Of a stretch of DNA of 64,000 bases, positions 1 to 64,000 are shown piece by piece. This stretch comes from Prorocentrum cordatum (lineage: Eukaryota > Sar > Dinophyceae > Prorocentrales > Prorocentraceae). The stretch covers positions 548,501 through 612,500 of the forward strand of contig CAUYUJ010000658.1 in assembly GCA_963575745.1 (NCBI GenBank), in the 5' to 3' direction. Both the position numbers and the translations under genes were made by a program. The notes under the pieces are model-generated. The model was not told the origin of the DNA. It searched no databases and was given only the letters and a program-made list of their open reading frames with translations. Position 1 is the first letter of the stretch, and each line of letters begins with the position of its first letter.

Positions 1-240
1 GCTGGTAATGACAGGAATCGATTCGGAGGCATCAGGCGCGTCCGCCTGTTGCATTCATATGTTTGAACTCGGTCTGATACTCGAGCTAGATTCGCGAAAC
101 TATTCGTATTGTTCGAGTAATCTTGAGAGGTGCTGGCGATTTCCGCACGTAACTCGGGCTGTAGGAGAGCTTGGGCTGAAAAACTATACGTTCTCTGCAT
201 TTTTCCGACATTATATATGCTCAGGAAGCTCTACAAGTCC

Positions 241-276
241 CCGGCGGTAAGGAAAGTTGACGGCTTACCGCCGGCG
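241..276. repeat. Palindromic box, TAA/TTA subtype (first copy)
   Basis: The left arm CCGGCGGTAAG pairs with the right arm CTTACCGCCGG, an 11 bp perfect stem, around a loop containing AGTTGACGG. Further full TAA/TTA boxes lie near 4500, 4802, 14965, 16717, 24235, 34755, 38870, 39620 and 39845, and diverged ones near 12848, 16412, 32635, 36197 and 37687. Confidence 0.85.
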
Positions 277-1485
277 CCCAGTTGGCAAGAAAAATCTCGA
301 CCGACCTTTTGGTGATTTTTGGTCGGTTAAAATTTTGTTCTCGAAATTCAACTATTCGTTTGAGCTTTAGTTTTTTCCCGGGATATTCGATCTGATTCCC
401 GCTCGCCATCTTGATCTCAGCTCGATCGGGTACCTTCAGAAAGCACTGCGGCGGGATCGGCCGTTTCGAGCCATCTGGATACGCGCTGTTGGTAAATTTG
501 ACTTAACTCGAGATAGAGGATTCATAATGATCAGCAGAGGTCACCATGCAGAATGATCAGGCGCGTCCGTCTGTTGCATCCAGAGGTCTGAGCTCCGAGC
601 TAGGTCCGCAAACCTATCCGTATTATTCGAGTCATCTTGACAGGCGCTCTCGGTTTTCTGTACTTACCTCGAACTAAAGGACAGCTACAGAGCTGATACG
701 TACAGAAATCGATTCAGAATTATCAGTCGCGTTTGTCTGTTGAATTGAGTGCTCTGAACTCGGTCTGCTGCCCGATCAAGAATCGCGAAACAATTCGTAT
801 TGTTCGAGTCATCTTGAGAGGTGCTGTCCGTTTTCTGCACAACTCGGGCAGTAGGGGGGCTACAGTGCTGGTGGTGACAGCAATTTATTTGAAGACGTCA
901 GGCGCGTCCGCCTGTGGAATCCAGAGCTCGGAACTCGGTCTGCTGCCCGAACTAGGTCCGCGAAACTATTCGTATTGTTCGAGTCATGCTGAAAGATGCT
1001 GTCGGCTTTCTGCACTTAACTCGGGCTGTAGGGGGGCTGCAGGGCTGGTAATCGCAGGAATCGATTCGGAGACGTCAGACGCGTCCGCCTGTCGCATTCA
1101 GAGGTCTGAACTCGGCCTGATACTCGAGCTGGGTTTGCCAAACTGATGAGCTAGAGGCATTCCGGCGCGGGGTGGAGCTAGTTGGTCGACCCGACCAGAA
1201 AGGACAAAGTGATAACTTTGCCGTGGTTTTGCGAATATTTGAAAGATATTTGACCATTTATTTTAAGAAAACAGATTTTTCGCACCTGTAAACGATTGTG
1301 AGGGCCTTTGCGTCTTAATATGAGCTCCGTAGGCGCACTTTTACTATCAAAACACTTGGAGCAACCAACTTCATGTCGACATGACAGAAATCAATTTTGC
1401 CTTTTTCGAGAAATGCTTCCAGAAGCTCTCTTTTCTGATTATGAGCACTCTTACGTGCGAGCGGAGCTCCACGAGGTTTCCGGCG

Positions 1486-1519
1486 GTGACTAGGTTGACG
1501 GTTCACCGCCGGCGCCAGT
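1486..1519. repeat. Palindromic box, TGA/TCA subtype
   Basis: The left arm CCGGCGGTGA pairs with TCACCGCCGG around the loop CTAGGTTGACGGT. Other TGA/TCA boxes lie near 1825, 2198, 5508, 12030, 31825 and 36650, some with one mismatch. The boxes near 5168 and 17116 combine GGTGA with TTACC, giving one G-T pair in an otherwise perfect stem. Confidence 0.85.
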
Positions 1520-4500
1520 TGGTCGACCCGACCAGAACGGACAATATGGCAACTTTTGGGTGGTTTTGCGAAAATTTGACAGATATTTGACAATTTATTT
1601 TGAGAAAGCAGATTTTTGCGCGTCGCATTGGCATATAAACTCCTCTCTGACAGCAGCTCAGCTCTTCCGATCTATTTTCTTGAGAGTTGACTTCCAGGAA
1701 CTGAGCGAATCTGAACATCGGAAAAATCAGAAATACAGATTTTCGAAAAATCTCTATTCTTTTACTCTACTTCGATTCTCAGCACTTTTACCAGTGTGAG
1801 GAGCTCTACGAGGTTCCTGGCGGTGACTAGGTTGACGGTTCACCGCCGGCGCCAGTTAGCGATGAGCTAGAGGAATTCCGGCGCGGGGTGGAGCTAGTTG
1901 GTCGACCCGGCCAGAAAGGACAAAGTGTTAACTTTTGCTCGGTTTTGCCAAGATTTGAGAGATATTTAACAATTTATTATGAGAAAGCAGATTTGTCGCA
2001 CCTATAAACGACTATCAGGGCCTCTGCGTCTTAATATGAGCTCTGTAGGCGCAACTTTACTATCAAAACATTTTGAGGAACCAACTTTATCTTGACATGA
2101 AAAAGATGAATGTTATTTTTTTCGAGAAATGCCTCCAGAAGCTCTCTCTTTCGACTCTGAGCACTTTACGCGTGGAAGGAGCTCTACGAGGTTCCCAGCG
2201 GTGACCAGGTTAACGGTTCACCGCCGGCGCCAGTTCCGGGGCGCTGGAGAGCTAGTTGGCAAGAAAAATCTCGACGGACCTTTTGGTGACTTTTGGTCGG
2301 TCGAAAATTTTGTTCTCGAAATTCAACAAGTCGTTTGAGCTCTAGTATTTTTTCCATGATATTCGATCTGATTCCCGCTCGTCATCTTGATCCCAGCTCG
2401 ATCGGGTACCCTTTACTGCCAAAAAGCAGGCAGGCGGGATCGGCCGTTTCAAGGCATCTTGACACACGATGACGGTTTTCTGAACATAACTCGAGCTGTA
2501 GGACAGCTAGAGAGCTGGTGAGCACAGCTAATCGATTCAGAATGATCAGGCGCGTTCGTCTGTTGAATCTAGAGGTCTGAGCTCGGTCTGCTAGCCGAGC
2601 TAGGTCCGCAAACCTATTCGTATTATTCGCGTCATCTTGACAGACGCTCTCGGTTTTCTGCTCTTAACTCGAGCTATAGGACAGCTACAGAGCTGATACT
2701 TACTGAAACCGATTCAGAATCATCAGTCGGATTTGTCTCTTGAATCCAGAGCTCTGAACTCGGTCTGCTGCCCGATCTAGAATCGCAAAATTATTCGCAT
2801 TGTTCGAGTCATCTTGAGAGGTGCTCTCGGTTTTCTGCACTCAACTCGGGCTGGGGGGGGGGGCTACAGTGCTGGTGGTCACAGGAATCGATTCGAAACA
2901 TCAGGCGCGTCTGCTTGTGGAATCCAGAGCTCGGAACTCGGTCTGCTGCCCGAACTAGGTCCGCGAAACTTTTGTATTCTTCGAGTCATTCTGAGAGCTG
3001 TCGGTTTTCTGCACTTAACTCGGGCTGTAGGGCGGCTGCAGGGCTGGTAATCAGAGGAGCCGATTCGCAGACATCAGGCGCGTCCGCCTGTCGCATTCAG
3101 AGGTCTGAACTTGGTTTGATACCCGAGCTGGGTTGCCAGACTATTCGTTTTGTTAGAGTTATCTTGAGAGGTGCTGTCGATTTACGCACGTAACTCGGGC
3201 TGTAGGAGAGCTACAGAGCTCATAAAGAAGACAATCTTGAAGCATCGGGGGCGTTCGGCTGTTGCATGGAGAGGTCTGAAATCGCTTGGGCTGAAAACTA
3301 TTAGTTCTCTGCATTTTTCCACATTATATACTGTCAGGAAGCTCTACGAGTCCCCCGGCGGTAAGAAAGGTTGTCCGGGGAGCTGGAGAGCTAGTTGGCA
3401 AGACAAATCTCGACGGACCTTTTGGTGACTTTTGGTCGGTTGAAAATTTTGTTCTCGAAATTCAATAATTCGTTTGAGCTCTAGTATTTCTTCCCGTGAT
3501 ATTCGATCTTATTCCCGCTCGCCATCTTGATCTCAGCTCGATCGGATTCCTTTTACTGCCAAAAAGCAGGCAGGCGGGATTGGTCGTTTCGAGTCATCTT
3601 GATACGCGCTCTCGGTATATTGGACTTAACTCGAGATACAGGACAGCTACAGAGCTGGTAAGCACACCTCATCGATTCAGGATAATCAGGTGCGTTCGTC
3701 TGTTGCATCTAGAGGTCTGAACTCGGTTTGCTAGCCGGGCTAGGTCCGCAAACCTATTCGTATTATTCGAGTCATCCTGACAGGTGCTCTCCGTTTTCTG
3801 TACTTAACTCGAGCTATATGACAGCTACAGAGCTGATGCTTACAGAAACCGATTCAGAATCACCAGTCGCATTCGTCTGTTGAATCCAGAGCTCTGAACT
3901 CGGCCTGCTGCCCGATCTAGAATCGCGAAACTATTCGTATTCTTCGAGTCATCTTGAGAGGTGCTGTCAGTTTTCTTAACTCGGGCTGTAGGGGGGCTAT
4001 AGTGCTGGTAGTCACAGGAATCGATTTGGAGACATCAGGCGCGTCCGCCTGTCGAATCCAGAGCTGGAAACTCGGCCTGCTGCCCAAACTAAGTCCGCAA
4101 AACTATTCGTATTGTTCGAGTCATCATGAGAGATGCTGTCGGTTTTCTGCACTTAACTGGGCTGTAGGGGGGCTGCACGGCCAGTAATCACAGGAATCCA
4201 TTCGGAGACGTCAGACGCGTCCGCTTGTCGGATTCAGAGATCTGAACTCGGTCTGCTACTCGTGCTGGGTTCGCGAAACTATTCGTATTGTTCGAGTCAT
4301 CTTGAGAGGTGCTGTCGATGTACGCACGTAACTCGGGCTGTAGGAGAGCTACAGAGCTCGTACAGAAGACAATTCAGAAGCATCGGGGGCGTTCCGCTGT
4401 TTCATCGAGAGGTCTGAAATCGCTTGGGCTGAAAAACTATTCGTTCTCTGCAATTTTTTTCGACATTCTATATTGTCAGGAAGCTCTACGAGTCTCCCGG

Positions 4501-4785
4501 CGGTAAGGAAGGTTGACGGTTTACCGCCGGCGCCCAGTGTGGGTGGTTTTGCGGAAAATTGAAGGGTATTTGACAATTCATTTTGAGAAAGCAGTTTTTT
4601 CGAACCTGTAGTGGGTTATGGCGCGTCCGCCAGTAAAATTTTCAGGCCCATAGGTGAAGTATTACTATTGAAACACTTGGGGGAACCGACGTTGGATAAA
4701 AACAGAAAAACGTGATTTTTCGAGTTTCTCAGGTCTTGCTCTAGACGCTTTCTACATGCTCACCGAGGAGCGCCGTGTGAGAGAA

Positions 4786-4856
4786 GAGCTCTACGAGGGC
4801 CCCGGCGGTAACCTGGTTGACGGCTTACCGCCGGTTCCCAGTGCCTCGTAGAGCTC
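4786..4856. repeat. Extended palindrome: nested inner and outer inverted repeats
   Basis: The outer arms GAGCTCTACGAGG (4786-4798) and CCTCGTAGAGCTC (4844-4856) are perfect reverse complements, 13 bp each. Nested inside are CCGGCGGTAA (4802-4811) and TTACCGCCGG (4825-4834). The whole 71 bp block can fold as one interrupted hairpin. The same layout recurs at 16701-16771 and, with one outer and one inner mismatch, at 36636-36705. It is also reconstructed across the non-autonomous element insertion (left arm at 9440, right arm at 11660). Confidence 0.85.
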
Positions 4857-6177
4857 TTCGGCATCGATGAGCTAGAGGAATTCCGGCGCGGGGTGGAGCT
4901 AGTTGGCCCACCCGGCCGGGGCGGACAAATTGGTGACTTTTGGTCGGTTTTGCGAAAATTTGAAAGATATTTAACAATTTATCTTGAGAAAGCAGATTTT
5001 TGCGCGTCCCATTGACATATAAACTCCTCACTGACAGCAGCCCAGCTCTCCCGATGTATTTTCTTATGAGTTGACTTCCGGGAACTGAGCGAATATGAAC
5101 ATCGAAAAAGTCGAAAATCAAGATTGTCGAAAAATTTATTTCATGCCTCTACTTTGATTCTCAGCACTCTACGAGGTTCCCGGCGGTGACTAGGCAGACG
5201 GTTTACCGCCGGCGCCAGTTGGCGGACCCGGCCAGAAAAGAAGATGTGATGACTTTGGGTCGGTTTTGCTAAGATTTAAAAGATATTTCACAATTCGTTT
5301 TGAGAAGGCAGATTTTTTCGCACCTGTAAACGACTATCAGGGCCTCTGCGTCTTAATATGAGCTCTGTAGGCGCACATTTACTCGCAAAATATTTGGGGG
5401 AACCAACTTCATGTCGACATAAAAAAACATGAATGGTCACTTTTTCGAGAAATGCCGCCAGAAGCTCTCTCTTCCGACTCTCAGCTCTCTTACGCGCTCT
5501 ACGAGGTTTCCGGTGGTGACCAGGTTGACGGTTCACCGCCGGCGCCAGTTTTGGACGCTACGAAGTACCTCGTAGAGCTCTTCGGCATCGATGAGCTAGA
5601 GCAATTCCGGCGCGGGGTGGTCGACACGACCAGAAGGGACACTGTGACAACCTGAACTCGGTCTGCTGCCCGATCTAGAATCGCGAAACTATTCGCATTG
5701 TTCGAGTCATCTTGAGAGGTGTCGGTTTTCTTTACTTAACTCGGGCCGTAGGGGGGCTACAGTGCTGGTAGTCACAGGAATCGATTCGGAGATCAGGCGC
5801 GTCCGCCTGTCGAATCCAGAGCTCTAAACTCGCTCTGCTGCCCGAACTAGGTCCGCGAAACTATTCGTATTGTTCGAGTCATCCTGAGAGGTGCTGTTCG
5901 TTTTCTGCACTTAACTCGGGCTTAGGGGTCTCCAGGGCTGGTAATCACAGGAATCGATTTCGAGACATCAGACGCGTCCGCATGTTGCATTCAGAGGTCT
6001 GAACTCGGTCTAATACAGAGCTCGTACAAAAGACAATCCAGAAGCATTGGGGGCGTTCGGCTGTTGCATCGAGAGGTCTGAAATCGCTTGGGCTGAAAAA
6101 CTATTCGTTCTCCACAATTTGTTTTCGACATTATATATTGTCAGGAAGCTCTACGAGTCCCCCGGCGGTAAGAAAGG

Positions 6178-8841
6178 TTGACGGAGGATAGATATATCTT
6201 GAAGGAGAAGTTGGAGGAGCATGTTAAGGGGAAGGTGACATCACAGCGTAAGAGGGAGGAGAACAGCAACTTGATGGAGGAAATCAGGAGGAAGGCGGAG
6301 GAGGAGATCAAGGGTGGCCAGATCATTCGAAGTATTACGATGTCGATATGTTGTGCAGCGAGGGCTCGTCTTCGAACGCGACGGGCAACAGGACCGGATC
6401 GCGTACCTTGTGAAATGCTCAAGCTTCTCCCATGGTGCACAGTTCGGCACATCCAACAGATCTTCGACTCTCTTTTGAGGCTGGCTGTCCAGTACCCTGT
6501 TCGATGGAGGGACATTCTTATTGCATACATGCCTAAACTAAAGGGGATCACGAACTTGGCGGATGCTCGACTCTTGTGCTTACAGAATAGCATAACTCGC
6601 TGGTTCTCGGCGTGCGTAGTTATCCTGGTGGAGCAGCATGTGGAAGAGTCTAAGCTATTTTATCCTCTGGGCCTCTATGGGTTCCGTCAGGGTCACAGCA
6701 CATCCCATATCACGAATAGCCTTACTAACATGTGTATGCACGGGGACAAGTGGGGGAAGCGTGAGTGTCTGTACGTTGCGGACATGGACATATACCAGGC
6801 CTTTGACAACTGCACGATACAGAACGTTCATAAGGGTCTTGAGCATGCACGTGTCCCTGCGTATTTACAGCACGCGTTTCTGGATCCGTTATCGCACAGC
6901 ACGGGCTGCCTCTACTATGACGGGTTGGAGATTGATAACATCCAGTGGGACACCTGTATTAGGACTGGAGGTCCAGAAGGGCCCTTGGGCTTTAACCTCA
7001 TTATTGCTGCCATGTGGGGTGACGTTATTCATAATTGGGACGTTCAGGGCATGGGGTATGCGGTAGATTTCGGTACGGAGCATCGGTCGGTGGTGAATCA
7101 TTTTATCTGGGCAGATAACGTGTACCTCGTCAGTCGTAGCCGTGAGGAGCTTACTCGTATGGTAAGAGACTTGACACTTCCACTTTACAACTTCTCGATG
7201 CGATGGAAACCCACATCGCTGAAGTACATGGTGTGCGGAGCTCCTGCTGTCTTGGATGAGGACGGGAATATCCCGCGTTCGATGGATCTTAAAATACCGA
7301 TCTTCTCAGATGCATGTGACGGGAGAAATGCAGTGCAGCAGATTGATGAGTTATGTTACCGTCGAGTTGTTTCTATGGACGTACTGGGCACGCAGCTGCA
7401 TAGTGAATATAACTGTTCTGTACATCGCGATGTTTCTTTTCGCCTAGACTGTGCTCGTCGCGCATTTTACTCTCAGGCAGGGTATTTCAGGTCGCATTGT
7501 ATTCCTCTCAAGGATAAGCTGCGGAGATACCAGGACAGAGTCCAGAGCCTGGCTCTGTATGGTATGGAGACCACCACTGCAGATTCTTATACTCTCTCGT
7601 TTCTCCATTCCTTCGAAGGGAAATGCCTGAAGATGATGATCTCTTCTCGAAAAGGCCCGACGGAAACGGAGCAAGCCTATCAGCAGAGGAGATATCATGT
7701 CGCACGGGAACGTTTCTTGAAGGCTGGGTACTCCTCTCTTGTCCAGCGTTATCTGATATTGCACTGGAATTTCGCAAAAGACATTGCAAGTTTCGCAAAT
7801 GGCATGATTGTTGAGAAAGCGATTGACTTGAAAGCGGCGGAGAGGACATGGCGCGATTCCCGTATGGCGAGTTTATGTTTTGGACCGTACACTGACCGCA
7901 CTCGTACACTTATGAGCGAGACGATGAGACACTTTGGCAACTGGTCGGAGGCCTCTTCTTACAAACGTCGCTGTCGAGGTACGGAGAGTATTGGACAGAG
8001 ATCATGGCAATATACATTAGCTGAGTTTTTCGGAGATGATTGGTGGATTCATTTCACAGGCTCCCAGCTTGGATTTATGCAGTACGCCACGCACCTTTGT
8101 ACTCATAGCATGCTTCAATGTTTCCAGGAGGTGTCGACGTGCGGACCTGTGAGTTCGCCCGCATATTTGGCGCCCTCCGAGCATGGTGAAATCCAGGTGA
8201 GCACGGATGATAGTCCGATGGCTGCTGAGAAACTTGCAAAGCGCATCGCTCTTCATAATATGAAAGCAACCCGTTGGAACCTGGAGGCCCCTGGAATCCC
8301 TCTGGAGGTGGTGGGTGACTCGCTTCTCGTGGTTAGCTGGGCTACGGGACGGTGGCGGGCAGATAATAGATCATATGCGGATAGAATATCAAAAATTATC
8401 AATACGCTTGATGGGCTTTGTTGCAGCTATAATATACGACCTCCAGCGCCGGGTATGGATCTTATTCGTCATGATTTTCGGGAGTGGAACACTCGTGCCG
8501 ACGTTCTAACACACCAGGCCCGAGAGGGCCAGATTTCTAGTTCAGAATGTAGTCCGTATACACATGATTATGAGACAGAATTTTACGTTGCTGCTGCTAT
8601 TCGGGCTGGTTTCGATGGCGGCGTGTCGTCTGAGGGATGTGGGTGCGGTTGCTGGATAGACATAGGCCTCAAACCTCGGTATTGGGATCGACGGGACCCC
8701 GCTCAGCTGATATGGAAGTCAGTTTTTGAGAGGGCTTGGCTTATTTCTCCGACCACAACTGTTACTGATACAGAACTCAGTGCTTTGGAGTGCATCGTGA
8801 CTGCGCTCCCACAGGCAGTTCTATGGTTATCACAGACTTGA
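6178..8841 (+). CDS. Reverse transcriptase-RNase H polyprotein of element 1 (5' truncated)
   Basis: This is an uninterrupted frame of about 885 codons entered from the insertion junction; no ATG lies before the RT domain, so the start is not native. RT motifs in order are ARARL...ATGPD, MPKLK, ADMDIYQAFDN (motif A), RTGGPEGPL (motif B-like) and WADNVYL (motif C, 7108-7128). WADN replaces the usual FADD or YADD. A thumb-like region follows, then RNase H-like motifs: GDSLLVV (Asp at 8317), WNTRADVLTH (Asp at 8500), FDGG (Asp at 8614) and TDTELSALE (Glu at 8773). That order is permuted relative to canonical RNase H. It should copy element RNA at a nicked target, but the missing endonuclease suggests a dead copy whose frame has stayed open, so the insertion is probably young. 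Confidence 0.9.
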   Translation: MTEDRYILKEKLEEHVKGKVTSQRKREENSNLMEEIRRKAEEEIKGGQIIRSITMSICCAARARLRTRRATGPDRVPCEMLKLLPWCTVRHIQQIFDSLLRLAVQYPVRWRDILIAYMPKLKGITNLADARLLCLQNSITRWFSACVVILVEQHVEESKLFYPLGLYGFRQGHSTSHITNSLTNMCMHGDKWGKRECLYVADMDIYQAFDNCTIQNVHKGLEHARVPAYLQHAFLDPLSHSTGCLYYDGLEIDNIQWDTCIRTGGPEGPLGFNLIIAAMWGDVIHNWDVQGMGYAVDFGTEHRSVVNHFIWADNVYLVSRSREELTRMVRDLTLPLYNFSMRWKPTSLKYMVCGAPAVLDEDGNIPRSMDLKIPIFSDACDGRNAVQQIDELCYRRVVSMDVLGTQLHSEYNCSVHRDVSFRLDCARRAFYSQAGYFRSHCIPLKDKLRRYQDRVQSLALYGMETTTADSYTLSFLHSFEGKCLKMMISSRKGPTETEQAYQQRRYHVARERFLKAGYSSLVQRYLILHWNFAKDIASFANGMIVEKAIDLKAAERTWRDSRMASLCFGPYTDRTRTLMSETMRHFGNWSEASSYKRRCRGTESIGQRSWQYTLAEFFGDDWWIHFTGSQLGFMQYATHLCTHSMLQCFQEVSTCGPVSSPAYLAPSEHGEIQVSTDDSPMAAEKLAKRIALHNMKATRWNLEAPGIPLEVVGDSLLVVSWATGRWRADNRSYADRISKIINTLDGLCCSYNIRPPAPGMDLIRHDFREWNTRADVLTHQAREGQISSSECSPYTHDYETEFYVAAAIRAGFDGGVSSEGCGCGCWIDIGLKPRYWDRRDPAQLIWKSVFERAWLISPTTTVTDTELSALECIVTALPQAVLWLSQT

Positions 8842-9125
8842 TAGTTGCAGCTTTTCTTATTTCATTGTTCTTCCTCATACTATGATATACTCAGCTTCGC
8901 TGGGACTTCTCTATTTTCTCTTGCATGTTTAGTTGACTGCACTTTGATTCATTTCTGTGTGCGTTTGCTCGTTCGCTCATATTTGTGATTGATGATTCAT
9001 CGCAGCTTCGCTGCTCTGGGTTGTCTTGACTTTAGGTTCGAATAAGAGCTTGCGCTTCCTGATGACACCTGACCTCATGCTTGCTCGTGGCCCTAGGGCC
9101 AGTAGGAGCCTCGCAAAGCCGCAAA
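6185..9125 (+). mobile_element. 5'-truncated LINE-like retrotransposon, element 1
   Basis: The element is bounded by a 15 bp target-site duplication, AAGAAAGGTTGACGG, at 6170-6184 and 9126-9140. The tandem copy of this locus at 24238-24252 holds the uninterrupted site, which fixes both ends. It enters the coding sequence directly, without endonuclease domain or 5' leader, as expected from incomplete reverse transcription. A 280 bp 3' untranslated region follows the ORF and ends in a short A-rich tail (GCAAAAAG). The insertion interrupts a palindromic box inside its loop. Confidence 0.9.
8842..9125 (+). other. 3' UTR of element 1 with CAGC-hairpins
   Basis: This non-coding tail holds two copies of CAGCTTCGCTG, near 8893 and 9003. 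Each is a perfect 4 bp stem (CAGC/GCTG) with a three-base loop. The same motif recurs in the tails of the other elements, so it may be a recognition structure for the element's own reverse transcriptase. It ends with GCAAAAAG at the target junction. Confidence 0.7.
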
Positions 9126-9140
9126 AAGAAAGGTTGACGG

Positions 9141-9471
9141 TTTACCGCCGGCGCCCAGTTGGTCGACACGACCAGAAGGGACAATGTGACAACTTTTGGT
9201 CGGTTTTGCTAAGATTTGAAAGATATTTGACAGTTCATTTTCAGAAACCATATTTTTCGCATGTGGACGACTGAGGGCCTCTGCACCTTGATATGAGCTC
9301 TATAGGCGCACTTTTACTATCGAGACACTTGGGGGAACCAGCGTTTATGTCGACATGGAAAAAACAAATTCTGGCTTTTTCGAGAAATGCTTCCAGAAGC
9401 TCTCTCTTTCGATTTGGAGCACTCTTACGCGTGCAAGGAGCTCTACGAGGTTCCCGGCGGTGACCAGGTTG
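9141..9471 (+). repeat. Satellite block 2 between element 1 and the non-autonomous element
   Basis: This is one palindrome cassette (TTGGTCGACACGACC, GGTCGGTTTTGC, ACTATCGAGACACTTGG, GGAGCTCTACGAGG), almost identical to 24253-24566 of the tandem duplicate. It holds the right arm of the box broken by element 1 and the left arm of the box broken by the non-autonomous element. No gene is present. Confidence 0.85.
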
Positions 9472-9777
9472 CTGCTGTCCCTCCTCGGGATCTCAGCGGC
9501 GACCTGGCCCGTCGGAGGCCTCCTCGAGCGGCATCGTGCCGTGCCTGGCGTTTGGTTCTCTTTACCGTACACGGTGCTTCAGTGTCTGTTTTGCCTGAGT
9601 ACCGTACACTCTTATTGATTGTCGAAGGCCTGTCCACGCCCATTGTCGTCGGAGTGCATATAATTGTTGAGATTGTCGGAGTATCGTTGGAACAGCATTT
9701 ACCTTGGTTATCTCAACTGTCCATCTAGTTATTGCGTGTGATTTGCTTTCTTGTAGAGCGAGTCCACGTTTTTATAG

Positions 9778-11030
9778 ATGGAGTTCGTTTCATATGAATT
9801 GTCAGGCGCGGATTTTCTTGCTTCAGATTTGACAGATACGGCGTTGTTTACTTCCGAGTCTCTCGCTTGTTTGTCTGCTCGTTTGTCTACGGTCGAAGTG
9901 TGTGTTAGTGATCTATATTGCCGTGTTCGCCCTTCGTACGGAGGTGACTCTCGCATGCATGAGCGAGACCAGCTGTATGGGCATGGTGTCAAAGTTTCTC
10001 AATCGAAGTTGCGCCGCCTGCGGGCGAAACGTGTCAGGTATCGTTTGTGGTCCACGGCCCGGGGGCCAGATCCGTCGTGCCTTGTTCGCGCGGGCATTTT
10101 CGCGCCCAGATGTTATCGGAATTTTTGCTCGGGCGATTCTGAGGAAGAGGAGTGGGTTGAGGACACTTGTGGAGCACAGACTGATATGGATGCTGTTGAA
10201 TTGGCTGGCAACTCTTTGCGTTCGCAGTGTTCCGATTGTGGGACTCAGACACATCCCTGTGTTCACATCGAGTGTGGGACTCAGACTGATCTTTGTGTTC
10301 TCTTTGTTGGTGAGGAGGAGAAGGAGGAGTGTCATCGAGTGCGCGCTGATCAGGGTGATGCTTCTGCAGTTGGGAGTTCCTGTGCAGTCGGGAGTTCCAC
10401 TGTTCGGAGTGCAGTAGGAAGTTCCACAGTTCGGAGTTCCGCTGATGCAGTTGTGGATGCAGTTGGGAGTTCAACAGCTGGGAGTTCTGCAGTTGGGAGT
10501 ACCGCGGTTTGGAGTTCAGCTGATGCTGTGGAAGCAGTTGCTAAGATGGAGCAGTTGAGAGTACCGCAGTTTTGAGTACAGTTGATGCAGTCGGGAGTTC
10601 CAGTGCAGTCGGGAGTTCAACACTTGGGAGTGCAGTAGGAAGTTCCACAGTTCGGAGTTCCGCTGATGCAGTTGAGGATGCAGTTGGGAGTTCAACAGCT
10701 GGGAGTTCTGCAGTTGGGAGTTCAGCTGATGCAGTAGGGAGTTCCATGAATGGGAGTTCTGCAGATCGACCGAGTGAGACACGCTCTGAGTGCCAAGCTG
10801 CCAGGGACTGGGCCCTTGCCGGTGTCGATGTAAGGGCTCTTTGGCTTGAGCTACACCGACTCCCGACACAGGAGCTTCAGCGTAGGACTGAGGCTCTTCA
10901 TGCATACAGGCTGCAATTGGGAATTGAACGTTCCGAGGAGGATAATTCGCAACAAGGGGGTCCTCAGAGTTCTACTTCCAGGAGTGCATTGACGCGGAGC
11001 GGCATGAAGCATCGGAAACGGCACAGATGA
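9778..11030 (+). pseudogene. Broken ORF of the non-autonomous element (Ser/Val-rich repeat protein)
   Basis: The frame opens with MEFVSYELSGAD at 9778 and runs about 265 codons to a stop near 10575. The remainder (AVGSSTVRSS repeats, then a C-terminus ending KHRKRHR) lies in another frame to 11030. The intact counterpart is the 494-residue ORF of copy 2. The break comes from deletions corresponding to roughly 30122-30169 and 30193-30380 of copy 2. Visible features are a basic stretch (KLRRLRAKRVRYR), cysteine clusters with CGTQTD-like repeats (here partly decayed to CGAQTD and CGTQTH) and Ser-rich repeats. No enzymatic domain is seen. Confidence 0.75.
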
Positions 11031-11620
11031 TGCACATGTGATTGATCCTGCACGCTTGATTTGTCATTGCGTTGCCTTTCTTCATGCCTGTGTGTGTGTT
11101 GTCGGGCATGCGCGTGTGTTGAATAAGAGCTTCGCTTGTTCCCTCAAAGTAGGTCATTCGTTGCTTCCTTGATTTGAGTGCTCATTGACCGTTGAACGTG
11201 ACTTTCCGTGATTTGTCACGTGGTGCCTCAAAGTAGGCCTTTGATCTGGTCGATACTACGGTTACCTCAAAGAGGACTGGAGTGTACTCGTCATTCTAGT
11301 TGTTAGTTTTGTGTTTGTCTCAGTGGTGTTGAGACGGTAATCGCTGTTTTAAACCAGTGGTTACTGTATGTTCTCTCACTGCTTTTATTTTCAGTGGTGC
11401 TGAGACGGTAATCGCTATATGTGGTTACTGCATGGTCTCGCATTGCTTTCAATCTTATAATCTTTGAGTTGCATTCTCGTGTATTGTATACTTGTGCATT
11501 CCTGTGCAGCTTCGCTGTTTGTGCACTTGTACTTAATCTTTGCAGCTTCGCTGCTTAGGTTCTTTGTGTTTCGGCCTGCTCCCATGGGAGCTCGAACCGG
11601 CCTTCGCAAAAGACGCAACA
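11031..11620 (+). other. 3' UTR of non-autonomous element copy 1
   Basis: This non-coding region contains GTGTTGAGACGGTAATCGCT-like direct repeats (near 11327 and 11398) and two CAGCTTCGCTG hairpins near 11510 and 11542. It ends in the A-rich tail CGCAAAAGACGCAACAG. Confidence 0.7.
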
Positions 11621-11630
11621 GACCAGGTTG

Positions 11631-14600
11631 ACGGTTCACCGCTGGCGCCAGTGCCTCGTAGAGCTCTTGGGCATCGATGAGCTGGAGGAATTTCGGCGCG
11701 GGGTGGAGCTGGTACCTCGTAGAGCTCTCCGTTAGCGATGAGCTAGAGGAATTCCGGCGCGGGGTGGAGCTAGTTGGTCGACGCGACCAGAAAGGACAAA
11801 GTGGTAACTTTTGGGTGGTTTTGCGAATATTTGAAAGATATTTGGCCATGTATTTTGAGAAACCAGATTTTTCGCACCTGTAAACTCTAAGCGCACTTTT
11901 GCTATCGAAACACTTGGGGGAACTAACTTCGTGTCGACATCAAAGTCATGAATTTTGATTTCTCCGTGAAATGATTTCAGAAGCTCTATCTTTCGATTCT
12001 AAGCACTCTTATGTGAAAGGAGCTCTACGAGGTTCCCGGCGGTGACCAGGTTGACGGTTCACCGCCGGCGCCAGTGGACGCTACCAAGTTTCGAAAAGGG
12101 ACGAGATCATACTATGTGCGGCCTGGCTCATCCGATTTTGCAGCTCTAACCATTCGTTTGGGCTGATAATTGCGCAGAGCGAGCTTTGGGTTCCCGGCGG
12201 TGACCAGGTTCACATGCAGAGGTCTGAACTCGGTCTGCTACTCGAGCTAGATCCGCGAAACTATTCGTATCGCGCAGATAATCTCGACAGGGACTGTCCG
12301 TTTTCTGTATTTAACTCGAGCTCTAGGGGCGCTGCAGAGCTGATACGCACAGGAACTAATACAGAATAATCAGGCGCGTTCGTCTGTTGCATCCACAGTT
12401 CTGAAGTCGGTCTGCTACTCGAGCTAGGTCCGCGACACTATTTGTATTGTTCGAGTCGCCTTGAGAGGTGCTGTCCGGTTTCTGTACTCAACTCGAGCTT
12501 TAGAGCTGATACGCACAGAAACCAATCGAGAATAATCAAGCGCGTTCGTCTGTTGCATCCAGAGGTCTGAACTCGGTCTGCTACTCGAGCTAGGTCCGCG
12601 AAACTATTCGTATTGTTCGAGTCGCCTTGAGAGGTGCTGTCGGTTTTCGCACGTAACTCGGGCTGTAGGAGAGCTAGAGAGCTCATGCGCAAAGAAACTG
12701 ATTCGGTATCATCAGGCTCGTTCGTCTGTTGCATCCAGAGGTCTGATCTTGGTTTGCTACTCAGGCTATCCGCTCAGGCTGAAAAACTATTTATTCTCTG
12801 CTGATTCTTTGGACGTAATATATGGTCAGGAAGCTCCACGAATCCCCCGCGGTAAGAAAGGTTGACGGTTTACCGCCGGCGCCCAGTTGTGGTAACTTTG
12901 GGTGGGGTTTGCAATCTTTGTGCAACAATGTAAAGTTCGTTTTGGGAACCGTTATTTTTCTCACCTGTAGTGGGTTCTGCGGCGTCCGCCAGTGAAATTC
13001 TCAGGTCCGTAGCTGCAATATTACTATCAAAGACTTGAGGGAACCGTCGGCCGTTTCGAGCATCTTGACACGCGTTGACGGTTTTCTGTGCTGCTCAAGA
13101 TTTAGATACAGAGCTGCTACTTACAGAGACCGATTCAGAATCATCAGGCGTGTTTGTCTGTTCCATCGAGAGGTCTGAACCCGCTCTGCTACTCGTAGAG
13201 ATCTTGGGCATCGATGAGCTAGAGGAATTTCGGCGCGGGGTGCAGCTAGTTGGCCAACCCGGCTCCGATGGACCATGTGTGAACTTTGGGTCGGTTGGAC
13301 GAACTTTGTGAGAGATTTGAACATTCATTTTGAGAGCCGGTATTTTTCGCACCTGTAGTGGGTTATTCCGCGCTTGCCAGTCAAATTCTCAGGTCTGTAG
13401 GCGCAGTTTTACTATCAAAACACTTGGCGGAACCGTCTTTGGATACAAACATAAAAACGTGATTTTTCTAGTTTTTTGGGTCTCGCTCCAGACTCTTCCT
13501 GCATGTGTACCGAGGGGCGCCATGCGAGAACAGAGCTCTACGAGGGTCCCGGCGGTAACCTGGTTGAGGCTGTAGCAGAGCTATAGAACTCGTGCGCGCA
13601 GAAAACGATCCAGAAGCATCAGGGGCGTTCGGCTGTTCCATCGAGAGGTCCGAAATCGCTTGGACTGGAACACTATTCGTTCTCTGCATTTTTTCGACAT
13701 TTTATATGGTCAGGAAGCTCTGCCAGTCCCCCGGGGTTAAGGAAGGTTGACAGTTTACTGCCGGCGCCCAGTTTGCTGACTTTTGGTCGGTTGAAATTAA
13801 CTCGTAGAGCTCCCCTGCAAGTTGTTGCTGGAAGCTTGAGAGTAATTCCGGGGCGCTGGAGAGCTAGTTGGCAAGAGAAATCTCGACGGACCTTTTGCTG
13901 ACTTTTGGTCGGTTGAACATTTTATTCTCGAAACTCAACCATTCGTGAGAGCTCTAGTATTTCTTCCCGTGACATTCGATCTTATTCCCGCTCGCCATCT
14001 TGATCTCGGCTCGATCGGGTACCTTTTACTGCCAAAAAGCGTCCAGACGGGATCGGCCGTTTCGAGTCATATTGATACGCGCTGTCAGTATATTGGCCTT
14101 AACTCGAGATACAGGACAGCTACACAGCTGGTAAGCAACCTTATCCATTCAGAATCATGAGGCGCGTTCGTTGCATCCAGAGGTCTGAACTCGTCTGCTA
14201 GCCGAGCTAGGTCGGCAAACCTATTCGTATTATTCGAGTCATCTTGACAGGCACTCTCGATTTTTTTGTACTTAACTCGAGCTATAGGTCAGCTACAGAG
14301 CTAATACTTGCAGAAAACGATTCAGAAACATTCGTCGCGTTTGTCTGTCGAATCCAGAGCTCTGAACTCGGTCTGCTGCCCGATCTAGAATCGCGAAACT
14401 TTTCGTATTGTTCGAGTCATCTTCAGAGATGCTGTCGGTTTTCTGCACTTAACTCGAGCTGTAGAAGGGCTACAGTGCAGGTGGTCACAGGAATCGATTT
14501 GAAGACGTCAGGCGCGTCGGTCTGTCGATTCCAGAGCTTGGAACTCGGTCTGCTGCCCGAACTAGGTCCGCGAAACTGTTCGTGTTGTTCGAGTCATCCT

Positions 14601-17461
14601 GAGAGGTGCTCTCGGTTTTCTGCACTTAACTCGGGCTGCAGGGGGGCTGCAGGGCTGGTAATTACAGAAACCGATTCGGAGACATCAGACGCGTCCGCAT
14701 GTTGCATTCAGAGGTCTGAACTCGGTCTGATACTCGAGCTGGGTTTACGAAACTTTTCGTTTTGTTCGAGTCATCTCGAGAGGTGCTGTTTACGCACGTA
14801 ACTCGGGCTGTAGGAGAGCTACAGAGCTCGTACAGAAAACAATCCAGAAGCATCGGGGGCGTCCGGCTCTTGCATCGAGAGGTCTCAAATCGCTTGGGCT
14901 GAAAAACTTTGCGTTCTCTGCATTTTTTTCGACATTAAATATTGTCAGGAAGCTCTACGAGTCCCCCGGCGGTAAGAAATGTTGACGGTTTACCGCCGGC
15001 GCCCAGTTCGGGCGTAGGGTTGAGCTAGTTGGCCGACACTAGCTTAAGAGACAATGTGACGACTTGGGCTCGGTTTACCTCGTAGAGGTCTTCGGCAAAG
15101 AGCTAAGAGGAATTCGAGGGCAGGCTAGAGCTAGTTGGCCGGGCTGACCAAAAGAGACGATGTGGTAACCTTGGCTCGGGTTTTTTCACTTTATGCAACA
15201 TTTCGAAATTCGTTTTCAGAAGTCAGATTTTCATTCCCTGTAGTAACTCGTAGAGCTTCCCTTAGCAAGTTATTGCTGGAAGCTTAAGAGTAATTCCGGG
15301 GCGCTGGAGAGCTAGTTGGCAAGAAAAACCTCGACGGACCTTTTGGTGACTTTTGGTCGGTTGAAAATTTTGTTCTCGAAATCCAACCGTTCGTTAGAGC
15401 TCTAGTATTTTTTCCCGTCATATTCGATCTTATCCCCGCTCGCCATCTTGATCTCAGCTCGATCGGGTATCTTTTACTGCCAAAAAGCGTCCAGGCGGGA
15501 TCGGCCGTTTCGAGTGATCGTGACACGCGCTCTCGGTATATTGCACTTAACTCGAGATACAGGACAGTTACAGAGCTGGTAAGCACACCTCATCGATTCA
15601 GAATGATGAGGCGCGTTTGTCTGTTGTATCCAGAGGTCGGAACTCGTTCGGCTAGCCGAGCTAGGTCCGCAAACCTATTCGTACTATTCGAGTTCTCTTG
15701 ACAGGCGCTCTCGGTTTTCTGTACTTAACTCGAGCTATATGACAGCTACAGAGCTGATGCTTGCAGAAACCAATCCAGCATCATCAGTCGCGTTCGTCTG
15801 TTGAATCCAGAGCTCTGAACTCGGTCTGCTGCCCGATCTAGAATCGCGAAATTATTCGTATTGTTCGAGTCATCTTCAGAGATGCTGTCGGTTTTCTGTA
15901 CTTAACTCGAGCTGTAGGGCGGCTACAGTGCTGGTAGTCACAGGAATCAATTTGGAGACATCAGGCGCGTCCGCCTGTCGAATCGAGAGCTCGAAACTCG
16001 GTCTACTGCCCGAACTAGGTCCGCGAAGCTATTCGTATTGTTCGAGTCATCCTGAGAGGTGCTGTCGGTACTCGGGCTGTAGGGGTGCCGCAGGGCTGGT
16101 AATCACAGGAATCGATTTGGAGACATCAGACGCGTCCGCCTGTCGCATTCAGAGGTCTAAACTCGGTCTGATACTCGAGCTAGGTTCGCCAAACTATTCG
16201 TATTGTTCGAGTCATCTTGAGAGGTGCTGTCGATTTACGCACGTAACCCGGGCTGTAGGAGAGCTACAGAGCTCGTACAGAAGACAATCCAGAAGCATCG
16301 GGGGCGTTCCGCTGTTGCATCGAGAGGTCTGAAATCGCTTGGGCTGAAAAACTATTCGTTCTCTGCAATTTTTTCCGACATTATATATTGTCAGGAAGCT
16401 CTGCGAGTCTCCAGGCGGTAAGGAAGGTTGACGGTTTACCGCCGGCGCCCAGTGTGGGTGGTTTTGCGGAAAATTGAAGGATATTTGACAATTCATTTTG
16501 AGAAAGTAGTTTTTTCGCACCTGTAGTGGGTTATGGCGCGTCCGCCAGTAGAATTTTCAGGCCCATAGGTGCAGTATTGCTATTGAAACACTTGGGGGAA
16601 CCGACGTTGGATAAAAACAGAAAAACGTGATTTTTCGAGTTTCTCAGGTCTTGCTCTAGACGCTTTCTACATGCTCACCGAGGAGCGCCGTGTGAGAAAA
16701 GAGCTCTACGAGGGCCCCGGCGGTAACCTGGTTGACGGTTTACCGCCGGTTCCCAGTCCCTCGTAGAGCTCTTCGGCATCGATGAGCTAGAGGAATTCCG
16801 GCGCCGGGTGGAGCTAGTTGGCCCACCCGGCCGGGGCGGACAAATTGGTGACTTTTGGTCGGTTTTGCGAAAATTTGAAAGATATTTAACAATTTATCTT
16901 GAGAAAGCAGATTTTCGCGCGTCGCATTGACATATAAACTCCTCTGTGGCAGCAGCCCAGCTCTCCCGATGTATTTTCTTATGAGTTGACTTCCGGGAAC
17001 TGAGCGAATATGAACATCGAAAAAATCGGCAATCAAGATTTTCGAAAAAATATATTTCATGCCTCTACTTTGATTCTCAGCACTCTCATCATTGTACGGA
17101 GCTCTACGAGGTTCCCGGCGGTGACTAGGCAGACGGTTTACCGCCGGCGCCAGTTGGCGGACCCGGCCAGAATAGAAGATGTGATGACTTTGGGTCGGTT
17201 TTGCTAAGATTTAAAAGATATTTGACAATTCATTTTGAGAAAGCAGATTTCTCGCACCTGTAAACGAATATGAGGGCCTCTGCGTCTTAATATGAGCTCT
17301 GTAGGCGCACATTTACTAACAAAAAACTTGGGGGAACCAACTTCATGTCGACATGAAAAAAAATGAATGGTCACTTTTTCGAGAAATGCCTCCAGAAGCT
17401 CTCTCTTCCGACTCTCAGCTCTCTTACGCGCTCTACGAGGTTCCCGGCGGTGACCAGGTTG
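11631..17461 (+). repeat. Satellite array, block 3
   Basis: The organisation matches block 1: about 178 bp units (for example GAACTCGG at 14540 and 14718) and palindrome cassettes with boxes near 11626 (right arm only), 12030, 12190 (left half), 12848, 13550 (left half), 13742 (decayed), 14965, 16412, 16701, 17116 and 17445. Positions 11631-16450 align almost base for base with 31417-36240 at an offset near 19785. Positions 16450-17450 align with about 4530-5520. No gene is supported; the short open frames are repeat translations. Confidence 0.9.
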
Positions 17462-17463
17462 CT

Positions 17464-19086
17464 GCTGTCCCTCCTCGGGGATCTCAGCGGTGGCCTGGCC
17501 CGTCGGGGGCCTCCTCAAGCCTGTCTCCTCAGGCTGCCCCTTGGGCGGCCGTGGGCGCGCGTGGGTGCGCGCTGGCCCATAAGTTCGTGTACTTCGTCGG
17601 CTGCAACCTCCTGGACGTGCTGCGCATAGGTCGCTGCATTTGTTCCCTGCTCGTGTTAGCGGGTGAGCCCACACGTGCCGCTGGAGGCGCAAGGCCGCTA
17701 CCTGTTGCACTTGTATCTTTGCTGTTTGCTTGTGATACTCTTGGGAGCCCGGCACTTACCAGTTTTGCTCTGGCAGTTGAGAAGGACACTTTGACCGTTT
17801 TTGTTGCAGCAGATTTCATCACGTACCGACTTTCACCTTCACGGGTTTGGGATAAGTGTCTTGAAGAACTCGAGGACGAACACTATCGTGATCTGGAGGC
17901 TAGTAGGTGCCCTACTTGTCGAGCTTATCGGTATTCTACTTCCAGTTGTGGGCAGTGTGATCTTAAGAGGAAGATGGTTCCGACTTCTGATGATGATATG
18001 GGAACTGAGGGCAACGGAGAGAAGCGACAGAGGAAGCTCCTGGAAGATAGACGTCTTCTTGGTGATGCCGAGGGTGGTGGAGGTGGGGCAGTTAGTGGGA
18101 ATGGAAGTGGTAGTAGTGGAGGAGGAGGAGGTGATGCTGGAGATCTGGCCACTATGCTCCGTGCACAGTTCGATGCCATGCGTGAAGATATGCAGAGGAT
18201 GCTTATGCAGAACTCTGTTGACATCAAAGAGCAGATTCAAACGAGGGTATCAGAGCAGGTTGCCCCTATTGCTTCGTCGGTGCAGGAGATTCGTTCAGCT
18301 CAGGAGGCCCAGGCGAAAGAGATCAAAGCACTTCAGTCTCAGATGAACTCTAGAGATCCCTGGGCAGATTCATCATCTCTGGGAGGTGCGTCTACTCGTG
18401 ATTCTCGGACTGCTGACTTCCAGAGACCCTTTGTACCACATGTTCCGACTTGGATCCAGGTGAGCGGCTTCGCGCAAGAGGACCCCCGAAAGGTTGAAAC
18501 TCGAGATAAGGCCAAGATCCAGGTCACCACGGTTAGGAACATGATAGGTAAGTTGTACACACTATCGCAAGCACGGGAGAGTGACGTTACTAAGATCTTC
18601 GACAGAGGTAGGACGGACGGGGATATCGCTTCCAATCGATTTGGTGTGACCAAGTTTCGCATATACTTCATGCCAGGGACTTCGAAAGAGACGGTCTGGG
18701 AAGTACGCAACGAGTGGGCCTCAGCCTGGTCCAATTCGTGCCCTGATCTGGTCGGTTGTCAGAATAGTTTTGGACCATACAAAGACCGACACCTCGGTTG
18801 GTTTGTCCAACCGGCACCACAGGACCGACGTAGAGTGGGGGAGACTCGCAAGGCGACTGCGATCTTTCATAAGCTCAAGACTGTTGCCACTGCTCTCATC
18901 ACTTTTGAGCCTGAAGGGCCTGCAAAGGCTTGGGCATACCTGCAGAAGGATAGTCAGAGTGATAAAGTGTGTGTAGGTACGTGGACGGATACCGTGGGAT
19001 GGAAGTTCGTGTCCGAGCGGGTCCAGCACATCGATCCAGATCTGGACTGCAAGACTTGGGAGAGGCAGGTGAATAGCAGCTCGTGA
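17464..19086 (+). CDS. ORF1 protein of element 2 (Gag-like, zinc-cluster and coiled-coil)
   Basis: The frame is open from the element junction. The true start is undecided: the first ATG inside the element is at 17974, but a protein-like stretch with a CPTC...CGQC zinc-cluster pattern (about 17909-17962) lies upstream of it. After ATG comes an acidic and basic segment, a Gly/Ser linker (GGGGGAVSGNGSGSS), a predicted coiled coil (MLRAQFDAMREDMQRMLMQ through ALQSQMN) and a C-terminal folded region (TWIQVSGF to FHKLKTVA) that could be an RRM-like or ORF1p-like RNA-binding domain. By analogy with LINE ORF1p it should bind element RNA and assemble the RNP. The frame ends at TGA 19084-19086, in the same frame as ORF2. 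Confidence 0.75.
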   Translation, partial: AVPPRGSQRWPGPSGASSSLSPQAAPWAAVGARGCALAHKFVYFVGCNLLDVLRIGRCICSLLVLAGEPTRAAGGARPLPVALVSLLFACDTLGSPALTSFALAVEKDTLTVFVAADFITYRLSPSRVWDKCLEELEDEHYRDLEASRCPTCRAYRYSTSSCGQCDLKRKMVPTSDDDMGTEGNGEKRQRKLLEDRRLLGDAEGGGGGAVSGNGSGSSGGGGGDAGDLATMLRAQFDAMREDMQRMLMQNSVDIKEQIQTRVSEQVAPIASSVQEIRSAQEAQAKEIKALQSQMNSRDPWADSSSLGGASTRDSRTADFQRPFVPHVPTWIQVSGFAQEDPRKVETRDKAKIQVTTVRNMIGKLYTLSQARESDVTKIFDRGRTDGDIASNRFGVTKFRIYFMPGTSKETVWEVRNEWASAWSNSCPDLVGCQNSFGPYKDRHLGWFVQPAPQDRRRVGETRKATAIFHKLKTVATALITFEPEGPAKAWAYLQKDSQSDKVCVGTWTDTVGWKFVSERVQHIDPDLDCKTWERQVNSSS

Positions 19087-22000
19087 CGGTGCCCAGCTTC
19101 TGTTGGAGGTTGGAACGTTCGGAGGTTGGGAAGATACACCTCCGAGTGCATGAATCACATTGCCGAATTAAAGATTTCCATCGTCGGGGTCCAAGAGAGC
19201 CAGTTCTTACACGACTTGGATCTTGCAGATGCGGGTTGGGATATACATCGCTCGGCAGATGAAGGGGAGAACGTGGGGAGACGGGCTGCCATCTTGTGCC
19301 GAGGTGTATGGAGACATCTGCTTATCGATGTTGTGTGTGGTCGCCGCTGGGTCATTGCAATCTTTCGCAAGCTCATCTTCGTTTCTGTCTATCTCCCTCA
19401 TAAGGAGTCTGAGCGGGGTGCACAGGGTGAAGCACGCCGTTCTCCTGAAGGGTTTCTTGCTAGTTTCAAGCTCTATACGGACGTGTTATCGGATCTTGTT
19501 GCACATGTCTCTGCGGCCAAAAAGCGATTTCACATTGAGGAGGTTGTTATCTCGGCTGACGCCAACGTGGAGGTTTTCCCGCACCACAGGATCAATGGGG
19601 TGGAGGTTACGGGGGAGGCGGTGAATGGGCCTATACGTAAGAGGGGGAGGTCTAGTGGAGGTGACGAAAGTAGAGCCAACAGGATGAGGGAGATGTGCTC
19701 GGGGGCCTTTCTGACGACCATGGGGGCCCTCAAGTTGCAGCTAGCCAACACTTTTGGGACTCGTCAGCCTACTTGGAGACACAATTCGAGCACATACGAG
19801 CACGTCTATGATTATCTTGCGGTCCCAGCTTCTTGGATGACTCCAGAGGTGACTTGTTCCTGGGTTGTGCCGTCCCAGGTCCCACGGTCGGAGGCGACGG
19901 AAAGGACGTTTAGCGATCGCAAGCTCTTGTGTGCCGATATGCCCGCCCAGCATGCTCAGTTGAGGTATCGACGTCGGCCTCAGCTCAAGACCTGGAAGCT
20001 TCAGCCAGGGTTCGAGCTCCAGCAGACAGCCGGCTTGGAGAGAGCGATTTGCCAGCCCGAGCTCGTGAATCAGATCCACACGGATGTAGGTTTTGAGGTC
20101 ATGACACAGAGTATACTTGAGGGTGCCAGTGAGACTTTGGATATCTCCCGTTCCCGTGGTCAGCCTGTTTCAGACTATCCCAGATATTCGGAGGAGGATT
20201 TACTGATAAAGGAGGAGTTCTTTAAGGTCAGGAAGAGGTGGAGGGTGGCACGATATGGCGGGGCTAACGTGGGACAGGAGGAGTACGAGGGAGTCCAGGA
20301 GGAGTACAAGGGGACAGCAAGGAGGTGGCGTCGAGTACGTAAGCGCCATGATCGTGCATGTGAGCTTTACCGTATTCGTGATGGTGTCCGTCGTAGGCCT
20401 GTTATTACGCACATGTATGTTGACGGGGTCCTCACGCGTGACCAGGAGAAGTGGATTGAGGGCCTTCGGCGGCATGGGCTCCTGAGGTACTCCTGCGATC
20501 CCCACCGACAGGACACCAACGCGTGCTTGGATGAGCTTAAGAACCAGTGTAAGGCCCTGCGAGACTCTGGAGAGCCCCACCGCAACCCGATCAACATGGG
20601 TCTCTTGCTGGAGGCACGGTCTAGACTCAGGGAAGGACGGGCAACAGGTGCAGACGGGGTGACGTCATCGGTGCTCAAAGCATTGCCATGGGAAGCCCTC
20701 CGACACATACTTACCTTATTCCGTTTGCTGTACGATCAGAAACATGTTTCACCGAAGTCCTGGAGAGAGATCTTGGTATGCTTGATGCCTAAGAATCCCA
20801 AGGCTCGTGATTTTGAAGAAACGCGGGCCCTCTCACTTCTTTCTCATTTTGGTAAGTGGTATAGCAGTTGTCTATGTGTACTTCTAGAGCACCGCGTTCG
20901 GCAGGCTGCACCGCCAGGTTGCAACTTATATGGCTTTATTGCGGGGCACAAATGTTATGAGGTCACGGCCCCCCTCAAACGTCTTGCTCAACACGGCGTT
21001 GTGTGGGGGAAGGAGGAGAGTCTTTATCTTGCAAGTGCTGACATTGAAAAGGCGTTTGATAATTTCACGGTGAGATGTGCAGCAGAGGCGCTTTTATTCC
21101 ATCATGTCCATCCTGCCCTTGTGTATGCTGTCTTTGAGAGTTATGCTTGTAATACGGCAGAGATCAGCTTCCAACAGTGTTCTACGACCATCTCGTGGGA
21201 TACTTGCATACGTACAGGCTCCTTGGAGGCGCCTTTGCTGTTTGTTGCCCAGACACTTCGTATGCTTGCACCAGTGACGGCAGGTTGGAGGCAGTCTGGA
21301 TACGGCGTCAGGCTCACTGATGAGGCATCCAATCTCTTGGTCAACCACTGGCTGTGGGCAGACAATATTTTGCTGGCAGCAGCTTCCAGGCGAGAACTGA
21401 CTCATATGCTCGAGGACTTGACTGGGGTCCTCCACCGCTTCGGTTTCAACTGGAAAGCATCTTCGATGGAGTTCTTGGCTTGTGGCGTTCAAGGTCCATT
21501 GCAGGATATCCGCCTGCCTGTACCGGGGCTCCTGCCTGCTGAGATGGGTAGGAAGCGTTCTCGTGGGGCTTCCCAGAGCGCCGCAGGCCCTTCGGAGGAG
21601 ATGATAGTGAGGCAGGTGGAGAGGATGGAGGTTCTCGGCACGCTATTGGATGTACGATTTCAGGATCATGACGACATTAAGCACCGACTGGAGAAGGCAC
21701 GGAGGGTCTTCATGAGTGAGATTTCTTTTTACTCGTCGCCCGTGGTTCCGCTTCGTTGTAAGTTTCAGCGTTATGATAGCAGGGTCAGAAGTTGCTTTCT
21801 GTACGGCTTGGAGGGTACGACTCTGGATTCGAGTAGTATCCAACAGATACATGCAGCTGAAGGCAACTTCTTGTCCACCATGAGACGTCTCAAAAAGAAG
21901 ATCACGGAGTCCTGGGGAGAGTACTGGGGCAGGAGGATTAAGGGTGGCCGTCGCTTATTGAAGTGGGCCCGTAAGCCTTCGATGGTCCAGCTCGCCCTTC

Positions 22001-23355
22001 ATCGCCAGTGGCTCTTCGCCAAACATGTTGTGAGCACAATCCATGAGGAACATAGTCGGGTGGATGAGGACGCACTCAGTCAGGGCATTCTTTATCATGA
22101 GCCACGAGATCCTGATATTTTTGGTGGTTCGCAGCGTTTCTTGGAGTTATCGGTTCCCTCGCCTACCCCGAATGCCAGACAGCTCAACAGTTCGTGTAGG
22201 AGAAAGGCACAGAGCGCATCTTCCTTGGAAAGTAGATCAGTTCGCAGACGTATATCGGAGAACACGGCATATGAGCATCACGATTCACAACATGTACATG
22301 AGCCTGTTCGTAAGCGGGTACGCCATACCTATGCACGGGAGGAGGAAGGAGGATTGCCCACTGCCAGTATGCAGAGCGCCTTGACGATGATGCACGCGTC
22401 GGGGGAGTGGACTGAGCAGCGTGACGTACATGTTAGAGCTCTCCCTGGGGGCCGAAGGTTTACTAGAGCCTGTCGTCATCGAGTCTTGACGGGACTCAGG
22501 CCTTGGTTCGAGGTCTTCGAGCACACGCGCGGGGTTCATTGGGATCGCACGATGGTCTGGAATGAAACTGGCTGGCGTTCTTTCCTGGTGGGTACCCTGG
22601 CCGCCCTGGACTTGGATGATCTTCTCGAGTTCTGCCTTCTTCGGGATCCCTTCACGGGTGAGTTCAAGCAGGAGGAGGAGGGGGAGGAGAAGTCTGAGGA
22701 GCAGCAACGACGGGAAAATGAACGGGTGGCGAAACGACTGGCCGCGATAAATGATGATGAAACCACTTGGCGTGGGGAAGGGGGTGGATATGGCTTGGAG
22801 CTCCGTGGGGATAGCCAGTGTGTTGTGCGCTGGCTTAATGGAAGATATCGCTGTCATAATGAAGTATACCGCCGCACGATCAAGGGTATGCAGAACCGCC
22901 TCCACAGAATGAGTGAGGACCATCATCTTGTCACGGCTGAAGTGGGAAGGGATATGTGGAAATGGGTGTATAGGGAGGGCAACGATGAGGCGGACTATGA
23001 GACACATCTTGCACGTGAGGGTAAAGTAACTTCTGATGTTCGTTGGAATCATAACACTCTTTATCATATTAGATCGGGTCATTATATTGTTCGTGCACTT
23101 AGAGGAGCTTTTGACGGTGGGCGGTGTGAGCGTGGCACCTCGTGTGGCTGGGTTATTGATGTTTATCTTGTTCCCTCTCTTCCTCCTCACCAGCTTCCCC
23201 CTGGACTTGTGCAGGGTGGATGGCACCCTGGAGTTGGCCGCAGAGGTTTCATGATCCCTAGCCATTGCACGATCACACAGGCTGAGTTGGCAGCTGCACA
23301 TTCTCTTCTCAATGGCATTGCCGAGATGTGTATACACGTACAACTTGGCAGGTGA
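19087..23355 (+). CDS. ORF2 of element 2: endonuclease-reverse transcriptase-RNase H
   Basis: The coding sequence starts immediately after the ORF1 TGA, in frame. The APE-like endonuclease begins at once with GGWNVRRL (Asn codon 19114), followed by VQES (Glu 19195), SVYLPH, SADANVE (Asp 19558, Asn 19564), DYLAV and SDRKLL (19912). The last replaces the SDH triad motif, so the catalytic His is missing. The first ATG (19150) lies after the endonuclease Asn, so ATG initiation would lose it; readthrough or reinitiation is more likely. RT motifs are ARSRLREGRATGADGV, LMPKNPK, ASADIEKAFDN, RTGSLEAPLLF and LWADNILL (WADN at 21355-21366). The C-terminus carries GDSQCVV (Asp 22810), YREGNDEAD (Asp 22993), FDGG (Asp 23113) and TITQAELAA (Glu 23284). 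It would carry out target-primed reverse transcription. Confidence 0.9.
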   Translation, partial: RCPASVGGWNVRRLGRYTSECMNHIAELKISIVGVQESQFLHDLDLADAGWDIHRSADEGENVGRRAAILCRGVWRHLLIDVVCGRRWVIAIFRKLIFVSVYLPHKESERGAQGEARRSPEGFLASFKLYTDVLSDLVAHVSAAKKRFHIEEVVISADANVEVFPHHRINGVEVTGEAVNGPIRKRGRSSGGDESRANRMREMCSGAFLTTMGALKLQLANTFGTRQPTWRHNSSTYEHVYDYLAVPASWMTPEVTCSWVVPSQVPRSEATERTFSDRKLLCADMPAQHAQLRYRRRPQLKTWKLQPGFELQQTAGLERAICQPELVNQIHTDVGFEVMTQSILEGASETLDISRSRGQPVSDYPRYSEEDLLIKEEFFKVRKRWRVARYGGANVGQEEYEGVQEEYKGTARRWRRVRKRHDRACELYRIRDGVRRRPVITHMYVDGVLTRDQEKWIEGLRRHGLLRYSCDPHRQDTNACLDELKNQCKALRDSGEPHRNPINMGLLLEARSRLREGRATGADGVTSSVLKALPWEALRHILTLFRLLYDQKHVSPKSWREILVCLMPKNPKARDFEETRALSLLSHFGKWYSSCLCVLLEHRVRQAAPPGCNLYGFIAGHKCYEVTAPLKRLAQHGVVWGKEESLYLASADIEKAFDNFTVRCAAEALLFHHVHPALVYAVFESYACNTAEISFQQCSTTISWDTCIRTGSLEAPLLFVAQTLRMLAPVTAGWRQSGYGVRLTDEASNLLVNHWLWADNILLAAASRRELTHMLEDLTGVLHRFGFNWKASSMEFLACGVQGPLQDIRLPVPGLLPAEMGRKRSRGASQSAAGPSEEMIVRQVERMEVLGTLLDVRFQDHDDIKHRLEKARRVFMSEISFYSSPVVPLRCKFQRYDSRVRSCFLYGLEGTTLDSSSIQQIHAAEGNFLSTMRRLKKKITESWGEYWGRRIKGGRRLLKWARKPSMVQLALHRQWLFAKHVVSTIHEEHSRVDEDALSQGILYHEPRDPDIFGGSQRFLELSVPSPTPNARQLNSSCRRKAQSASSLESRSVRRRISENTAYEHHDSQHVHEPVRKRVRHTYAREEEGGLPTASMQSALTMMHASGEWTEQRDVHVRALPGGRRFTRACRHRVLTGLRPWFEVFEHTRGVHWDRTMVWNETGWRSFLVGTLAALDLDDLLEFCLLRDPFTGEFKQEEEGEEKSEEQQRRENERVAKRLAAINDDETTWRGEGGGYGLELRGDSQCVVRWLNGRYRCHNEVYRRTIKGMQNRLHRMSEDHHLVTAEVGRDMWKWVYREGNDEADYETHLAREGKVTSDVRWNHNTLYHIRSGHYIVRALRGAFDGGRCERGTSCGWVIDVYLVPSLPPHQLPPGLVQGGWHPGVGRRGFMIPSHCTITQAELAAAHSLLNGIAEMCIHVQLGR

Positions 23356-23585
23356 CTGTTTGTGTATAATATCTGCATAGCTCCGCTGTTGTAAGATACA
23401 TGCTTAGCCCCACTGTTTCTTGATGTGTGTATATTCCTGTGCAGCTGCGCTGTTGTATCATATATGCACAGCTACGCTGACTTGTATATCGCACAGCTCC
23501 GCTGTTAGTGCTTAGGTTGCCTGTAGGTAATCCTACCGCTGGCCCTGCCCCCTAAGGGGGCTCGAATCGGGCCCCGCAGACCGCA
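23356..23585 (+). other. 3' UTR of element 2 with CAGC-TNC-GCTG hairpin series
   Basis: Within about 140 bases there are four or five short hairpins: ATAGCTCCGCTGT, CAGCTGCGCTG, CAGCTACGCTG and CAGCTCCGCTG, plus a degenerate TAGCCCCACTG. The stem is constant while the middle loop base varies (C, G, A, C), which suggests the structure is kept rather than the sequence. The tail ends CCCCGCAGACCGCA before the duplicated target. Confidence 0.75.
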
Positions 23586-24566
23586 GACCAGGTTGACGGT
23601 TCACCGCCGGCGCCAGTTTTGGACGCTACGAAGTACCTCGTAGAGCTCTTCGGCATCGATGAGCTAGAGCAATTCCGGCGCGGGGTGGTCGACACGACCA
23701 GAAGGGACACTGTGACAACCTGAACTCGGTCTGCTGCCCGATCTAGAATCGCGAAACTATTCGTATTGTTCGAGTCATCTTGAGAGGTGTCGGTTTTCTT
23801 TACTTATCTCGGGCCGTAGGGGGGCTACAGTGCTGGTAGTCACAGGAATCGATTCGGAGATCAGGCGCGTCCGCCTGTCGAATCCAGAGCTCTAAACTCG
23901 CTCTGCTGCCCGAACTAGGTCCGCGAAACTATTCGTATTGTTCGAGTCATCCTGAGAGGTGCTGTTCGTTTTCTGCACTTAACTCGGGCTTAGGGGTCTC
24001 CAGGGCTGGTAATCACAGACATCGATTTCAAGATATCCGACGCGTCCGCATGTTGCATTCAGAGGTCTGAACTCGGTCTAATACAGAGCTCGTACAAAAG
24101 ACAATCCAGAAGCATTGGGGGCGTTCGGCTGTTGCATCGAGAGGTCTGAAATCGCTTGGGCTGAAAAACTATTCGTTCTCCACAATTTGTTTTCGACATT
24201 ATATATTGTCAGGAAGCTCTACGAGTCCCCCGGCGGTAAGAAAGGTTGACGGTTTACCGCCGGCGCCCAGTTGGTCGACACGACCAGAAGGGACAATGTG
24301 ACAACTTTTGGTCGGTTTTGCTAAGATGTGAAAGATATTTGACAATTCATTTTCAGAAACCAGATTTTTCGCATGTGGACGACTATGAGGGCCTCTGCAC
24401 CTTGATATGAGCTCTATAGGCGCACTTTTACTATCGAAACACTTAGGGGAACCAACGTTTATGTCGACATGGAAAAAACAACAAATTCTGGCTTTTTTTC
24501 GAGAAATGCTTCTAGAAGCTCTCTCTTTCGATTTGGAGCACTCTTACGCGTGCAAGGAGCTCTACG
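23586..24566 (+). repeat. Satellite array, block 4
   Basis: Positions 23596-24252 match about 5520-6184 of the first tandem copy. Positions 24253-24566 match about 9141-9446. Because element 1 is absent here, this block preserves its empty target site at 24238-24252, with an intact palindromic box (about 24230-24263). The block stops at GAGCTCTACG where element 3 begins. No gene is present. Confidence 0.9.
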
Positions 24567-27500
24567 TCTGGAGGGCAGGTAAAGACAAAACAACTCAAGT
24601 TATACAACGAATTCAAATGCATGGGAGAAGTGTTGCTTTGGTGGGTCTTCAAGAGTGTCTGCACCTAACCCAGAGTATCATTTCAAAAGAGGGATGGATA
24701 TTATTGCGGAGTAAAGACAAGCTAGCGGGTTTCATGTTCCGAGCGAGTGTTCCGATTAGATACACTGACAACCAGTCAAATCGTGTTGTGCTCATCGTAG
24801 TCGGCAAAATCATCGTTGTCTCGGCCTACTTTCCACATGAGGGGAGAAGAAATGCGGTGGCGGAGTTCAATGCCTTAGCCAACTTGGTGAGAGCGAAGAT
24901 CCAGGCGGCACGTGTGCAGTTTGAGCAAGAGGGGGGGAAAGACTTTGAGGTGGCCATCTTGACAGATGCGAATGTTGAGTTGCCTGCACATGTACGGGGT
25001 GAAGGAGGGAAGGAGGTCACGGGAGGGTGTGCGCACGGACTTGCAGGTGGGACAGGCGGTGGGAGGCTTCGAAACGGAGAGGACGAGGAGGAAACGTTTG
25101 ATGCGCGAAGCCCTGGTCGACCTGATTGTTGAGCTGGATCTTGTGGCGACGAACGCGTTTCAGGAGCGGCTCCCGACACATTTCACTCGTGCACATAAGT
25201 CACCGCAGGTGCTCGATTACATCTTTGCTCCAGCGTTGTGGGGAGAGGCTAGAGTTCAGTGGCAGGACGTCAGGGACACAGGCAATGAGACGTCGGATCA
25301 TGCGGCGGTGTTGCTGGAGTTGCCCGTCTCGACCCGCCCGGCCCCGAGAGCAAAAACGAGGCGACCCATGCGCCCCAAATGGGAGCCAGAGACCGAGCCA
25401 GGCCGCAGATTGTTCTCAGCCCAGAACTACGACAGGTTAGTCACGGAGCGGGGGGAAGGGGACTACGTGCCACCAGGTAAGTTGTCCGAGGTGATGCTAG
25501 GTGCGGCGGAGGGGATCCCGACGAAGCAGATGGTTCGAGAGGTGCCTCAGAAGTCAGATAAACACAAAGCCCTGGAAAGAGCCAAAAGGTTGAAACAATG
25601 GGAGGACGAGGAGGGGAGGAAAGAGATAAACCGACAGTTGAGAAAAGAAAAGAATGCCCTAAAGTGTGCCATGCTTAAGTATGCCAGTATATCAAAGAAG
25701 AAGACCAGGACCGAGATTATCACTAAGTTAAACATCAATGGGAGGATGGAGGAGGATCAAACAAAATGGAGTTCGGCACTGTATGAGCATACCAAGGGGA
25801 AGTTTGCGAATGAGCAGATCAGGAGGGAGACGGAGGAGGTGATGGAGGAGCTCAGGAACCAGGCCCAGACGGACACCATCAGGTTGATTTTCGACTTTAG
25901 TGCGATGATGGATGCCAGATCCAGACTGTCGGTGGGCAAGCAGACGGGGGAGGGCGGGATCACGGTTAGCATGCTGAAGACTCTAGGCTTCGGGGACCTT
26001 CAGGAGATATTTAAGACGTTTTCGGCGATCTATGAGGGGCGGGAGTCGACGCCAGAGGACTGGCGTATGATAGTACTCACGCTCATCCCCAAGAGTGAGA
26101 AGATTACGAGTTTGGAGGATACTAGAGCGATTGCAGTTTCTTCATGCTTAACTAAGTGGTATTCGCTTTCCCTGGTTGTGGTCCTGGAGAGGTTCCTGGC
26201 CAAAAACTTGGACCCCGAGATGAATGTATATGGGTTTATGTCTGGGAGAAAAACGACGGAGGTCACCTCGATGATTAAACATATCGGTCAACATGCTTCG
26301 ATTTGGGGGAAGGGCCAGAGCTTTTGGCTCTGCAGTTGTGATATTCTGAAAGCGTACGTTCACCTTCGACTTACGACATGTGTGAAAGCAATGAGAAAGC
26401 TTGGGGTTCCTTCTTCTTTTCAGTATGCTATCTTGGAGCCGATGCTGAGAAACACGGCGACGGCAAATTTCCAGAGTACCCAGTGCGAAACAGTGCCGTG
26501 GGACACCTGTGTTAGGACGGGACAGGTTGAGAGCCCCATCTTATTTGTGCTAGTCACGATTGCGATGATTGGCCCGACAGTGCACCCGTGGAAAGAGAGG
26601 GGCGGCTACAATATCGAGAGACAGAGAGCGTGCGCATATTCGATCGAGGCTAAAGTTGGAGCCATCTCTCGCACTATCGAGGGCTCCCAGGAGATGGAGG
26701 TGCACCAGACTCTCAGTCATGCGATATGGGCGGATAACTTTTTCATCTTCGCCCAAGGCGATAGACAGGAGGGAAAGAAGATGGTTTCCACGATGATGAA
26801 GGAACTTACGATATCCATACGTGAATGGGGTTTCGAATGGAAACCCAGTTCGGTTGAGTTAGCGACGTTTTGGATAGATTTTGATGCAGATCCGTTGGAA
26901 GTTCAAATCCCGACCAAATCTTTTGAACCAGTGACGAAAAGAGAGAGAACAGCGATCAAATCTTTTGAATCAGCTGCGAGAGTAACTTCATTGACAGGGC
27001 CAACACCACTTCCTCATTCGTATATGCCAGCGCCAACATCACTTCTTCATTCACGTTTGCCAGCACCGACATCACTTCTTCATTCGACATATCCGACAGC
27101 TACGCTGTGCAAGATATCCGACAGCTACGCTGAACAGACATATCAGACAGCTACGCTGAACAGAAATATGCCAGTTCCCCATTCGCCTTTGACAGCGCCA
27201 ACGACATTTCCTTATGCACATTTGCCAACGCCAATGCCAGCTGTTCATACTCGTGTGTCATCGTCGTCGTTGATAAGAGTGCCTGTTGTTCTTTCGCATT
27301 TGCCAGCGCCAACGCCATCTCTTCATACTCGTGTGTCTTCGCCGCCGTCGATAAGAGTGCCTGTTGTCTCAGCTTGTAGTGTGCAGCCTGTTGCCTCAGC
27401 TTGCAGTGTGCACGAATTGGCTGAGAATGCGGGTGCTGTTCAAACGATGACCGATCTGGCCTTGTCTCAGAATGCGGGTGCGGGCTCGTCCACCCATTTG

Positions 27501-28970
27501 GTGGAGACACTCTTCGTTCCGCGAGTGCAGGAGATTGCCTTCTTGGGTGTTCGGCTACACACTCGAATGAGGACCCACTTGGACGTGCAGTATCGGATTC
27601 AGAAAGCTCAGCATGCGTTCTGTCAAGACATCAGTTTGTATCGGTGTCGGTCGGTGCCCTGGACGGTGACATGGGATAAGTATGTGAGCAAAGTACAGGG
27701 CACTTTCTTGTACAGTGTTGAAGGATCGAGCATCGACAAATCGGCATTGCAAGATATTCATAAGTTTGAGGGACGTTGCTTGATAAAAATAGTTGGTGTA
27801 CGGAAAAAGGTCAATGAAACATGGGTCAGCTTCAATGTCAGAGCTTATAACTTTGCCAGGGAGAGGTTTCGGGAAAAAACACGCCAGCCTTGTAGAGTTG
27901 TACTTGCAGAAACAATGGGAGTGGAATAAGGATTGTTGCTCTTTCTTGAAGACGGCGGACATTGCGACAGGTGCTGCTTGCAGTCAACTGAATTCTGGAG
28001 CTTGGCGTGAATCAACAAGTGTGTGCCGCAGTTTTATGACAGCAAGGTTGGCGATGTTCCATGGTATGAAACGTTGGACGGAGAGACGGGACTTGTACAA
28101 TGACGCGATCAGGGTGTTGAGTAAAAGCTGGAAGAACCCAGAAGTGTCAGAAAAACGTCGGAGGATTGATTGCCAGACAATAGGTCAGACATCGTGATGA
28201 GTATTGGAAACACTTGAGACATGATTAGGGGACGCGGAAAGCATGGATTGAGCATATCAAACAAAGGACTGGACTTGCATTCGATCGACTTTTTAAGCAG
28301 GAAGAAGAAAAGCGTGTGGGACCAAACACTTGGGAGGAGGAGGAGGCACCAACACGGGCGGCGAATACAAAGCAGGCCAAGAGGCTCGCACATGTTTTCG
28401 CGACGATGACGGACTGGTGGGAGTACGAACAGGGGCTTGCGCGAGGTTTGCCAGTGGAGATCCATGGAGATAACATGGCCACGATCAAGTGGTTAAACGG
28501 GGAGTGGAAGATCCAAAACCGAATATATGCCAGACAGATTGCCGAACTACAAAATGAGTTTCACGAGTTGCATGAAGAGTTTAACTTTGTCGGAGCCAGG
28601 GTCGGAGGAGACATGGGTAATCATGTCTATCGGGAGGGAAATCAGAGGGCGGATGCATTAACTCACATTGCACGCGTCAGAGATATAGAATATGATAGGG
28701 CACACGAGCTACAGGGGTATGACCTTTATGCCCTTCGGGACGCTTTCGACGGTGGAGTCGATAAGGATAAAGCAGGAGCAGGCTGGTGGCTGGAGGGATT
28801 GATCAAAGCATCGGCATCTCATTCAATATATGGGAGCTTTGCCTTTCTGGATAGACCACAATGGGTGCTGATCAAATCGAAGGCGTTTGGCCTTCCCCCC
28901 AATATTCTGCCATGAACACTGAATTCGAAGCTTTATCGAGCCTCTGCGGGGCCATCTTTAGTGTAACCCG
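24567..28970 (+). pseudogene. Frameshifted endonuclease-RT-RNase H gene of element 3
   Basis: The homologous protein is spread over frames. The endonuclease N-half runs to about 25060 (LVGLQE, SAYFPHEG, LTDANVE). The endonuclease C-half, RT and linker run from about 25040 to 27929 (VLDYIF, ETSDHAAVLLEL, ARSRLSVGKQTGEGGI, LIPKSEK, SCDILKAYVHL, RTGQVESPILF, AIWADNFFIF at 26721-26750). The connection domain continues in another frame to about 28190, the RNase H motifs (GDNMATIKWLNG, YREGNQRADALTH, FDGG at 28745) in another to 28913, and the last helix (MNTEFEALSS) in yet another. There is also an in-frame TAG near 28226. Motif A has lost the Asp of FD (AYVHL). A Pro/His/Ser-rich insertion sits at about 26990-27490. 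It is not functional. Confidence 0.85.
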
Positions 28971-29052
28971 TAACTTCGCCCGTAGGGTTAGGCTTAAGAA
29001 ACGACCTGTGGCTGCTTTTGGCAGCCGTTGGACAGATCGCAAAAGGCAAAAT
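24567..29052 (+). mobile_element. Decayed LINE-like retrotransposon, element 3
   Basis: The right end joins ACCAGGTTG at 29053-29061, the usual target. The left end joins GAGCTCTACG, so about 15 bp of target (AGGTTCCCGGCGGTG, visible intact at 9447-9461) are missing, and a normal duplication cannot be shown. The element lacks ORF1 and the first endonuclease strand, so it is 5' truncated. It lies directly upstream of non-autonomous copy 2 and is absent from the equivalent place in the first tandem copy, so it arrived after the duplication. The tail ends GATCGCAAAAGGCAAAAT. Confidence 0.85.
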
Positions 29053-29367
29053 ACCAGGTTGCTGCTGTCCCTCCTCGGGATCTCAGCGGCGACCTGGCCC
29101 GTCGGAGGCCTCCTCGAGCGGCATCGTGCCGTGCCTTGCGTTTGGTTCTCTTTACCGTGCACGGTGCTTCAGTGTCTGTTTTGCCTGAGTACCGTACACT
29201 CTCATTGATTGTCGAAGGCCTGTCCACGCCCATTGTCGTCGGAGTGCATATAATTGTTGAGATTGTCGGAGTATCGTTGGAACAGCATTTGCTTTGGTTA
29301 TCTCAACTGTCCATCTAGTTATTGCTTGTGATTTGCCTTCTTGTAGAGCGAGTCCACGTTTCTATAG

Positions 29368-30852
29368 ATGGAGTTCGTTTCGTCTGAAGTGTCAGGCGCG
29401 GATACTCGTGCTTCAGATTGGACAGATACGGCGTTGTTTACTTCCGAGTCTCTCGCTTGTTTGTCTGCTCGTTTGTCTACGGTCGAAGTCTGTGTTAGTG
29501 ATCTATATTGCCGTGTTCGCCCTTTGTACGGAGGTGAGTCTCGCATGCATGAGCGAGACCAGCTGTATGGGCATGGTGTCAAAGTTTCTCAATCGAAGTT
29601 GCGCCGCCTGCGGGCGAAACGTGTCAGGTATCGTTTGTGGTCCACGGCTCGGGGGCCAGATCCGTCGTGCCTTGTTCGCGCGGGCATTTTCGCGCCCAGA
29701 TATTATCGGAATTTCTGCTCGGACGATTCTGAGGAAGAGGAGTGGGTTGAGGACACTTGTGGAACACAGACTGATATGGGTGCTGTTGAATTGGCTGGCA
29801 ACTCTTTGCGTTCGCAGTGTTCCGATTGTGGGACTCAGACAGATCCCTGTGTTAACATTGAGTGTGGGACTCAGACTGATCTTTGTGTTCTCTTTGTTGG
29901 TGAGGAGGAGAAGGAGGAGTGTCATCGAGTGCGCGCTGATCAGGGTGATGCTTCTGCAGTTGGGAGTTCCTGTGCAGTCGGGAGTTCCACTGTTCGGAGT
30001 GCAGTAGGAAGTTCCACAGTTCGGAGTTCCGCTGATGCAGTTGTGGATGCAGTTGGGAGTTCAACAGCTGGGAGTTCTGCAGTTGGGAGTACCGCGGTTT
30101 GGAGTTCAGCTGATGCTGTGGCATCGAACCCTGGCTGCAAGGACGAGGAGGAGGAGAATGTTCATAGTGAAGCAGTTGCTAAGATGGAGCAGGAGGAGGT
30201 GGCTGAGGAGGATTTTGTTCATGTTGGTGAGGGGGAGAAGGAGGAGTGTCATCGAGTGCACGTTGATCGGGGTGATGCTTCTCTCAGAATGAAGAGATAT
30301 TGTTTCAAACGAGCGGAGACTATCGAGAGTACAAAGTTGCACACTTCAGAATTGCATGCGACCAACGGGAGTGCGGTGGAGAGTACCGCAGTTTTGAGTA
30401 CAGTTGATGCAGTCGGGAGTTCCAGTGCAGTCGGGAGTTCAACACTTGGGAGTGCAGTAGGAAGTTCCACAGTTCGGAGTTCCGCTGATGCAGTTGAGGA
30501 TGCAGTTGGGAGTTCAACAGCTGGGAGTTCTGCAGTTGGGAGTTCAGCTGATGCAGTAGGGAGTTCCATGAATGGGAGTTCTGCAGATCGACCGAGTGAG
30601 ACACGCTCTGAGTGCCAAGCTGCCAGGGAGTGGGCCCTTGCCGGTGTCGATGTAAGGGCTCTTTGGCTTGAGCTACACCGACTCCCGACACAGGAGTTTC
30701 AGCGTAGGACTGAGGCTCTTCATGCATACAGGCTGCAATTGGGAATTGGAAGTTCCGAGGAGGATGATTCGCAACAAGGGGGTCCTCAGAGTTCTACTTC
30801 CAGGAGTGCATTGACGCGGAGCGGCAAGAAGCATCGGAAATCGCACAGATGA
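29368..30852 (+). CDS. 494-residue protein of the non-autonomous element (CGTQTD and Ser-rich repeats)
   Basis: ATG at 29368 opens a frame of 494 codons. An N-terminal region of mixed composition leads to a basic segment (KLRRLRAKRVRYR, about residues 78-90), an acidic patch (SEEEEWVED), then cysteine-containing repeats CGTQTDMG, CGTQTDPC and CGTQTDLC (about residues 131-172). Long Ser/Val/Ala repeats based on AVGSSTVRSS and AGSSAVGSS follow, with an acidic insert between them, then a C-terminus ending KKHRKSHR. No RT, nuclease or known fold is visible. TQT is the core of dynein light chain LC8-binding motifs, and the triple TQT is compatible with that, but this is only inference. It could be a divergent ORF1-like structural protein. 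It is not similar to ORF1 of element 2. Confidence 0.7.
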   Translation: MEFVSSEVSGADTRASDWTDTALFTSESLACLSARLSTVEVCVSDLYCRVRPLYGGESRMHERDQLYGHGVKVSQSKLRRLRAKRVRYRLWSTARGPDPSCLVRAGIFAPRYYRNFCSDDSEEEEWVEDTCGTQTDMGAVELAGNSLRSQCSDCGTQTDPCVNIECGTQTDLCVLFVGEEEKEECHRVRADQGDASAVGSSCAVGSSTVRSAVGSSTVRSSADAVVDAVGSSTAGSSAVGSTAVWSSADAVASNPGCKDEEEENVHSEAVAKMEQEEVAEEDFVHVGEGEKEECHRVHVDRGDASLRMKRYCFKRAETIESTKLHTSELHATNGSAVESTAVLSTVDAVGSSSAVGSSTLGSAVGSSTVRSSADAVEDAVGSSTAGSSAVGSSADAVGSSMNGSSADRPSETRSECQAAREWALAGVDVRALWLELHRLPTQEFQRRTEALHAYRLQLGIGSSEEDDSQQGGPQSSTSRSALTRSGKKHRKSHR

Positions 30853-31406
30853 TGCACATGTGATTGATCCTGCACGCTTGATTTGTCATCGCGTTGCCTT
30901 TCTTCATGCCTGTGTGTGTGTTGTCGGGCATGCGCGTGTGTTGAATAAGAGCTTCGCTTGTTCCCTCAAAGTAGGTCATTCGTTGCTTCCTTGATTTGAG
31001 TGCTCATTGACCTTTGAACGTGACTTGTGATCTGGTCGACACTACGGTTACCTCAAAGAGGACTGGAGTGTACTCGTCATTCTAGTGGTTAGTTTTGTGT
31101 TTGTCTCAGTGGTGTTGAGACGGTAATCGCTGTTTTAAACCAGTGGTTACTGTATGGTCTCTCGCTGCTTTTATTTTCAGTGGTGCTGAGACGGTAATCG
31201 CTATATGTGGTTACTGCATGGTCTCGCATTGCTTTCAATCTTATAATCTTTGAGTTGCATTCTCGTGTATTGTATACTTGTGCATTCCTGTACAGCTTCG
31301 CTGTCTGTGCACTTGTACTTAATATTTGCAGCTTCGCTGCTTAGGTTCTTCGTGTTTCGGCCTGCTCCCATGGGAGCTCGAACCGGCCTTCGCAAAAGAC
31401 GCAAAA
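30853..31406 (+). other. 3' UTR of non-autonomous element copy 2
   Basis: This region is equivalent to 11031-11620. It contains the repeated GAGACGGTAATCGCT motif and two CAGCTTCGCTG hairpins near 31294 and 31328, and ends CGCAAAAGACGCAAAA. Confidence 0.7.
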
Positions 31407-34400
31407 GACCAGGTTGACGGTTCACCGCTGGCGCCAGTGCCTCGTAGAGCTCTTGGGCATCCATGAGCTGGAGGAATTTCGGCGCGGGGTGGAGCTGGTA
31501 CCTCGTAGAGCTCTTCGTTAGCGATGAGCTAGAGGAATTCCGGCGCGGGGTGGAGCTAGTTGGTCGACGCGACCAGAAAGGACAAAGTGGTAACTTTTGG
31601 GTGGTTTTGCGAATATTTGAAAGATATTTGGCCATTTATTTTGAGAAACCAGATTTTTCGCACCTGTAAACTCTAAGCGCACTTTTGCTATCGAAACACT
31701 TGGGGGAACTAACTTCATGTCGACATCAAAGTCATGAATTATGATTTCTCCGTGAAATGATTTCAGAAACTCTATCTTTCGATTCTAAGCACTCTTATGT
31801 GAAAGGAGCTCTACGAGGTTCCCGGCGGTGACCAGGTTGACGGTTCACCGCCGGCGCCAGTGGGCGCTACCAAGTTTCGAAAAGGGACGAGATCATGCTA
31901 TGTGCGGCCTGGCTCATCCGATTCTGGAGCTCTAACCATTCGTTTGGGCTGATAATTGCGCAGAGCGAGCTTTGGGTTCCCGGCGGTGACCAGGTTCACA
32001 TGCAGAGGTCTGAACTCGGTCTGCTACTCGAGCTAGATCCGCAAAACTATTCGTATCGCGCAGATAATCTCGACAGGGGCTGTCCTTTTTCTGTATTTAA
32101 CTCGAGCTCTAGGGGCGCTGCAGAGCTGATACGCACAGGAACTAATACAGAATAATCAGGCGCGTTCGTCTGTTGCATCCACAGGTCTGAAGTCGGTCTG
32201 CTACTCGAGCTAGGTCCGCGACACTATTTGTATTGTTCGAGTCGCCTTGAGAGGTGCTGTCCGGTTTCTGTACTCAACTCGAGCTTTAGAGCTGATACGC
32301 ACAGAAACCAATCGAGAATAATCAAGCGCGTTCGTCTGTTGCATCCAGAGGTCTGAACTCGGTCTGCTACTCGAGCTAGGTCCGCGAAACTATTCGTATT
32401 GTTCGAGTCGCCTTGAGAGGTGCTGTCGGTTTTCGCACGTAACTCGGGCTGTAGGAGAGCTAGAGAGCTCATGCGCAAAGAAACTGATTCGGTATCATCA
32501 GGCGCGTTCGTCTGTTGCATCCAGAGGTCTGATCTTGGTTTGCTACTCGGGCTATCCGCTCAGGCTGAAAAACTGTTTATTCTCTGCTGATTCTTTGGAC
32601 GTAATATATGGTCAGGAAGCTCCACGAGTCCCCCGCGGTAAGAAAGGTTGACGGTTTACCGCCGGCGCCCAGTTGTGGTAACTTTGGGTGGGTTTTGCAA
32701 TCTTTGTGCAAAAATGTAAAGTTCGTTTTGGGAACCGTTATTTTTCTCACCTGTAGTGGGTTCTGCGGCGTCCGCCAGTGAAATTCTCAGGTCCGTAGCT
32801 GCAATATTACTATCAAAGACTTGAGGGAACCGTCGGCCGTTTCGAGTATCTTGACACGCGTTGACGGTTTTCTGTACTGCTCAAGATTTACATACAGAGC
32901 TGCTTCTTACAGAGACCGATTCAGAATCATCAGGCGTGTTTGTCTGTTCCATCGAGAGGTCTGAACCCGCTCTGCTACTCGTAGAGCTCTTGGGCATCGA
33001 TGAGCTAGAGGAATTTCGGCGCGGGGTGCAGCTAGTTGGCCAACCCGGCTCCGATGGACCATGTGTGAACTTTGGGTCGGTTGGACGAACTTTGTGAGAG
33101 ATTTGAACATTCGTTTTGAGAACCGGTATTTTTCGCACCTGTAGTGGGTTATTCCGCGCTCGCCAGTCAAATTCTCAGGTCTGTAGGTGCAGTTTTACTA
33201 TCAAAACACTTGGCGGAACCGTCTTTGGATACAAACATAAAAACGTGATTTTTCTAGTTTTTTGGGTCTCGCTCCAGACTCTTCCTGCATGTGTACCGAG
33301 GAGCGCCATGCGAGAACAGAGCTCTACGAGGGTCCCGGCGGTGACCTGGTTGAGGCTGTAGCAGAGCTATAGAACTCGTGCGCACAGAAAACGATCCAGG
33401 AGCATCAGGGGCCTTCGGCTGTTCTATCGAGAGGTCCGAAATCGCTTGGACTGAAACACTATTCGTTCTCTGCATTTTTTCGACATTTTATATGGTCAGG
33501 AAGCTCTGCCAGTCCCCCGGGGGTAAGGAAGGTTGACAGTTTACCGCCGGCGCCCAGTTTGCTGACTTTTGGTCGGTTGAAAATAACACGTAGAGCTCCC
33601 CTGCAAGTTGTTGCTGGAAGCTTGAGAGTAATTCCGGGGCGCTGGAGAGCTAGTTGGCAAGAGAAATCTCGACGGACCTTTTGCTGACTTTTGGTCGTTT
33701 GAACATTCTATTCTCGAAACTCAACCATTCGTGAGAGCTCTAGTATTTCGTCCCGTGACATTCGATCTTATTCCCGCTCGCCATCTCGATCTCGGCTCGA
33801 TCGGGTACCTTTTACTGCCAAAAAGCGTCCAGGCGGGATCGGCCGTTTCGAGTCATATTGATACGCGCTGTCAGTATATTGGATTTAACTCGAGATACAG
33901 GACAGCTACACAGCTGGTAAGCAACCTTATCCATTCAGAATCATGAGGCGCGTTCGTTGCATCCAGAGGTCTGAACTCGTCTGCTAGCCGAACTAGGTCG
34001 GCAAACCTATTCGTATTATTCGAGTCATCTTGACAGGCACTCTCGATTTTTTGTACTTAACTCGAGCTATAGGTCAGCTACAGAGCTAATACTTGCAGAA
34101 AACGATTCAGAAACATTCGTCGCGTTTGTCTGTCGAATCCAGATCTCTGAACTCGGTCTGCTGCCCGATCTAGAATCGCGAAACTATTCGTATTGTTCGA
34201 GTCATCTTCAGAGATGTTGCCGGTTTTCTGCACTTAACTCGAGCTGTAGAAGGGCTACAGTGCAGGTGGTCACAGGAATCGATTTGAAGACATCAGGCGC
34301 GTCAGTCTGTCGATTCCAGAGCTTGGAACTCGGTCTGCTGCCCGAACTAGGTCCGCGAAACTGTTCGTGTTGTTCGAGTCATCCTGAGAGGTGCTCTCGG

Positions 34401-36343
34401 TTTTCTGCACTTAACTCGGGCTGCAGGGGGGCTGCAGGGCTGGTAATTACAGAAATCGATTCGGAGACATCAGACGCGTCCGCCTGTCGCATTCAGAGGT
34501 CTGAACTCGGTCTGATACTCGAGCTGGGTTTGCCAAACTATTCGTTTTGTTCGAGTCATCTCGAGAGGTGCTGTTTACGCACGTAACTCGGGCTGTAGGA
34601 GAGCTACAGAGCTCGTACAGAAAACAATCCAGAAGCATCGGGGGCGTCCGGCTCTTGCATCGAGAGGTCTCAAATCGCTTGGGCTGAAAAACTATGCGTT
34701 CTCTGCATTTTTTCGACATTAAATATTGTCAGGAAGCTCTACGAGTCCCCCGGCGGTAAGAAAGGTTGACGGTTTACCGCCGGCGCCCAGTTCGGGCGTA
34801 GGGTGGAGCTAGTTGGCCGACACGAGCTTAAGAGACAATGTGACGACTTGGGCTCGGTTTACCTCGTAGAGGTCTTCGGCAAAGAGCTCAGAGGAATTTG
34901 AGGGCAGGCTAGAGCTAGTTGGCCGGGCTGACCAAAAGAGACGATGTGGCAACCTTGGCTTTGCTTTTTTCACTTTATGCAAAATTTCGAAATTCGTTTT
35001 CAGAAGTCAGATTTTCATTTCCTGTAGTAAATCGTAGAGCTTCCCTTAGCAAGTTATTGCTGGAAGCTTAAGAGTAATTCCGGGGCGCTGGAGAGCTAGT
35101 TGGCAAGAAAAAGCTCGACGGACCTTTTGGTGACTTTTGGTCGGTTGACAATTTGGTTCTCGAAACCCAACCGTTCGTTAGAGCTCTAGTATTTTTTCCC
35201 GTCATATTCGATCTTATCCCCGCTCGCCATCTTCATCTCAGCTCGATCGGGTATCTTTTACTGCCAAAAAGCGTCCAGGCGGGATCGGCCGTTTCGAGTG
35301 ATCGTGACACGCGCTCTCGGTAAATTGCATTTAACTCGAGATACAGGACAGCTACAGAGCTGGTAAGCACACCTCATCGATTCAGAATGATGAGGCGCGT
35401 TTGTCTGTTGTATCCAGAGGTCTGAACTCGTTCGGCTAGCCGAGCTAGGTCCGCAAACCTATTCGTATTATTCGAGTTCTCTTGACAGGCGCTCTCGGTT
35501 TTCTGTACTTAACTCGAGCTATATGACAGCTACAGAGCTGATGCTTGCAGAAGCCAATCCAGCATCATCAGTCGCGTTCGTCTGTTGAATCCAGAGCTCT
35601 GAACTCGGTCTGCTGCCCGATCTAGAATCGCGAAACTATTCGTATTGTTCGAGTCATCTTGAGAGATGCTATCGGTTTTCTGTACTTAACTCGGGCTGTA
35701 GGGCGGCTACAGTGCTGGTAGTCACAGGAATCAATTTGGAGACATCAGGCGCGTCCGCCTGTCGAATCGAGAGCTCGAAACTCGGTCTGCTGCCCGAACT
35801 AGGTCCGCGAAACTATTCGTATTGTTCGAGTCATCCTGAGAGGTGCTGTCGGTACTCGGGCTGTAGGGGTACCGCAGGGCTGGTAATCACAGGAATCGAT
35901 TCGGAGACATCAGACGCGTCCGCCTGTCGCATTCAGAGGTCTAAACTCGGTCTGATACTCGAGCTAGGTTTGCCAAACTATTCGTATTGTTCGAGTCATC
36001 TTGAGAGGTGCTGTCGATTTACGCACGTAACTCGGGCTGTAGGAGAGCTACAGAGCTCGTACAGAAGACCATCCAGAAGCATCGGGGGCGTACGGCTGTT
36101 GCATCGAGAGGTCTGAAATCGCTTGGGCTGAAAACTATTCGTTCTCTGCAATTTTCCTTTCGACATTATTTATTGTCAGGAAGCTCTACGAGTCCCCCGT
36201 CGGTAAGAAAGGTTGACGGTTTACCGCCGGCGCCTAGTACCTCGTAGAGCTCTTCGGCATCGATGAGCTAGAGGAATTCCGGCGCGGGGTGGAGCTAGTT
36301 TGCCGACCCGACCAGAAAGGACAATGTGATAACTTTTGGGTGT

Positions 36344-36401
<58 letters not shown>

Positions 36402-38923
36402 CCGAAAATTTGAAAGATCTTTGACCGGTCATTTTGAGAAAGCAGATTCTTCGCACCTGTGAGCGACTATGAGGGCCTCTGCGTCTTAATATGAGCTCTC
36501 TAGGTGCAGTTTTACTATCGAAACACTTGGCGGAACTAACTTCATGTCGACATGACAAAAATCATGTTTTCTCTTTTTCGAGAAATGCTTCCAGAAGCCC
36601 TCTACTTCCATGCTGAGCACTCTTACGCGTGCAAGGAGCTCTACGAAGTTCCCGGCGGTGACCAGGTTGACGGTTCACCTCCGGCGCCAGTACCTCGTAG
36701 AGCTCTTCGGCAACGATGAGCTAGAGGAATTCGGGCGCGGGATGCAGCTAGTAGGCCGACCCGGCCCCGACGGACAATGTGTGAACTTTGGGTCGGTTGG
36801 GCGAACTTTGTGAGAGATTTGAACATTCGTTTTGAGAACCGGTATTTTTCGCACCTGTAACTCGTAGAGCTTCCCTTAGCTAGTTGCTGGAAGCTTAAGA
36901 GTAATTCTGGGGCGCTGGAGAGCTAGTTGGCAAGAACAATTTCGACTGACCTTTTGCTGACTTTTGGTCGGTTGAAAATTTTGTTCTCGAAATTCAACCA
37001 TTCGTTAGAACTCTAGTATTTTTTCCCGTGATATTCGATCTTATTCCCGCTCGCCATCTTGATCTCAGCTCGATCGGGTAGATATTACTGCCAAAATTTA
37101 TCCCGGTGGGATCGGCCGTTTCGAGTCATCTTGATGCGCGTTGACGGGTTTTTGTACTTAACTCGAGATATACCACAGCTAGAGAGCTGATTCTTACAGA
37201 AACCGATTCTGAATCATCAGGCGCGTCCACCTGTCGAATCCAGAGCTCGGAAATCGGTTTTCTGCCGGAGGTAGGTCCGCAAAACTATTCGTATTGTTCG
37301 AGTCATCTCGAAAGGGGCTGTCGGTTTTCTGCACTTACCTCGGGCTGCAGCGGGGCTACACAGCTGGTAATCAAAGGAATCGATTTAGAGACATGAGGTG
37401 CGTCTGCCTGTCGCATTCAGAGGTCTGAGCTCGGTCTGATACTCGAGCTAGGTTCGCGAAGCTAGTCATATTGTTCGAGTCATCTTGAGAGGTGCTGTTG
37501 ATTTTCGCACGTAACTCGGGCTGTAGGTGAGCTACAGAGCTCGTACGCACAGAAAGCGATCCAGAAGCATCAGGGGCGTTCGGCTGTTGCATCGAGAGGT
37601 CTGAAAGCGCTCGAACTGAAAAACTATTCGTTCTCTGCAATTCATTTCCAACATTATATATGGTCAGGAAGCTCTACGAGTCCCCTGGCGGTAAGGAAGG
37701 TTGACGGTTTACCGCCGGCGCCCAGTAGTGAGTAACTCGTAGAGCTTCCCTTAGCACGTTGTTGCTGGAAGCTTACGAGTAATTCCTGGGCGCTGGAGAG
37801 CTAGTTGTCAAGAAAAATCTCGACGGACCTTTTGCTGACTTTTGGGCGGTTGAAAATTTTGTTTTCGAAATTCAACCATTCGTTAGAGCACTAGTATTTT
37901 TTCCCGTGATATTGGATCTTATTCCCGCTCGCCATCTTGATCTCTCCCAAAAAGCGTCCGGGCGGGATCGGCCGTTTCGAGTCATCTTGATACGCGCTGT
38001 CAGTATATTGGACTTAACTCGAGAGATAGGACAGCTACACAGCTGGTAAGCACACCCTATCGATTCAGAATGATCAGGCGCGTTCGTATGTTGCATCTAG
38101 AGGTATGAATTCGGTTTGCTAGCCGAGCTAGGTCCGCAAACCGATTCGTATCATTCGAGTCATCTTGACAGGCGCTGTCCGTTTTCTGTACCAAACTCGA
38201 GCTATAGGACAGCTACCGAGCTGATACTCACAGAAAGCGATTCAGAATCATCAGTCGCGTTTGTCTGTTAATCCAGAGGTCTGCTACTCGAGCTAGATCC
38301 GCGAAACTATTCGTATTATAGAAGTGATCTTGAGACGTGCTGTCGGTTTTCTGCACTTATCTCGGGCTGTAGGGGGGCTACAGTGCTGGTGGTCACAGGA
38401 ATCGATTTGAAGACATCAGGTGCGTCCGCCTGTCGAATCCAGAGCTTGGAACTCGGTCTGTTACGTCCGCGAAATTATTCGTATTGTTCGAGTCATCCTG
38501 AGAGGTGCTCTCGGTTTTCTGCACTTAACTCGGGCTGTAGGGGGGCTGCAGGGCTGGTAATCACAGCAATCGATTCGGAGACATCAGAGGCGTCCGCCTG
38601 TCGCATTCAGAGGTCTGAACTCGGTCTGATACTCGAGCTGGGTTTGCCAAACTATTCGTTTTGTTCGAGTCATCTTGAGAGGTGCTGTCGATATACGCAC
38701 GTAACTCGGGCTGTAGGAGAGCTACAGAGCTCGTGCAGAAGACAATCCAGAAGCATCGGGGACGTTGGGCTGTTGCATCGAGAGGTCTGAAATCGCTTGG
38801 GCTGAAGAACTATTCGTTCTCTGCATTTTTCGACATTTTATATTGTCAGGAAGCTCTACGAGTCCCCCGGCGGTAAGAAAGGTTGACGGTTTACCGCCGG
38901 CGCCCAGTTATTCCGCGTTCGCC
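31407..38923 (+). repeat. Satellite array, block 5
   Basis: Positions 31417-36240 are the second tandem copy of 11631-16450. Beyond 36240 the array continues with unrelated spacing but the same unit types. Palindromic boxes lie near 31830, 31980 (left half), 32635, 33345 (left half), 34755, 36197, 36650, 37687 and 38870. There are no genes. It includes a long T run described separately. Confidence 0.9.
36346..36402. repeat. Homopolymer T run inside a satellite cassette
   Basis: About 57 consecutive T replace the short GGTTTTGCG segment found at the same place in sibling cassettes (for example 11818-11825). Flanking sequence (TTTTGGGTG before, AAAATTTGAAAGAT after) is otherwise normal for the cassette. 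Confidence 0.85.
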
Positions 38924-39452
38924 AGATTCTGGATCGATGAGGTGTGCTTACCAGCTCTGTAGCTGTCCTGTATCTCGAGTTAAGTCCAATATACCGAAGC
39001 GCGTATCAAGATGATTCGAAACGGCCGGTCCCGCCTGGACGGTTTTTGGCAGTAAAAGGTACCCAATCGAGCTGATATCAAGATGGCGAGCGGGAGTGAG
39101 ATCGAATATCACGGGAAAAAATACTTGGCACCGGCGGTAAACCGTCAACCTGGTCACCGCCGGGAACCTCGTAGAGCTCTTTCCACGAGTGAGAGTGCTC
39201 AGAGTCGAAGGAGAGAGCTTCTGGAGGTATTTCTTAAAAACATGAACATTCATCCTTTTCATGTCGACATAAAGTTGGTTCCCCCAAGTGTTTCGACAAT
39301 AAAAGAGCGCCTACAGAGCTCATATTAAGACGCAAAGGCCCTCACAGTCGTTTACAGGTTCGGAAAATCTGCTTTCTCAAAATAAATGGGCAAATATCTT
39401 TCAAATATTTGCAAAACCACCCAAAAGTTGCCACTTTGTCCTTTCAGATTTT
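38924..39452 (-). repeat. Inverted satellite segment
   Basis: These roughly 530 bases are the reverse complement of normal satellite: GAACCTCGTAGAGCTC, AAACCGTCAACCTGG and AACCGACC-type words all appear in minus orientation. The flanks (TTCCGCGTTCGCCAG on the left, ATTTTCAGGTCTGTAG on the right) are two halves of one plus-strand cassette, seen joined at 33151-33183. So an inverted piece is inserted into, or flipped inside, that cassette. Confidence 0.8.
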
Positions 39453-41605
39453 CAGGTCTGTAGCTGCAGTTGTACTATCAAAACACTTGGCGGAACCGTC
39501 TTTGGATACAAACATAAAAACGTGATGTTTCGAGTTTTTTTGGGTCTCGCTCCAGACTCTTCCTGCATGTGTACCGAGGAGCGCCGTTCGAGAGCGGAGC
39601 TCTACGAGGGTCCCGGCGGTAACCTGGTTGACGGTTTACCGCCGGTTCCCAGTAAGCTATTGCGCACCCCCTGGTAAATGTATCATGGCTCTAGGGGCAG
39701 TATTACTATGAAAACACTTGGAGGAACCGCCTTTGGATGATAATCGGAAAATCGTGATTTTTCGAGTTTCGGCTTTCGCTTCAGAAGCTTCCTTATGTGT
39801 TCCGAGGAGCGCAGTGCTAGAACAGAGCTCTACGAGGTGCCCGGCGGTAACCTGGTTGACGGTTTACCGCCGGTTCCCATTTCTATCTTTGTGTGAAATT
39901 TGAAAGTTCTTTTTAAGAACAGGTATTTTTTCCACATATAGCGGTCTATCTTTGTGTGAAATTTCAAAGTTCGTTTAAGAACAGGTATTTTCCCCACCTG
40001 TAGCGGGTTGTGCCGCGTCTGCCAGTTGAATTCTGGTCCGTAATCACCTGGCGCGTTCTTTTCTCGCATCGAGAGTCAGAACTCGGTCTGGCGCTTGAGC
40101 TAGGTCCACGGAAAGATGGAAAATGAAAGACAAATATTATCCGAGCTTTTTTCTTCACGCTCGAGAAAGCTTTTTCCGTGTGCTCGCAGCAGCGCCGCGC
40201 GAGAACAGAGCTCTACGAGGCCCCGGCGTTTACCTGGCAGTGTTAACTTTGGGTAGGTTTTTGAATCTTTCTGCAAAATTTGAAAATTCGTTTGGGAACC
40301 GGTATATTTCTCACCTGTAGTTGGTCATACCGCGTCTGCCAGTTAAATTCTCAGGTCCGCTGCAATATTACTATCAAAAGACTTGCTGGAACCGACAGAT
40401 GTTTCGAGTCATCTTGACACGCGTTGACGGCTTTCTGTACTTGTCTCGAGATTTAGGGCAGCTACAGAGCTGATACTTACAGAAACCGATTCAGAATCAT
40501 CCGGCTTGTTCGTCTGTCCCATCGCGAGCTCTGAACTGTGTCTGCTCCTCGAGTTAGGTCTGCAAACCTATTCGTATTCTTTGAGTCATTTTGACGAGTG
40601 CTGTCGGTTTTCTGTACTTAACTCACGATCGAGAATAGCTACAGGTTCGCACATGATAGGATTCTGTATCATTAGGCGCGTCCGTCTGTTGCATCGAGCG
40701 GTCTGAACCCGTCTTGCTACCCGAGCTGGGTCGGCAAAACTATTTGTATTCTTTAAGTTATCTTTGCAGGCGCTGTCGGGCTTCTGTACTTAACTGGCAC
40801 TATTCATATGAGACTGATTGAACTGAAGGCTTTTTTTTTTCTACTTACTTCGAGCTGCAGATGAGCTTGAGAGCTCTTTCGCACAGAAATCTTGAAGACA
40901 AATCTATGAATGTGTACCGGACCGGGCAACCCCGCACGAGAAAAGAGCTCTACGAGGCTCCCGGTGGCAAGCTGGTTGACGGTTTACCGCCGGCTCCCAG
41001 TTGGCGGACCCGACCTGACGAGACAGTGTGACGACTTGGGGTCGCTCTTTCAATCTTTATGCAACATTTGAATGTTCGTTTTGAGAATCGGTATTTTTCT
41101 CATCTGTAGTAAGTTATGCCGCGTCTACCAACTAAATCGAGCATCTTGACACGCCTTGACGGTTGTCTGTACTTCTCTCGAGATTTAAGAGAGCTACAGA
41201 GCTGCTACTTATTCAAACCGATTTAGAATCATCAGACGCGTTTGTTTGTTTCATCGAGAGGTCTGAACTGTCTGCTACTCCAGCTAGATCCAGGAAGCGA
41301 TTCTTATTACATGAGTGATCTTGATGGGTGCTGTCGGTTTCCCTTAACTGAAGATTTAGAAGGGCTACAGAGCTCGTACGCATATAAACCGATCCAGTAT
41401 CACCCGGCGCGTTCTTTTCACGCATCGAGAGGTCTGAACTCGGTCTGGCACTCGAGCTAGGTCCACGAAGCGAAGATGCAAAATGAATAAACATATTTTT
41501 CGAGCTTTTTTCTGCACGCTTAAGACAGCTTTTTTTCGTATGCTCCGAGCAGCGCCGCGCGAGAACAGAGCTCTACGAGGCTCCCGGCGGTTACCTGGTT
41601 GACGG
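39453..41605 (+). repeat. Satellite array, block 6 (diverged right end)
   Basis: The array continues with more diverged cassettes. Boxes near 39620, 39845, 40965 and 41583 mostly have the TAA/TTA arms. Units contain AGGTATTTTTCCCACCTGTAG-like words and GAGCTCTACGAGG. The array ends abruptly inside the right arm of the last box (TTGACGGTTTACC, then CGTCAAC), after which the sequence is unrelated. No gene is seen. Confidence 0.85.
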
Positions 41606-42237
41606 TTTACCCGTCAACTTCCCATACAGGGACGACGTGTTCAACTTTGTCACTCCCCCAGGCACCATCCGTTCCCTGGAGGCACGCCCTCCCCAACAGA
41701 TGAGACGGGCCTGCCAGTGGCGCGAGGGCGGCCGAAGGGCTCCCGGAAAGAGACGTCTCCGGCCTCGCCATCGCCACCAACCCCCCGCCTTGGAGCAGAC
41801 ACCAGCTGTTGGTCTCTTCACCGGCCAAGTGGGACCCTTCGCCGGCCAGATGGGACCCTTCGCCGGCTGATCCGTTCACCGGCTGATTGTGTGTTTCACC
41901 GGCTACGTCTTTCAATTGAAAGTTGATTGTAGTGCTCACGTGTACGCCACCAAGAACGAGTGTGGAGTGCTAATGTTATGCCGGGCATGTCCCTCTACAG
42001 CCCTCCCAGAAGATCTACCCCTCAGAACTTGTTTTGGAGTTGTTCAAAAGTTGAAACCATGTTTTCCGTATAAGTAAGATTTGAGTTGTTTTGAAGTAGT
42101 ATATGTTTTCGCACACGCACCGCGTCCAACACAATGCTTGTTGTCTTCACTTTGCGCAAAAATCCACAGCCATGATTGCACCATCTGTTCAATATCGGGA
42201 CAGGCACGTGCTCGCGACCATTGTAGGCTATATGGGG
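41606..42237. other. Array-edge unique sequence, no supported gene
   Basis: From 41606 the composition changes to GC-rich unique sequence. Around 41818-41905 there is a short imperfect repeat of GGGACCCTTCGCCGGC and TTCACCGGCTGA. Open frames on both strands have biased composition and no recognisable domain, so none is called. Confidence 0.5.
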
Positions 42238-42803
42238 CCAGTATCGGCTGTCTCGGGGCCACCATAGGCTGTCTCGGGGCCATCATAGGCTGTCTTGGGG
42301 CCGTCATAGGCTGTCTTGGGGCCGTCTTGGGGCCATAATAGGCTGTCTCGGGGCCATCATAGGCTGTCTTGGGGCCATCATAGGCTGTCTTGGGGCCATC
42401 ATAGGCTGTCTTGGGGCCATCATAGGCTGTCTTGGGGCCATCATAGGCTGTCTTGGGGCCGCCATAGGCTGTCTCGGGGCCATCATAGGCTGTCTTGGGG
42501 CCATCATAGGCTGTCTCGGGGCCATCATAGGCTGTCTTGGGGCCATCATAGGCTTTCTTGGGGCCGTATTGGGGCCATCATAGGCTGTCTTGGGGCCATC
42601 ATAGGCTGTTTTGGGGCCATCATAGGCTGTATTGGGGCCATCATAGGCTGTCTTGGGGCCATCATAGGCTGTCTCGGGGCCATCATAGGCTGTCTTGGGG
42701 CCATCATAGGCTGTCTTGGGGCCATCATAGGCTGTCTCGGGGCCATCATAGGTTGTCTTGGGGCCATCATAGGCTGTCTCGGGGCCATCATAGGCCTTCT
42801 TGG
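42238..42803. repeat. 21 bp minisatellite, about 27 copies
   Basis: The unit AGGCTGTCTTGGGGCCATCAT is repeated head to tail with single-base variants (CTCGG for CTTGG, GTC or GCC for ATC) and two interruptions near 42320 and 42565. Because 21 is a multiple of three, all frames stay open on both strands: one minus-strand reading gives MAPRQPM repeats and one plus-strand reading gives GHHRLSW repeats. I treat these as artefacts, not proteins. Confidence 0.9.
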
Positions 42804-44560
42804 GGGAATGTTCCTCGCTTGGGCGTTGCATCTCCGAAAGCGTTCCATTGTCATGTTGGTCACCGTTATCTTCCGTAACCGTTTTGGCCCACACTCGTTT
42901 CTTAATATTCCTTGTTGTTTTGCGATTGCGATGCGCATTGCGAGCATCGCATGTCCGACAGCGAGGGCGCTGCCAGCGCAGGCGGCTCCTCTGACGGTTC
43001 CGTTGCCGCCCTAGGGTGGCGCAGCCCCTCCCTGCCGTCCGACGTCGAATCACACGTGGCCCTGGGATGGCGCAGCCCCGCATCTTTATCAGATAGTACA
43101 CTTCGTGATTGCCCAACGCCTTCCGACGTGGATGACGGAGATGTTGATGTGCATGATGCCCTCGATGCCGCCCCAATCGCTGGCGACCCAGGGAGCGACC
43201 CTCCTGGCCCTGATGATGCTCCGCCTAGACGTATCTCTGCAGCTAAATCGTTGAGGTTTTTGGCCAAAGGCCTCGCGGCAGCGTTCGGCGGTGATGCCCC
43301 GATGTTGGCTTTAGAAGATGACGAGGGCGCCGCGGAGGGACCCCGCGATTCCGCTGGCATCGAGGACGTCGACGGCGCGCTGGCTTGGCTCGTTCAGAGA
43401 CAGTTCCCCGCAGGATGCGAGGATGTTGTGCCTCGCGCAGTGGACGAAACCGTTTTCCATCACGCGATTTACGACACGCATTTCTTCGACTTGGCGGTGG
43501 CAATCGCTAGATGCATCCAAAGATTGGCACAGCAACGTCAAAGAGTCGATGAGACCAACAACCGTCTTATGCAGCGATACATCATTGGCCCCAGCCTCAC
43601 GTTGACCAAAGTTGCACAAGCGAAGCTGGACAACGTTGATCGGAAGAGGGTGAGTAATATTTAAACTGGTTTGGCGATGGCCGCTGTCCTGTGTGACAGA
43701 ATGGACGCATTATCGTTCATGGCGCACGTAGCGCGAGAAGTTGCTATGGATCCTGCCAGCGTGTTGATCAGTCTTACAGAGTTTTGCCGCTACGACGAAA
43801 CGCCGTTGAGATTCAGGACCAAATCGGATGTGTCGGATGCTAGGTTGGAGGCCGCTGCGCGTGACGTCAAACTACAGAATATCATTGGCCCGACAGATGT
43901 TGACGAGGACTCCTTGATCGCCAAACTCTGCCACACCCAGCATTCGGTCTCAATGCTTTTTTAGCATCTGGTCAATATTGGTGCATTGAGTTTTCATTCC
44001 CTCAGTGGCTGCAGAGCATGACGAGTAAGCAAGGGGAATGTTATTATCGTTGTGTGCAGATGGGTAGGCTTCCATTGAACAATATGTGTGCGCTTTATGC
44101 TCGCGCTCAGCGCATAGCCACCACTGACGACGATGGGGCAATCGGCCGCTGCGAGGCGGGCATGGCACAGAATAACACCAGCGTGCACAACATGAGGTGC
44201 AAGTGCGAAGTCCACAGGTCAGCTGGAATCATAAAGAAGACCATGAAACTGTTCAAAGCCCACATTTCGTTTTTGATACACGTATCTCTGTCTATTGGAA
44301 TGGGCTCGGTCATGGTAATAATGCGGCAGGAGTTTCGGGACATACTCAAATCATCATTCGAGTTCCGTCGCGGGGCGCCGCCTCCGCACTACGGCTCGGA
44401 GTTACAGGATCTCCTCGACGTCTTCTGGCACCAGAATGTGAGAGTTGTCCAGCTCAGGCGAGTTATCGTGGAAGCTCTGTTCACAGGGAGCATTGCCGAG
44501 GAACAGGTGGTCCACTACTGCTGTGGCTGCTGTTCTGGGCCCGAGGACAGCCTTCGGAAA

Positions 44561-45690
44561 TTCTTGGCGCTTCGCGCATCCCCGCCAGCTCACCCAGGAA
44601 CGACGCCAAGGCGAGTTTAGGTGATCAGGGACGCGTGGGAGCAAAGCAGGGGATCGCCGAACCCTGCGAGGGAGGGAGGAGGAGGAGGCTGGATGGATGG
44701 ATGAGGGAGTGGGTCGAAGAATGATGATGCATAGGATGAGGAGGAGGAGGAGAAGGAGGAGTATGAGGAGAACGATGAGCCGTCTTGGGGCCCTCTTGAT
44801 CCGTCTTGGGGCCCTTTGGAGCAGCCTGGAGCCGTTTTGCGGCCCCCTGGAGCCGCCGCGGGGCCCTCTCGGGCCTTTCCGAAAGCCTCAAGGCGGCTGC
44901 AAGAGCCCCTCAGGAGAGTCCAACAATATTGTCACGAGCAGGGCCCTCTTTTCGTGACAAGTTGTTGGGTTCTCTTGAGGAGCTCTTGGAGCCCTCGGGG
45001 GCCATCCCAAGGCCCTCTGGCGGCTCCAAGAGGGCCTCAAGGGACAGACCCCAAGGGAGAGGGCATGGAGACGGGTTTGAATCGGAAGCTGGAAAAGGAA
45101 ACGCCCTAAACCACCTACGCCCAGTGGGCTGGTTGGATTTCTCGTGTACGGCGTTCAGGCCCTCTGTGGGTCTGCGCCCAAGCCGTTTGCTCTGAGCAGG
45201 TGGACTCGACAGGAGGGCGTCGTGAATTGGGTGGGCATGTTCGAAGGGTGCAACAGGCTGTTCACGAGGATGTTCCGCAAGTTCTGCGTCAGAGTTGGCT
45301 CACGACTATGTAAAGGGTTGTGCCCGCTGTCTGTCGCCCCCGCCGCTGGTCTAGCTGGTCTGGCTGGTCTGGTTGGTCAGGCTGGTCTGCTGTGTCAGGT
45401 TGGTCTGGTTGGTCTGGCTGGTGGCTGGACTGGCTGGTCTGGTTGGTCTGGCTGGTCTGGTTGGTCTGGCTGGTCTGGCTGTTCTGGCTGGCTGGTCTGT
45501 TGTTTGGCTGGTTTGCACGGATGGCCGCAGCGCCGTGGCCCCCGCTGAGGGGCAGGCGGATCTCAGCGTCCCAGAGACGTCCCCGTTGCAGCGTCATGGG
45601 AAGAGAGCGCTCTAGCGATCCAAGACGTACAACCCGCAGAGCCAGATCGTGACGCCCCAGGGGCCGCGGGTGCAACCAGCCACGACGCGT
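44561..45690. repeat. Repeat-filled intron of the transposase-like gene
   Basis: The stretch starts with a word (TTCGCGCATCCCCGCCAGCT and about 85 following bases) also found at about 57689-57780. It continues with purine-rich GGAGGAGG repeats (44670-44780), a CTTGGGGCCCTC-rich stretch (44780-45060), then a 9 bp repeat of TGGTCTGGC/T (45345-45515). The same order of modules recurs at 57690-58560, where the 9 bp repeat is on the opposite strand (CCAGACCAG). It is non-coding. Confidence 0.65.
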
Positions 45691-47283
45691 CCTCTACGTG
45701 GGAGGCGCATCAGGCTCAACAATCACGCTCCAGGTCCCTCGTCCTAGGCATGTGCGGCTATTGCGCGTCGGAGCAGGGCTGCCTTGGTGATCTGATCGTC
45801 CTCGCGCACGTCCTCGAGCCTCAGAGGAAGCTGATGGCAGCGCTCCTGTACCTCGGAAGGGGCGTCGTTCGAGGAGTGCCAGCTAGAGAAGTCAGCGCTC
45901 GCCGAGTTGAGGAGCCTGGAGATTGCCGATGCCAGGAAGTATCGTGGGCTTATCGCTGCCACGTGTGAGCTCGAGGAGACCGTGATGCGAGACGTGTCAG
46001 CTCTCATGTCGAATCCTCGGCCGTGGGCAGCACTTCGCCCCCATTCCAGGACGAGGGCTTTGCGTACGACAGCTTTTCAGGCGCTCTCCATGCGCATGTG
46101 CCTCGCAGCGGAGATGCGCGCTTTCCACAATGGGTACCCCTTCAAGCTGTTCAGGTTGCTCATCACCCCAGACGACTCGACGTTGCTTGACGACATCGCA
46201 ACCGACGAACACATGTGGTGCCCATGGTCCAGGAAGTTCATAGAGACTTGGTGCCAGGACGGGATCTGGTCAATCTTAGCGCTGGTCGATCTTCGCGTCA
46301 CTGTGATAATGGCTCTTTTCGACACGTCGGCATTGGAAGCCAAGCACGCTGCAGTGCGCAGGGTGCTCGTGGGGCTCAGCAACCAGACCGTTGCCCCCGA
46401 AGTCGATGTTATCTCGGCGATGGAGGTGCTGAGGCTGTACAGGAAGCGTGCCGCACGCTTGAAACCAGTACTGTTTCCAGATCATGCTGGTGACGACCGC
46501 GACCCGCCTGGCGGCGCTGACCATGACCTGGGGGGCAGGAGCACTTCGAGCCGTAAAGCTGGCGGTGGGGGCCCTTGGCGATGCTACGTGGCGGATAACC
46601 CAGACATTCGCGACCTCGGGCTGGTCGCGGCCATGTATTGGGGTTTGACCGATGCCGAGCGTGCTGACCTGGAGAAGAGGGGGCGTGACGGCACCCTCCG
46701 ACATAGGAAAGGCGAGACGAGTTTCCACGGCAAAGCTCGGGACCTCGAGCGGGCCGCGAAGAGGCAGCGGACTGACAACGATATCGAACACAGGATTCGT
46801 CAGAGAGCTATCGAAGACGAGCCCGCCCGAGTGTCCGATGCATTAGTGCCTCTGGTACCTGGTCGCAACGGGTGGGACAGGGTGGACATGCTGAAGCAGA
46901 ACTACCGCGCCGAGGGGGCCCTGAACAACCGCGCCATTGCGAGGCGCCAGGAGTTGTTGAAGGATTACGAGGCGCACGAAGATCACGGCGCTGCGTTGGT
47001 GAAGAGCTTGGTCGACGCAGTTCCCGCGTGCAGGGGCTTCGAGCGCAACCTGCAGCCCTTGCCGAGCCACGACGTCACTGCTGGAGGCGCCCGCCTGCAC
47101 CATTTCAAATGGAACCCAGTGGACGCCCTCGCCACGGCAGGCAAGTTGCTGCGAGCGCCTCGCTCGAGCGCTGCCGCCAAGGCCTTGAACGGTCGCTTGC
47201 GCGATCAATGGGCGACGCTGCACAGGCAAGTGGTTTCGGATCCCGTGCCAGAAGTGCCAGAGAAGGTGTTGGGCGGGTCTCAA

Positions 47284-47590
47284 ATACACTTTCAACCATC
47301 AGACAAAGTGCTTAGCCTTTGTAGCGCACGGCGCGGCGCCAAGCTTCCACTGAGCAAGCTTGAAGTTTCAGCCTTAAGCTTGAGCGTGAAGCCTCGGCCT
47401 TGCGCTCGAGCTTAAGCTTAGCCCTGAAGCCTTAGCGTAGGATAGGATTCAGTCGAGAGTGTTTTAGGGGAAGTCCAGGTTGGGGGCCCGGGGGGGGAAT
47501 GAGCCAGGGAAAAACGGAAGCCCTCCAAATATGCCTCTGCACCGCCTTGTGGGAAACACTCCGCTCGTATTGTTTCGGTTTCCTCCAGAC
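47284..47590. other. Intron-like spacer with AAGCTTGAGC motifs
   Basis: After the GTGTTG donor (47266) there is a stretch of AAGCTT, GCTTGAGC and GAAGCCTTAGC direct and inverted words (47335-47445), with no coding character. A likely acceptor precedes the CICRRG-coding exon, but I cannot fix it. Confidence 0.45.
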
Positions 47591-48790
47591 AGGTGGTGAC
47601 GGACAAGTGTTTCTTTGCTGGGACGTGCATATGCCGACGAGGGCCGCAGAGACACCTCGGCGTCATGGGCGATAACGTTCGGACGTGTTTGAGGCTATCG
47701 CTGCATGGCGCAGTGCAGCGCCAGTCCCTGCAGGTCGGTGCTTTCGCTGCCCTCTTCGTCGGCACCGAGTTGCGCGACGAGGCGGTCGCCGCGGCGGAGG
47801 CGCCATCGGAGCCGTCGCAGTACACATGGAGGCACATTGGGTTCTCTTCTCTTTCGCCTGTGTGCCCTCTGTGGCATCATTGTGCATCGCCTGCTAAGCC
47901 ATCGCTTGCGGACTTTCTTTCCAGTGAGCATGAGTTGACTTCTTTGTACGACGCCGACACCTTTTGGCATGGACTGAAGTGCTTGGACAAGCACATGCGT
48001 TGGGACATGGCGTTGTTCGAGCTGGTCAGCGACGCGCGCATAGTTGGGAACATGGCGCCCAACGTGTGCACAGTGAAGCCGTGGTTGACTGGAGAAGCGC
48101 CGTTGCACCTCGTGTGGGGCCCGAGGCGGAAAAGACGGACAGCTGGTGATAATACTTGGAAGTTCGATTGCGACGAGTACCTCAACGCTGGCAGCGACGA
48201 TGAGGGCGACGAGGGAGGCGGCGGCGATGACGTCGTCATCGAGGCGGCCATCGAGGACGACGACTGCAAGAGCGAGAGCGACGATGCCAGCCGTCTGGGT
48301 TCGGACGAGGGCACCGTGGACGGGGGCGGTGACGGGCATGAAGGCGACGACGCTGCAGGCGGAGATGACCCCCCCCCCTGAACTGGCAGAAGCGGACGGC
48401 GCGGCAGCAGCCGCCGCTGCGGTAGGAATACCAGTTTCGGTCGAGGTCCCTCCGTATGGCCGCATCGTGTACTACCCTTCAAAGTCGGAGTTTTACGCGG
48501 TGTGTGATCGGTGCACTGGCAAGTGCGTGATGACTCGGGTGAACTACGAGGGGGCTAGGCCCCCGCAGGGGCGCCCGCTGGGTTTGTTGATGGCGTTTCT
48601 GATTTCGCCAGAGGGCATCAGGAAGTCGATTGCTGATCCTAACACCCACAAGAGGTCGTTTTGCAAATCGTTTGGGAACCGTTGCAGTGCCAGAGATCAG
48701 CTCGCGGCAATTGACGTGGCCCGTCTGTTGTTTTCTAAGGAGAGGAAGCCGCGCACTGGCGAGGGCCCTGAGCCCACAGAGCCACCATGA

Positions 48791-49302
48791 CTGCATCCAT
48801 GCATTCATGAACGCGCAAATGTTTAATGTTGCCTCATGCCTCCTCGCCTGGCCCTTCAGCTGTGACGCGCAGGCAACTCAGGATTATCTATACTAGTTGA
48901 ATGATACACACAGCCAGGAGCACGCACAAACATGCACAACTAAACACGAACATTCCGAAATACTTAGAAAAAAACCAAGCACACAGGGACACGCAGCACG
49001 AAACATTCGGGGGCAAGTAGGCATAATCAGAATCATATGTTCAATCAATACGCGCAGGAGCACGCATACATACCCGCGATTAAGAACTAGCAGACGTGCG
49101 TAAGCAAAAACGCATTCAGGCACGCAGAGCGCAATGTGCATGCAAGTAGGGAGGAAGGCGTCGCCAAGCCCATCCAACGCACCCCTCCCATTTCTCTTGG
49201 CTATAGCCCATTTCAGTTTCGAGAAGTTGAATCACATCCGTTTCCAACGAAGTTTCTCTCATCTCCTGCAGTGGATAAGTATCGGCAGCAATTGTTGGCC
49301 CC
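48791..49302. other. Intergenic sequence, nothing recognised
   Basis: This stretch follows the transposase-like gene. It contains A/C-rich words (ACACGCACAAACATGCAC) and a mixed region up to 49302. I see no gene, repeat array or RNA gene in it. Confidence 0.5.
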
Positions 49303-49968
49303 ATGCCTTTAGAAGAAAGGGTTTTGGGGGAATATATGGTTATGGTCCGCTTCCCTCGTCTAACAATCAGGTTGGAAGAGCTTCCCCAGAACTTCCGCCG
49401 ACAAACGGTTCTTCACATTCCCTTCCTTCTGGTTCTTCGCAGCAAACGCTCCAACAAGCGGCCATTGACGGCCGATGGGCAGCAGGAGAAGAAACCAAAA
49501 GCATTGGACGAGGGCGCAAAACAGGAACAGGTCGGCATGGAAACAGTTGCAGCCCAGCAGGTCTTAATCGATCTCGATGAAGGCGCTGGGGGGAAGGAGC
49601 GGCCTGTCGGGGACCTCGGCCAGCAGAGGGCGCCGTCCGCCGAGGGCCCGACAGGCCGCTCCTTCCCCCCAGCGTCTTCATCGAGATCGATTAAGACCTG
49701 CTGGGCTGCAACTGTTCCTAAATCGAGGGCCCCAGCGGCTCGCAATGCGTCGGCGAGGGGGCCCCTGGCGCAGAGGGCCTTGTTGCGGAAGACGTGGGCA
49801 CGAAGAACGGATGTGTTCAAACAGCGGCTGATAAAACAAAACAAACTCTCCAGCCTCACCCAAAGGACGCGGTCTGGTATCAAAGAGATTCCCTGCTCAC
49901 GCCCGTGCCAGAGGTTCGGCCAGTTGCGAAGTGCGGAAAAGCTGACCTGTGGAACGATGCGGATGTAG
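49303..49968 (+). CDS. Possible hypothetical exon spanning a 68 bp inverted repeat
   Basis: An open frame of 221 codons starts at ATG 49303. Its first half (MPLEERVLGEYMVMVRF to EKKPKALDE) has ordinary protein composition. The second half reads through both arms of the inverted repeat at 49543-49715, so VAAQQVLIDLDE comes from one arm and SSSRSIKTCWAAT from the other. A duplicated, inverted copy inside a coding exon would be unusual, so the frame may be accidental. There is no domain match by eye. A partly overlapping frame continues to 50033. Confidence 0.25.
   Translation: MPLEERVLGEYMVMVRFPRLTIRLEELPQNFRRQTVLHIPFLLVLRSKRSNKRPLTADGQQEKKPKALDEGAKQEQVGMETVAAQQVLIDLDEGAGGKERPVGDLGQQRAPSAEGPTGRSFPPASSSRSIKTCWAATVPKSRAPAARNASARGPLAQRALLRKTWARRTDVFKQRLIKQNKLSSLTQRTRSGIKEIPCSRPCQRFGQLRSAEKLTCGTMRM
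49543..49715. repeat. Almost perfect 68 bp inverted repeat (fold-back)
   Basis: The arms are 49543-49610 and 49648-49715. They are reverse complements over 68 bp with one mismatch (C/T). The 37 bp centre adds a further short stem (CCTCGGC/GCCGAGG). The left arm begins ACAGTTGCAGCCCAGCAGG and the right arm ends with its complement. Confidence 0.9.
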
Positions 49969-50030
49969 AGCTCGAGGGCGGCGGCACGCAGCCAGATGCA
50001 GACATTGACGATGGCGCGCAGCCCCCGTTG

Positions 50031-50175
50031 TAGGATACCAATATGGGTTTATCCCAGCCGCTCTTTGCACAGGACTACAAGTAAATTTGCGTGCGTTGCA
50101 GCTCGAACGATGTGATCACTCTCGCGCGCTTCTCATAGCGATTGGGCAGGCGCCCCTTCGTTGCAGCTTGATTGA

Positions 50176-50179
<4 letters not shown>
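50031..50179. other. Spacer before the T run
   Basis: Short unique sequence; no gene or motif seen. Confidence 0.4.

Positions 50180-50266
<87 letters not shown>
50180..50266. repeat. Homopolymer run of about 87 T
   Basis: Uninterrupted T from TTGAAG to ATATTATCTGC. On the minus strand it would read as a poly-A tail of a retrocopy, but I see no recognisable gene body in that orientation next to it. Confidence 0.9.
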
Positions 50267-50269
<3 letters not shown>

Positions 50270-51734
50270 TTATCTGCATTACGGTCGATATGCTCACTCA
50301 TGTGATCTCATACATCGCAGTTTCTTTTGTTATCGCCAGTCAAGCCCAGTCTTCTTTCGCAGACGTTCTCAAGCAGCGATTGGATTTGCACTCGTGTGAG
50401 ATATGCAAAAAATGACAAGGCTGGAGGGCCGTAACCCTGACGCCCTGCCACTCGATCCCTGGCGCCCTCAGCCCGAAAGCTTTCCAAATCGGGGGCCCAG
50501 ACATGGTGACGCCCTCCAGGTCAACCATGGCAGCCAACAAGGGGTCCTAAATCCAGCGCCCCCCTGCCCAGGGCCCTCGCCTTAAAGCTAGCGACCTCCA
50601 GCCAGGGGTTCCAGCACTCCAGCCAGGGCCCCAGCCCCAGAGGCCCCCCTTCTCACCTAACAGCCTCAGCCGAAAGCTTAATTCTATATGCAAACGCTGT
50701 CGACACCAGGCGCACTGAACAAGGGACACATACACATTGATTATAGTGTGTGTTAGACGCGGTTCGCAAGTCAAGCATTATGTCATTTGTAATTTATGTA
50801 TGCGGCGTATAATGCACGTTGCGAACGCGTTATCAATGCATAGTTAATACGCTACGAGAGCAATGCAGACATACACGTAATGAATATATAACAACGCGCA
50901 CGTGTCAACATGACGACGCGTTCAAAACAAACAAGGTACACGTAGAACATGACGACGCCGTATCCAATGCATAATGCAGCCGCCACCGAACGTACGGAAT
51001 TGGCCAAGTAATAAATAATGTAAACATGATTAAGACATCTTCGATACATGGTCGAGACATAATTAAGCCATGGTTATGGTATAATTAAGACATGATTAGG
51101 ACATTGCTGAGACTTACTAAAGGCATAGTTAAGACATGGTTGGAACATGACTACGCCATAACTGAGACATTATAAAGACATAACACAAACATAGTTATAA
51201 CATGATGAGAAAGTTTTAAAAGAGTAATCACATCATAATCAATATGTAGATAAGACGTAATTAGGACGTCATTGAGACATCATGAATACACACTTAAGTC
51301 ATAATCCAAACATGATTATGACATAAGTAAGACGTTAAAGTCTCACTGGCTTGAGCCCGCCTGCATGTTTGACTGAGTCCAGATACATCCAACAGGCAAG
51401 GGTGCACCAGTTAGCTGCCCAGTTCACCAGTGTTCCTGCCTTGTCGCTATACATCGCACAAGCCTGCAAATGCACCTCTCAGTTGATGTGGCAATGGGAA
51501 AATGCATCGGTCTCATAATCAGGACATCATTAAGATACATATAAGACATACTTCAGACATAAATATGCAATCGTTGAAACATGATTAAGGCGTGAAGGCG
51601 TAATTGAGACATACTTAGTACGCAGTTAAGAGATAACCAGAACATTTTTTTGGCGCGAGCAATACATAGTTAAAGCAAAATTCAGACATACTTAAGACAT
51701 AGACAAGACACATGCAAGCCATCATTTCATTCAT
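50267..51734. other. Non-coding, partly AT-rich region with degenerate TAAGACAT words
   Basis: 50400-50670 is C-rich with CCAGCCAGGG and GCCCGAAAGC words resembling the minisatellite at 53.7 kb on the other strand. From about 50860 to 51735 the sequence is AT-rich, with many scattered variants of ATAATTAAGACATG and ACTTAAGACATA and no fixed period. No gene is supported. Confidence 0.5.
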
Positions 51735-51769
51735 GGTTAAGGCGATGCCGAGGCATACTTAAGACAAGG

Positions 51770-52039
51770 TTGTGGCTCCGCAGGAAGCTCAGGTTGGTGG
51801 ACTTGGACGACCTGCGGAAGAAACGCCGCACACTGGGGAAAACTGCGTACACCGCAAGGGTGAAGCAGGTTCTGAAGACCAAGAAGGCCCAGACGGTGGC
51901 CAAGAACGTTGCAGGGCGCTTCCGCAAGGTTTGCAAGCAAGTGGTGGACCGCGGCGGGGCTGCGGCCGACAATGGACAAATTGCACTGAGGGCATCGCAG
52001 CGCGACGCGTGCTGCCATTGCTTGGACTTGCTGGACTGA
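51770..52039 (+). CDS. Possible exon of a small basic protein
   Basis: The open frame has no ATG (it begins at TTG) and encodes a Lys/Arg-rich stretch (LDDLRKKRRTLGKTAYTARV, then VLKTKKAQTVAKNVAGRF) ending CCHCLDLLD. A GCAG before GAAGCTC (51781-51784) could act as a splice acceptor. The amphipathic, highly basic composition would fit a nucleic-acid-binding protein. No family is recognised and no upstream exon is identified. Confidence 0.3.
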   Translation: MWLRRKLRLVDLDDLRKKRRTLGKTAYTARVKQVLKTKKAQTVAKNVAGRFRKVCKQVVDRGGAAADNGQIALRASQRDACCHCLDLLD

Positions 52040-52235
52040 GACTGCCACGCGGAGCATAGTCGGATGATGCCCCTGCGCGAGCTGCGCTGCCGTTGCAGCG
52101 CCGCGTTCGAGGGAGACCAGTCGATGGAGACAACGGCGAAAATACACACCGCCGTGACAGAAGACTGTGCGGTTTTATGATATGGTGGAATCCCCAAATC
52201 CCTCTGAAGATCCCTAACATTGACATGCGTCCTCC

Positions 52236-52400
52236 GCGGTCCCGCGGAGTAATTCGTCTACTTCTAATTCATAACATTGTTATCTCAAAGCAAGATCGGA
52301 AATTACTCCGCCCATTCCTGTGTGAAAAACGGGGCGGGCTCTTGGTCCACACGGAGTAATTTCTACTCCGCCCACTCCGTTTACTCCGCCAGTCTTGATG
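52236..52400. repeat. Short fold-back element with GCGGAGTAATT / AATTACTCCGC arms
   Basis: GCGGAGTAATT (about 52243-52253) and AATTACTCCGC (about 52302-52312) are perfect inverted copies. Further ACGGAGTAAT and ACTCCGCC copies follow to 52395, and CCGCGG palindromes precede. The layout is MITE-like, but no target-site duplication was established. Confidence 0.6.
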
Positions 52401-52559
52401 CGTGCTGGGCACGGAGCTTCTGATGGTGGTATGTTCCGCAGCCCCCCCCCTGCTTATCGCCGATGCCTGGGCGGGCTTCACCTTCGGCGACATCTGAGCC
52501 TTGCGCTGGAGAGCTCCGCGCGGATTCCATATGTGTTTCAATGCGGTTGAGCATATTTC

Positions 52560-53150
52560 GTTGAGGAGGAAAAAGCGAAGGAAAAGTTGTTTAAAAGTTG
52601 GAAAAAAGTTGTTTCCAAGTTGTCAACAAGTTTTCAAAAAGTTGTTTTGAAGTTGGGAAAATGTTGTTTCAAAGTTGAAACAAGTTTCTCAAGGTGGGGG
52701 GGGGGAGTTTGTCAAAAAAGTTTGTTTGAAGTTGTTTTTCGAATTTTTCGGGTTCGCTCAATGTTAGCTGGGGGGGCCTGGCGATGTCGGGGTGGCCCCC
52801 GTCGCAGTGCAGGCCGTGGGCGCGCTGCGGGCGTCGCCCCGCGGGCGCATTCGCGTTGGCGGGGCCTCGCGTCGCCTCCGACGTGGGGGCGCGAGTCGCG
52901 GCGCACCTCCGCCAGCCAGCGCGGCCGCGGGAGCTGCGCCGCGGAAGAACTTCTCGACGCGCCAGGGTAGTCGCGCCGTCGCCGCGGAGGAACTTCGTGA
53001 CCCCCCAAGGTAGTCGCACCGTCGCGGCGGAGGAACTTTCAAAATTCGCAAGGTCACCGGAGCATTTAACACATTAACTTTGAAACAACTTTTTCGGATC
53101 GAGAAAGTTGTTTTAAAGTTGAAATATTAACTTTGAAACCACTTTTTCAT
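52560..53150. repeat. AAGTTGTTT simple repeat flanking a GC-rich core
   Basis: 52575-52740 is a degenerate repeat of AAGTTGTTTC. 53075-53150 carries the reverse complement (GAAACAACTTTTTC) with similar words. The core between them is GC-rich and has two to three copies of a roughly 58 bp unit containing GCCGCGGAGGAACTTC (52930-53040). Open frames in the core exist in all phases and are not supported as genes. Confidence 0.6.
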
Positions 53151-53690
53151 TTTGAAGGGTTCTGGAGTGAATCTGCGCCCCGACACCCTGGGGTTCCCGC
53201 GGGGTTTCTTCTCTCTCGCCTTGCGACGTCGCAACTCCCCGTCGGGGCTTCGGCTGGGGCGCCTCTCAGACCTCTCGCCCCCCAGCATTCTGATTTTCGC
53301 ATTCTACCCCCCCCCCGCCCTCGCCCCGCAGCCCCTCATACAGCCGCCCCGCGGTCTGAATTTTCGCAATCTGCCCGGACCTGGGAACCCCTGGCCCTCC
53401 AAGGGGCTTTTGAATTTTCGCAATCTACCCCCCCCCCCCCGCGCCACCGCCGCCACCCCTCGCGCGCGCCCGTCGTTCCCCGCGCGCCCTGCGCGGCCCG
53501 CTCTCGGGCAGCTTTGCGGGGGCAGGGGCGGGGCAGCGCTCCCCGACGCCAGGGCCTCGTCGCCCGCTGGAAGCCGACGGCGCGGGCGCGCCCCCGCTGG
53601 TGCATAGCCGTGCCCGCGCGCGCTTCTGCTCGGAAGCGCATGAATCGCAGGGCCTGCTCGCGCGCAAGACTCTCGCCTGTGCGCCCTTTC
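53151..53690. other. C-rich low-complexity region, no supported gene
   Basis: The stretch is C-rich with runs of 9-10 C and repeated TTTTCGCAATCT words (TGAATTTTCGCAATCTACCC). Long open frames here result from the lack of AT and have Pro/Ala/Arg-rich translations in several phases, so none is called. Confidence 0.5.
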
Positions 53691-55130
53691 GGGCCTGGGC
53701 CTCCAGGGCGCCTGGGGTTCCTCGCCCGCTGGGGCTGCGTTCTAATTCCGAATGAGGACCCGCGGGCTTTCGGGCCCAGGGCCCCTGGGCTCATGGGATT
53801 CCTGGGCCTCTGGGGCGGCGTCCCACTTCCAAATTAGGACGCGCGGGCTTTCGGACCTAGGCCTTCTGAGCTCCTGGGTTTCCTGGGCGTCTGGGGCCGC
53901 GCTTTAATTCCGAATTTTGACGCGCTGGCGTGAGGATCTAGCCCCCCTGGGCTCTTGGGGTTCCTGGGCCCCTGGGGCTGCGTTCTAATGCAGAATCACG
54001 TCGCGCGGGCTTTCGGGCCCAGTCCTCCTGGATTCCTGGGGTTCCTGGGCGCCTGGGGCTGCGTCCTAAATCCGAATTGGGACGCGCTGACTTTAGGATC
54101 TAGCCGTCCTGGGCTCTTGGGATTCCTGGGTCTCTGGGGCTGGATTCAAATTCCGAATCAGGGCGCGCGGGCTTTCGGACCTGGGCCTCCTGGGCCCCTG
54201 GGGTGTCTGGGCCCCTGGGGATGCGCCCTCATTCCGAATCAGGACGCGCGGGCTTTCGGGCCTAGCCCTCCTGGGTTGCTGGGATTCCTTGGCCTCTGGG
54301 GCTGCGTCTTCATTTCAAAGGGCGCGCGGGCTTTCGGGCTTAGGGGTCCTGGACTCCTCTCGGGGTTCCTGGGCCTCTGGGGCCGCGTCCTAATTACCTA
54401 GTTCAAACGGGCGCGCTGCCTTTCGGGCTTAGGCCTCCTGGGCTCCTGGGGTTTCTGGTCTTCTGGGGCAGCGTCCTAATTCCGAATTCAGACGCGCGGG
54501 CTCCAGGATCTGACCCTCCCGAGCCCCTGGGGTTCTTGGGCTTCTGGGGCTGCGTCTTAATTTTCGGATTGGAGCTCGCAGGCTTTCGGACCTAGGCCTC
54601 GTGGGCTCCTGGGGTTACGGGGCGTCTCGGGCTGCGTCCTAAATCCGAATCAGGACGCGCGGGCTTTAGGTAGGATATAGCCCTCCAGGGTTCCTGGGGT
54701 TCCTGGGCGCGTGGGGCTGCGCCTTAATTCCAAATTAGGACGCGAGGGCTTTATGATCTAGCCCGCCAGGGCTCCTTGGGTTCCTGGGCCTCTGGGGCAG
54801 CGTCTTAATTCCGAATCAGGACGCGCGGGCTTTCGGGCCTAGTCTCTTAGATTCCTGGGGCGCCTGGGCGCCTGCGGCTGCGTCCTAATTCCGAATTGGG
54901 ACGCGCGGACTTTAGGATCTAGCCCTCCTGGACTCCTGGGGCTCCTGGGCCTCTGGGGCTGCGTTCTAATTCCGAATTGGGACGCGCGGGCTTTCGGGCC
55001 CAGGCCTCCTGGACTCCTGGGGTTTCTGGGTGTCTGGGGCGGAGTCATCATTCTGAATTAGTGCGCGCGGGCTTTAGGATCTAGACCTCCTGGGCTCCTG
55101 GGACTCCAAAGCCTCTGGGGCCACGTCTGC
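53691..55130. repeat. 81-82 bp GC-rich minisatellite, about 17 units, two subtypes
   Basis: The unit contains ACGCGCGGGCTTTCGGGCC, CTCCTGGGCTCCTGGGG, TTCCTGGGCCTCTGGGG and a TAATTCCGAATT core. Unit starts (ACGCGCGGGC) lie near 53838, 53919, 54001, 54081, 54163, 54243 and so on to 55066. One subtype reads CTTTCGGGCCTAG and the other CTTTAGGATCTAG at the same place; they partly alternate, suggesting a dimeric higher-order unit. Confidence 0.9.
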
Positions 55131-55613
55131 CCCCTAGCGCGTTTGCGTCTGTCCACCTAGCGGTTTCGCGTACTCTTGATCCATGCGCATGCCATGTCCG
55201 AAACATAATTTCATCGTGCGTAAGACATGGTCGTAACACACGTTTTGTACAATTAAGACAACATGAATACCAGACCATGATATCGTTAAGGCGTGGTTCA
55301 GATTTTACAATGACGATTTAATGGAGACTCAGTTGCGACGTTCACACATAGTACATGATTTGGGGGAGCGATCTACATGAGGGAATGCTTAGTATGTCTT
55401 ATGACACCATGTGCCCAAACAGTAACCCGAGATCTTGTCCATCACATTTGCGTGTTGCCAACGGGGTTCGTGTATCTCCAGAATAAGAAGCGACCCCCGT
55501 ACTTCCCCCGCATCCCCACGGGTAGCCAAGGTTCGAGTCACTTCGACTGCCCAGCTCGGCTAGTCCGAGCTCCTGGAGGACCCCCCCGCACACCCGTGGC
55601 CCGCCGTCCAGCC
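55131..55613. other. Upstream region of the HU-like gene
   Basis: The sequence between the minisatellite and the HU-like gene is unique and partly AT-rich (55195-55400). No TATA-type promoter can be assigned, and dinoflagellates generally lack them. No spliced-leader acceptor could be fixed; AG dinucleotides after pyrimidines occur near 55550. Confidence 0.4.
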
Positions 55614-56801
55614 ATGGCGGAGGGAGGGGGCGCTGGCCCAGCCGCGGCCGCGGGCGCAGGTGGCCCAGCGGCGGCGGCGGCGGTTCTTCCCGTTGCCGCT
55701 CCCAAGACGTCGCCGTCCAAGATTTCTCTTGGCCGCGGCGAATTGTTCGCCGCCATCAGCAAGGAGACGACCAGCATGTGGGGGATTGTCGGCGAAGAGG
55801 GCAACAGGGTTCCATGGGCGACGAAGTCGTGTTTACATTTTTATGTCTCCATTTTAGTTTACCCATCCTTCTTCTAATCCTGCTCATGCTTCCCCCCCGC
55901 CCTCCTTCTCCTGTTCATTCCCCTCCTCGGCGCGCCCCCTCCCCCAGGTGTCGCAGTGCGACGTCGCCAGGGTCATGTTGGCTTTGGTGCAGGTTTGCAA
56001 AAAGGAGCTGAGGACCAAGAAGGCGATCGTGATACCAGGCGTGGCCAAACTGACCTGCAAGAACATGTGCGCCCAGCCTGAGAGGACGGTCAAGGACCGA
56101 AGTTTTATGTTATGTGGTGGGGAGACAGAGAAGGAGGGAGGATGTGAGGGATGATGGTGGAGGGGAGAGGGGGGGGGGAGAGACAGAGGAGGATAAGGAG
56201 GTATACGTATAGGGATGGGTCCAGATACCGACAGCGAGGAGGAATAGGGGTAGGGTGAGGGGTCAAGATATGGAAAGAGAGAAGCATCGGACAGAGATGG
56301 TGATAGGGAATGAGATCTAGGGCGAGGGATAGAGATATCGGAGGGATGATGAACGGGATAGGGACATATATGGGAACTAATATGGGGATAGGGATAGGTG
56401 TAGAGATAGGGGCAGGATAGAGACAGCGCGGAGGAGGAGGAGAATGAGGGATAGGGATCTCGATAAGGCGAGGGATAGGACGAGGAGGAGGAGGATAGGG
56501 ATGACAGCGAGGAGCAGGGTAGGGATAGTTACCTCGAGTAAGGCATTGTAGAGTTGGCAGTGAAGTGCATTGCTCGAGGGCAGAGTTTATATTACATAAA
56601 AAAGTTGCCTCAAAAACTGCCTCCCAGATCAAAGGCAAAGACTCCACCATCAAGGCCCGCGGGGAGCACCTGTTAGTCAAGGCGTACCCGCACAACGACA
56701 TCCGCCGCATCCCATTGGCAGTAGCAGCTGAGGCTGAGGTTGATGAGGGCGGCCCCCCTGACGGCGACAATAGCTTCGGCGAGGATAGTTCGTCCGAGTG
56801 A
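55614..56801 (+). CDS. HU/IHF-like DNA-binding protein, three exons (dinoflagellate histone-like type)
   Basis: The proposed exons are 55614-55808, 55948-56088 and 56628-56801, joined in phase 0 with GT...AG introns (GTTCCA...CCCCCAG and GTCAAG...CTCCCAG), giving 169 residues. An Ala/Gly-rich N-terminal tail precedes the HU-like fold: helix 1 (LFAAISKETTSM), helix 2 (CDVARVMLALVQVCKKEL), the first strands (KAIVIPGVAKLTCKN) and, after a short arm, the closing strands and helix (TIKARGEHLLVKAYPHNDI). An acidic tail (DEGGPPDGDNSFGEDSSSE) ends at TGA 56799. Known HU-like proteins of dinoflagellates bind or bend DNA in chromatin or organelles, and this likely does similar work. The acidic tail and AlaGly-rich head are less usual. 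Intron 2 is filled with a GAGGGATAGG-type purine repeat. Exon ends are inferred from frame and consensus, not proven. Confidence 0.65.
56089..56627. repeat. Purine-rich simple repeat in intron 2 of the HU-like gene
   Basis: About 400 bp (56140-56540) is made of degenerate GGGATAGGGATAGAGATAGG-type words, almost all purine plus T on the + strand. It has no coding value. Confidence 0.7.
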
Positions 56802-56934
56802 GATGGTTTATTCAGTGAGGATGCCTTTTGGGATGGCCCCTTCAGTGACGATGCCTCGCCCGATAGCTTCAGCGAGAATGCTTCGCCCAATCATTCTCGC
56901 TTCAGCGGTGACAGCTTCAGCGAGAATGCTTCGT

Positions 56935-58560
56935 TCGAGTGGGTTTAAGTCGGGGCGCTCGGCCATCTCAATTGGCTCTTCGGCTGGCCAGACGTATTTT
57001 CGTGCCCGTGCGATTTAGTTCGGGCGGCGCCTTCCAGAAGGAGAGAGGGGCGGGATGTGCCGACATTGCTGGAGGGAGCGGGATGGGGGAGGGGGATGGG
57101 CAACGGGGGTCTAACGATCCATCCAGTAAGGATGATGAGGAGGATGAGAAGGATAAGGAGCACGGTCTGGAACATAGGCGCCTAAGTTTTTGGACGCTCC
57201 TGCTCGGCCGAGTTACCCAGTGGCGCGAGGCGCGTCGACAGTTGAAATGGTCAACGTCCTCATTCTCAACCCTTCAGTGGGTTCTATATGCGCTGGTGCG
57301 CGTTGAGTCCAATATGCATTGATGGTCCAACATTGCATGCGCGTCGAGTTCTATATTGCGTGCTCGTTGAGTCCTATACGCACTGCAGGCCATTGCATGT
57401 GCGTTGAGTCTGATATGTTACTGCTGAAGCCAACATTCACGAACCATCGCAATCTATTTCATCATCAATGCTTCGCGTTGAAGCACCCTGGAGCCCCAAC
57501 TGGTAACCTTTCCGTGTGGTCCCCCTCTTGAACCTCGCTTCAGGCTCCTCGTTGGCTCCCTGGGACCCCCTCCTTGGGACTCCAGCCCTGCAAGGCGCCT
57601 CCCTTTGGGCCGCTGTGGGCCACTCCTTCGGGTTCCAGCTTGGAGCTCCGAAAAATCAACGCGTGTAGGATATGGTCGACTCCTAATGCTTGGCTCTTCG
57701 CGCACCCCCACCAGCCCATCCACGAGCGACGCCCGAGCGAGTTGAGGTGGTCAGGGACATGTGGGAGCAACGCAGGGGATCCTCTTGGGGCCCTCTTGAG
57801 GCCCTCCTGAGGCCCTCTTGGGGCCCTCTTGGGGCCCTCCAGCGGCCCTCAGAAGGTACCAAGAGGGCCCGAAAACGGCTCCAAGAGGGACCCGAAGCAA
57901 GATTCGCGAAAGGCGTTTCGCGTATCTTGCTTTGGGGCCCTCTTGGAGCCGTCTTGGGGCCCTCTTGGGGCCCTCGGAGGGGGTTTGGAGGGGCCCAAGG
58001 GGCCCTCTTGGGGCCCTCTTGGGGCCCTCCAGCGGCCCTCAGAGGGTCCCAAGAGGGCCCCAAGACGGCTCCAAGAGGGCCCCAAAAGATGAGAATCGCG
58101 ATTCCCATCTTTCGGGGCCCCCTTGATGCCGTCTGGGGCCCCTCTTGGGGCCCTCTTGGGACCATCGGGGGGGTGTTGGAGGGGCCCAAGGTGCACGAAA
58201 GGCATTCCATCCCAAGGCCTTCAGACGGCTCCAAGAGGGCCTCTTCTCTCGCCGCAGCCTGACAGAAGTCCAAAACAAACAAAAGAAATCGACCAGCCAG
58301 ACTAGTCAGACCAGCCAGACCAACCAGACAGCCAGGCCAACCAGAAGGCCAGCCATACCAACCAGTCCAGCCAGACCAGACCAGCCAGACCAGCCAGACC
58401 AGCCAGAACAGCCAGACCAACCAGATCAACCAGACCAGCCAGACCAGGCAGACCAGCCAGACAAACCAGGCCAGCCATGCCAACCAGACTAAACAGTTTC
58501 CAGACCAGCCAGACCAGCCAGACCAGCCAGACCAGCCAAACTAACCAGACCAATCGTACA
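56935..58560 (+). repeat. Composite repeat, copy A, downstream of the HU-like gene
   Basis: Modules in order are AGTTCGGGCGGCGCC with a GGGAGCGGGATGGGGGAGG stretch (57015-57110); a diverged roughly 40 bp repeat of GCGTTGAGTCC...ATATGCATTG words (57290-57420); a TTCGCGTTGAAGCACCCTGG to TTGGAGCTCC block (57473-57650); a segment shared with 44561-44650; a CTTGGGGCCCTC repeat (57780-58190) holding an inverted pair around AAGCAAGATTCGCGAAAG; and a 9 bp CCAGACCAG microsatellite (58295-58555). Modules 1-3 and the microsatellite recur at 62350-63420. Open frames are translations of the repeats. Confidence 0.75.
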
Positions 58561-58701
58561 GATCAGACCACCCCTGTTCCCTGGCCTCCGATACCCGATG
58601 CCCGCTCCCCGTCTTTAGCCGTTCTGTCCCGAGGATCCTGTGGTGGCACCCGCACTGCTCACTGCACATGTTGTACTGGCTTGCCCCCGCTGTCTGAGTT
58701 G

Positions 58702-61700
58702 ATGGGGAAAGGGGGCCGTAGGAAGAAGAGCCCCGCCGATGGCGCTTTGTCTGAGGATGTCCAAGTGCTGTCGCCTCGTCGGCGACGTCCTCGGCTGTCC
58801 GAACATGCGTCCCAAGGTGGTGTTTCTCGGTTCCAGGCGGAGCTCGATCATGGCGATGAGAACGGCCAGCGCTTAGATGAGGCCGAGTCTGGGGCGGCGC
58901 CGCATGCCGCGAGACAGGCCGACAAGCCGCGCAAGGTCTACAAGAAGAAGGTCTTCGAGTGCGGCACCTGCGGGTTGCCCGCGGGTCAGGCCACTTGGCA
59001 CAAGGAGGCTCGTTGGATCGGGGACAAAGTTCAGACCGATCGTGGGTGTGAGGGGTGCTACGATACCTTTAAGTGTGGATCGTTCGACGTCATCAGCGGC
59101 ATGGATTTCCCCCCGTTCTGCCAGGCGGTCCACTCCCACCCTAAGCTGAAACCGATGTGGGAGGCGGCTGTTGAGAAGAAGAACGGCGCAGTCCACAGAG
59201 ACGGCACGTGGGTCGACTCGAAGCCGACCGAGGTCTGCGAGTGCACTGCGACAGGCTTCAGGGTGCTCGCTGAGAAGCGCGGGTTCACCCCCGCTGAGTT
59301 CGAAGCAGAGTTCGGGAAAAAGCCATCGGATATTGGATACAAGCTGCAGGATTTGGTGAAGATGAACGGCACGCGGTACAAAGGTGTACTCAAAAACAAC
59401 GAAGGTGAGAAACATGGTACGTTGTATCAGACTTGGCGGGACTACGAGGTCAAACGCAAGGAAATCACGATGCCTCAGGCTAACACTCTCTACGCGCAGC
59501 AGGGCGAACACTTGTTCAAGCAGCTGGTTCACCACGACATGAGCAAGCGGTCTCCAGAGGCGCAGATGCTCTCGAAGCTTAAACATTGCAGCTTGACCTC
59601 CGAACAGATCAACGTTCGTGCTGGTCGCTTGCCGCCTGGAGGCTGCGGTCTTGACGGTGGCGGTGGATCGGGCCGAGGGGGCGGAAGCGGTGCTGAGTCT
59701 GACGGCCATTCGGAGGACTCCGACGAGAGCGGCGACGATGACGACGAGGGCGGCTCGGCCTCACATCCTCCGAACGACAGCCCGGGGCCGATGGAGGGGG
59801 TGACCCCGGCCAAGTCTCGTGGGAGCGCCTGCTCAGCGCAGTCTGCGGCGACGCCTCCTGCCAAAGCCGCCTCCGCTGCACCCAGCTGCCGTGCCCCCAG
59901 CGCAGCAGCGTCTGGGCAGCGACCTGGGCCTCCGAGCTTGAGCGGCTCACAGGTGTCACAGCTCAGGAGGGGCACCTCCCAGGGCGACCTGGGCGCGCTT
60001 TTGACCGCTGGGGGTGGCCAGGAGAGGGCGGAGAGGTTGACCGTGGAGGATTACATGCGGATTTTGACGTTCGAGAGTGCCCTTACACCAAAGACATATT
60101 CAAACTTGCACGATCGGTTCGCCAGGAAGCTCAGGGACGAGTTGGAGTCGAGGAAAGAGAGGACCCACGAGTACTTCTTAATAAAGGAGCACTTGGAAAA
60201 GATGGACAAGGTCTTGGCGTTCGCGGCGACAGATATCTCCACGCGCCCGAGCGCTGACTTGCAAGACGACTTGAAGGTCATACATGCGATCGTCGGGACG
60301 TGGCCCACCAACATCAAGGACGCCATCATGGCCAGGCGCATTTCCGACTTGGGAGAGATCAGCGACGGTTCAAGCGACGCTGCAATCAAAGAGATGATGC
60401 TCGCAATTGTACCGTGGAAGACTTCAACTTGCGATGGTGATGTCGTATTCGATCCGCTCAACCCGAGCTTATCCATGATGGACGGTTCGCAGCAGGAGAA
60501 AGCAAACAAGTTCAAAAAGTTGATGCTCGACCACGTGATCACGAAGCTGCTATCACAAGGCCCGTCCGTGAAGGTCCGCACCCTTCAGGTGTGCAGCTCG
60601 GCCCTGGATATCTTCAGGCGGAAGCCCGACGACTTGGACGATGACGTGCTGGCGATGCTTTTCACGGTGGTGAAGGTTTTCAAGGGCCTGATTTCCCTGT
60701 GTGACGGCGCGGACACTCGCTTCATCGAACAAGGCTGCCTACTCATGGAAGTTCGAAAAGGCAGCGGCGCTCGCACGACGGTAGACGAAGTCGCAGCCAT
60801 CATCCGTGGGGTGCCCTCCTGGAAAGAAGCAATGGACGACCTCGTGAACAAGGGGCCCTCGACGAGAGAGCACCTCGACGCTTTCATCGCCCTCCAGAAG
60901 CAGCTCGACCAGCCAAGGGACGCGAGCACTTTGGACGTCAAGGCCATGTCAACTGCACTCTCTGAGTACTCGAGCCTCGCGCCCAAGATGCGATTCGAGC
61001 TGAGCATCTCATTGAAGAAGCTGTTGGTGAAGCACCTTGACCGCGCACGGGACGATGCCATTAAGTACGTCAAGTCTTTGAGGAGTTGGGAGTTGAGCAA
61101 CATCCCAGTGGGCACTGCGACGACGACTGTATCTGAGTTCCAATCCCTGTTCAAGCAGGCAGACGGTCTCTTGGCCCTGGAGGACTTCAACGCGAAAGAC
61201 GTGCTCAAGGAGCTCGATAGCGCGGAACAGTTGGTCAGTGATTCGAGCCAGTGCCAGTCCTTCGTCGATGTCATGGGGGCCCTGAGGACCACCTCGCCAT
61301 TAGAATTGCAGGAGACGGACGTGCAGAAGATTTACGACCACGCGGTGAGGGCGCCAAAACACGATGCGACCATGGCGAATGCCGCTGCTCCCGCAGCTGC
61401 AACCCTCTGCGACTTCGTTGAGACCGAGGCTGGCTGGGGGCACCCCCAGCTCGACAGTCTCTTGGAGATCGGAGTGGAGCTCGGCAAGTTTCAGCTGGTG
61501 GACGCTAAGCTCAGGGCCCGCTTTCATGCGATGAAGAAGGCAATCGCCCTGAAAATTAGTCGTCAAGCCTACGCAAGGCTCGGAACGGCGCCGCTCGACA
61601 GAGCCCACGCCGACTCCGCGCTCCTGCATGCGAAGAGCTTGCTAGCGGCGTTCGAGGATTTCGAGCAGGCGATCTCTGCAGTTGGGGATAATTTCCCGCC

Positions 61701-62269
61701 ACCTGGCAGCGTCATGGGCGCCGAGCGTGGCGCCTGCAGCACGGACCTCAAGGAGATCTACGAGAACGCGCTGCTGGCCACGGGCACGAAGATCAACCAC
61801 AAGATCGAGGAGTACAAGGACATTGCCATCGACGCCGCAGGCATCAGCAAGCGCTGGACCGACCAGATCGGCAAGAAGAAGGTACGTAGACGGTGATGGG
61901 ATTGTCGGCGCTTACAAGCTGGCCAAGAAGACGCTGCTCCAGCTGAACGGCGATGAGTTGGATAATAAGGTCTCGGAGCTCAAGTCGCTGCGGGCCGATC
62001 TCGTCATCGTCATCGACACGTTCGGCCGTGATCAAAAAGAGGTGGAGTTCCTGAAAGGTGACAGCGATTTCATGAAGTGCATCGTCTCTGGAAGCATGGC
62101 GGCCATCGAGGCGAAGCTGATGATGGGCTACGGTAAGTTCAACGGCAATCAACTGAGCATGCACAAGTTCGTGGTCAAGCTGAACAAAGAGAGAAATAAG
62201 CTGGACCCACCCATCACGATGGTTCCAGTTTTACGCCAGTACATGGATGATACTGCCAACTTGGACTGA
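58702..62269 (+). CDS. Large protein with N-terminal zinc cluster, unknown function
   Basis: ATG at 58702 (MGKGGRRKKSPADG) is chosen because the open frame upstream is only microsatellite. Exon 1 runs 1060 codons to 61881. A 37-base GTACGT...TACAAG segment (61882-61918) then shifts the frame, and 116 further codons end at TGA 62267, for about 1176 residues. Features in order: basic N-terminus with RRRRPR; a cysteine/histidine cluster (CGTCGLPAG...H...CEGCYDTFKC, residues about 87-126) that could bind zinc; a conserved-looking region to about residue 310; a Gly- and acid-rich linker (SGDDDDEGG, about 337-353); Ser/Ala/Pro-rich sequence; then about 700 residues predicted mostly helical (TVEDYMRILTF onward). 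No catalytic motif is recognised. The composition suits a nuclear or scaffold protein, but this is a guess. Confidence 0.7.
61882..61918 (+). other. Candidate 37-base intron or frameshift
   Basis: The segment begins GTACGT directly after an AAG codon and ends TTACAAG. Its length of 37 (one more than a multiple of three) is exactly what is needed to link IGKKK to LAKKTLLQLNG. If unspliced, the protein stops four codons later. A one-base assembly error is the alternative. Confidence 0.45.
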
Positions 62270-62349
62270 GTGCTGAGTGCAGGACGGCTGCCACCGTTTT
62301 GTTTGGAGGCTGAGGGGCCTCTTCGGCTGGCCCGCGAGATAATCGAGCT

Positions 62350-63429
62350 CTTGCGATTTTGTTCAGTTCGGGCGGCGCCCTCCAGGGGGGTAGAGGAACG
62401 GGATGAGCCGAAATTTCAGGAGGGAGCGGGACGGGGGATGGGGGTGGGCAATCGGGGTCGACCGATCCTCCCAATTCGTACTATAAGGATGGTGAACCTG
62501 ATAAGGAGCACGTTCTCGAACATAGGCGCCCACGTGTCTGGACCAGCCTGTGCGGCAGGGATGCCCAGTGGCGCGAGTCGCCTCGACAACTAGAATGGGC
62601 AACGCCCTCATTCTCATCCGTCCAGTGGGTTCGGAATGCATTGATGCGCGTTGAGTCCTACCTGCGTGGGTGGTTCAATATTGCACGCGCGTCGAGGCTA
62701 TATGGCATGTTCGTTAAGCCCTATATGCATTGATGGTCATTGCATGCGCGTTGAGCCCCCCATGTTATACGCTGAAAACAACATGCACGAACAATCGCAA
62801 TGTATTTCAGCATCGACGCTTCGCGTTGAAGCACCCTGGAGCCCCAATTTGTATCCTTTCGTGTTGCTCCCCTTCTTGGGCCTCGTTTCGGGCTCCTCAT
62901 TGGCTCCCTGGGCCCCCTCCTTGGGACTCCAGCCCCGCAAGGCGCCTCCGTTGGGGCCGCTTTGGGCCACTCCTTCGGGTTCCAACTTGGAGCCCCGTTG
63001 AATCAACGCGTGTAGGATATGGTCGAGTCTTAATTCGTTCCGTGTCCCTTTGCCCCCCCTTTTGGATTTGTTTATGGGCTCCTCGTTGGCCCCCTGGGCC
63101 CCCCTCCGTGGGACTCCAGCCCCGCAAGGCGCCTCCCTGGGGGCCGCTCTGGGCCACTCCTTCGGGATCCAGCTTAGATCTAAACTTACTTGGCGCTGGT
63201 AGGATCGGATAGAGTAGAGTCGACAAGTATTGAGTAGAACAGAGCAGAGGCCCAACATCCAGACCAACCAGACCAACCGCACCAACCAGACCAGCCAGAC
63301 CAACCAGACCAACCAGAACAACCATACCACTCAGACCAACAAGACCATCCAGACCAACCAGACCAACCAGACCAACCAGACCAACCAGACCAGCCAGACC
63401 AACCAGACCGCTCGTTCGGGCCCGTGAGG
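62350..63429 (+). repeat. Composite repeat, copy B, downstream of the zinc-cluster protein gene
   Basis: Modules parallel copy A: AGTTCGGGCGGCGCC and GGGAGCGGGACGGGGGATGG (62365-62450), GCGTTGAGTCC words (62640-62760), and TTCGCGTTGAAGCACCCTGG to TTGGAGCCCC (62818-62998). Then comes a second tandem copy of the GACTCCAGCCCCGCAAGGCG segment (63045-63180) and a 9 bp ACCAACCAG microsatellite (63260-63415). Compared with copy A it lacks the CTTGGGGCCCTC block. Confidence 0.75.
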
Positions 63430-63575
63430 TTTTCCAGCTGTTTGCTCGGGCCGATAGAGTTGTCCAGATGCTTGTTCGGGCCCGATGGGTTTGCCAGTTG
63501 CATGCTCGGGCCCGCTGGATTTCCAAGGGCCTGTCTGGGCCCGCTGGGTGTCCCAACTGTTTCTTTCGGGGCCGT
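63430..63575. repeat. 39 bp tandem repeat, about four units
   Basis: Units of about 39 bp share TGCTCGGGCCCG and GGGTTTGCCAGTTG-like words with several substitutions each. Confidence 0.65.
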
Positions 63576-63589
63576 CGGGGTTGACTTCG

Positions 63590-63750
63590 TGCCCAATCCG
63601 TCGGGTTGGCCATTCACAATTGTGCTGCGTTGTATTCGAACGTTTTGCGATCCGTCTGGCTGGTCATTCACTATTTTGCTGCGTTGCGTTTGCATGTTTG
63701 CGATCCGTCAGACTGGCCATTTGCAATTTCGCTGCGTTGCATTCGTCCGC
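63590..63750. repeat. About 55-60 bp tandem repeat, three units
   Basis: Units share GGCCATTCACAATT, TGCTGCGTTG and TTGCGATCCGTC words. Apparent open frames across it are not supported as genes. Confidence 0.65.
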
Positions 63751-64000
63751 CATTCTCGGCTTCATTTCGCCCAAGCTGTCCTTTGTAATCGTCATGTTCT
63801 TCCTGGGAGTTGCCCCGCCCGCGTGGGGCCGTGATAGAATCCGTCGGAAGGATAAGCACGCCCTTTTCTCCCCCGATGCTTGTTTGGTTCCTTAGCGTGT
63901 CTGAGGTCGTGGTCCGTAGGCCTACTGGCGCATATTCAACAGACGCAACGCATCGTTTTTCAAAGCGATGCCAGCGGCATGCCGTTTTTTTTTTTTTTTT
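63751..64000. other. Unique tail ending in a T run
   Basis: There is no gene call. The last 16 or so bases are T and the run continues beyond the window edge, resembling the T runs at 36.35 kb and 50.18 kb. Confidence 0.5.

Follow-up and report, generated by a model that had tools for sequence, protein, structure and literature searches.

In a 64-kb stretch of the genome of the dinoflagellate Prorocentrum cordatum (C658:548501-612500, hereafter the window, within an assembly of 4,128,499,153 bases), retrotransposons interrupt a repetitive array at palindromic boxes, which raises the question of what directs them to this sequence and to what the box itself belongs. A preliminary description of this DNA proposed a site-specific endonuclease that recognises a satellite, perhaps through its hairpin, as a safe harbour. 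The explanation that we favour, at a probability of about 0.8, is that divergent LINEs of three families, together with one non-autonomous derivative, enter one point of a probable Helitron2-like 3' hairpin, where their own APE-type endonuclease is predicted to nick the DNA. The position and register of the insertions, their empty sites, the sampled genomic copies of three families and two nested modules lacking target-site duplications (TSDs) are read directly from the assembly.

LINE insertions in the boxes of the window

The window contains three LINEs (E1, E2 and E3) and two copies of a non-autonomous element, NA (Table 1), and a tblastn search with P0001-P0007 (E 1e-3) detected reverse transcriptase (RT) sequence nowhere in the 64 kb but in E1, E2 and E3. 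E2 consists of ORF1 followed by ORF2 (19126-23352 as listed), the latter with a predicted APE-type endonuclease, RT and RNase H. NA1 and NA2, which are 97-98% identical across their three longest aligned pieces, represent a single insertion copied along with its flanks (97.7% identity over 5.2 kb), and counting them once leaves four independent LINE insertions at one point of the box. The 3' flank of E3, ACCAGGTTG, also forms the 5' junction of NA2.

Table 1 Features of the window, with positions counted from its first nucleotide
Feature	Position	Strand	Remarks
E2 empty site	5518..5527	+	GACCAGGTTG inside an intact box; 3374-5527 pairs with 15295-17461, and 5518-6184 with 23586-24252
E1 target duplication, AAGAAAGGTTGACGG	6170..6184	+	left copy; right copy at 9126-9140; paralogue empty site at 24238-24252
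E1 (Element 1)	6185..9125	+	5'-truncated LINE; RT and RNase H ORF listed at 6178-8841; Pfam RVT_1, E 1.4e-8
NA1 (non-autonomous copy 1)	9472..11620	+	TSD GACCAGGTTG at 9462-9471 and 11621-11630
E2 (Element 2)	17462..23585	+	longest LINE, without visible 5' truncation; TSD GACCAGGTTG at 17452-17461 and 23586-23595
E2 endonuclease domain	19096..19995	+	AF2 model; best PDB match TRAS1 EN 1wdu
E3 (Element 3)	24567..29052	+	5'-truncated, frameshifted LINE at NA2 5' junction; 15-bp target deletion
NA2 (non-autonomous copy 2)	29062..31406	+	494-aa ORF, no RT match; 3' TSD GACCAGGTTG at 31407-31416
Short-loop palindromic box, example (module 3' end), CCCGGCGGTGACCAGGTTGACGGTTCACCGCCGGCGCCAGT	31821..31861	+	hairpin fold z -3.35
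Long-loop (A-type) box, example, GGCGGTAAGAAAGGTTGACGGTTTACCGCC	34749..34794	+	exact pattern class with 18,321 genome copies
First A-type module nested in a C-type module, AACTCGTAGAGC...CGCCCAGT	36859..37726	+	no TSD; flanks rejoin as in the intact paralogue at 13348 and the copy starting at 32977
Second A-type module nested in the same C-type module	37734..38908	+	no TSD
5'-terminal hairpin of an A-type module, with 5' inverted repeat ACTCGTAGAGCTTCC	37734..37786	+	DNA fold z -5.96

Empty sites for these insertions are present in the window itself as paralogues that come from segmental duplications within the array; that of E3 is the intact NA1 5' junction, near 9440-9471. Junction sequences and paralogous empty sites together agree with the earlier count of four independent insertions at the box in 25 kb. 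The chance that four of four insertions would fall in boxes is ~5e-7 (2.6% for a single insertion), an estimate that sets ~39 hand-counted box contexts, 16 bp each, against the 23,571 bp of array lying outside the elements and that concerns a pattern chosen post hoc.

The register of insertion is nearly identical between families. For E1, E2 and NA, the right flank begins directly 3' of GGCGGT; for E3 it begins one base later, and 15 bp are gone on the 5' side compared with the empty site. One strand is therefore likely cut opposite the end of GGCGGT, 2 bp inside the left arm, and the second is likely cut after GGTTG, giving a 10-bp duplication, or after GACGG, giving a 15-bp one. The earlier placement of all junctions between the two arms thus holds to within two bases, with one cut sitting just inside the left arm. 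The families were also said to have different 3' tails, but these are less dissimilar than that suggests: CGCAAA in E1 (the exact end being ambiguous by a few A in an A-rich tail), CCGCA in E2, GCAAAAT in E3 and GACGCAA(A/C)A in NA, the copies of which end in GACGCAACA and GACGCAAAA.

Copies across the genome and the choice of box subtype

Genomic copies flanked by unrelated sequence would make the preference a local one, as the preliminary description had pointed out, and we sampled the assembly for E1, E2 and NA, E3 being known from one copy. The 40 scored copies of each of the three families are 95-100% identical, and nearly all of the best-matching ones inspected stand at one fixed target genome-wide. 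For NA (592 first-look candidates, 40 scored), the right arm of the box follows directly 3' of the element in 28 of the 30 best-matching loci inspected, which include the two copies of the window and one locus that repeats the flank of another. Locus L013 reads GACCAGGTTG followed by the 5' end of another element, and L028 reads ACCAAGGTTG followed by other sequence. On the 5' side, fetched for 20 NA loci, left arm and target are present in 12, five (L041, L048, L050, L053, L058) give no clear 5' end, L039 shows AACCAGGTTG without the left arm, and L051 and L055 begin with a leader sequence considered below.

Target and right arm are likewise found at 26 of the 30 best-matching E1 loci (187 candidates, 40 scored; one locus is that of the window, and three repeat the flank of another). 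L064 and L073 retain only the start of the box or target, and, as judged by eye, L085 is embedded in an NA element and L060 in a LINE-like coding stretch. For E2 (153 candidates, 40 scored), we inspected 20 of the 39 best-matching copies outside the window, and all 20 begin at the same base of the box.

A different reading of such data is that LINEs insert widely and that only copies in the array survive, or that copies multiply as passengers of array duplication. The shared origin of NA1 and NA2 is an instance of passenger copying, and the repeated flanks in the NA and E1 samples are further signs of it, but 29 of 30 NA loci and 27 of 30 E1 loci have distinct sequences in the first 100 bases 3' of the element. 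Survival or passage would moreover leave the single-base register unexplained, most plainly the uniform start of E2, and the fixed register already contradicts this reading, which we regard as very improbable.

Boxes carry either a long loop (AAGAAAGGTTG and kin) or a short one (GACCAGGTTG, ACCTGGTTG), and the exact long-loop pattern occurs 18,321 times in the genome, compared with 0 occurrences of a reversed control pattern. The outer arms, GGCGGT/ACCGCC, are common to both subtypes; loop length and one inner arm pair vary. From one box type to another, the two sides of the inner pair mostly change together (GGTGA/TTCACC, GGTAA/TTTACC), with exceptions at 5182, at 17117 and in the reverse box at 39161. 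The families divide these subtypes between them: long loops are found at 22 of 26 E1 insertions in a manual sorting (19 of 26 with a stricter script), at 0 of 28 NA insertions and, by eye, at 0 of 20 E2 insertions. The difference between E1 and NA has a Fisher p of 1.9e-11 on the hand-sorted counts, a value that is strong rather than exact, with a few of the loci being duplicates. Because the choice of subtype differs while the outer arms stay the same, the families likely read the sequence or the length of the loop, and the preference favours reading of the loop over reading of the arms alone.

The same data bear on whether the endonuclease recognises an extruded hairpin or cruciform instead of linear sequence. 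Conserved arms, the co-variation of the inner pair, the predicted folds of three boxes (z -2.2, -3.3 and -3.35) and a cut at the border of arm and loop would all suit hairpin recognition. The arms can, however, be explained as the terminal hairpin of the module to which the box belongs, and boxes with identical outer arms are used very differently by E1 on the one hand and NA and E2 on the other, even though loop length differs as well, so that we consider recognition of the hairpin unlikely. Of the safe-harbour endonuclease first proposed, the targeting is borne out in the sampled E1, E2 and NA copies and an APE-type fold is supported by a model for E2, but recognition of the hairpin as such fits poorly with families that pick different loops between the same outer arms.

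Proteins and the predicted route of insertion

E1, E2 and E3 each contain the Pfam domain RVT_1, and their reverse transcriptases are of the LINE kind. A profile of four RT proteins, compared with solved structures, matched L1 ORF2p chains best (8uw3, E 2.5e-14) and then R2, the top chain of the search being 8c8j, named RNA-directed DNA polymerase. Local alignments of ORF2 proteins across families give 28-34% identity. One relative of E1, P0008 (1286 aa), is 98% identical to it, and two further relatives of E1, at 45-46% identity, are named Prorocentrum cordatum. The RT motif reads (W/Y/F)ADN, and the order of RNase H motifs appears permuted.

The endonuclease region of E2 gave no Pfam match by sequence and only weak sequence matches in the PDB. 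Its AF2 model (pTM 0.76, mean pLDDT 69) finds the TRAS1 endonuclease 1wdu as best PDB match (E 8e-9), with the R1Bm endonuclease 2ei9 and APE1 close behind, and on this structural comparison the assignment of an APE-type endonuclease to E2 is supported. The positions N, E, Y, D and N, which we take to be the catalytic ones, are present. As for the final SDH motif, E3 and P0007 have SDH, and the E2 copy of the window has SDR. The E1 copy of the window ends, by 5' truncation, before the endonuclease domain.

Two observations make it likely that NA derives from an E2-clade element and is moved in trans: in the database protein P0017, an NA-like N-terminus is fused to an RT, and NA shares 59 bp at 91% identity with the 5' end of E2, namely its first 59 bp. 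This stretch, together with the similarity of their 3' ends, makes it likely that proteins of the E2 clade would mobilise NA. Additionally, the NA retrocopies L051 and L055 start with CCGTAGCCATTTTGGCTCAAG, presumably the dinoflagellate spliced leader, which indicates that trans-splicing of NA RNA can precede its reverse transcription. In L055, this leader is joined to GAGCTCTACGAGG, a module end upstream of the box, and the RNA of this copy therefore likely began in the array.

Taken as a mechanism, the endonuclease of the element itself would nick the bottom strand opposite GGCGGT^(G/A)A, and the freed 3' end would prime reverse transcription from the CGCAAA-like tail of the RNA. The top strand would then be cut at either of the two points that yield the 10-bp (GGTTG) and 15-bp (GACGG) duplications, or the 5' end would be joined with a deletion, as in E3. 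Insertion would leave (G)ACCAGGTTG at the 5' junction of the new copy, where a second LINE could enter. E3 at NA2 is an example of such a second entry, and L013 shows the same arrangement.

The box as a probable transposon end

The array is built of modules that mostly start with A[AC]CTCGTAGAGC and finish with the box followed by CGCC(C)AGT. Just 5' of the box lies a motif whose reverse complement is the start motif, so that the modules carry inverted repeats, A[AC]CTCGTAGAGC and GCTCTACGAG[GT], the 3' one of which lies 43-45 bases from the end. The two motifs differ together between A-type and B/C-type modules, as judged without a module-by-module table and with exceptions in the modules at 13191 and 32977.

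Two A-type modules are nested in one C-type module. The C-type flanks CACCTGT / AGTGAGT / TATTCCGCG are continuous in the intact paralogue save for one base, which shows that no target duplication accompanies the nested modules. A T stands 5' of the module start in 18 of 20 cases, several of which are paralogues; in the remaining two, also paralogues, it stands one base later. Among the 18 starts that were aligned, 14 have an A as first module base and four have a G or C. Hairpins are predicted at the 5' ends, with four A-type ends folding at z -3.5 to -6.0 and six B/C-type ends more weakly, at z -1.2 to -2.4, three of these six barely beating shuffles (z -1.2 to -1.6).

The accessible text of PMC3627910 gives as hallmarks of Helitron2 asymmetric terminal inverted repeats, a 5' hairpin and a 3' hairpin, the repeats being 8-15 bp long, with the 5' copy 0-2 bp from the end and the 3' copy upstream of the 3' hairpin, 20-30 from the end; for Chlamydomonas elements it describes insertion after T runs without target duplication. 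The modules show asymmetric inverted repeats, with a 3' spacing of 43-45 as against 20-30, a 5'-terminal hairpin that uses the 5' repeat, weaker in B/C-type ends, and insertion beside T without a TSD, with one T ambiguous between element and target. Compared with non-autonomous Helitron2 and Helentron elements as characterised in the accessible parts of PMC3627910 and PMC5148889, they share these asymmetric repeats, 5' and 3' hairpins, T-adjacent insertion without a TSD and 5'-truncated copies, and differ in the longer 3' spacing and in a palindrome whose loop is conserved and used by LINEs. By this analogy, the modules are likely Helitron2-like non-autonomous elements, with the box as their 3'-terminal hairpin.

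An ordinary satellite motif, such as a palindrome bound by a protein, would be another identity for the box, and unequal exchange would then have spread the modules. Tandem and truncated modules are frequent, boxes coincide with several junctions in the array, and no Rep or helicase domain was found in the subset of window ORFs run against Pfam, all of which would suit a satellite. Unequal exchange does not, however, readily account for two cleanly nested modules between flanks that are contiguous in the intact paralogue, for 5' hairpins, or for inverted repeats that differ together between module types apart from the exceptions given above, and we regard an ordinary satellite as doubtful. The units behave as mobile modules with Helitron2-like ends, and the word 'satellite', used at first for this array, is probably wrong.

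In Xenopus, the LINE Tx1L is fixed at a site in the DNA transposon Tx1D, a case of one LINE family and a transposon with terminal inverted repeats; here, in contrast, several LINE families use a probable rolling-circle element. The elements described here share with LINEs of the TRAS1, R1 and Tx1 type an APE-type endonuclease, a fixed target, target duplications and 5' truncation. They differ in their target, a probable Helitron2-like 3' hairpin used by three lineages that are ~30% identical, in the subtype preferences of E1, E2 and NA, and in the RT and RNase H motifs noted above. Transposons are among the known targets of site-specific LINEs listed in the accessible text of PMC4640811, which assigns APE elements with a specific target to the Tx1 and R1 clades. 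Given these listed targets and the Xenopus precedent, LINEs in transposons are already known, and what is new is the target and its sharing by several lineages. A narrow literature search found no report of site-specific LINEs in dinoflagellates.

The array is thus a clear example, in many copies, of LINEs that specialise on the probable end of another transposon, and the 18,321 exact long-loop boxes, together with the 592, 187 and 153 candidates for NA, E1 and E2, form a natural experiment on how the sequence preference of an endonuclease evolves. As a passenger of another mobile element, the box would keep supplying new landing pads, and host genes would be spared. We see even odds for a broader picture, in which Helitron2-like elements are self-renewing landing pads, at least three anciently diverged LINE lineages split the subtypes of the terminal-hairpin loop between them, and non-autonomous riders and spliced-leader-capped RNAs share the same door, amounting to hyperparasitism on the replication terminus of another class of transposon. 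Helentrons obtained their endonuclease domain through retrotransposon insertion, according to the accessible text of PMC5148889. If the box is indeed a Helitron terminus, two classes of transposon would be linked, and habitual insertion of LINEs at this end may, as a conjecture, offer a route by which Helentrons gained their endonuclease.

Open reading frames of the LINEs and probable recent activity of E1

Alignment of the reverse transcriptase motif of the three window LINEs (E1, E2 and E3) with that of related database proteins (P0007-P0013 and P0016-P0019) shows ADN instead of ADD at the active site in all 14 sequences, preceded by W in 12, by Y in P0013 and by F in P0019. The two ORFs of E2 lie in one frame, with a single TGA (19084-19086) parting ORF1 from ORF2. 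Judged by sequence, E1 (6185-9125) looks recently active, because its last 150 bp are 99-100% identical in 40 of 40 scored genome copies (from 187 candidates), and because the 1286-aa ORF2 of P0008 in the protein database is 98% identical to it.

Other features of the window

Some junctions within the array that involve no LINE also lie in the loop of the palindromic box. They sit on or close to GGTTG, where the top strand is putatively cut, and could be repaired breaks. Beyond the box-module array there are several short tandem arrays (units of 21, 9 and 81 bp), and also long ORFs, such as 58477-61896, that matched nothing in Pfam.

Positions of LINE-free junctions and short tandem arrays in the window
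Feature	Position
LINE-free junction in box loop	3357
LINE-free junctions in box loop	12196 and 31982
LINE-free junctions in box loop	13551 and 33337
LINE-free junction in box loop	40225
Short tandem array	42233-42805
Short tandem array	45345-45512
Short tandem array	53686-55121
Short tandem array	58291-58552
Short tandem array	63259-63409

Leader-like sequences at non-autonomous copies

Two copies of the non-autonomous element elsewhere in the genome, at loci L051 (position 893, + strand) and L055 (position 1002, - strand), start with a 21-base sequence that we take to be the dinoflagellate spliced leader. At L055, this leader-like sequence is followed by GAGCTCTACGAGGTTCCCGGCG, which is a module end, and then by the element, an order pointing to an RNA that was trans-spliced upstream of the box and apparently retroposed.
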